Shown here in pieces: positions 1-34,673 of a stretch of 34,673 bases of DNA (its first letter is position 1; every line of letters begins with the position of its first letter). The notes under the pieces were generated by a model that worked only from the letters and a program-made list of their open reading frames with translations, was not told the DNA's origin and did no database searches. The position numbers were made by a program, and so were the translations under genes. The stretch covers positions 1 to 34,673 of the forward strand of contig JAUZOD010000043.1 of assembly GCA_030706635.1 (NCBI GenBank), in the 5' to 3' direction. The DNA comes from Bacteroidota bacterium (GTDB lineage: Bacteria > Bacteroidota > Bacteroidia > Chitinophagales > Chitinophagaceae).

Positions 1-9
1 ATCAGAAAT

Positions 10-48
10 GGGACGCCGGTCAAAAACCGGAAATATCCCCTTTTTTTT
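10..48 (+). terminator. Intrinsic terminator of an off-window upstream gene
   Basis: The stem CCGGT (16-20) pairs with ACCGG (26-30). An outer GGGA (10-13) can pair with TCCC (36-39), with a small internal bulge. Eight T residues follow at 41-48. This is the normal form of a rho-independent terminator on the plus strand. The gene it would end lies left of the window, so its identity is unknown. Confidence 0.55.
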
Positions 49-104
49 GATAAAATATTTTTAGCACTCCGATGAAACTCCGAAAAATCGTTTTTTGAGG
101 ACCC

Positions 105-112
105 TATATTTG
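105..112 (+). promoter_or_regulatory. Candidate -7 box (TATATTTG) for the 167-772 gene
   Basis: TATATTTG matches the Bacteroidota -7 consensus TAnnTTTG exactly. No TTTG sits at the usual distance of about 19 nt upstream, so only half of the promoter is visible. If used, transcription would begin near position 119 and the hairpin at 141-166 would lie inside the 5' leader. Confidence 0.35.
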
Positions 113-140
113 AGGGGTAAATGAAATGTTTCCTAAATTC

Positions 141-166
141 AGCCTTCCCAACGGAAGGCTTTTTTT
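141..166 (+). terminator. Terminator-like hairpin abutting a start codon
   Basis: AGCCTTCC (141-148) and GGAAGGCT (153-160) form a perfect 8-bp stem with a 4-nt loop, followed by six T residues (161-166). The ATG of the next gene begins at 167. It has the full form of an intrinsic terminator but occupies the place where a ribosome binding site would be. It could end an upstream transcript or act as an attenuator in the leader of the downstream gene; the sequence alone does not decide. Confidence 0.6.
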
Positions 167-772
167 ATGAAATTCCTCCTGATCATCATCAGTTTTGCCT
201 GCTTCGGATTCGCAAACGCCCAGACGATTTCCGCACCCCCTTTTAAGCGGTTTGGGTTTCAGGCCGGATTGAATACAGCCAATATGAATTTTAACCTCGG
301 CGTCCCGGCGCCCGCCGGGCACATAGCAGCATTCTGGAAAACGGGAATAAGCTTTGGCTTTCTCCTGCGCGTACCCCTGGCCAAAGACCTTTTTCTGCAG
401 CCCGAATATGCTTTTAACCAGCGAAAGGGAGCAGACAAAAGCATTAGCGTGGACTATGATCTGGATTATTTGTCCATGCCCGTTTTATTAAATTATTCTA
501 TTTCCTCCCGCATCTCCCTCCTTGCCGGCCCCCAGCTGGAATTACTGATTGATGCCAGATCGGCGGGCAACGGCGTCAGCAGCAATATTACCCATGATGT
601 GGAAGAACGCAGCATCGGCCTGCTGGCCGGGCTGGAGTTCCGGGTAAAAAAATCCCTCTTTCTCAGCGCACGGTATTTGCAGGGACTAAATCATATCGGT
701 ATCGGACAGCGGTCTGATGTTAAAGAGTTTAAATACGAAGTGGTCAGTGTAAGCGCGGGAATAAGATTCTGA
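167..772 (+). CDS. Outer-membrane beta-barrel protein (PorT/OMP_b-brl family)
   Basis: 201 residues. Residues 1-19 are a signal peptide (MKFLLIIISFACFGFANAQ), which also fixes the start at 167. The rest alternates short amphipathic strands with turns: an opening GFQAGLNTANMNF, a middle GISFGFLLRVPLAKDLFLQ, and a closing strand VSVSAGIRF that ends in Phe, as outer-membrane barrels handled by BamA usually do. Length and layout fit the small eight-stranded barrels common in Bacteroidota. The substrate or role cannot be told. It stands alone, downstream of the hairpin at 141-166, and has no partner gene in the window. Confidence 0.8.
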   Translation: MKFLLIIISFACFGFANAQTISAPPFKRFGFQAGLNTANMNFNLGVPAPAGHIAAFWKTGISFGFLLRVPLAKDLFLQPEYAFNQRKGADKSISVDYDLDYLSMPVLLNYSISSRISLLAGPQLELLIDARSAGNGVSSNITHDVEERSIGLLAGLEFRVKKSLFLSARYLQGLNHIGIGQRSDVKEFKYEVVSVSAGIRF

Positions 773-1055
773 TCTCATACGGGAATGACTTTTAGTTCCT
801 AGCGGGGTTCTGCTCCTGTAAAGCTTTAAAGGATTCTTTCACTTGTGCATATTTTGTGAAGACAAACAGCTTCACGAGTGACAGTAAGTTCCCGGGTTTT
901 GATAAATTGTTCATCGCTATCTGTCTTTATATCGTCAGATCCCTCTTTACGCTAGCCTGACTACAACCACCAACTGCTTTTTTCTGAAGGCTTGGCCTTA
1001 AGGTGTTTCATTGCCTTTAAGATAGTTTTTAGTTCATCATGCTTAACCTCCTGAA
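773..1055. other. Intergenic, possibly decayed coding DNA
   Basis: No recognisable gene. On the minus strand, 792-914 is open for 40 codons from an ATG (starts MNNLSKPGNLL, ends ALQEQNPARN) and has an in-frame stop four codons upstream of that ATG. A second open stretch ends at 961 (tail LKAKPSEKSSWWL). Both have plausible amino-acid composition but no family I recognise and no clear start signal. Given the broken methyltransferase beside them, remnants of lost genes are as likely as small proteins. Confidence 0.35.
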
Positions 1056-1609
1056 ATGAAAGAAAGAAAAGTGCCCTGTGCGCTTTGTAACTCGAATGAT
1101 TATAACGTGCTGTTCCCCCCAGGGAAAGCCCAGGTCCACCGGATCGTTCAGTGCAACCACTGTAATCTGATCTATGCGAATCCCCAGACGGACAATGTAG
1201 GGGATGTTGAAAAAAAATACCTGCTGACGAATTCCGATGATTCGGGCTCCAATTCACTAACCTCGAGGGATAGACAATATCTGCAAAAGCAATTCCTGCA
1301 ACTAAAGGGCATATTTATTTTTTTACGAAGGAAACGCTCACGAAGCTGGTTGAGAATAATGGGTTCAGGGTGCTGAAACATGAAAATGTTGGCCGAACGC
1401 TAACACTGGACCGGTTATTTTACAATCTTGAAATAATCACCGGCAGTAAAATAAACTTCTCGGGATTATCAAAAAGATTAAAACTGGATAAGATCGTGGT
1501 CCGCCTCAATACAAAGGATATGCAGCGGATCTACTGCGAAAAGGTTCAGTCCAGTTTTATCAGGCAGGAACCCGCTAAATTTGAAACCCAGGCCATGGCG
1601 CTTTCATAA
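1056..1609 (+). pseudogene. Class I SAM-methyltransferase remnant, core deleted and frameshifted
   Basis: The first 82 codons are the N-terminal zinc-ribbon-like part of a sugar/surface-polysaccharide methyltransferase, with Cys8-x2-Cys11 and Cys33-x2-Cys36 followed by NLIYANPQTD. From about 1301 the homology moves to the next frame and resumes at GHIYFFTKETL, the usual start of the C-terminal third, running through LVENNGFRVLKHENVG to LNTKDMQRIYCEK. The Rossmann SAM-binding core (GxGxG and the region after it) is absent. The reading frames on either side differ, so one internal deletion with a frameshift explains the structure. A functional enzyme is not expected. The intact gene probably modified a sugar or lipid of the neighbouring polysaccharide pathway. 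Confidence 0.75.
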
Positions 1610-1964
1610 AACTATGGCCCTCTGCCAGTTCGGCGGCATTGCAGATTCCGAAAATTTACTATATCTTGCCCCGCTGTAAGCTCCTTCCGGTGCGTCAGTA
1701 TCCCCTTCAGTTTCAATTGTCAACGATTAGAAAAGACTGGAAGTTGACCAACACGATCAGCAATTGCCATTGTCCGCGTCTAAATACAGGCCGGAAGCCA
1801 CCTTCATTCAATATCCTGATTAAAACCACACCTTGTCTAACCGGTAAACCGATATGCATTGGCCTGGAAGCCTATGCATGTGACCGAGATGGCGAAGCTT
1901 TAGAAAAATATTTAAGTAAATAGATCGTTCACCCTTTTAACTAAAATCGTACAAACTAACAAGC
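1610..1964. other. No supported gene; probable degenerate region before the operon
   Basis: A plus-strand frame is open from 1639 to 1923, but its product has low-complexity basic composition and matches no family I know. Only its tail (IGLEAYACDRDGEALEKYLSK, 1858-1923) looks protein-like. No hairpin with a T-run and no clear TAnnTTTG box were seen, so the promoter of the operon starting at 1965 was not located. Confidence 0.4.
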
Positions 1965-3260
1965 ATGCAAACCCCTAATATTGCCGTAATCGGATTGGGA
2001 TATGTCGGATTGCCCCTGGCCGTTGAATTCGCAAAAAAATACCCGGTGGCCGGATTTGACATCAATCAGCATCGCATTGAGTCCCTGATGAACGGCATTG
2101 ATCATACACTGGAAATTGAAGAACCTTTGCTAAAATCGGTCATTTCGGCTAAACCGGTTACCAGCGGCTCAACCGGATTGCATTGCTCCGCCCGCCTGGA
2201 AGACATTGCCTCCTGTAATTATTATATCGTTACGGTTCCCACGCCCACAGATAAATACAATCATCCTGATCTCACCCCACTGTACAAAGCGAGTGAAACC
2301 GTTGGGAAAGTACTGAAGAAAGGGGACATCGTGATCTATGAGTCCACCGTTTACCCCGGCGTCACCGAAGACGAATGCGCTCCCGTGCTGGAAAAAACAA
2401 GCGGACTGAAATACAATGTGGATTTCTTTTGCGGCTACTCTCCGGAAAGGATCAATCCGGGAGATAAACTGCATACCGTTTCGAAAATATTAAAGATCAC
2501 TTCCGGTTCAACGCCCGAAGTGGCAAAAAAAGTGGACGCCCTCTACCGGTCAATCATAACCGCCGGAACGCATCCCGCTCCCTCCATCAAAGTTGCGGAA
2601 GCAGCAAAAGTGATCGAGAATTCCCAGCGGGACATCAATATTGCATTCGTGAATGAACTGGCGAAAATATTCAACCTGCTGAACATTGATACTTCAGCCG
2701 TTCTGGAAGCCGCCGGCACCAAATGGAATTTCCTCAAATTCCGGCCTGGTCTGGTGGGTGGCCATTGTATCGGGGTTGATCCATATTACCTGGCCCAAAA
2801 GGCACAGGAAGCGGGTTATCATCCGGAGATCATCCTGGCGGGAAGAAGATTAAATGATGGCATGGGCGCTTATGTGGCCAGTGAAACCATCAAGCTGATG
2901 ATCAAAAAAGAAATGCAGATCAAAAATGCAAAAATCCTGATCCTCGGATTCACCTTCAAGGAAAACTGTCCCGACGTCCGCAATACCCGCGTGATCGACA
3001 TCGTGAATGAATTAAAAAGTTACCAGGCGGAGATCAGTGTATGTGACCCGTGGGCCGAACCGGCCGTTGTGAAACATGAATATGATATTGAGACGTTCAA
3101 AAACATCTCGGATAAACCCGGGAAATACGATGCCGTTATTTTAGCCGTCGCCCACGACGAGTTCAGGGATTTGAATATCCCTGGTCTGGTGAACAGCAAG
3201 TCAGTAATCTATGATGTTAAAGGAGTATTAACCAACGATATTTGCGATGCCCGTTTATAA
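1965..3260 (+). CDS. tviB: Nucleotide-sugar 6-dehydrogenase, TviB/WbpO type (UDP-HexNAc to UDP-HexNAcA)
   Basis: 431 residues, the family's usual length. An N-terminal Rossmann domain opens with [14 protein letters not shown] (GxGxxG for NAD). A central helical domain follows, with the signature [15 protein letters not shown] carrying the catalytic Cys268 that forms the thiohemiacetal. The C-terminal UDP-binding domain includes [19 protein letters not shown]. The enzyme oxidises C6 of a UDP-sugar twice with NAD. The [10 protein letters not shown] form and the downstream 4-epimerase are typical of the TviB/WbpO branch acting on UDP-GlcNAc or UDP-GalNAc rather than on UDP-glucose; this assignment is inferred. 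The next gene starts inside its last codons, so the two are probably translationally coupled. Confidence 0.85.
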
Positions 3261-4287
3261 CATGTACGAGAAGCCTTATCACACAGCAGACCTGAAGAAA
3301 TATGCATTTCTGATCACCGGCGGAGCAGGTTTTATCGGCTCCAACCTGGTTGAATACCTCATGAAATACAAAGCCCACAGGGTAAGGGTTCTCGACAACC
3401 TGAGCACGGGGCACAAGCATAATCTGAAGGACTTTCTTTCAGATCCCGCTTTTGAATTCATCGAAGGGGATATCCGCGATCTGGAAACCTGCAAAAAGGC
3501 TGTGGCAGATATGGATTTTGTCTTTCACCAGGCCGCCCTGGGTTCGGTTCCCCGATCCATTGTGGATCCCATTACCACCAATGAAGTGAATATTTCAGGT
3601 TTCGTGAATATGCTGGTGGCTGTAAAGGACAGCGGGGTAAGCCGGATGGTTTATGCAGCATCCTCATCCACCTATGGTGACAGTGAGGCCCTGCCCAAAG
3701 TGGAGGAAAACATCGGGAACCCGCTTTCACCTTATGCCGTGACAAAATATGTAAATGAACTCTACGCGAATGTGTTTGCCCGCACGTACGGGATGGAATT
3801 AATCGGCCTGCGCTATTTTAATGTGTTCGGCCCCAGGCAGGATCCCGATGGCGCCTATGCAGCCGTGGTCCCCAAATTTGTTCAGCAGCTTTTGAATCAT
3901 CAATCCCCGGTGATCAATGGTGATGGAGAACATTCCAGGGATTTCACTTTTATAGAGAATGTGGTACAGGCCAATATGCTGGCCATGTTTACGGATAATC
4001 CCGATTCGCTGAATACCGTGTATAACGTTGCCTACGGAGAGCAGACCTCCCTGAATCAGCTGGTCCGGGCCCTGAAAGAGTATCTTTCCGTATCCGATGC
4101 CGCCATAGCTGGCATCAAAGCGCTGCACGGACCCAATCGTGATGGTGATATTCCCCATTCCCTGGCGTCCATTGAAAAGGCTAAAGCAAACCTGAATTAT
4201 TTACCACAATTCAATTTTAAAGAAGGTTTACGGAGAGCCATTGACTGGTATAAATCAAACCTGCATTATGCCGGCACAAAGATTTGA
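3247..4287 (+). CDS. tviC: UDP-HexNAc(A) 4-epimerase, WbpP/TviC type (SDR family)
   Basis: 346 residues. The extended-SDR Rossmann motif GGAGFIGSN lies near residues 25-33, with acidic LDNLSTG at the end of beta-2. The catalytic set is SSSTYGDS followed by [14 protein letters not shown] and NVFGPRQDP are hallmarks of the WbpP/Gne/TviC branch, which interconverts the gluco and galacto forms of UDP-N-acetylhexosamines or their uronic acids through a C4 ketone. Together with the preceding dehydrogenase it would give UDP-GalNAcA. The ATG at 3247 overlaps the previous gene by 14 nt. A second in-frame ATG at 3262 lies just beyond that gene's stop and is an equally reasonable start. Confidence 0.85.
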
Positions 4288-5371
4288 CCAGGCCGATGAG
4301 GTCACAACCCAAAAGAATGTTTTAATTGTTTATCCGGGCAGGGGTCTGTCCGGGGGCGTTACCGAATTATATAATATAGCAGGTCTTGAGTCTGATCATA
4401 TCCGTTATTTCAGTTTAGCCGGAGCACTCAGGGGTAAGCTGAATCTCCTGGATACTCTTCTAATGTATTTCCGTTTTACCGGATGCGTCCGAAAATATGA
4501 TCTGATCCACATCAACCCCTCCCTGATGAAAAAATCTTTTTTCAGAGATGGTTTACTGGTCATCATCAGCAGGCTGTTTCATAAAAAAGTATTGGTTTAC
4601 TGGCATGGATGGATTGATGATATTGAACATAAAACAAAGAATAATTTTGTTTATTCATGGCTGTTCAAAGCCTCCTTTAAAAAAGCCGATGCCAGCGTCG
4701 TACTGGGTTCTGTTTTCAGGGAAAAGCTCGGGGCAATGGGTTACAGGAACCCGGTTTATCTGGAAACCAACTGTGCAGACGATCGCTTTCTGAAGAATGA
4801 AAGTTCAGAAGCCTGGTCGGGATCATTGCATAAACCCATCGCTCTGCTCTTCCTGTCCAGGATGGAAAAGACAAAAGGGGTTTATATCGCCATAGAGGCC
4901 CTGCGGATCTTGAATGAATCTTCGCCGGACCGGTACGAACTGCTAATTGCCGGGGATGGTATTGAGTTTGCGAATGTGAAAGAATATCTGGAACTAAACA
5001 GTATTCCTGATGTTAAATTGTTGGGCAGGGTGGATGGTCCGAAAAAGCACGAAATATTAAAGATTACGGATATATTAATTTTCCCCACTTATTATGATGA
5101 AGGCATGCCGCTGGTTATCCTGGAGAGTATGACTTACGGCATTCCGGTGATCACCCGGCCTGTGGGGGGTATTCCTGACGTTGTTCAGGATAAAAAGAAC
5201 GGTTTTATATCTGAGAGCAGGGATCCGCAAGTATTTGCGGGGCTGATCTCAGATCTTTGCAAAGAACCCGAAACATATAAACTAATTTATAATATGAATA
5301 AGGAATCCGCCCGGGCCTTTTCCCCGGAAAGTTTTAGGGAAAGAATGAAAGGAATCTACAATTCATTATGA
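4268..5371 (+). CDS. Glycosyltransferase family 4 (GT-B fold)
   Basis: The ATG at 4268, inside the end of the epimerase gene, gives 367 residues; the frame also extends to a TTG at 4241. An N-terminal GT-B half opens with VLIVYPGRGLSGGVTELYN. The C-terminal half has LLFLSRMEKTKGVYIAIEAL and the E-x7-E-type nucleotide-sugar site YYDEGMPLVILESMTYGIPV, followed by VGGIPDVV. These are standard GT4 features of retaining transferases. It probably adds one sugar to a lipid-linked repeat unit on the cytoplasmic face of the inner membrane. Donor and acceptor cannot be read from sequence. It is the only clear glycosyltransferase of the operon in this window. Confidence 0.85.
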   Translation: MPAQRFDQADEVTTQKNVLIVYPGRGLSGGVTELYNIAGLESDHIRYFSLAGALRGKLNLLDTLLMYFRFTGCVRKYDLIHINPSLMKKSFFRDGLLVIISRLFHKKVLVYWHGWIDDIEHKTKNNFVYSWLFKASFKKADASVVLGSVFREKLGAMGYRNPVYLETNCADDRFLKNESSEAWSGSLHKPIALLFLSRMEKTKGVYIAIEALRILNESSPDRYELLIAGDGIEFANVKEYLELNSIPDVKLLGRVDGPKKHEILKITDILIFPTYYDEGMPLVILESMTYGIPVITRPVGGIPDVVQDKKNGFISESRDPQVFAGLISDLCKEPETYKLIYNMNKESARAFSPESFRERMKGIYNSL

Positions 5372-5427
5372 TATTCAATCGTTTAACTGAAGTATAAACC
5401 TTACCTAACAGCACAAGTTTCTAATTC

Positions 5428-6588
5428 GTGAAGTCCCAATTGTTAATTCAGGAACAGATAAAACGGGGGAAATACAATACGCCCGATCCCTATGATGTCT
5501 GGAATATGAAAATCGGCCAGTGGGTAAAAAAGATTTATTATAAGAGTAAACTATTAGGATTGCTCCCCGCAGCCGCCCTGACCCTCTATGATTTTTATAT
5601 CAACAACCGGCTGAGATTTGGATATTCACCAAGGCAGTATCCCATTGCGCATGGCTATCGCGTAATGATCGCACTGAACCTTTATAAAAAAACATCTGAT
5701 CCGGAATATCTCGCTTCGGCAAAGGAATCGCTGGAATGGCTGAGCAAAAATTACAGCCGGAATTACAGCGGCTATTGCTGGGGGATCAACATGCCCTGGG
5801 TTTCGAAAATCGCAACATACGAAGAAGAGGTTCCCCATGTGACCCACACCCCCTATGCGCTGGAGGCTTTTTTGAAATACCAGGAGCTGACAAAAACAAC
5901 GGAATACGATAAAATTATAGACAGCATTCTTCAGTTCCTGGATAATGACCTGAATAAATTGATTGATTCCGGAGATACACTCGCCCTATCCTATTCACCG
6001 AAAACAGAAGTCAGGGTTGTGGTGAATGCCAATTCTTATGCGATGTTTTGTTATGCCTCATTGTATGGCAGAAATCCGGATCTGAACGCGCATATTGAAG
6101 ATAAAATCAAAAAACTTTATCATTTTCTGGTCACTACACAGCATGAAAATGGAAGCTGGTACTATTTTGCAGATGACGGGCCCGGCAATTTAATTGACTG
6201 CTTCCATTCCTGCATTGTATTAAAGAATATCTACAAGGTCAACCGGATCATTCCACTGCCGGGCAGCGGGCAGGTGATAGAGAAGGGATATGCTTACCTG
6301 AAACAATATTTCTGGAACGATACAAAAAAACTCTTTAAGCGGTTCAGCATAACGGACAGGTTGTCCCTGATCAAATTTGATCTGTACGACAACGCCGAAA
6401 TGCTGAACCTGGCCGTTCTCTTAAAAGACGATGCCTTAGTAGACACGCTTTCCGCTTCCATAGAGAAAAACTTTGTGGTGGATACGGATGTCTATTCCCA
6501 TATTATTTTCCCGAATTTAAAAATCAATAAAAACACCCTGCGATGGGCAACATATCCTTATCTCTATGCGCTTTCGAAAATTATCTGA
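5428..6588 (+). CDS. Uncharacterised polysaccharide-cluster protein, predicted alpha/alpha-toroid
   Basis: 386 residues from a GTG at 5428; a stop at 5422-5424 leaves no earlier start. No signal peptide or membrane segment. Paired helices recur: YPIAHGYRVMIALNLYKKT, PEYLASAKESLEWLSKNY, YALEAFLKYQELTKTTEY, LYHFLVTTQHENGSWYYF and RWATYPYLYALSKI. This is the texture of (alpha/alpha)6 barrels such as uronate-processing hydrolases, lyases and C5-epimerase-like proteins. Candidate active-site residues sit in GYCWGINMPW, PHVTHTPYAL and LIDCFHSC. I do not recognise a characterised family. The position between a glycosyltransferase and an amidotransferase suggests action on a uronic-acid-containing intermediate, which is inference only. 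Confidence 0.6.
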   Translation: MKSQLLIQEQIKRGKYNTPDPYDVWNMKIGQWVKKIYYKSKLLGLLPAAALTLYDFYINNRLRFGYSPRQYPIAHGYRVMIALNLYKKTSDPEYLASAKESLEWLSKNYSRNYSGYCWGINMPWVSKIATYEEEVPHVTHTPYALEAFLKYQELTKTTEYDKIIDSILQFLDNDLNKLIDSGDTLALSYSPKTEVRVVVNANSYAMFCYASLYGRNPDLNAHIEDKIKKLYHFLVTTQHENGSWYYFADDGPGNLIDCFHSCIVLKNIYKVNRIIPLPGSGQVIEKGYAYLKQYFWNDTKKLFKRFSITDRLSLIKFDLYDNAEMLNLAVLLKDDALVDTLSASIEKNFVVDTDVYSHIIFPNLKINKNTLRWATYPYLYALSKII

Positions 6589-6631
6589 TCCATATAACCC
6601 TTAAATAACAACTCAACCCCCTACCTAATCC

Positions 6632-8512
6632 ATGTGTGGCATACTGGGCAGTATTAATGTGAACAATTCAGCCGATTATCTGGATTGTATAAAACACCGG
6701 GGACCGGACGGGTCCGGCAGGAAGTCCTTTGCCATCAACAACAATACCGTTGAACTGATGCACCGCCGCCTGTCCATCATCGATCTGTCGGAAGCAGGCA
6801 GTCAGCCCATGTTCTCTTTTAATAACAAATCCTGCATCAGCTTCAACGGCGAGATCTACAATCATCTGGATTTAAAAGAGAAGCTCAGCCATATACCCTT
6901 TAAGGGTCATTCCGATACGGAAACCATCATTAACTACTTTGATCAGTTCGACATCAACGGGAGCCTGAAAGATCTCAACGGCATATTTGCATTTGCCTGG
7001 CTGGATCTGAAAAATAATCTCCTGCATCTGGCCAGGGACCGGTTCGGCATAAAGCCATTATATTATTATTTCGGGAACAACCGCCTGCTGTTTTCTTCTG
7101 AATTAAGACCGCTCAGGGCCTGTCTAAATCCGGCAGTTCAAAACGGCGCTCTAATGAACAGCCTGAGCATGCGGTACACGCCCTCCCCTTCAACCATCTA
7201 CCAGGACATTCACAAAGTGGAACCGGGCCAGCTGCTCAGCTTCAGTCTCACTCCGGAGATCACCGTCCGGAAATCCTACTATGTTGAAACACCCCGGTCG
7301 CTCGGTACGAGAAAGGACGAATATCAAAAGCTGGTAAAGGAATATGGGAGCCTTTTTGAAAAAGCCGTGGAAAAACAATTGATGTCTGATGTGGAAGTCG
7401 GCATTCTGCTGAGCGGTGGCGTTGACTCTGCCCTGGTGGCAGCCATCGCGAAACAAAAATCAAATACGGCGGTCAAGGCCTTTACGGTGGGCTTTGAAGG
7501 AGACCACGAGGAAATAGATGAGATCGCTTACGCGCAACAAACAGCAGACCTGCTCGGTCTGGATCATCATATAAAAAAAATAAGCTTCCCCGATTTTCTG
7601 GACTCCATTGAAAAGATCGCGGGCATCGTGGAAGAACCTATCGGAACAACATCTATCGTTCCCATGTATTATCTCGCCGGACTGGCCGCATCCAAAGTAA
7701 AAGTGGTTTTAAGCGGACAGGGAGCGGACGAGCCTTTGGGCGGTTACAACAAATACAAAGCCCTGCCATGGCTGGAATATTCCCGTCCCTTTAAGCGCCT
7801 GATGCCCCTCACAAAATTCGCGCGGCCCATTTATAATAAAAGTGAAGGCGCCCGGAGATTGTTTGCCTCCATGCAATCCGGGGACGACCTGGCTGCGTAT
7901 ATCGGATTTAATGCCATTTCCAGCAACCAGGAGATCGCGGATTTAATGGTCCCTTCCGGCCGGAAAATATGTATGGACGAACTTGCCAGGGAACAGGATC
8001 AGTTTAAACAAATATGGAAAAAGAGGACGCCGGAAAAGGCCTCCATCCGGAACCTGTTTCTGTACTATGATCTCCACACCTCCCTGGCTGATGATCTTTT
8101 AATGTACACGGACAAGATTACCATGCATTTCAGTCTCGAATGCAGGGTGCCCATTCTGGACAACGATTTGATGGACTTTGTGGAATCGCTGGACAGCCGC
8201 TACAAGTTCAACGCAAAAGCGGGAAAGATCATTCACAAAGATTTTGCCAGGCAATATCTGCCCGCCGCTATTATCGAAAGAAAAAAACTCGGCTTCAAAT
8301 CGCCAACGGAATCCTGGTTCAAAGAAAACCGGAACGACATTGAACAGCAGTTACTGGATAACCCGGAGTTCAAAACTTATTTTGACGCAGATGCCGTCAA
8401 ACGCATCCTGGCCAGGCACAGCAATGGCCAGAATCTCGAAAAGCAAATTTTCCTGTTACTTAGCATATCTTATCTGCTCAGGAACAGCAGTTCAAAAACC
8501 ATGTGTTCATGA
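6632..8512 (+). CDS. asnB: Glutamine-dependent asparagine-synthase-type amidotransferase
   Basis: 626 residues. The protein begins MCGILGSI, so Cys2 is the N-terminal nucleophile of the class II glutaminase domain, which continues through RHRRLSIIDLS-like and SFNGEIYNH segments. The synthetase domain has the ATP-pyrophosphatase loop SGGVDS at residues 261-266 and GQGADEPLGGY. The reaction family transfers ammonia from glutamine to an adenylated carboxylate. Although named asparagine synthase, members in O-antigen and capsule loci (WbpS-like) are thought to amidate uronic-acid sugars. The dehydrogenase and 4-epimerase upstream make that the better reading here. The gene ends in an ATGA overlap with the next gene. 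Confidence 0.85.
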   Translation: MCGILGSINVNNSADYLDCIKHRGPDGSGRKSFAINNNTVELMHRRLSIIDLSEAGSQPMFSFNNKSCISFNGEIYNHLDLKEKLSHIPFKGHSDTETIINYFDQFDINGSLKDLNGIFAFAWLDLKNNLLHLARDRFGIKPLYYYFGNNRLLFSSELRPLRACLNPAVQNGALMNSLSMRYTPSPSTIYQDIHKVEPGQLLSFSLTPEITVRKSYYVETPRSLGTRKDEYQKLVKEYGSLFEKAVEKQLMSDVEVGILLSGGVDSALVAAIAKQKSNTAVKAFTVGFEGDHEEIDEIAYAQQTADLLGLDHHIKKISFPDFLDSIEKIAGIVEEPIGTTSIVPMYYLAGLAASKVKVVLSGQGADEPLGGYNKYKALPWLEYSRPFKRLMPLTKFARPIYNKSEGARRLFASMQSGDDLAAYIGFNAISSNQEIADLMVPSGRKICMDELAREQDQFKQIWKKRTPEKASIRNLFLYYDLHTSLADDLLMYTDKITMHFSLECRVPILDNDLMDFVESLDSRYKFNAKAGKIIHKDFARQYLPAAIIERKKLGFKSPTESWFKENRNDIEQQLLDNPEFKTYFDADAVKRILARHSNGQNLEKQIFLLLSISYLLRNSSSKTMCS

Positions 8513-9537
8513 AAATCTGGTTCGATATAACCAATTCTCCGCATATCAATATGTTCTATGATCTGATCAGGGATCTGGAACAGGAGGGGCATACCATCAT
8601 CATCACATCAAGGCCCCTGGCCAATACCGTGGCCCTCCTCGATCAACGAGGATTAAAACATACCGTGGTCGGAGAGCATTACGGTAAAAACTTTTATAGA
8701 AAGATCATGGGTTATCCCGTCCGGGTTATGCAATTGAGGCGTTTTTTAAAAAACCTGGCTCCGGATCTGGCCATCTCTCAAAGCTCGTTTCATTCTCCTG
8801 TTGCCGCGCGGTTACTCGGAATACCCTCCATCTACATGAACGACAACGAACATGCCATGGGGAACATTCCGGCGTTTATCTGCGCCACCCGCATATTGGT
8901 TCCGGAATTTTTAAGCACAAAGAAGATAATAAAACAGGGCGGCGGAAAAAAGAAAATAATAAAATATCCGGGCGTCAAGGAAGGCATTTATTTATGGCAG
9001 ACCTGGCTGCCGGAGCAAAACAGCTTTCAATCAAACGGCAGCGGCCGGAAAACAATCTATATCAGGCCGGAACCGCGTACGGCCCAGTATTATAAGGGCG
9101 GCCTGAATTTCCTGGACAACGTGATCGTTGACCTGAAAGGGAAATACAAGGTTACCATCCTGACCCGCGATAAAGAGCAGTTAAAATACTATAACACGGC
9201 AAAATTTGAAGGCGTCAGCGTGCCGGACAAGCCATCCCTGTTTAATGATATCGCCCGGGACTGCCTGGTGTTCATCGGCGCGGGCGGCACCATGACCCGC
9301 GAAATGGCCGTGATCGGGATACCCACCATTTCTGTTTACCAGGATGAGCTGCTGGATGTGGATCGCTACCTCATAGAACAGGGTTTAATGAAACACATGC
9401 CAGACATCAGCACGGAAAAAGCGCTTGACTATATCGGTCAGCACGAATCAAAACCGCCGAACAGGGAATTGCTGATCAAGGGCAGGGAATCGTATAACTT
9501 AATTAAATCAGTCATAAAAGAAATAGGTAAAAAATGA
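8509..9537 (+). CDS. DUF354 family protein, GT-B/2-epimerase-like fold
   Basis: The ATG at 8509 forms ATGA with the previous stop and is preferred to an in-frame GTG at 8503, giving 342 residues. MKIWFDITNSPHINMF at the start is the signature of DUF354, a family with a MurG/2-epimerase-like GT-B layout. Later features are the serine-rich ISQSSFHSP, SIYMNDNEHAMG, and a C-terminal nucleotide-site-like FIGAGGTMTREMAVIGIPTIS. The family has no settled biochemical function but recurs in surface-polysaccharide loci of archaea and bacteria. It ends in an ATGA overlap with the next gene. It could be an unrecognised glycosyltransferase. Confidence 0.75.
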   Translation: MKIWFDITNSPHINMFYDLIRDLEQEGHTIIITSRPLANTVALLDQRGLKHTVVGEHYGKNFYRKIMGYPVRVMQLRRFLKNLAPDLAISQSSFHSPVAARLLGIPSIYMNDNEHAMGNIPAFICATRILVPEFLSTKKIIKQGGGKKKIIKYPGVKEGIYLWQTWLPEQNSFQSNGSGRKTIYIRPEPRTAQYYKGGLNFLDNVIVDLKGKYKVTILTRDKEQLKYYNTAKFEGVSVPDKPSLFNDIARDCLVFIGAGGTMTREMAVIGIPTISVYQDELLDVDRYLIEQGLMKHMPDISTEKALDYIGQHESKPPNRELLIKGRESYNLIKSVIKEIGKK

Positions 9538-10550
9538 TCAGAACAGGGATAATAGGATTAGGAAAAATGGGTATTTCCCATTGCGCCATCCTGGGTGCGC
9601 ATCCGGATGTGGACCTGGTTTCAGTTTGCGATTCATCTTCGTTGGTCCTGGAAGGATTTAAGAAATATTCACGTTTTGAATGTTTTAACGATTATAAAAA
9701 GATGATCGCCGACATGAACCTGGATGCGTTGGTGATTGCCACACCCACAAAATTTCATGCAGAAATGGTTTCCCATGCGCTGAACAACAACGTGCATGTT
9801 TTTTGCGAGAAACCATTTTCCCTGAATGCGGAAGAAGGCAGGCAGTTAACGGCGCTCGCAAAAAGAAATAACCTGGTGAACCAGGTCGGCTACCACAACC
9901 GGTTTATAGCCACCTTTATGGAAGTAAAACGGATCCTTGAATTAAACGTGCTTGGAGATCTCTATCATTTTGTGGGTGAATCTTACGGACCGGTGGTATT
10001 GAAAGAAAAAGCAGGTACCTGGAGATCGGAGAAAGGACAGGGCGGCGGCTGTTTGTACGATTACGCCTCACATACCATTGACCTGATCCATTTTGTACTG
10101 GCCAGACCCGTGAAAGTTTCAGGCACCCAGTTGAAATTCATATTCTCAAAAGACGTGGAAGACGCCGTTTATTCCAATCTTACGCTTGAAACAGGGCTCG
10201 GGGGTCACCTCTCCGTAAACTGGAGCGATGACACCCACCGGAAAATGGCCACCCAGATCACCGTCCTGGGGAAAAAAGGAAAAATTATCGCAGATGCCAC
10301 CGAGCTGAAGATCTATCTTAAAGAAGACAACAAGGCGCTCGGCCTTACCAGGGGATGGACAGTAAAAAACATCGTTGATCTCAGTGATATTGCCAATTTC
10401 AATTTAAGGGGCGAAGAATATTCATTCCAGCTTGATCATTTCATCCACGCCGTCAAAACAAAAAATATTACGAACAGAAGTTCTTTTGAAAGCGCCCTGG
10501 TCACAGATGAATTGATCAATCAATTAATAGGAGACAACTCAAACAATTAA
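9534..10550 (+). CDS. Gfo/Idh/MocA family NAD(P)-dependent sugar dehydrogenase
   Basis: 338 residues, typical length. The N-terminal Rossmann motif is GIIGLGKMGISHCAIL, followed by the family signature HVFCEKPFSLNAEEG, where the EKP lysine is catalytic, then NQVGYHNRF. A C-terminal alpha/beta sheet domain carries GGGCLYDYASHTIDL with the histidine usually near the substrate. Family members oxidise or reduce a sugar ring hydroxyl, for example C3 of UDP-GlcNAcA in WbpB. No aminotransferase or acetyltransferase of the WbpE/WbpD type lies nearby, so the diacetamido-uronate pathway is not supported. The substrate may be one made by the DUF354, TIM-barrel or 2-epimerase neighbours. The start is an ATGA overlap. 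Confidence 0.85.
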   Translation: MIRTGIIGLGKMGISHCAILGAHPDVDLVSVCDSSSLVLEGFKKYSRFECFNDYKKMIADMNLDALVIATPTKFHAEMVSHALNNNVHVFCEKPFSLNAEEGRQLTALAKRNNLVNQVGYHNRFIATFMEVKRILELNVLGDLYHFVGESYGPVVLKEKAGTWRSEKGQGGGCLYDYASHTIDLIHFVLARPVKVSGTQLKFIFSKDVEDAVYSNLTLETGLGGHLSVNWSDDTHRKMATQITVLGKKGKIIADATELKIYLKEDNKALGLTRGWTVKNIVDLSDIANFNLRGEEYSFQLDHFIHAVKTKNITNRSSFESALVTDELINQLIGDNSNN

Positions 10551-10551
10551 A

Positions 10552-11469
10552 ATGGAAAGAGTAATTTTCGGAGACAATCAATTCTTTGGAATTAATCATA
10601 GTTCCGAAGAAAAATCAAGGGCACAGGCCATACGGTTCAAAGAGAATCAGGCCATCGTGGAGGTATTGGATATTGCCATAGCTGAAGGCATACAAACATT
10701 CATGTGCACCACCCACGACCGGATTGCAGATATCTGTGAGACCCTCAGGGCAGACAGCAAATATGAAAATTTCACCATCTATCCCTGTATGCCCTATGCG
10801 CATAAATATTCCAATGCAGTAACAGAATTGGGCATCATGGGTTCCATCAAACAATATCTTCCCGGCAATATTTTCAGTACGCTGGCGAAAGGCGGTATGG
10901 CCTTTGTAAAAAAGGATTTTATCGCCATGATGGAATTGATGATCGACGCGGAGATGAAAATGTTCAAGGGCATTTCAACACCGGTCATATTCCTGCAAAA
11001 CGTGGTCACCGATCTGCTCCTGGGTTTGGGCATGTCGGATTTCCTGGTTGGCTTTCATCACTATGTACGCCATAAATATAAGGCTGAAGCCGGGTTCATA
11101 ACCATGAATCTGCCCCTCCTGCTCAATGTACTCGAATCAAGGGGCATAGAGAATCCAACAATTTGCGCATCCATAAACAAGCTCGGATTCCGCATGTCGG
11201 GCGGAAAGGAAGTATATGAGAAAACAATTGCTGAAAAACGATGCCGGTTAATCGCAATGCAGGTTTTTGCAGCAGGCGCGATTCCTCCGAAAGAAGCGCT
11301 GGAATATGTCTGCAACATGGACGGCATTGAATCCATCTTATTTGGTGCATCTTCCCGTGGCAACATCAGAAATTCGAAATCCCTGATTGACGCATTTACC
11401 GAAAAACGGCGCGAATCGTTTGTGGACCCTTCAAATAAACAGACCGCCGATAACTATTTGTCCTTATGA
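10552..11469 (+). CDS. Uncharacterised probable TIM-barrel protein of the polysaccharide cluster
   Basis: 305 residues, start one nucleotide after the previous stop. It opens with VIFGDNQFFGINHSSEEK and has alternating beta/alpha spacing: EVLDIAIAEGIQTFMCTTHDR, FTIYPCMPYAHKY, EAGFITMNLPLLLNVLESRG, NPTICASINKLGFRMSG, RLIAMQVFAAGAIPP. The end, MDGIESILFGASSRGNIRNS, resembles the cofactor-loop region of aldo/keto-reductase-like barrels. The catalytic tetrad of true aldo/keto reductases is not evident. I do not know a characterised homologue. It is locked between the Gfo/Idh dehydrogenase and the WecB-type epimerase (ATGA overlap with the latter), so a step on the same sugar is likely. Confidence 0.6.
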   Translation: MERVIFGDNQFFGINHSSEEKSRAQAIRFKENQAIVEVLDIAIAEGIQTFMCTTHDRIADICETLRADSKYENFTIYPCMPYAHKYSNAVTELGIMGSIKQYLPGNIFSTLAKGGMAFVKKDFIAMMELMIDAEMKMFKGISTPVIFLQNVVTDLLLGLGMSDFLVGFHHYVRHKYKAEAGFITMNLPLLLNVLESRGIENPTICASINKLGFRMSGGKEVYEKTIAEKRCRLIAMQVFAAGAIPPKEALEYVCNMDGIESILFGASSRGNIRNSKSLIDAFTEKRRESFVDPSNKQTADNYLSL

Positions 11470-12581
11470 ATATAACCCTCATTGCGGGCGCCCGTCCCAA
11501 TTTTATGAAAATTGCGCCGATCATCAAGGCGATCAAGTTGGAGCAGCAGGCGGCAAAAAATATTTCTTACCGTCTTGTCCATACAGGCCAGCACTACGAT
11601 AAAAAAATGAGCGGAGATTTTTTCGAGCAGCTGGGCATACCATCCCCGGATGTTAACCTGGAATGCGGAAGCGGAACACAGGCGGAGCAGACGGCCGCCA
11701 TTATGGTAAAATTTGAAAGAGAATTGCTTGAACACCGGCCAGACGTAGTGCTGGTTGTTGGCGATGTAACCTCCACTATGGCCTGCACCATCACAGCCAG
11801 GAAATTATGCGTTGATGTGGTTCATGTGGAAGCCGGCATCAGATCGGGCGACATGAGCATGCCGGAAGAAATTAACCGGATCGTAACGGATGCCATTTGT
11901 AATCATTTTTTTACCACCAGCGAATCGGCCAACACCCAATTACTAAAAAATGGTATAACGAGCGACCAGATCCATTTCGTAGGCAATACCATGATTGACA
12001 CCCTGTATCAAAACCTGGAAAAATTGCAGAAGCCCGGGCTCTGGGACCATCACAACCTGCAGGAAAATCAATATTACCTGATCACCCTTCACCGGCCGTC
12101 CAATGTGGACGACCCGCATAACCTCAGCCATCTGCTGGATGTTATTTTAGAGGAAACCGCTGAGCTGCCTGTTGTTTTCCCCCTGCACCCCAGAACAAAA
12201 AAGAACCTGGATGAAAAATATCTGAACAATCCCAAACTGATTGTTGTCGAACCCATGGGATACCTGGAATTCATCTACCTGGTAAAAAAGGCAAAGGCGG
12301 TCATTACCGATTCCGGCGGAATAACCGAAGAGGCCACCGTATTGCATATTCCCTGCGTAACATTAAGGGACTCTACAGAACGCCCTGAGACCGTGACCCT
12401 GGGATCCAATGAGCTGGCCGGCACCAATCCCGCCAACCTCATTCCCTATTTAAAAAAGATTAAAAATAACGAGTGGAAGAAATCCTCGATCCCACCGTTA
12501 TGGGACGGTAAAACATCGGGAAGGATTATTAAAAAATTAATCGCCCTTTATTCTAATGGACAGTTGACAATGGACAATTGA
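11466..12581 (+). CDS. wecB: Non-hydrolysing UDP-GlcNAc 2-epimerase (UDP-ManNAc forming)
   Basis: 371 residues. GT-B fold enzyme interconverting UDP-GlcNAc and UDP-ManNAc by anti-elimination and re-addition of UDP. Visible motifs are IAGARPNFMKIAP, HTGQHYD, VVGDVTSTMA, HVEAGIRSGDMSMPEE, ITLHRPSNVDD, FPLHPRT, and the signature ITDSGGITEEA with LRDSTERPE. It is the last gene of the operon. Normal homology ends near IIKKLIALYSN. The final residues GQLTMDN and the stop are encoded by the heptamer repeat that begins at 12557, so this C-terminus has been remodelled by the repeat. The tail is short and probably harmless. Confidence 0.9.
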   Translation: MNITLIAGARPNFMKIAPIIKAIKLEQQAAKNISYRLVHTGQHYDKKMSGDFFEQLGIPSPDVNLECGSGTQAEQTAAIMVKFERELLEHRPDVVLVVGDVTSTMACTITARKLCVDVVHVEAGIRSGDMSMPEEINRIVTDAICNHFFTTSESANTQLLKNGITSDQIHFVGNTMIDTLYQNLEKLQKPGLWDHHNLQENQYYLITLHRPSNVDDPHNLSHLLDVILEETAELPVVFPLHPRTKKNLDEKYLNNPKLIVVEPMGYLEFIYLVKKAKAVITDSGGITEEATVLHIPCVTLRDSTERPETVTLGSNELAGTNPANLIPYLKKIKNNEWKKSSIPPLWDGKTSGRIIKKLIALYSNGQLTMDN

Positions 12582-12705
12582 CAATGAAAGGCAGTTACAG
12601 CTTTATTAATTGACGATTGACAGTTGACAATAAAAGATAATTACAGTACAGAATTGTCAACTGTCCATTGTCAATTGTCCATTGTCAACTGTCAACTGTC
12701 CATTG
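12557..12705. repeat. Heptamer tandem/inverted repeat, TKGACAR family, locus 1
   Basis: The left arm has four contiguous heptamers TGGACAG/TTGACAA/TGGACAA/TTGACAA (12557-12584) and a further three at 12610-12630. The right arm has seven contiguous heptamers YTGTCMA (12654-12702), the reverse complement of the same word. A 28-bp stretch at 12559-12586 is the exact reverse complement of 12666-12693, and an inner 13-bp pair joins 12619-12631 to 12653-12665, giving a nested hairpin. It fills the space between convergent genes and encodes the C-terminal residues of both. Confidence 0.9.
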
Positions 12706-13338
12706 ATTAAACTCTTTTTCGTACCCGATCGTTGTCGGATCTCCGTGGCCGGGATACACGATGGTCTCATCGGGAAGCGTGTACAATTTCTCTTTAATGC
12801 TGCGCAGCAGCGTTTCCGAATCACCTCCGGGAATATCGGTTCTGCCTATCCCGTTCCGGAATAACACATCCCCCCCGATCACAAATCCCTGTTCACGGTT
12901 ATAGAAAACCACGTGGCCAACGGAATGGCCGGGTGTAAATAAAACTTCCAGTTCGTTTTCCTTTTTCCCTCCCACATGGATGATGTCCCCGTCCGCCAGA
13001 TGTATCAGCTCGCCGGCATAATTCTCAAAGGGCATTCCCCAGGCATCTCCTGATTTGGGCGCATAATCAAAAGTCCACTGCTCTTTTTCCCCGATCTGTA
13101 GTTTTAGTCCGTATTTTTCAGCCACCCATTTGTTGCCGAAAACATGATCCAGATGGCAATGAGTATTTAACAAAAGCTTGGGAATAAGCTGCTCCGACGC
13201 CAGCCAGGCGGCCAGGGTCTCTTTCTCCCCGGGGAAATAACATCCCGGATCAATAATGCAACAGGCATCTTTTCCATTGGAAAGCACGTATGTATTTTCC
13301 TGGACAGGATTGAATATGAATCGTTTTATCGTAAGCAT
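12685..13338 (-). CDS. MBL-fold metallo-hydrolase, glyoxalase II-like
   Basis: 217 residues. The metal site NTHCHLDHVFG supplies His60, His62, Asp64 and His65. Further metal ligands are in TPGHSVGH, FVIGGDVLFRNGIGRTD and VYPGHGDPT. The length, without the C-terminal helical substrate domain of full glyoxalase II (about 250 residues), fits the YcbL-type short hydrolases that cleave S-lactoylglutathione or other thioesters. Cytoplasmic; no signal peptide. The last residues QWTVDS and the stop are encoded by the heptamer repeat at 12654-12702. Transcribed divergently from the large outer-membrane gene at 13428. Confidence 0.85.
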   Translation of the reverse strand: MLTIKRFIFNPVQENTYVLSNGKDACCIIDPGCYFPGEKETLAAWLASEQLIPKLLLNTHCHLDHVFGNKWVAEKYGLKLQIGEKEQWTFDYAPKSGDAWGMPFENYAGELIHLADGDIIHVGGKKENELEVLFTPGHSVGHVVFYNREQGFVIGGDVLFRNGIGRTDIPGGDSETLLRSIKEKLYTLPDETIVYPGHGDPTTIGYEKEFNQWTVDS

Positions 13339-13427
13339 TATGGCCTTTTTCAGATCAAAATCTATTTCACCGGTTTTAGGGATTGTCTTAACTTGAACCG
13401 AGATTCTTCTATAATTCCCGATATAAT

Positions 13428-16400
13428 ATGCAAGATCCGCATAAGTTGAAGTTGAAAGAATTTTTTCTAGTCGCGTCCGCCCTGTTTTTTTTTCTTCAGA
13501 ACGCTTCTTCCCAGGTAAATACAGTTGAATTCGGCAAGAACAGGCTCCAGTTCAAACACATGAAGTGGAAATATTACCAGACCCAGAATTTCAATACCTA
13601 TTTCAATCAGAATGGCGATCCGCTGGCGAAATATGTGGCCCAGGTGGCGGAAAAGGAACTCCCCGGCATAGAAGAGCAGGTGGAATATGGTCTCCAGCGC
13701 AGGGCCAATATCCTGGTTTACAATAGTTTCAACGAAATGGAACAGTCCAACGTCGGATTGGATATGGACTGGCAGACCACGGGTGGCATCACCAAACTGG
13801 TCAACAACAAAATGATCGTTTATTACACTGACGATCATAACAAAATGCGAATTCAGATCCGTGAGGGACTGGCCCGGGTGCTGGTGGAGAATATTCTATT
13901 CGGGGATGACCTGGGCGAAGTAGCCGCCAATCAGGCCCTGCTCGATCTTCCCCAATGGCTGACCGACGGCTATATCCAGTACGTGGCGGAAAACTGGAGT
14001 ACTGATCTGGATGATCAGCTGAAATCGGCCCTGCTTTCGGGGCGGTACAGCAATTTTTACAATTTCGCCTTTGAAAAGCCCGAGCTCGCGGGTCATGCTT
14101 TCTGGCATTATTTCGCCAGGCGTTATAAAAAGGAAAACGTCACTTATTTCTTATACCTCGCCCGTGTTTACCGCAATACCAACAGCGCCTCCACCCGCAT
14201 CACCAAAAAGAAGTTCAAGGATGTGCTGAAAGATTTCATGAACGATGAACAGGAGCTTTATTACACGGATATCCGTGGCCGCAGGAATGCGCCGAAAGGC
14301 TCGGTCTCGGTGGTGGAAGAGACCAGCGATAAAAAGGATTTTTTCCATTTCTCGCCAAATCCTGCTCCGCGCAGCCAGACCTACGCCGTAGTGGAATTCA
14401 ATCATGGGAGATACAGCGTGGTATTGCACGAGAATTTCGTTAATCGCAAGGTGTTGCTCAACAGTGGCGTGAGAACGAACGACAAAACCCTGCAGCCACA
14501 TTATCCTCTCATCGCCTGGGATCCCAAAGGAACCCGGCTCTGCGTCATTTATTATAAGGAGGGGAAAGTGCGTCTTTTTGTGTATGATGTGGTTTCGAAA
14601 TATAAGCGGATCGTGGAGGACCTCGACATGTTTGATCAGGTGCAGGATATGAAATTCATGCTGGACAATAATACGCTTTTGCTGAGCGCCGTAAAACAGG
14701 GACAGTCGGATATATTCGTCCTGCATCTTCAGGATAATCAGCTGGACCAGATCACGAATGACGTGTATGACGATCTGGATGCGACCTTTGTGGCTTTCCC
14801 GGGCAAAACAGGCATCATCTATTCCTCCAACCGCCCCTCCGGAACCGCACCGACAGGAGACACCGTGCTGCCTTCCAATAACCGGTATAATATTTTCCTT
14901 ATTGACAACTGGAACAGAAGTGAATTCAAGCAGATCTCCCAGCTCACCCATCTGAAATATGGGGAGGCCCGGTATCCGATGCAATACAATAATTTTCATT
15001 TCACTTTTATCAGCGATGAAGCGGGTATCGCTAACCGCTATGCCGGGTTTTTCACCACGGCAAAGGCCGGCATAGACACCGTGTACCGCATCGGCGATGA
15101 GATCCTGCATAATCCCGATCCGAAGGACCTGGATTCCACGCTTCAGGCCAATAAACGGTCGGCGCCCGATTCGATTTATACCTTCTCCATAACGAAGGAT
15201 TCTGCATACGTTTTTGCACTGACCAATTATCAGAGCGGCCTGAAAGAAACCAAGATCGCCGGGGAAAACGGATTGGTGAGTGAAGTGCGCCAGGAAGGCG
15301 ATCTTAAATTCCTGTACAAACTGAAAGTGGATGAAAGCGCGCTTAAAAAACGCAATATCAATCCGCGCCAGACGGAATACCGGAAAGAGAGTATCATGGC
15401 CTCCCAGATAGCCAGCGGTCAGGCCGTACAGTATTTGCAGAAGAAACAATCGGACTCCGTCAAGAAACAGAACGACATCTTTGAAAGTGAATTCGATAAA
15501 GATAAAAAGGACACCCTGCTATCTCTTAACCAGCCGGCAGTTCCTGAATCGGAACCCCTGCTGAAAAAGGCCAAGCTGTTTGACTATCACTTGAAATTCT
15601 CAGCGGAAAATTTCTCAGCCGGCTTCAATAACGACGTGCTGATCACCCGCTACCAGCCTTTTACCGGATCATTGCCCATTCAACTGGGCGGGAACGATGC
15701 TTTTGACGCCATGTTCAAGGCTGCCGTGTTCGATCTCTTTGAAGACATCCGCTTTACCGGAGCCCTGCGCCTCCCATTGTTTGGTGGCAGCTCCGCTTCA
15801 GGCATCAGTGCCGGAACAGGCGGGATAGGCTTGTCTTCTTTCAGCCCCGGGAACGGTTCTTTCTTTGACGGCGGGGGCGAATGGTACGGGCGGCTGGATT
15901 ATCTTAAATACCGTACAGATTTCTCCCTGATATATTACAGAAAGACGGATGTTGGCTCATATCCCTATACTGACAGCGCCAACAACGTGATCCATGAGTT
16001 TGACGCCAAGTCCTACTCCAATCTTTTTCAGGCTGTGATAAGGTATCCCTTTGACAAAGTGAGAAGCCTGCGTTTAAGTCTGGGTGAAAGAACAGACAAG
16101 GTCAAGATAAGGGCAGACGGTACCAGCGCCTACACCGGGGATCCGACCTTTGATCTGATTGCCCTTAAAACGGGTGATCTGGGAAAGCAGTCATTCATGT
16201 TAACACACCTGGAATATGTTTATGATAATACGGTCATCAAAACGACCAATATCATGAACGGCTTGCGGTATAAATTCTATGTTGATTTCAATTACCAGAT
16301 CAACCAACCTCAAACGGGAGAAGGCAGGAAGATGTTCAATTACGGATTTGATGCCCGGAATTACTATCCGATCTTCCGCAATTTCATCTGGGCGCTGCGG

Positions 16401-16940
16401 GCAGCAGGAGATTTCTCCTCGGGGAATGAGAAAATCGTATATTATTTAGGCGGCATGGATGGAGAGATGTTCCCGAAAGCGAATCAGCTTCCCAATCCGG
16501 ATTACAGTCAGAACTATGCTTATCAATCCCTGGCCCTCAACCTGCGCGGATTCAGACAGAACGTTGCCAACGGGAACAATGCGGTGACCATAAACAGTGA
16601 ATTCCGTTTACCGGTATTCACCACCTTGTTCAACAAGCCCATCAATAACGCCTTTCTGAGGAATTTCGAAGTGATCCAGTTCTTTGATCTGGGCACAGCC
16701 TGGGCAGGATCGCTTAAGAATATTGAACGTCCTCAAATGCATTACCAAACAGACGACACATCCATCCCGATTGACGTCACCTTAAAAGCGGGTGGTATCG
16801 GTCCCTTTGCCGGCAGTTACGGTTTTGGAGTAAGAAGCATGCTGCTCGGCTACTTCCTGAGGCTCGATGCGGGTTGGGAAATGAAGGGTTTTTTCCGCGG
16901 CAAGCCGATGCTGCAGTTTGCGATGGGCGTGGACTTTTAA
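13428..16940 (+). CDS. Large outer-membrane protein: peptidase-MA-like domain, beta-propeller, C-terminal barrel
   Basis: 1170 residues. Residues 1-29 are a signal peptide (KLKEFFLVASALFFF, then ASSQ). Residues 30 to about 270 resemble gluzincin peptidase_MA proteins, with LPQWLTDGYIQYVAENW in the place of the usual LPxWxxEGxA, but the HExxH site is replaced by REGLARVL, so catalysis is unlikely. Residues 300 to about 540 hold TolB/PD40 propeller blades (YPLIAWDPKGTRLCV, DLDATFVAFPGKTGIIYSSN, ISQLTHLKYGEARYP). A charged linker follows, then from about residue 710 beta-strands typical of an outer-membrane barrel, ending in LQFAMGVDF with terminal Phe. It is conserved in Bacteroidota by my recollection; function unknown. 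Confidence 0.75.
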   Translation: MQDPHKLKLKEFFLVASALFFFLQNASSQVNTVEFGKNRLQFKHMKWKYYQTQNFNTYFNQNGDPLAKYVAQVAEKELPGIEEQVEYGLQRRANILVYNSFNEMEQSNVGLDMDWQTTGGITKLVNNKMIVYYTDDHNKMRIQIREGLARVLVENILFGDDLGEVAANQALLDLPQWLTDGYIQYVAENWSTDLDDQLKSALLSGRYSNFYNFAFEKPELAGHAFWHYFARRYKKENVTYFLYLARVYRNTNSASTRITKKKFKDVLKDFMNDEQELYYTDIRGRRNAPKGSVSVVEETSDKKDFFHFSPNPAPRSQTYAVVEFNHGRYSVVLHENFVNRKVLLNSGVRTNDKTLQPHYPLIAWDPKGTRLCVIYYKEGKVRLFVYDVVSKYKRIVEDLDMFDQVQDMKFMLDNNTLLLSAVKQGQSDIFVLHLQDNQLDQITNDVYDDLDATFVAFPGKTGIIYSSNRPSGTAPTGDTVLPSNNRYNIFLIDNWNRSEFKQISQLTHLKYGEARYPMQYNNFHFTFISDEAGIANRYAGFFTTAKAGIDTVYRIGDEILHNPDPKDLDSTLQANKRSAPDSIYTFSITKDSAYVFALTNYQSGLKETKIAGENGLVSEVRQEGDLKFLYKLKVDESALKKRNINPRQTEYRKESIMASQIASGQAVQYLQKKQSDSVKKQNDIFESEFDKDKKDTLLSLNQPAVPESEPLLKKAKLFDYHLKFSAENFSAGFNNDVLITRYQPFTGSLPIQLGGNDAFDAMFKAAVFDLFEDIRFTGALRLPLFGGSSASGISAGTGGIGLSSFSPGNGSFFDGGGEWYGRLDYLKYRTDFSLIYYRKTDVGSYPYTDSANNVIHEFDAKSYSNLFQAVIRYPFDKVRSLRLSLGERTDKVKIRADGTSAYTGDPTFDLIALKTGDLGKQSFMLTHLEYVYDNTVIKTTNIMNGLRYKFYVDFNYQINQPQTGEGRKMFNYGFDARNYYPIFRNFIWALRAAGDFSSGNEKIVYYLGGMDGEMFPKANQLPNPDYSQNYAYQSLALNLRGFRQNVANGNNAVTINSEFRLPVFTTLFNKPINNAFLRNFEVIQFFDLGTAWAGSLKNIERPQMHYQTDDTSIPIDVTLKAGGIGPFAGSYGFGVRSMLLGYFLRLDAGWEMKGFFRGKPMLQFAMGVDF

Positions 16941-16944
16941 TGGG

Positions 16945-17030
16945 GTGGATGGTATATGGTTTATGGTGGATGGACTTTATTGGTGTGTCCGCGCCTGATA
17001 TCCATCCACCATAAACCATATACCATCCAC
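16945..17030. repeat. Perfect 30-bp inverted repeat with 7-nt periodicity
   Basis: Positions 16945-16974 are the exact reverse complement of 17001-17030, with a 26-nt loop. The left arm reads as heptamers GTGGATG, GTATATG, GTTTATG, GTGGATG. It begins four nucleotides after the stop codon of the 13428-16940 gene and ends 19 nt before the stop of the convergent yciH gene. It may end transcription from both sides, though no strong T-run follows. Confidence 0.9.
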
Positions 17031-17049
17031 AATAAAATCCCGCAATCTA

Positions 17050-17385
17050 CTATACTACCTTATACCCCTCCTTCCCCAGCCACAATTTCAATTTCTGCAT
17101 CTGATCTCCCTGTACAAGAATTTCTCCGTCTTTTACTGAGCCACCGCTGCCGCAGTGGGCTTTGATCTTTTTACCCAGAATTTCCAGGTCTTCCGTTGTG
17201 CCGACAAATCCAATGATGGCGGTGACTGTTTTTCCTCCGCGGTGACGCTTGTCAAGCAGCATGCGTAAACGCTGTTTGCCGGGAGGTAAAGTCTCCGGTC
17301 CGGATGAAGAATCTTTATCGAACCTGAAATCCGGATTCGTGCTGAATACGAAGCCGTTTTTGTCGGGTATATTTTTTCTGGACAT
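17050..17385 (-). CDS. yciH: SUI1/YciH-type translation initiation factor
   Basis: 111 residues. The C-terminal two thirds form the eIF1/SUI1 fold: LRMLLDKRHRGGKTVTAIIG, TTEDLEILGKKIKAHCGSGG, VKDGEILVQGDQMQKLKLWL and a final EGYKVV. A short polar N-terminal tail precedes it. Bacterial YciH is related to eukaryotic eIF1 and is thought to affect start-site fidelity or translation under stress; it is not essential in E. coli. The upstream leader between nadC and this gene is occupied by a heptamer repeat (17396-17511) whose left arm begins 11 nt before the ATG. Confidence 0.9.
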   Translation of the reverse strand: MSRKNIPDKNGFVFSTNPDFRFDKDSSSGPETLPPGKQRLRMLLDKRHRGGKTVTAIIGFVGTTEDLEILGKKIKAHCGSGGSVKDGEILVQGDQMQKLKLWLGKEGYKVV

Positions 17386-17395
17386 GATTTAGCAA

Positions 17396-17511
17396 TGGAC
17401 AATTGACAGTTGACAATGAAGGGGCAAATTATAAAAATTAAAAATGAATTGAAAATTATCAACCATTCACTCTCCATTGTCAATTGTCAATTGTCTATTG
17501 TCAACTGTCAA
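17396..17511. repeat. Heptamer tandem/inverted repeat, TKGACAR family, locus 2
   Basis: The left arm is TGGACAA, TTGACAG, TTGACAA (17396-17416). The right arm is six heptamers from 17470 to 17511 (CTCTCCA, TTGTCAA twice, TTGTCTA, TTGTCAA, CTGTCAA). Fifteen bases at 17403-17417 are the exact reverse complement of 17497-17511. The word is the same as at 12557-12705, about 4.8 kb away. The right arm encodes the end of nadC. Confidence 0.9.
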
Positions 17512-18366
17512 AGCTTTCAAACTCAGATCCAGACTCTTGGCCTGATGAATCAGCGCGCCGATGCTGAGGAAGTCAACACCGGTGGCAGCATAGGCGCGGA
17601 TATTTTCCAGGTTGATTCCGCCGCTGGCTTCTGTTTCAAGCTTTTGCTGAATGATGTCGAGGGCTTGTTTCAACTGTTCGGGATTAAAATTATCCAGCAA
17701 GATCCGGTCCGCTTTTCCCGTTTTCAGTACCTCCCGTACATCGTTAAGGGTCCGGACTTCCACTTCAATTTTTAATCCTGGTTTTACTTCCTGCACGTAG
17801 CGATAAGCCCTTAAAAGGGCTTTTTCTATTCCTCCGCAATAGTCAATATGATTATCCTTGAGCATGATCATATCATATAAACCAAAACGGTGGTTGTGGC
17901 CGCCGCCAATACGCACCGCTTCTTTTTCCAGCAAACGGAAATTCGGCGTTGTCTTACGCGTGTCCAGTATTTTTGATGCATATCCTTTGATCTGCTCCAC
18001 ATACTGATGCGTCAGGCTGGCAATGCCGCTCATGCGCTGCATGCAATTCAATACAAGGCGTTCGCAGATCAGAATGGTATGCACGGTGCCTTCTACTTCG
18101 AATGCCGTTTCTCCCGATCGCATGGCTTCTCCATCTTTCTTGCGCGAATGAAAAGCGACTGATGGTTCCCGGTGGCGGAATATTTTTTCCGCCACTTGCA
18201 CACCGGCCAGAATACCATCCTGTTTGATCTTCAGCACCGCTTTGCCGCGGACATCTGCGGAAATGGAACTCAGGCTGGAATGATCTCCGTCCCCGGTATC
18301 TTCCGCCAATGCGGCTTTGATCAAATCAACTAATCGCTCATCAAAGTGCGCAACGGGTTTGTTCAA
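17467..18366 (-). CDS. nadC: Quinolinate phosphoribosyltransferase (NAD biosynthesis)
   Basis: 299 residues. Converts quinolinate and PRPP to nicotinate mononucleotide, CO2 and PPi. The N-terminal open-face domain begins LIKAALAEDTGDGDHSS. The barrel carries LNCMQRMSGIAS, LDTRKTTPNFRLLEK, VRIGGGHNHRFGLYDMI and MLKDNHI, all signature phosphate and quinolinate contacts, then ILLDNFNPEQL and GVDFLSIGALIHQA. The usual protein ends near LDLSLK. Here the last residues, TVDNRQLTIDNGE, and the stop are read from the heptamer repeat, a 13-residue extension. A TAnnTTTG box lies just upstream of the ATG. Confidence 0.93.
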   Translation of the reverse strand: MNKPVAHFDERLVDLIKAALAEDTGDGDHSSLSSISADVRGKAVLKIKQDGILAGVQVAEKIFRHREPSVAFHSRKKDGEAMRSGETAFEVEGTVHTILICERLVLNCMQRMSGIASLTHQYVEQIKGYASKILDTRKTTPNFRLLEKEAVRIGGGHNHRFGLYDMIMLKDNHIDYCGGIEKALLRAYRYVQEVKPGLKIEVEVRTLNDVREVLKTGKADRILLDNFNPEQLKQALDIIQQKLETEASGGINLENIRAYAATGVDFLSIGALIHQAKSLDLSLKALTVDNRQLTIDNGE

Positions 18367-18385
18367 TGTTTGTGGTTTAGAAGGA

Positions 18386-18393
18386 CAAATTTA
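18386..18393 (-). promoter_or_regulatory. Candidate -7 box (TAAATTTG) of nadC
   Basis: The minus strand reads TAAATTTG, an exact TAnnTTTG match ending 19 nt before the nadC ATG at 18366. Initiation would fall near 18379, leaving a short leader. No good -33 TTTG was found at the expected spacing. Confidence 0.45.
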
Positions 18394-18646
18394 ATCCAGT
18401 TCGGGCTTTTGTGATAACGGAAAAATTAGGCCCGTGGGAACATAAATGAGCTTTGGAATAAACAAAGAAAAGCAAGCGGTCAATAAATACGGAAAGATAA
18501 GCCGCTGATACGTGCAGACCTGGATTGATGATGAACCTTCATGCTGCTGAAAGACGAAGAAGAATCGGTCTCTGAACATTCATATCGGAATACAACAGCG
18601 AATTCGGTGAGCAAGGCCTTATATAAATTCCTGAAAGAAGCGGATC
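18394..18646. other. Intergenic, no supported gene
   Basis: Between nadC and the DUF4783 gene. A plus-strand frame from an ATG at 18541 runs to 18705, and a minus-strand frame spans 18391-18579, but neither shows family resemblance or a start signal. No hairpin with a T-run was found for the DUF4783 gene. Confidence 0.4.
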
Positions 18647-19051
18647 TCATTCAACCGCCTGAAAGCGGATCTCCTGAAGCAATTGTTTCTGTCCTTTCTG
18701 TTTGAAGAATAACATGGTCCGGTAATTACCGCTATAGGTCTGCAGCAGACCGGTGCAAAACAGGAACTCCGCAGTGTTACCCTGCTGGAAGATTTTGAAA
18801 TTACGGACGCCATGAACATTAAAGAAATCGCTGATCACCATTTCCGCCTGCGACTTGCTATAGGTATCGCTTTTATCCGGCAGGCTGATATCTACCCGGA
18901 TGTCCAGATAAGGAGATAATTGACTAATGTTTCCGGAACGGAAGGCAGTCGCTACCGCCTCAAGGTTGTATGAACCGGGTTCATGTGTTGTACGGAAAGA
19001 TGAAAGGATGAGCAAAATGCTAACCAGAGCCCATCCCATAAAGGATTTCAT
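18647..19051 (-). CDS. DUF4783 family exported protein
   Basis: 134 residues. N-terminal hydrophobic segment MKSFMGWALVSILLILSS (signal peptide or anchor), then a compact alpha+beta domain: AVATAFRSGNISQLSPYLD, RVDISLPDK, YSKSQAEMVISDFFNVHG and the closing LLQEIRFQAVE. This order is that of DUF4783, an NTF2-like family restricted to Bacteroidota. Function unknown. In many Bacteroidota it sits next to nadC, as here, which helps the call but does not explain it (association recalled, not checked). Confidence 0.75.
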   Translation of the reverse strand: MKSFMGWALVSILLILSSFRTTHEPGSYNLEAVATAFRSGNISQLSPYLDIRVDISLPDKSDTYSKSQAEMVISDFFNVHGVRNFKIFQQGNTAEFLFCTGLLQTYSGNYRTMLFFKQKGQKQLLQEIRFQAVE

Positions 19052-19139
19052 GGGAATAAAGTTTAACAGGCTTTATAAAGCGAAAAATATGCCAAAGTAA
19101 ATCCACCGCGGAAAATACGATTAAACAGCGCAATAGCAC

Positions 19140-19147
19140 TAACTTTG
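19140..19147 (+). promoter_or_regulatory. Candidate -7 box (TAACTTTG) of gpmI
   Basis: TAACTTTG fits TAnnTTTG exactly and lies 31 nt before the gpmI ATG at 19179. The -33 position lacks a clear TTTG. Confidence 0.45.
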
Positions 19148-19178
19148 AGGCCTTTATAAAAAATTCCAAGCGTGTAAA

Positions 19179-20708
19179 ATGGCAAAGAAAAATGCAATCC
19201 TGATCATCATGGATGGCTGGGGTCTCGGAAAAGTGGAAGGAGCCGATGCCATCCGGCAGGCCAATACCCCTTTCGTGGATTCTCTTTACAAAAAATACCC
19301 CAACAGCACACTGGTGACATGCGGAGAAGCCGTGGGACTGCCCGATGGGCAGATGGGGAACTCCGAAGTCGGGCATCTCAATATAGGCGCCGGGCGGATC
19401 GTATATCAGGAATTGCAACGCATAAACGTAGCCATCAGGGATGGCTCTTTTGCCAAAAACCAGGTCTTGCTGGACGCGCTGCGCCGGGCAAAAAACAGCC
19501 ATAAGAAATTGCACCTGCTCGGTCTGTTGAGCAATGGCGGGGTTCACTCACACACCAATCATCTGAAAGCCATCATTGATTGTTGCAAGGCAGAAGCCGT
19601 GCCGGATGTATTCATTCACGCGTTCACCGATGGCCGGGACACTGACCCGAAAAGCGGTTATGGGTTCGTGTTAGATTTGCAAAAACACCTGGATGCCCGT
19701 GCGACGGGCAAAATCGCAACGGTCTCCGGCCGGTATTATGCCATGGACCGGGATAAACGCTGGGAACGGGTGAAGCTGGCCTACGATGCCCTGGTGAGTG
19801 GAAAAGGCGGTTCGGGGAACAGCGCTTTGGAGATTATTGAAAACAGTTATTCAGCCGGCATCACCGATGAATTTATAAAACCCGCTGTGGTAAAGGGCTC
19901 TGACGGGAAGCCCCTGGCCATGATCCAGGACGGCGATGTGGTGATCTGCTTTAATTTCAGAACCGACCGCTGCCGGGAAATCACGGAAGTGCTCACCCAG
20001 TCAGATTATCCGGAACAGGGGATGAAAAAACTTTCCCTTGACTACACCACCATGACCGAGTACGATCATCACTTCAAAAATGTACACGTAATGTTTGAAA
20101 ACGATGATCTGAAAATGACCTTGGGCGAAGTGATGGCCAAAAATAAACTAACGCAGATCCGCATAGCAGAAACGGAGAAATACCCGCATGTCAGCTTCTT
20201 TTTCAGCGGCGGCAGGGAAAACCCGTTTGAAGGGGAAAAACGCATCATGATCCCGTCTCCCAAAGTGGCTACCTACGACCTGCAGCCGGAGATGAGTGCA
20301 GAGGGAATTACCCAGGCGATCATCCCCGAGATCCAGGCTAAATCCGCCAACTTCATCTGCCTCAATTTTGCTAATGCCGACATGGTAGGCCATACCGGTG
20401 TATTTCAGGCTGCCGTCAAAGCGGTGGAGACCGTGGACCACTGTGTGGAACAGGTGGTTACAGCGGCCCTCGCCAGCGACTACCTGGTATTCATTACCGC
20501 CGATCATGGAAATGCGGACTACATGATCAACCCGGACGGGTCCCCCAATACGGCCCATACGCTCAACCTGGTGCCTTATTTTATCGTTGATAATCAATGG
20601 AAGGGGAAACTTCATCCCGGAAAACTGGCGGACATAGCCCCCACCCTGCTTAAGCTCATGGGTTATGAGGTGCCCGCGGAGATGACCGGCGCCGTTTTAT
20701 TCGACTGA
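19179..20708 (+). CDS. gpmI: 2,3-bisphosphoglycerate-independent phosphoglycerate mutase
   Basis: 509 residues. Interconverts 3- and 2-phosphoglycerate in glycolysis and gluconeogenesis using two Mn ions and a phosphoserine. The alkaline-phosphatase-type domain begins AILIIMDGWGLGK with metal ligand Asp12. The phosphorylated Ser62 lies in MGNSEVGHLN. The inserted transferase domain carries HAFTDGRDTDPKSG and YYAMDRDKRWERV. The C-terminal metal half has NFANADMVGHTG and ITADHGNADYM. All catalytic motifs are intact. A monocistronic unit is likely, with a -7 box upstream. Confidence 0.96.
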   Translation: MAKKNAILIIMDGWGLGKVEGADAIRQANTPFVDSLYKKYPNSTLVTCGEAVGLPDGQMGNSEVGHLNIGAGRIVYQELQRINVAIRDGSFAKNQVLLDALRRAKNSHKKLHLLGLLSNGGVHSHTNHLKAIIDCCKAEAVPDVFIHAFTDGRDTDPKSGYGFVLDLQKHLDARATGKIATVSGRYYAMDRDKRWERVKLAYDALVSGKGGSGNSALEIIENSYSAGITDEFIKPAVVKGSDGKPLAMIQDGDVVICFNFRTDRCREITEVLTQSDYPEQGMKKLSLDYTTMTEYDHHFKNVHVMFENDDLKMTLGEVMAKNKLTQIRIAETEKYPHVSFFFSGGRENPFEGEKRIMIPSPKVATYDLQPEMSAEGITQAIIPEIQAKSANFICLNFANADMVGHTGVFQAAVKAVETVDHCVEQVVTAALASDYLVFITADHGNADYMINPDGSPNTAHTLNLVPYFIVDNQWKGKLHPGKLADIAPTLLKLMGYEVPAEMTGAVLFD

Positions 20709-20785
20709 AAAAGAGCCCGGAATCTTTGTGGCAATGCAGCTTTAACAGCAAAAATTTGTCTAATTTACAGGGCAACGAGGTTTTT

Positions 20786-21361
20786 ATGACCGAAGAAGCC
20801 ATTTTACAAGGCTGTTTGAAAAATCATGCTGCTGCACAACGCGAGCTATACCAACGGTATAGCCCGAAGATGCTGGCCGTGTGTTTCAGGTTTGCACATA
20901 ACCGCGAAGATGCTGAAGATATGCTTCAGGATGGCTTTATTAAAGTCTTTCTCCAGATGCATACCTTCCAGAGCAAAGGCGCTTTTGAAGGCTGGATTCG
21001 CCGGATCATGGTGCATACCTGTATCAATCACCTGAAAAAAAATAAGCGCTTCAATGAAAGTGTCGACATCATTCAGGCAAGTTCGGCCCAGGTTCGGGAA
21101 GAAAGTATTCCTTCTATCGTTCAGGCAAAGCAGATCGTGGACTGCATCCGCCTCCTGCCCATTGGCTACCGGACCGTACTTAACCTGTACGCCATTGAAG
21201 GTTATTCCCATAAAGAAATTTCCGGAATGCTGGATATTGAAGAAAGTACCAGTCGTTCACAATATACACGGGCAAGACAAATGCTGGAAGACATTCTCGT
21301 CAGGAGAAATCTTCTTCCGGAGCCCAGAGAAAAGACTGAAAGGCTCACTGCAATCCAATGA
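20786..21361 (+). CDS. ECF-type RNA polymerase sigma-70 factor
   Basis: The ATG at 20786 is preferred over a TTG at 20726, giving 191 residues. Sigma region 2 (RELYQRYSPKMLAVCFRFAH, NREDAEDMLQDGFIKVF, FEGWIRRIMVHTCINHLKKN) is followed by a linker and region 4 (IVDCIRLLPIGYRTVLNLY, EGYSHKEISGMLDIEESTSR). No long C-terminal extension. It directs RNA polymerase to a small regulon. The next gene starts 33 nt downstream and encodes a protein with a membrane segment near its N-terminus, a common layout for sigma factor and regulator pairs. No FecR-like anti-sigma domain is seen. Confidence 0.92.
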   Translation: MTEEAILQGCLKNHAAAQRELYQRYSPKMLAVCFRFAHNREDAEDMLQDGFIKVFLQMHTFQSKGAFEGWIRRIMVHTCINHLKKNKRFNESVDIIQASSAQVREESIPSIVQAKQIVDCIRLLPIGYRTVLNLYAIEGYSHKEISGMLDIEESTSRSQYTRARQMLEDILVRRNLLPEPREKTERLTAIQ

Positions 21362-21394
21362 TGGTTATGAAAAGCCGTACCAAAACGAGCCATA

Positions 21395-22756
21395 ATGATG
21401 GAGAGGATTTATTTTGACAACGAATTTGAAAACCAGCTGAAGGAAAAGTCCGATCAGCTTAAAATGTATCCTTCAGACAAGGTATGGAACGAGGTACACC
21501 GCTCCCTGCATACCACCCGCAAAAGATTCGTTGCCGGAATGAGTTTTCTGATCGGAGGCATCCTGATTCTCGCCGGCACCCAACTGATCTCTCCCGTCCG
21601 GAACACGCCGCATAAACAGTCTGCAACCAAACCCCCGGTGGCCGCGGCAGCCCCCGCCACCGTTGATCTGCACGATTTCAATCCTAACGCTTTCTCCGCT
21701 GCAGATGCTACAAACCGGGAGCCTGTAATCCATAACCAGCGCTTACGCGCACCCTTTATTTCGGGCCCTGATGACAAAGCATCCTTCGTTTCAGCTCAGA
21801 ACAAATATCAGTCACTGGAGCAGTTAAAATCCGAAATAGCTACCGTTTCCAATTCAACCCGTTCGGCAAACGTTACCCTTTCCTCTCCGTCTTCGGGAAA
21901 TAAACCTTCCCTGAGTCTGAATGAAAATGAACTGGCACAAAAACTTCCCGAGCCGGCAGACGTTTCCGGCATAATTCCGGAATCAGAAAAATCCGTAACC
22001 CAGCTCAGCCATGTCCGGAACGACCGCTTCAGCTGGGAGATCTATGTAACGCCAACGTTAAATACCCATCATCTTTACGGAGTAGATTATCAGAATATAA
22101 ATTCGACCATTCAGAACGCCCCCATTACCGTGGTCCGTTTTGCCAATGTGAACGGCTTCGTGGATAATACGCCAGCCATGGGATATGATCTTGGAGGAAA
22201 CCTGCTCTACAGGCTGTCTAAAAATATTTCCCTGAAAGCAGGTCTGCAATTCAGTTTCAGCCGCTATTATTTTAAGGCATATAATTCCGCGCCCTCACAA
22301 ACCTCGGCGACCCTGAGTTCCTATTATGGTTATATCGCCGATTCGCTGGCCAACTATTCCCTGGCAAGAACAGGCAGTCCCAAAAATCCGCAGCCTTTTC
22401 AGAATAAATATTATCAGTTATCCGTGCCCGTTGGTATTGAATGGAAAATAGCGGGCAAGGGGAAATTACAAGTTCATCTCGGCGCAACCGTGCAGCCCAG
22501 TTACCTGTTGAACCGGAATGCTTATGTGCTGTCCAGTGACTACAGCAACTACAGCAAGGATCCCGAGGTGTACCGGAGATGGAATGTTCAGGCAGGTGCC
22601 GAAACATTTATTTCTTACCGCATCGGTTCAATTCGCTGGGAATTGGGACCGCAGATCCGTTTCCAGATTCTTTCTACCTACAAAAATAGCTATCCACTAC
22701 AGGAAAATCTGGTGAATTATGGCATCCGCCTCGGATTCAGCAAATCAATCAGGTAG
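21395..22756 (+). CDS. Sigma-linked membrane protein with C-terminal beta-barrel-like domain
   Basis: 453 residues; tandem ATG codons at 21395 and 21398. Residues 1-45 are charged and cytoplasmic-looking (ENQLKEKSDQLKMYPSDKVW). A single membrane segment follows (RFVAGMSFLIGGILILAGTQL, about 44-64). A long Pro/Ala/Ser-rich periplasmic linker reaches about residue 205. The last 250 residues have outer-membrane barrel texture (RFSWEIYVTPTLNTHHLYGV, LGGNLLYRLSKNISLKAGLQF, YYQLSVPVGIEWKIAGKGK, IRWELGPQIRFQIL). There is no signal peptidase site. Next to the ECF sigma gene it may act as its anti-sigma or membrane anchor. That role is inferred. Confidence 0.7.
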   Translation: MMERIYFDNEFENQLKEKSDQLKMYPSDKVWNEVHRSLHTTRKRFVAGMSFLIGGILILAGTQLISPVRNTPHKQSATKPPVAAAAPATVDLHDFNPNAFSAADATNREPVIHNQRLRAPFISGPDDKASFVSAQNKYQSLEQLKSEIATVSNSTRSANVTLSSPSSGNKPSLSLNENELAQKLPEPADVSGIIPESEKSVTQLSHVRNDRFSWEIYVTPTLNTHHLYGVDYQNINSTIQNAPITVVRFANVNGFVDNTPAMGYDLGGNLLYRLSKNISLKAGLQFSFSRYYFKAYNSAPSQTSATLSSYYGYIADSLANYSLARTGSPKNPQPFQNKYYQLSVPVGIEWKIAGKGKLQVHLGATVQPSYLLNRNAYVLSSDYSNYSKDPEVYRRWNVQAGAETFISYRIGSIRWELGPQIRFQILSTYKNSYPLQENLVNYGIRLGFSKSIR

Positions 22757-22761
22757 ATTTG
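22754..22761 (+). promoter_or_regulatory. Candidate -7 box (TAGATTTG) before the lipoprotein gene
   Basis: TAGATTTG matches TAnnTTTG and shares its first three bases with the stop codon of the preceding gene. It lies 23 nt before the ATG at 22785. The -33 region is poor, so read-through from the sigma operon remains possible. Confidence 0.3.
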
Positions 22762-22784
22762 TTTCCATGTATTAATTTTATCGG

Positions 22785-23360
22785 ATGAAGTTATCCAGGA
22801 TCCTGCCGGTCGTTCTGACGGTTTTCTTTTACAGTGCATGTCATAATCAACCCGATGTGCCGCCGTCAAAAAAAAATTATTTCCCGGTGCGCGATTACCT
22901 CCGCAGCCAGATTGCCGACGTGGATTCCGTCCCATCCAAAATGATGGAATATGATATCCAAAACGGAAAAACAGATTCAGCCGTCATCAGCCTGCAGACG
23001 TTTAACAAACTGGCCGCTGCGTTTCTGTTACCCGACCTTGACAGTGTCCGCTTTGAAAATCGCTTCGAGGAGAATTCCTTTCTGGATCAGTCCAATAATC
23101 TGCTTACGTTTACTTACTCAACAAAAGACAGCAGTTACGGGTTAAGAAGAGTGGATGTGCTGGCAACGCCGAATCCGGGCGGAACGGACAAGGTTAAATC
23201 CATTTATCTGGAATCCAGCTCCAGCGACACGGACGGCCTGAAACTCACCAAAATGTATTGGAGGGCCGGCAAGAGTTTTAGCATTATTCATATTTATCAA
23301 CCCGCACACGGCGAAACCGGAACGAGCCAGACGAATGTAGTGTGGGATAGCAGCGATTAA
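22785..23360 (+). CDS. Hypothetical lipoprotein
   Basis: 191 residues. A lipoprotein signal ends FFYSAC, with the lipidated Cys at residue 19. The mature part begins HNQPDVPPSKKNYFPVRDYL, then IADVDSVPSKMMEYDI, LQTFNKLAAAFLLPDLDSV and strand-rich NLLTFTYSTKD, RVDVLATPNPGG and SFSIIHIYQ. It looks like a single-domain periplasm-facing lipoprotein of a type common in Chitinophagaceae; I know no function. It follows the sigma-linked barrel gene by 28 nt and precedes uvrC by 4 nt, so it could be transcribed with either. Confidence 0.65.
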   Translation: MKLSRILPVVLTVFFYSACHNQPDVPPSKKNYFPVRDYLRSQIADVDSVPSKMMEYDIQNGKTDSAVISLQTFNKLAAAFLLPDLDSVRFENRFEENSFLDQSNNLLTFTYSTKDSSYGLRRVDVLATPNPGGTDKVKSIYLESSSSDTDGLKLTKMYWRAGKSFSIIHIYQPAHGETGTSQTNVVWDSSD

Positions 23361-23364
23361 GCGC

Positions 23365-25203
23365 ATGGACCAGGAAGCATTTCAGGAGATTTCTAAAACG
23401 ATACCGCAGGATCCGGGAATATACAAATACTACGATGTCCGAAAGGAATTGCTGTATGTAGGCAAGGCCAAAAACTTGCGCAAACGCGTGAGTTCCTATT
23501 TCAATAAAACGTTTGCCAACTATAAGACCTATGAGCTCGTCAAACGAATCAGCGCTATAGAATTCACCATCGTGAATTCGGAACAGGACGCTTTCCTGCT
23601 GGAGAATTCGCTCATCAAACAATACCAGCCGCGGTTTAACATCAACCTCAAAGACGACAAGAGTTATCCTTTTATCGTTTTAAAAAAAGAACCTTTTCCC
23701 CGCGTTTTTCTTACCCGGCGAAAGATCGAAGACGGTTCGGAATACCTGGGCCCTTTTACTTCCGTGGCGAAAGTTCGTGAACTGATTGAGTTCATTAAAT
23801 CCAGTGTTCAGCTTCGTACCTGTAAACTGAATCTCAGCTCTTCGAACATCGCAAAGAAGAAATTCAGAGTCTGTCTTGAATATCACCTGGGCAATTGTAA
23901 GGGTCCCTGCGAAGGACTTCAGTCTGAAGCCGATTATCTGGAGGGATTGAAGAAAATAAGAAATATGCTCAAGGGAAACCTCGCCCCGGTGATCAGCAGC
24001 TTCCGGCAGGAGATGAAGGAATCCGCTTTGAATATGGAATTTGAAAAGGCGGAAATCATCAGGAAAAAAATAGACCATCTGGAAAACTATCAGGCCCGCT
24101 CGGTGATCGTGAGTAAAAATCTGCAGCAGGCAGATGTATTCTCCATGTTCCGCGATGAAGGCGGAGCCTATATCAACTACCTGATGGTTCAAAATGGAAC
24201 CATCGTACAAACACATACCACGGAAGCCATAACGCAACTGGAAGAAACGGATGAAGAGATCCTGGCATTTTCCATTGCCCAGCTGAGAGACAGGTTCAAC
24301 AGCCAGGCGCCGGAGATCATCGTGCCGTTCGCAATCGAATTTCCGCAGGAGGGCATAATCATTACCGTTCCAAAAGGAGGCGACAAAAAGAAACTGCTGG
24401 ATCTTTCTGAAAAAAATGTGAACTATTACCGGGAAGAAGCCGAGAAGAAAAAGATGCTTCACCTGATGAAGAAAACTCCGGAAGAAAGAACCCGGGTATT
24501 GGAGCAATTACAAAAGGACCTGCAGCTTTCGTCATTACCCGTACATATTGAATGTTTCGATAATTCCAATTTTCAGGGAAGCTTCCCCGTATCCGCAATG
24601 GTTTGTTTTATTAACGGTGTGGAAAGCAAAAAAGATTACCGTCATTTCAACGTGAAAACCGTTGAGGGGATCAATGATTTCGCCACCATGAAAGAAGTGG
24701 TGTACCGAAGATATAAACGCCTCGCAGAAGATGGCTCATCTCTGCCTCAACTCGTAATCATAGACGGGGGCAAGGGCCAGTTGAGTGCTGCGCTGGAAAG
24801 TATTGATGTGCTCGGATTAAAGGGGAAGATGACCCTGGTGGGCCTTGCCAAGAATGAGGAGGAAATCTTTTTTGCCGGTGACCAGGAATCGCTCAAACTC
24901 CCTTACGATAGTGTCAGCCTGAAATTCATCCGCAAGATACGGGACGAGGTACACCGGTTTGGAATCAGCTTTCACCGGAACAAAAGAAGCCGCGGAACCT
25001 TTCAGAATGAGCTTGAAAATATCCCGGGCATCGGAAAACAAACAGCAGATCAATTATTAAAAATTTTCCACTCGGTAAAGAAAGTAAAAGCAGCAACCGA
25101 AGCAGAGCTAAGCAACGTAACCGGAGCCGCCAAAGCAAAAATGATCATTGCCTATTTCGAAAAAAAGCAGGAAGAGGAAACGCAGGCTGGGCAGGGTGTG
25201 TAA
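23365..25203 (+). CDS. uvrC: Excinuclease ABC subunit C
   Basis: 612 residues, full length. Makes both incisions in nucleotide excision repair after UvrAB damage recognition. The GIY-YIG nuclease domain is at the N-terminus (DPGIYKYYDVRKELLYVGKA, NLRKRVSSYF). A cysteine cluster follows (CLEYHLGNCKGPCEG). The UvrB-binding UVR motif is near residues 210-240 (LNMEFEKAEIIRKKIDHL). The RNase H-like C-terminal nuclease has ECFDNSNFQGSFPVSAMVCF and LVIIDGGKGQLSAAL. Tandem helix-hairpin-helix motifs end the protein (IPGIGKQTADQLL). No missing catalytic element was seen. Confidence 0.96.
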   Translation: MDQEAFQEISKTIPQDPGIYKYYDVRKELLYVGKAKNLRKRVSSYFNKTFANYKTYELVKRISAIEFTIVNSEQDAFLLENSLIKQYQPRFNINLKDDKSYPFIVLKKEPFPRVFLTRRKIEDGSEYLGPFTSVAKVRELIEFIKSSVQLRTCKLNLSSSNIAKKKFRVCLEYHLGNCKGPCEGLQSEADYLEGLKKIRNMLKGNLAPVISSFRQEMKESALNMEFEKAEIIRKKIDHLENYQARSVIVSKNLQQADVFSMFRDEGGAYINYLMVQNGTIVQTHTTEAITQLEETDEEILAFSIAQLRDRFNSQAPEIIVPFAIEFPQEGIIITVPKGGDKKKLLDLSEKNVNYYREEAEKKKMLHLMKKTPEERTRVLEQLQKDLQLSSLPVHIECFDNSNFQGSFPVSAMVCFINGVESKKDYRHFNVKTVEGINDFATMKEVVYRRYKRLAEDGSSLPQLVIIDGGKGQLSAALESIDVLGLKGKMTLVGLAKNEEEIFFAGDQESLKLPYDSVSLKFIRKIRDEVHRFGISFHRNKRSRGTFQNELENIPGIGKQTADQLLKIFHSVKKVKAATEAELSNVTGAAKAKMIIAYFEKKQEEETQAGQGV

Positions 25204-25228
25204 CGGATGAGGGCAGTAAAAATAAAAA

Positions 25229-25259
25229 GGGGCCAGAATGGAAATTCAGCCCCGTTTTT
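25229..25259 (+). terminator. Intrinsic terminator of uvrC
   Basis: GGGGC (25229-25233) pairs with GCCCC (25249-25253), with an inner GAAT/ATTC pair, followed by GTTTTT. It lies 25 nt after the uvrC stop. Confidence 0.75.
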
Positions 25260-25420
25260 AAAATCCAATATCCTATGAAAAACCGTTGTAAAAATAGCAA
25301 AACAATTCTATTAAACAAGAACCCCTTCGGGTATTTTGAAAATAATTATCAACACTATAAATAACATTATTTCAGCAACTTATAGTATAAATACGATGCT
25401 TCCCAAAAAGGGAAAGCCAA
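25260..25420. other. AT-rich spacer between uvrC and gldN terminators
   Basis: No supported gene. A 29-codon frame from an ATG at 25275 is Asn/Lys-rich and unconvincing. Two small stems are visible: ACCC/GGGT at 25321-25332 and TCCC/GGGA at 25401-25413. Confidence 0.5.
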
Positions 25421-25457
25421 AAAACAAAAAGGCTGCCAGGTTTAATTCCAGACAGCC
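25421..25457 (-). terminator. Terminator of the gldKLMN operon
   Basis: On the minus strand a stem of about 10 bp (25448-25457 with 25431-25440, two mismatches) and a 7-nt loop is followed by TTTTTGTTTT (25421-25430). It lies 24 nt after the gldN stop. The plus strand also has a T-run after the stem, so it may work in both directions. Confidence 0.8.
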
Positions 25458-25480
25458 TTTTAAAAGATATTCTTTATATT

Positions 25481-26518
25481 CTAATATGACCAGAGATCCT
25501 GTTCGTAATTGAAGATCTTGTTTTTAATATTATCCCCTTCCAGCAAATCCAGGATGGGATCTTTGATATAGGCATTGATGAACTGATCGCCCGGGTTGTC
25601 TATCGTGGATTTTACAATCCTGCTGGCGAACATCCGGCTTTCAAAAAGCTCTTCCCAGCTCATCCTGGCCCCGTAGTTCTTGCCATTATAAGCTTCGTAC
25701 TTAGCGAGATACTGCCTTAGATCGGGGTAATAAACCCAGAAGATCGGGACTACTGCACGGAAAGAACCATCGGGATTCAGAATCGTTTTTTCCGGAGCAA
25801 TACCCAGGATACGGGCATACATTCTGGATGATTCCTTATCGAAAACCCATTCTTCCTTGAGCTCATAGCGCTCTACCTGATCCGGATTAAATTCCTGTAC
25901 AATGGTGGTGTCTTTGGTGATTCCTTTGGAACCATCCGGATCCACGGTCATATCCGGGATTTGGATGACCGAAGGTTTACCTACCATACTTTCAGCAATC
26001 TGCCGGAAAGTCATTGGCGTGGTAAAACGATCATCAATAGTTGCATCAAAAGCGGTTACCTCACCAGTTTTGATAAGATTCAGCAGAATATTAATGAAAC
26101 GTTGGTTACCATTGTCTTCTGTAGCCTTATACACAAAAGGGAGGTTCATTTTCTCATGAACATCTATTTCCCGCCAAACGCGCTGACGATAAACGGCATC
26201 GTCTTCCCGGATATGCTCATAGGCCAAAGGCGTACGATCTTTTACCAGGTTGAGCTCGATGGCCGCATCATTCCGGAGTGATTTACGGAGGGTATCGAAT
26301 TTGATATCCGCTACAAATTCAGCCACAGGTTTGGTCACTGTATCCTTAGGGGGAGCCACTACCGCACTGGCGTTGCTGTTCCTGCTGGTATTGGTTTTCT
26401 TTTTTACAGTTGACCTCTTATGCTTCGGCCTTTTGACAGGCGCCTGGGCATCCACGGTTCCCACCGCCAGAGCAAACATTGCCGCCAGGAGGGATAATCT
26501 GATCAAACGCTTCTTCAT
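25481..26518 (-). CDS. gldN: Type IX secretion component GldN (PorN)
   Basis: 345 residues. Signal peptide of about 25 residues (LSLLAAMFALAVGTVDAQ), then a basic linker (KRPKHKRSTVKKKTN). The GldN domain includes IREDDAVYRQRVWREIDVHE, NLPFVYKATEDNGNQRF, LKEEWVFDKESSRMYARILG and VPIFWVYYPDLRQYLAKY. GldN is periplasmic and forms the ring with the lipoprotein GldK on the inner face of the outer membrane. It is the last gene of gldKLMN, followed by a strong terminator, and is separated from gldM by 72 nt. Confidence 0.95.
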   Translation of the reverse strand: MKKRLIRLSLLAAMFALAVGTVDAQAPVKRPKHKRSTVKKKTNTSRNSNASAVVAPPKDTVTKPVAEFVADIKFDTLRKSLRNDAAIELNLVKDRTPLAYEHIREDDAVYRQRVWREIDVHEKMNLPFVYKATEDNGNQRFINILLNLIKTGEVTAFDATIDDRFTTPMTFRQIAESMVGKPSVIQIPDMTVDPDGSKGITKDTTIVQEFNPDQVERYELKEEWVFDKESSRMYARILGIAPEKTILNPDGSFRAVVPIFWVYYPDLRQYLAKYEAYNGKNYGARMSWEELFESRMFASRIVKSTIDNPGDQFINAYIKDPILDLLEGDNIKNKIFNYEQDLWSY

Positions 26519-26590
26519 GTACTAAAATTTATCGTGAGAAAAGGACAAAACAGATCCGCCACTGTTACTGTGACGGGATCCGGGAATATT

Positions 26591-28186
26591 TTATTTAAGA
26601 CTGAATACCATGGGCGTAATTTCACGTTCCTTGCCGTCGGGTCCTTTAACATGGATCTGATCAAAGTAAATGTAAGTGCCCGGGGTAGCGCGACTAACGA
26701 TAGTAGCCGCATTTCCTGACCATCTTACACCGTCGTTTGTAGCTTCCGTGTATTGGGGAATTCCACCACCGATAGCGCCGAGTTTGTAGCTCACTACATG
26801 AAACGGGGCATCAAAGTCAGAATCTTCCAGATGGGCCTGCAGACCTCCGATGGCTTTGAATTCAGCCGAGGAAATTGCACCGCCCTTCTTTGCTCCGACG
26901 AAACCAGCCGGCAAAGGCAGGTTCTTGACCCGGATGGGGAATTTAAAATCTTTACCATTTGCATTTACAATGATTTCGGCCAAACCTGGTGTAGTTGGTT
27001 TGATCACCCAGTCATCACCGCCGGCATTGGTCATGGAAGCGCCCGGGCTGGTAAAGCTGACATGCACTTTTTCACGGCCTACGCTACCACCCGAGATGGT
27101 CAACGGATTTTCCACGCCGATATATACCACATTCATTTTCTTCAGGAAAACGGATGCGCCGGAAGGCAATCCAACAGTATATTTTACGGGCTTGTCTACA
27201 GTTTCAGGTGTTCCGTCAGGCTTGGTATATTGAATATGCACCATTACGGTGTGCTCTCCTGCTCCATCGGCCCTGGTCTTGAAATCGGCTGTGCCGTCAG
27301 CCCCAAGGGCCTGTGGCTGACCGTTAATGGTGATGACGGGTTTGGCAGCTGCACTAAAAGCGCCCACGCCGGCCGTAATATCCAGCTCGTCGCCGGGCAT
27401 CACATAATTGGAACTCGCCTGGGCAAGTACCTGAAATTTATCATATACCACTTTTACTTCGCCGATTTTCTTGTGCAGATAATCAATCATCTGGGCTTCA
27501 GAATTCTTCACATCATTCTGGAACTTGCTGAGGATGGTCAAAGCCGCAATGGTCGGCGTCATGTGAAAGTAATTGTTCACCCAGTCCTTTGTTGAATCCC
27601 CGGTGCTGGGGTTACCAGATTGTGATTTGGGAACGGAAAGATCCAAAGGCAGCTGTTTTGCGAAATCAGCCCTGGCCTTAATGATATCCGCCTGAATTAA
27701 TGGCTGACCGGCAAATTCTTCCGGGTTCAGCACATTCAGCAGCTGTTGCTTGTATTTTTTCAGGTCATCATATAAAACCTTCCCCTGTCCCTGATTTCCC
27801 ATCAAACGGATGGGCGCATCCAGGTCCGCTTCGCGATACACTTCTTCACCATTCTTATTTACTTCCAGGCCTGATTCCTGCTTCAGTTTCTTTTTCAGGG
27901 TTTCGAGCTCATCGAAGAGATCTCCCGAGAGTTTCTTGGCGACTATTGCTTTGGGCTCCCAGATAGCTGCCTGCGCATGTGTCTGCGCATCGTTCAATTT
28001 ATTTTCAAAAGACTTATAGGTGAGGTCATTTTTTTCTGTGATCACCTGGTTGGACTTGCCAATACTGGTGTTTACGGTTTTGAAGGCATTCAGAATTTCA
28101 GCAGATACATTCAGCGCCAGCAATGCTGTCAGCACCAAATACATCATGTTGATCATCTTCTGCCTGGGCTCTTTAGGTAAGGACAT
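26591..28186 (-). CDS. gldM: Type IX secretion / gliding motor protein GldM (PorM)
   Basis: 531 residues. The cytoplasmic N-terminus MSLPKEPRQKMINMMYLVLT runs into one membrane helix (about 11-30, LVLTALLALNVSAEILNAF). A helical periplasmic domain follows (KLNDAQTHAQAAIWEP). Three Ig-like beta-domains follow (YVMPGDELDITAGVGAF, GASVFLKKMNVVYIGVENPL, LPAGFVGAKKGGAISSAEF). GldM dimers pair with GldL in the inner membrane to turn proton flow into rotation or torque and reach the GldKN ring in the periplasm. Length and domain order match the family. The start is fixed by the conserved N-terminal motif. Confidence 0.96.
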   Translation of the reverse strand: MSLPKEPRQKMINMMYLVLTALLALNVSAEILNAFKTVNTSIGKSNQVITEKNDLTYKSFENKLNDAQTHAQAAIWEPKAIVAKKLSGDLFDELETLKKKLKQESGLEVNKNGEEVYREADLDAPIRLMGNQGQGKVLYDDLKKYKQQLLNVLNPEEFAGQPLIQADIIKARADFAKQLPLDLSVPKSQSGNPSTGDSTKDWVNNYFHMTPTIAALTILSKFQNDVKNSEAQMIDYLHKKIGEVKVVYDKFQVLAQASSNYVMPGDELDITAGVGAFSAAAKPVITINGQPQALGADGTADFKTRADGAGEHTVMVHIQYTKPDGTPETVDKPVKYTVGLPSGASVFLKKMNVVYIGVENPLTISGGSVGREKVHVSFTSPGASMTNAGGDDWVIKPTTPGLAEIIVNANGKDFKFPIRVKNLPLPAGFVGAKKGGAISSAEFKAIGGLQAHLEDSDFDAPFHVVSYKLGAIGGGIPQYTEATNDGVRWSGNAATIVSRATPGTYIYFDQIHVKGPDGKEREITPMVFSLK

Positions 28187-28249
28187 GAGCGTGAGAATTT
28201 AATGTGTTAACAATGGTTTTTCAGGGTTGTTAGTTCCCGGTTAATTGGA

Positions 28250-29032
28250 TTAATGGTTAGCTGTCTGTCTTCCCTGCATTGCGCTCAACATATTACCGTA
28301 TACATGGTTGAGGTTACCGAGGTTCTTGGCCAGTAAGGCAACCTGTTCCTGCGTTTTCTTGGCGTCTGCAACACTGCCATTCATGGCTTCTGATGCCTGG
28401 GCCAGATTGCTGTAGAAGCTGTTCATGGCTTTCAGGTGGTTGTTGCTATCCTGCAATTCCAGTTCATACAATGTGTTCAGTGAACCCAGATTTTTGGTAA
28501 GAACCTGAACCTGGCTATGAAATTGTTTAGTGCTTTCAGCAGCATTATTCAAAGTGGAAATGGTATTGGTGGCGCCCTGGTAAGCATGTTTCATGCCATC
28601 CAGCGCAGCCGTAGCTTCTTTTGTTTTAGCTGTATAGTCTGTTGTCGCGGCCAGTGCGCCGGATACATCCTTGATATTATCAACGGTAGTGCCAAATTTC
28701 TTGAAACCTTCACTCAAACGGCTCAGGCTTGCCGGAGTGATATCTGCTTCCTGCATCATCTTATCCATTTGTTGCAGGGAAGGATTTCCGGAACCGGCGC
28801 CAGCCAGTTTAGGAAGCGCTTCTGCAAGAGCATGCATTTCACCACCGGGAGGCGGTAAGAAGGCGTACACGATAAAGATCAGGGCTTCTGTAAGCAAACC
28901 TGCTGTGAGGAAGAAGTCAGCCAGCCGTTGGTGGGTGATTTTCTGCCATGCACCAAAGATTACAACTGCTGCACCAACGCAGACAATTATGTTTACAAGT
29001 TTTTCGGTCGATTTTGAAACTCCGGCTGACAT
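28250..29032 (-). CDS. gldL: Type IX secretion / gliding motor protein GldL (PorL)
   Basis: 260 residues. Two membrane helices: about 12-29 (LVNIIVCVGAAVVIFGAW) and about 39-60 (DFFLTAGLLTEALIFIVYAF). A long cytoplasmic coiled-coil-rich domain follows (TTDYTAKTKEATAALDGMKH, ELQDSNNHLKAMNSFYSNLA, AKKTQEQVALLAKNLGNLN). Glu49 in the second helix is at the position of the proton-pathway glutamate described for Flavobacterium GldL. With GldM it forms the proton-driven motor for secretion and gliding. The coding order follows gldK, after a 124-nt gap containing a CCGGA/TCCGG hairpin (29074-29090) of unknown role. Confidence 0.95.
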   Translation of the reverse strand: MSAGVSKSTEKLVNIIVCVGAAVVIFGAWQKITHQRLADFFLTAGLLTEALIFIVYAFLPPPGGEMHALAEALPKLAGAGSGNPSLQQMDKMMQEADITPASLSRLSEGFKKFGTTVDNIKDVSGALAATTDYTAKTKEATAALDGMKHAYQGATNTISTLNNAAESTKQFHSQVQVLTKNLGSLNTLYELELQDSNNHLKAMNSFYSNLAQASEAMNGSVADAKKTQEQVALLAKNLGNLNHVYGNMLSAMQGRQTANH

Positions 29033-29156
29033 AGTTTTAAATTTTTAGTTTTTAATGGGTTTTCTGAGGGGATCCGGAATGATTATCCGGGTTGATTGGT
29101 TAATGAATCAAACGTGGTTTATTTTAAAAAATTTTGTCCCGTAAGCGAAATTATGG

Positions 29157-30440
29157 TTACTTCTTGGCCAGGGTTGCCGGCAGATCAATCACACAACGGA
29201 AACCGATATAAGATTTTGCCGTATCCTGGTACTCATACGTGCGGGTGCTGGTTTGCAGGAAATAGCCTACATCTTTCCAGCTTCCGCCGCGGATAACCTT
29301 ACGCTTCATACGCGGAGGATCTGAATCCTTTGCGTTGTAACGGATATCCGGGTTCATATCATGCTGGAAGTTATAAGCGCCTTCGTAGTACACTGATGAA
29401 GTCCATTCGGCAACATTGCCGGCCATACAATACAGCCCGAAATCGTTAGGCCAGTAGGCATCGGCGCGTGCTGTGTAAAAAGCACCATCTTCAGGGTAGT
29501 TGCCGCGACCTGGTTTAAAGTTAGCCAGGAGACATCCTTTTTTATTTCTCAGGTAATAGTTACCCCAGGGAAACATTGATTGTGAGCGTCCGCCACGGGC
29601 AGCGTATTCCCACTCAGCTTCCGTTGGTAAACGGTAAGGAGATTCGTTTGCCCTTTTAGTGCGATCCAGGTAAGAATTCAGATACTGGGTCCTCCATTCG
29701 CAGAATGCAGTTGCCTGATTCCAGTTCACCCCAACCACCGGATAGTTACCGAAGGCAGGATGGGAGAAATATCTTTTAGTCATCGGCTCATTGTAGGAAT
29801 AAGAGAAGTCACGGATCCAAACCAGGGTATCCGGGTAAACCTTCGTGTCTTTCTTGATGATGAACTGGGAACGATCCTTCCCTTCATTAATTTTCTGGGC
29901 AGCTTCCTTCAGGTCAAAGGTTTCAGAATGATATAACAGTTTGGCAGGGTTTATTTCTTTTTTGCCATAAATGCGATTTTCCGGCGTCAGGATCAACTGG
30001 TCAATTTTTTCAATCGTTGCCTTATCACCCCATTTGATGGTATTGGCCTTTTTCCAGTCTACCTGGAACTTGCCATCCACTTCCTTGCCGTATTGCATCA
30101 GGGTGGCTGCTATGGAATCGCGAACCCAATATACAAACTGGCGGTATTCGTTGTTGGTGATTTCGGTTGCATCCATCCAGAATCCCTGGATTGAAACCTG
30201 CTTATTGCGTGCCGTATAGGCGTAATTGACATCTTCATCGCTGGGGCCCATATGAAAGGTTCCGGGTGGGATATAAACCATTCCGGGGGGTTTGCTGAGA
30301 TTGTACCTGCTGGCGGGGGCAACACCGTGTAACTGACCATCATCCGGTAATCCCTTGTGGGATTTTCCAATTTTGCCACATCCGGTTAAGGCAAGAGCCA
30401 CAGATAGTGACATCAGAACGGATAGGTTTTTCATTTTCAT
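29157..30440 (-). CDS. gldK: Type IX secretion lipoprotein GldK (PorK), FGE-like
   Basis: The frame is open from 30551, but the lipoprotein signal begins at the ATG at 30440 (or 30434) and the promoter lies at 30506-30536. The 427-residue form is therefore chosen. Signal LSVLMSLSVALALTGC, lipidated at Cys21. The body is a formylglycine-generating-enzyme-like domain: YIPPGTFHMGPSDED, FWMDATEITNNEYRQF, YRLPTEAEWEYAARGG, CMAGNVAEWTSSVYYE and VIRGGSWKDV, ending SYIGFRCVIDLP. In the T9SS it forms the outer-membrane-attached ring with GldN and is not an enzyme of sulfatase maturation. It is the first gene of the operon. Confidence 0.95.
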   Translation of the reverse strand: MKMKNLSVLMSLSVALALTGCGKIGKSHKGLPDDGQLHGVAPASRYNLSKPPGMVYIPPGTFHMGPSDEDVNYAYTARNKQVSIQGFWMDATEITNNEYRQFVYWVRDSIAATLMQYGKEVDGKFQVDWKKANTIKWGDKATIEKIDQLILTPENRIYGKKEINPAKLLYHSETFDLKEAAQKINEGKDRSQFIIKKDTKVYPDTLVWIRDFSYSYNEPMTKRYFSHPAFGNYPVVGVNWNQATAFCEWRTQYLNSYLDRTKRANESPYRLPTEAEWEYAARGGRSQSMFPWGNYYLRNKKGCLLANFKPGRGNYPEDGAFYTARADAYWPNDFGLYCMAGNVAEWTSSVYYEGAYNFQHDMNPDIRYNAKDSDPPRMKRKVIRGGSWKDVGYFLQTSTRTYEYQDTAKSYIGFRCVIDLPATLAKK

Positions 30441-30505
30441 AATATTAAAGGGTATTGGACAAAAATAATCTATTGAGAATATTTCTTTTGAGAATATCTT
30501 CATCG

Positions 30506-30536
30506 CAAGTATAGAATTAATTTTTAACAAGTCAAA
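30506..30536 (-). promoter_or_regulatory. Promoter of the gldKLMN operon
   Basis: On the minus strand, TTTG (30533-30536), a 19-nt spacer, then TATACTTG (30506-30513), one base from TAnnTTTG. Spacing and both boxes fit the Bacteroidota primary sigma consensus. Predicted start is near 30499, giving a leader of about 59 nt before the gldK ATG. It is the best promoter in the window. Confidence 0.7.
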
Positions 30537-30609
30537 GTATTGCCTGTACATTATTAACGGTGAAAGGGGCCGGCTTATTGTAGTTTCTGGCTGTTTCCGA
30601 AAGGTTTTT

Positions 30610-32628
30610 TTAAGTAGTTCCCATTAGCCTCAGGAGCTCATCCGGCTCTGTCACAGGTTGTTGGCAGGCATAATCCCTGCAAAGAAAAAACTGCGACAAT
30701 CCGGCAACGGGTTTGTTTCTCAAAAGTGGAAAATCCGGCTGGTCGGGCGAAGTTAGCTGAAATATCCTGTTGGGTACGAACTGGGCCAAAAATCCGAGCT
30801 GTTTTTCCTGCTGATTCTCCCCACTGAGCACCACCTCATACATTCCATACGCAAAGGCATTTAGCAAAGTTGCCCATGTGCCGAAAGATCCCGGATATTT
30901 GAAAATCACGGCAGTTAACCCGTCCATCATCCGGGCACTCCGCTGTTTCCAGTCCCGGGAATCAAGCGCAATGCCCAGATATAGCAAATTGTTTGCCATC
31001 ACTGCGTTTCCCGATGGAATGGCTCCGTCGAACAGTTCTTTTTTTCGCACAATCACATCATCCTGTTGTTCATGGGTATAAAAGAAGTAACCGGTTTCCT
31101 CCTCGCTGAAATACCGTACAACCCAATGGGTCAGGCCGGCGGCTTTCTCCAGATAATCCGACGAGCCGGTAATCTCCTGTAATTGGATATACGCATCAAT
31201 CAGATAAGCATAGTCATCCAGAAAAGCAGGAATGGCGGCTCTCCCCTCTTTATAGCTATAACTATGGTAAAAATGAAAAATCCCCTCACCCCCGAATTTA
31301 TCTTCCAGAAAGGCCATTCCATCCATGGCCAGCCGACGATATTCGGGCATTCCCAAAGCGGCAAATGCCTTGCAACAGGCGGTGATCATCAGCGCATTCC
31401 AGCCCAGTAATACTTTATCATCAAGCTGCGGAGGAATCCGGTTTTTCCTGGCTTCCGTCAATAATTTCCGGCATGCCTGGTCGATGCTTTCAGGTAGGGG
31501 GTTTAAGGGATCTCTTATCCTCAGAATGTTCCTGCCTTCCCAGTTTCCTTTCTCCGTAATATCATAATAGGCCGAAAAAGAGGGCGCGTGCTCACCCAGC
31601 AGGGTATCGGTTTCTGCCTTGTCCCATACATAATATTTCCCTTCAACTCCTTCGCTGTCAGCATCCAGGGCGGAATAAAACCCTCCGCCAGGCGCCAGAA
31701 ATTCCCGGATTATGAAGCCCATCGTGTGGATTATGGTTTTTCGATAAATGGGCTTTTTAGTGATTTGATAAGCCTCACTGAGCGTCGTAATCAGTAAGGC
31801 ATTGTCGTACAGCATCTTCTCAAAATGGGGGGCAAGCCATTCCCCATCAGTAGCATACCTGGCGAAACCGCCACCCAACTGATCGTAAATGCCACCATAG
31901 ATCATTTTATCCAGGGACAGGCTGGCCTGCTCCAGGGCCTGTTCATTATGGGTATAATAATAATGCTGCAATAAAAAACGGATAGAAAAGGTTTGCGGAA
32001 ATTTGGGGGCCTGCCCGAACCCACCGGATATTCGATCCGCTGTTTTCATAAGATTCTCAAAAATGATTTCACCCTGCTCTTTGGTAAAATGAGCCTGAAA
32101 CGCAGATTTGGGATCCGGGAGGCTGGCGATGCTGGCATGGGCGATGTGGCTGGTCAGGTTTTCCGCCTGCGCCTCTATCTCTTCCCGCTGGTCGCGAAAA
32201 ACCGAGGACACGTTTTTCAAAATGGCCGTCCACGAAGGCCGGCTGAACGCATCTACAGGAGGGAAATAAGTGCCTCCGTAAAAAGGTTTTCCCTCCGGAG
32301 TCAGAAATACATTCAGGGGCCAGCCGCCATTGCCCGCAATGGCCTGTACCGCATCCATATATATATGATCAAGGTCAGGTCTCTCTTCCCGGTCTATTTT
32401 CACATTCACAAAATCCCGGTTCATGATCTCCGCGGTAACCGGATCCTCAAAACTTTCCCTTTCCATTACATGGCACCAGTGACAGGCAGAATAACCAATA
32501 CTCACGAGCATGGGTTTGTCCTCAGACCTCGCCTTTTCAAATGCCTCATCTCCCCAGGGAAACCAGTCTACCGGGTTGTGTGCGTGCTGCAGGAGATACG
32601 GGGAGGTTTCGTTGGCGAGACGGTTCAT
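30610..32628 (-). CDS. Thioredoxin-domain protein, YyaL/DUF255 (spermatogenesis-associated protein 20-like) family
   Basis: 672 residues. The N-terminal thioredoxin-like domain has the family signature [20 protein letters not shown] and the redox-type CHWC at residues 49-52 ([20 protein letters not shown]), then [20 protein letters not shown]. The rest is an (alpha/alpha)6-type barrel: [65 protein letters not shown] and [11 protein letters not shown]. Members occur in all domains of life; the biochemical role is not settled. Cytoplasmic. The intergenic DNA upstream is almost wholly an octamer repeat (32635-32762), whose left arm begins 7 nt before the ATG. Confidence 0.92.
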
Positions 32629-32634
32629 GGAATG

Positions 32635-32762
32635 CTAATGTGCTGATGTGAAAATGTGCAGATGTGTAAATGAAATGCAGAGCAAAATTAACAAGTCAAC
32701 TCCGTAATGCTGGTGCACACAAAGAATTTTCACATTTCCACATTAGCACATTTCCACATTCG
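32635..32762. repeat. Octamer tandem/inverted repeat (NNNATGTG)
   Basis: The left arm has four octamers CTAATGTG, CTGATGTG, AAAATGTG, CAGATGTG (32635-32666). The right arm has four octamers CACATTTC, CACATTAG, CACATTTC, CACATTCG (32731-32762). 32637-32658 pairs with 32731-32752 with 20 of 22 matches and a 72-nt loop. It fills the gap between hemD's stop and the next gene's start on the minus strand. Confidence 0.85.
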
Positions 32763-32763
32763 C

Positions 32764-33567
32764 CTACCGCTTTTTCGCATCACTCAAATATTTCTCCAGT
32801 GCGGAGATCATGGAAGGCGCCATGGGTTGAGGAGCTTTGATTTCGAGAACAAGTCCGGCTTCTTCTGCCGCACGGGAAGTATTATTTCCAAAAGCACCAA
32901 TCAGCGTCCCGTTCTGTTTGAATTCGGGGAAATTATCAAAAAGGCTTTTTACGCCACTGGGGGTAAAAAAACAAATGATATCAAAAGCCTCTTTACTGAA
33001 AGATTCCTTGATATCGTTACTGATGGTGCGGTACATGTAGGGCGTCGCGAATTCGCAATGATTACTTTTCAGCCAGTTTACAATTTCGTTATCCTGCTGA
33101 TATTCAGATGTGGGATACAGGAATTTCTCATTCTCTTTATGCTTGTTGATTACTTCAAGCATACTTTTATTGGTGCCGTCTGCGCCGTAAAATACTTTCC
33201 GCTTTCTGTATAAAATAAATTTTTGCAGGTACAGGGCCACGGCCTCAGTAACGCAAAAATATTTTGTATCCTGGGAAACATTGATCTTCATCTCTTCTGC
33301 CGTGCGGAAGAAATGATCAATGGCGTGCCGGCTCGTAAACACAACCGCGGTATAATTGCCGATCTCCACCTTTTGACGTCGGAAATCCTTAGAGGCTATG
33401 CCTTCCAGGCGAATGAATGGCAAAAAGGCCAGCTCCACATTATGGCGCCTGGCCAGGTCAAAATAGGGCGACTTGTCAGATTCCGGGCGGGGTTGCGTGA
33501 TTAAAATTTTTTTGACAACAATTTCTGGCATCTCAGCTAAATCCTTTTTTTCCCTATTTTTAATCAT
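32764..33567 (-). CDS. hemD: Uroporphyrinogen-III synthase
   Basis: Two alpha/beta halves in the HemD arrangement: VKKILITQPRPESDKSPYFD, VVFTSRHAIDHFF, KYFCVTEAVALYLQKF, then KFLYPTSEYQQDNEIVNWL, YRTISNDI, DIICFFTPSGVKSLFDNFP and LIGAFGNNTSRAAEEAG. It cyclises hydroxymethylbilane to uroporphyrinogen III on the tetrapyrrole path. The SDKSPYFDLA beginning is typical of Bacteroidota members. The frame extends to a TTG at 33594. The ATG at 33567 gives 267 residues, and a further ATG at 33531 (255 residues, just before PEIVVKK) is also possible. It is preceded by the DUF4271 gene with almost no gap. Confidence 0.85.
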   Translation of the reverse strand: MIKNREKKDLAEMPEIVVKKILITQPRPESDKSPYFDLARRHNVELAFLPFIRLEGIASKDFRRQKVEIGNYTAVVFTSRHAIDHFFRTAEEMKINVSQDTKYFCVTEAVALYLQKFILYRKRKVFYGADGTNKSMLEVINKHKENEKFLYPTSEYQQDNEIVNWLKSNHCEFATPYMYRTISNDIKESFSKEAFDIICFFTPSGVKSLFDNFPEFKQNGTLIGAFGNNTSRAAEEAGLVLEIKAPQPMAPSMISALEKYLSDAKKR

Positions 33568-33596
33568 GTATTTATTAAAAAAGCTCAATGGCAAAA

Positions 33597-34628
33597 TTAG
33601 TTAGCTTTTTCCAAATAAGTAAGTAACACTTTGTAAATCAATAGTAGAGGTGCTATTTCAAAGGCGCAAAGGTAGAGAAAAAAGTGTAATCCACTGATTT
33701 TTATTTCCTTTCTGAGCGTTTTAAATGAAGCGATAATCCGGTACACATAGAATATACCGATCATAACGGCTGACAGCGTGAAGCAGATCATGGAGACCAA
33801 TGGCCCTGATAATGAAATGATTACCAGAAAAGGAAGTAAGAAAATACCAATGATCTTATTGGTCACGAATACAATGAACAAATAGGTTTCCACAGTCCGC
33901 TGAATATTAAATATCCAGCCGGTGATTTTCAGGGATACAAATTTTATGAGGTAGATAAGAGCCAAAACAAGGCAGCCATAGGCAAAAAAATTCCAAAACT
34001 GTTCCGGGTCCCCATAATGCTCATACGTCATTAAGAATGAAGCATATAAACCCGCGGAAAGAATAAAAAGCAGGTTTAGTAGTAAAGAGGGGAAAGGGGA
34101 TTGCAGCACCTGCTCCCGGATTTGCTGCTGCCGCATGGATACCCGGAAAAACAGGGTCAGTATGTTGCCCAGGTATTTGCCGAATACCAGTTTAACGATC
34201 GCAAAAAAGAACAACATGCCCACCAGCAAATAAAAGAACCCATCGTAGGATTTCGACTGGTATTGCTCCTCCCTTATGCTTAACGTCTTCCCCCCCGAAA
34301 AATTAAACCAGGCAATTGATTTCAGCACTCCCATCCAGTCTGACGGAAAATCGGGCCTCCGTGGATTCTTATTGCTGAACCGGAGTGAATCAGTATAAAC
34401 CGGAATAGTCCTTTCGCTGAGCGTGTCCGGATGGTGATGATGCGCCAGGGTATCCGGAACTGGTTTCGGGATTTCCCTTTTTTGCTTTACAACCGGGGCG
34501 GCCGTATCCTTTACCGGGCCCCGAATGGCAGCGGTATCCCGCGAGGGAATGGAATCGGCCGGCGTTTGGGACACCGCCCGTGTGGCCAGCAGTAGAAAAC
34601 AGAAAAGTAACGGGTAAAGTTTTGCCAA
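33597..34628 (-). CDS. DUF4271 family integral membrane protein
   Basis: 343 residues from a TTG at 34628; no in-frame ATG was found between it and the window edge. Signal peptide YPLLFCFLLLATRAVSQ, then a polar Pro/Thr-rich segment with HHHH, then an LSIREEQ stretch. The C-terminal part has several membrane helices: GFFYLLVGMLFFFAIVKLVF, LLLNLLFILSAGLYASFL, FAYGCLVLALIYLIKFVSL, LFIVFVTNKIIGIFLLPFL, MICFTLSAVMIGIFYVYR and HFFLYLCAFEIAPLLLIYKV. This matches DUF4271, a Bacteroidota family usually adjacent to hemD, as here. Function unknown. Confidence 0.85.
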   Translation of the reverse strand: MAKLYPLLFCFLLLATRAVSQTPADSIPSRDTAAIRGPVKDTAAPVVKQKREIPKPVPDTLAHHHHPDTLSERTIPVYTDSLRFSNKNPRRPDFPSDWMGVLKSIAWFNFSGGKTLSIREEQYQSKSYDGFFYLLVGMLFFFAIVKLVFGKYLGNILTLFFRVSMRQQQIREQVLQSPFPSLLLNLLFILSAGLYASFLMTYEHYGDPEQFWNFFAYGCLVLALIYLIKFVSLKITGWIFNIQRTVETYLFIVFVTNKIIGIFLLPFLVIISLSGPLVSMICFTLSAVMIGIFYVYRIIASFKTLRKEIKISGLHFFLYLCAFEIAPLLLIYKVLLTYLEKAN

Positions 34629-34673
34629 GGAATCTGTGGTTACTATTGAAAAAATCCGGATCCCTTTTACTTA

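Follow-up and report, generated by a model that had tools for sequence, protein, structure and literature searches.

Multi-copy intergenic palindromes with arms of tandem 7- or 8-nt words occur genome-wide, and the four word-periodic loci of the window (the whole stretch of 34,673 nucleotides that was analysed) are members of this class. In 40 further stretches of this genome (G000; 743,810 bases), part of which, including two of C81, were picked on contigs rich in TKGACAR matches so that densities are biased upward, tandem arrays numbered 43 at period 7, 18 at period 8, and 29 at period 14. Three arrays had period 11, one each had periods 6 and 15, and the other periods from 4 to 15 had none. 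One first-order Markov resample of the same bases gave no arrays at any period, which excludes chance as the source of the periodic arrays. The original prediction was to be given up if periods 7 and 8 were not in excess outside the four loci; the excess there is clear, with period 14 alongside. In the close relative G006 (657 kb), there were 57 arrays at period 7, 12 at period 8, 31 at period 14, and at most two at any other period, and 80 HemD loci (512 kb) gave 16, 5, and 9 arrays at these periods, with three at period 15 and one at period 11. Inverted repeats detected without the use of period had periodic 7- or 8-nt arms in 45 of 50 cases, and the arms of these 45 elements kept one polarity throughout. 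One of the five repeats dropped by the period filter (L051:10894) is an AATGTG element just under the filter. Four of the 45 come from the window itself and eight from 360 kb of C1, C2, and C75 (none from the 80 kb of C75).

As predicted, the four loci are real: TRF, inverted-repeat search, and folding recovered degenerate 7- or 8-nt words in tandem and in opposed arms at 12555-12705, 16944-17030, 17393-17511, and 32633-32760, with single-strand folding z-scores, in that order, of -10.6, -10.6, -7.4, and -3.2. Rfam families gave no match at gathering score in the window. The arms carry no strand assignment, and gene names throughout are our reading of the sequences and are putative. At 12555-12705, where the word is the 7-nt TKGACAR, the best opposed arms extend over 28 nt at 100% (31 nt at 94%). 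The left arm (12555..12586; about 4.6 units of TKGACAR, or RTKGACA, by TRF, with the inverted repeat at 100% over 28 nt) reaches into the 3' end of the ORF read as wecB (11466-12581), whose stop falls within it, and the right arm (12652..12705; 7.7 units of the reverse complement) extends over the 3' end of a putative metallo-hydrolase gene (12685-13338, reverse strand). Within the loop, a second left array of TKGACAR (12608..12631) pairs in the fold with 12653-12676 at 92%. The same word returns at 17393-17511, where the left arm (17393..17421) and right arm (17472..17511) form an inverted repeat of 29 nt at 90%. The final residues of a putative NadC (17467-18366, reverse strand) are encoded by this right arm; the NadC ends of relatives differ.

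The locus at 16944-17030 is built of the 7-nt word GTNNATG. Its left arm (16944..16974, four units) and its right arm (17001..17030, from the inverted-repeat search) are 100% complementary over 30 nt, and alignment shows that the 26-nt loop between them (16975..17000) is the shared core GGACTTCAGGTGCGAATTCGCACCTGAAGTCC in degenerate form. Covariance model R1 matches at 16944-17033 (E 4.2e-22), the element itself being among the 20 used to build the model; in the R1 search, 150 of 1792 candidates were scored, with both strands counted. The fourth locus, 32633-32760, carries the 8-nt word NNNATGTG, with best opposed arms of 23 nt at 87%. Its left arm (32633..32672) adjoins the start of the gene read as yyaL (30610-32628, reverse strand), and its right arm (32726..32760) lies immediately past the stop of the gene read as hemD (32764-33594, reverse strand). 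The unequal copy number predicted for opposed arms is clear only at 17.4 kb (3.6 vs 5.1 units). It holds at 12.6 kb (4.6 vs 7.7) unless the inner left array at 12608-12631 is counted; the arms are equal at 16.95 kb and have 5.0 vs 4.4 units at 32.7 kb. Annotation of such genomes calls for caution, as arrays add tails to predicted proteins (here those read as NadC, WecB, and the metallo-hydrolase).

The words had been taken to be unrelated, which proved partly incorrect: a single degenerate heptamer, RTKGAYR, describes TKGACAR, GTTGACG, and the majority of GTNNATG units (GTATATG and GTTTATG are exceptions), and these three kinds of unit are found mixed within one array. Of the 94 arrays in the window and the sampled stretches, 89 belong to one of five word families, defined by loose regular expressions. 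With so few families covering most arrays, words must pass from locus to locus by copying and do not arise anew at each one. GTTGACG and GTNNATG loci have a palindromic core in common and form one dispersed family in this genome and two close relatives. Allowing up to three mismatches, the core occurs at 10 places in G000, 14 in G006, and 9 in G019, and elsewhere among 39 genomes at one place each in G010 and G015. The view that the loci do not descend from one element is therefore partly wrong; a single ancestral sequence accounts for part of the loci only. Loops of the 8-nt family show no conservation (6.38 vs 6.29 shuffled; 10 loops), and those of TKGACAR elements, which contain array pieces, show weak conservation (7.46 vs 6.39).

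We consider it an evenly balanced proposal that these palindromes of 7- or 8-nt words result from growth by slippage, hairpin template switching between arms, spread to other borders, and tolerance past stop codons. A word array would grow or shrink by slippage in whole units, in keeping with the observed period spectrum. The arms would fold as a hairpin during replication, and template switching would let one arm serve as the template for the other; both would in this way retain the same succession of unit variants and change in step. We infer this second step from arm-to-arm identity and from double changes without a G-U excess. In 38 GTTGACG/GTNNATG elements, arm identity was 95.4% within an element vs 77.4% between elements; the choice of elements as inverted repeats inflates arm identity, an effect partly controlled by resampling swapped pairs. 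Arms were perfect in 11 of the 38, and the own partner arm ranked first in 26; swapped partners scored 11.5 vs 24.2 for own partners, and among 10,000 resamples limited to swapped pairs over the detection threshold, none reached the own-partner mean. Across 20 aligned elements, both sides had changed in 49 cells and a single side in 7, while a further 23 cells were unpaired. One of five covariation measures, further pair types, was not above shuffles (98 of 500 reach it). Arm mismatches in transcript orientation at tandem gene pairs comprised 10 G-U, 17 A-C, and 21 others; with no G-U excess among them, RNA pairing is not favoured, and arm identity free of G-U bias would fit hairpin-templated copying in DNA.

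In the third step, arrays or whole palindromes would be copied to other borders, and many loci would thereby come to share a small set of words; such dispersal is observed, and one dispersed family has a conserved core. In the fourth, elements would be tolerated just past stop codons, where they are found and often overlap the gene end, because this position spares both coding sequence and promoter, and they may replace the ordinary terminator. Slippage alone does not explain why the period is 7 and 8 rather than 5, 6, 9, or 10. At some borders the two arms have different words (nadC|SUI1 in G015; L066:8680 and 8836), which copying between arms leaves unexplained. The detailed comparison of orthologues covered one pair, TolB|SUI1 in G000 and G006, and no template-switching event was seen in it.

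Placement at gene borders had been predicted, and elements do lie near gene ends; more exactly, they lie just past the stop codon, and arms enter the coding ends of three genes (read as wecB, metallo-hydrolase, and nadC). With ORFs called by a simple longest-ORF script, elements sit at gene 3' ends, at a median of 3 nt from the stop and 22 nt from the next start in tandem pairs (n = 25), and the gap counts show an overlap of at least 1 nt with an element at 21 of the 55 gene ends that face one. It is possible, though on the unlikely side, that elements are transcription terminators or 3'-end RNA stabilisers under selection, with words merely building long stems, a reading that is compatible with a copying mechanism. 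The stems are very stable and lie just past stop codons, and where convergent gene ends are 60-300 nt apart, a canonical terminator was found in 2 of 30 with an array or element vs 11 of 30 without (2 of 32 vs 14 of 74 for gaps of 20-500 nt). At hemD|yyaL, we read sequences as intrinsic terminators in G003, G005, G015, and G017 and saw none in G000 and G006. However, only 10 of 56 hairpin exits lead into a T-rich tail, and 13 of 56 into an A-rich one, which is not the pattern of intrinsic terminators. The arm mismatches show no G-U preference, many borders lack an element, and at tandem gene pairs terminators showed no clear difference (1/25 vs 9/90 and 2/29 vs 11/192).

REP/BIME elements, which are associated with RAYT transposases, are short palindromic intergenic repeats present in many copies; here, by comparison, the arms are tandem words, and there is no Y1_Tnp match. 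It is unlikely that the heptamer arms are the inverted ends of an ordinary non-autonomous element (MITE-, REP-, or BIME-like) that a transposase mobilises. Such movement could account for shared-core GTTGACG/GTNNATG loci being many in G000, G006, and G019 and near absent elsewhere, and for some borders being occupied in one close relative and empty in the other. However, the search for Y1_Tnp, the one transposase looked for, gave no match in the 99.9% complete G000 or in G005, G006, G017, and G019, while 26 of 39 genomes have one. Flank sharing was no greater than in permuted data (3.09 vs 3.21, n = 45), 8-nt family loops are not conserved, and words differ at orthologous borders. The flank test (n = 45) found no target-site duplications, although element ends are fuzzy and a short duplication could escape it. 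With neither Y1_Tnp nor target duplications found, a REP/RAYT or MITE origin lacks support, as the original prediction had held.

As a few borders show, words are replaced more quickly than the borders at which they stand. At nadC|SUI1, for example, G000 has TKGACAR, G006 has GTNNATG, G015 has TAACGCY and GTTGACG, and several relatives have no element, while at hemD|yyaL, 13 of the 74 syntenic spacers contain 7- or 8-nt arrays, in which we read about 12 words. These different words at the same gene borders of relatives point to an ongoing copying process rather than to one inherited element, which partly bears out the notion of one process with several words, although the words are partly related. 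Plain vertical descent of old border elements, with words drifting apart in concert, seems to us quite improbable. Close relatives do share borders more than expected: across 61 borders common to the G000 and G006 samples, elements were found in both at 4, in G000 only at 1, in G006 only at 6, and in neither at 50 (p = 0.0018), under a lax element test by which three of the six G006-only borders are A/T-rich arrays. The word class is retained in both genomes at TolB|SUI1 and hemD|yyaL, and the 8-nt class at two of the four borders with elements in both. Against descent alone, no small number of substitutions connects words such as TKGACAR and TAACGCY at the same border, two Longitalea genomes (L234 and L239) differ at hemD|yyaL, and the same words recur at many loci within one genome.

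Two further candidates were rejected: repeat addition based on RVT_1 (telomerase-like or retron), with no RVT_1 match in G000, G005, G006, or G017 and one in 14 of 39 genomes, and SbcD loss, because TIGR00619, without a match in G000, G005, G006, G017, and G019, exceeds its cut-off in just 6 of the 39 genomes, with G007 as the sole case from the genus, and so does not separate repeat-rich from repeat-poor genomes.

It is a speculative idea, and a doubtful one, that RTKGAYR is written or spread with fixed polarity across distant bacteria and their phages by some machinery, the elements being stop ladders in all frames. The RTKGAYR 20-mer TTGACAATGGACANTTGACA occurs in 39 IMG/VR stretches (on 33 contigs, with a G+C content per stretch of 36-66%) vs 2 for the reversed pattern, and paired IMG/VR elements carrying the word have the polarity of G000 in 32 of 32 cases. 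The period-7 richness of these stretches is partly by construction, as they were chosen by three word units. AATTGTC arms in G005, which are oriented the other way, speak against a single polarity. The polarity puts stop codons, shifted by one or two bases per unit, into the arm that a transcript meets first, and on this reading a period of 7 or 8 closes every frame, unlike 6 or 9. Stop codons were more numerous in 5' than in 3' arms in 127 of 155 elements (14 opposite, 14 ties). By word cluster the asymmetry holds in only 8 of 12 (p = 0.39), and G005 alone (6 elements) does not show it; we treat it as a lead only. The IMG/VR stretches L359 and L365 had no match in phages, and L359 none in plasmids; the L350 element had one partial phage match, without host. 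A text search of the literature for the word strings returned no relevant match.

The STRR heptamers of cyanobacteria and other long simple sequence repeats are known for an over-representation of heptanucleotide units, for which a link to polymerase contact size has been proposed. The same over-representation of 7-nt tandem units, mainly intergenic, is found here, with an 8-nt class alongside; the STRR/LSSR accounts covered do not mention arms in opposition or a turnover of words at orthologous borders, both of which are present here. Convergent pairs of heptamer arrays are already published for Xanthomonas, where degenerate GGGAATC heptamers, most commonly in four units, form two convergent opposite-strand arrays in 70 and 75 cases (PMC4692102). 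These pairs are described as mostly intergenic, closer to the upstream gene, rare between divergent genes, and in the majority located between the same genes in two species, with extensive variation in length and sequence (PMC4692102). Our elements resemble them in having degenerate heptamers in intergenic arrays of convergent orientation, and two nearby arrays in opposite orientation are likewise found here. Xanthomonas, however, has one G-rich word, discussed as a G-quadruplex (PMC4692102), whereas there are several words here, and the G000 consensus words, from the word lists as read, have no run of three G and are not of G-quadruplex type. A multi-word genome, 8-nt words, a core, and arm-to-arm co-variation are not described in the available part of the Xanthomonas paper (PMC4692102).

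TAACTGA heptamers form similar intergenic arrays in Beggiatoaceae, cyanobacteria, and some Bacteroidetes, with a patchy phylogeny, long mixed arrays in some Bacteroidetes and Microcystis, and mostly 7-nt indels between two similar strains (PMC4679880). Unlike the elements here, they are, in the portion of that paper available, mostly direct repeats upstream of start codons, with one indirect repeat in the main genome (PMC4679880). BrickBuilt of Porphyromonas gingivalis, a MITE with a 23-nt minisatellite, is also from Bacteroidota, intergenic, and has tandem units inside an inverted-repeat element; its units of 23 nt, small inverted-repeat ends, and arms not made of tandem units differ from what we see here (PMC4596501). 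Reports of heptamer arrays span several phyla, and the literature covered gives them no agreed cause or role. With several words in one genome, a change of word between species at the same border, and arms that evolve together, the elements described here offer a tractable case for studying the preference for units of 7 and 8 nt, the spread of words from locus to locus, and the possible upkeep of long bacterial palindromes by hairpin-templated copying. The carriers are a soil bacterium and its relatives, with hairpin-like elements after many genes, and some contigs begin or end at such arrays.

The four opposed-arm repeats of the original prediction are present in the window at the positions it named (12555-12705 and 17393-17511 with TKGACAR, 16944-17030 with GTNNATG, and 32633-32760 with an 8-nt word). 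The window's own genome, G000 (4.58 Mb, 162 contigs, 99.9% complete), was sampled in 40 stretches amounting to 743,810 bases, with genes named as read from their sequences. A tandem self-similarity scan of this sample for periods 4 to 15 returned 43 arrays of period 7, 29 of period 14, 18 of period 8, three of period 11, and one each of periods 6 and 15; one Markov resample of the sample gave zero arrays over the same periods. At a lower threshold and with the window added, there were 69 arrays of period 7 versus 1 in the control and 25 of period 8 versus 3, with at most six for any of the remaining periods from 5 to 12. An inverted-repeat scan of sample and window, run without regard to period, found 50 inverted repeats, 45 of them with arms of period 7, 8 or 14. 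The window supplies four of these 45, and polarity is uniform in all 45, the forward word forming the left arm. Because some arrays lie at a contig end or within some 15 bases of one (stretches L050, 6518-6651; L058, 1-44; L062, 14-42), repeats of this kind seem to interrupt the assembly, which may lack the longest of them.

Five word families, defined by loose regular expressions, cover 89 of the 94 arrays: TKGACAR, GTTGACG, GTNNATG, AATGTGNN, and AATTTGAN. One degenerate heptamer, RTKGAYR, fits TKGACAR, GTTGACG, and most GTNNATG units (GTATATG and GTTTATG fall outside it), and words of this type are found mixed within single arrays. GTTGACG and GTNNATG elements have a common core, with the consensus GGACTTCAGGTGCGAATTCGCACCTGAAGTCC as read from the loops; consequently, arms and core together make the consensus element one long palindrome, some 88 nt in length. 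Comparison of the loops of the 8-nt family revealed no common sequence. A covariance model built from 20 GTTGACG/GTNNATG elements gave at least 150 scored matches in the G000 genome and 82 in a 778 kb sample, both strands counted in each case. Stretches from relatives (1,057 kb) held 66 matches, 60 in G006 and six in G005 and G017, with none in the stretches of G022, G007, G009, and G025. The family search drew 147 genomes; 39 of them, including G000, had a match to the model, but nine such loci that we inspected carried other words and unrelated loops. The core itself, allowing up to three mismatches, occurs at 10 places in G000, 14 in G006, nine in G019, and one each in G010 and G015, and is absent from the other 34 of a separate set of 39 genomes searched for it. 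As the core is almost confined to G000, G006, and G019, some of these elements form a single dispersed family, limited to a small clade.

Gene contexts, taken from a simple ORF caller, placed 25 elements between tandem genes, 15 between convergent genes, four between divergent genes, and one at a stretch end, with background gene pairs numbering 392, 111, and 113 for the three arrangements. In tandem pairs, the stop is nearer than the next start for 19 of 25 elements (median gaps of 3 nt and 22 nt, respectively). Of the 55 gene ends that face an element, 21 extend 1 nt or more into it. In the window, repeat arms encode the C-terminal ends of the proteins read as NadC (17467-17511), WecB (12555-12581), and a metallo-hydrolase (12685-12705). 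The NadC of relatives stops within a few residues of a conserved SLKA; the window's continues through the arm. A second NadC-like gene (G000:C153:348-1181) has 63% identity to the window's.

Homogenization of inverted-repeat arms by template switching has been reported (PMC8794818). In 38 GTTGACG/GTNNATG elements, arm identity was 95.4% within versus 77.4% between elements, with a perfect match in 11. Because the elements were detected as inverted repeats, the control was limited to swapped pairs passing the same threshold; none of 10,000 resamples of such pairs reached the observed mean arm score. Alignment of 20 elements showed two-sided changes in 12 of 21 pairs; of the changed cells, 49 were double changes, seven were one-sided, and 23 were unpaired. 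Four of five covariation measures lay above all 500 shuffles; the fifth, further pair types, was reached by 98 of the 500. Arm mismatches in transcript orientation, counted in tandem contexts only, comprised 10 G-U, 17 A-C, and 21 others. G-U mismatches are expected to be favored under RNA selection but not under copying in DNA. A second study reportedly also concerns template switching that homogenizes inverted-repeat arms.

Gene order in the window is largely kept across the genus. At nadC|SUI1, the word is TKGACAR in G000 and GTNNATG in G006, the arms in G015 differ (TAACGCY in one, GTTGACG in the other), G005 has a short GCGTAA stretch, and no element was seen at this border in G014, G020, G022, and others. 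At TolB|SUI1, G000 and G006 carry the same family with, by reading, opposite loop directions, and G015 carries GTTGACG; in G005, TAACGC-type arms lie close to each of the two stop codons, separated by several hundred bases. The hemD|yyaL neighbor is conserved at 74 of 80 HemD loci; 13 of the 74 spacers contain 7- or 8-nt arrays with about 12 words by reading, one of the 13 having a period-11 array in addition, and one spacer contains a period-9 array. Four stretches from relatives (L208, L210, L212, and L213) have, at this border, sequences read as intrinsic terminators where the window and G006 carry an 8-nt palindrome. For the 61 borders common to the G000 and G006 samples, four were occupied in both, one in G000 only, six in G006 only, and 50 in neither (Fisher p 0.0018); words differ at two of the four shared borders, and the 8-nt class is kept at the other two. 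Borders are thus retained or used again, and the words at them often turn over. G005 and G017 are array-rich with other words (GCGTAAR, TAACGCY, AATTGTY, AGTATAAG, AGTATGGG, and AGTGTGRR), and the AATTGTC arms of G005 are opposite in polarity to TKGACAR of G000. Samples of G022 (80 kb), G007 (60 kb), and G009 (40 kb) were array-free, and G025 had one array locus in 60 kb. Whole-genome matches to TKGACARTKGACA numbered 14 in G022 and nine in G007, so the word is present in both. The TIGR00619 (sbcd) profile, which we take to represent a hairpin-cleaving nuclease subunit, had no match in G000, G005, G006, G017, G019, or many other relatives.

Three tandem RTKGAYR words are present in 111 of 395 Bacteroidota genomes, with G000 the highest among the matches listed (186+147). 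A reversed control word also matches many genomes, and therefore other words of this shape abound. A period-6 version was found in 74 of the 395, mostly with one or two matches each, and had 0 matches in G000. In IMG/VR, a TKGACAR 20-mer occurred in 39 stretches versus 2 for its reverse; the 39 correspond to 33 contigs, some of which look alike. These stretches (330 kb, 36-66% G+C), for which the word itself was the selection criterion, contain 142 period-7 and two period-8 arrays. All 32 paired RTKGAYR elements have the G000 polarity, and three further elements have other words. This occurrence may reflect horizontal spread, a word bias in common, or machinery that the carriers share. One IMG/VR contig (L350, 62% G+C), with ORFs read as phage tail genes, has two copies of one element (8284-8393 and 8991-9100); their arms are of the GTTGACG type, they have a 48-nt loop in common, and part of this loop also occurs twice in L352.

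The nearest published cases are the GGGAATC pairs of Xanthomonas (PMC4692102) and TAACTGA repeats (PMC4679880). A search of mainly open-access literature found no account of Chitinophagaceae palindromes built from several 7- and 8-nt words, of words turning over at orthologous borders, or of arm co-variation in repeats of this type. Folding gave strong stems, and T-rich tails were rare (10 of 56 hairpin exits). At convergent ends with gaps of 60-300 nt, canonical terminators were found in 2/30 with an array or element versus 11/30 without; at tandem ends, the counts of 1/25 versus 9/90 show no clear difference. A terminator-like role is possible. The stop-codon asymmetry of the arms is a lead only, because just eight of 12 word clusters show it: in G000, 5' arms average 2.62 stop codons and 3' arms 0.29, versus 1.05 for random 29-mers, and across all sampled sets, 127 of 155 elements with paired arms have a stop-rich 5' arm and a stop-poor 3' arm.
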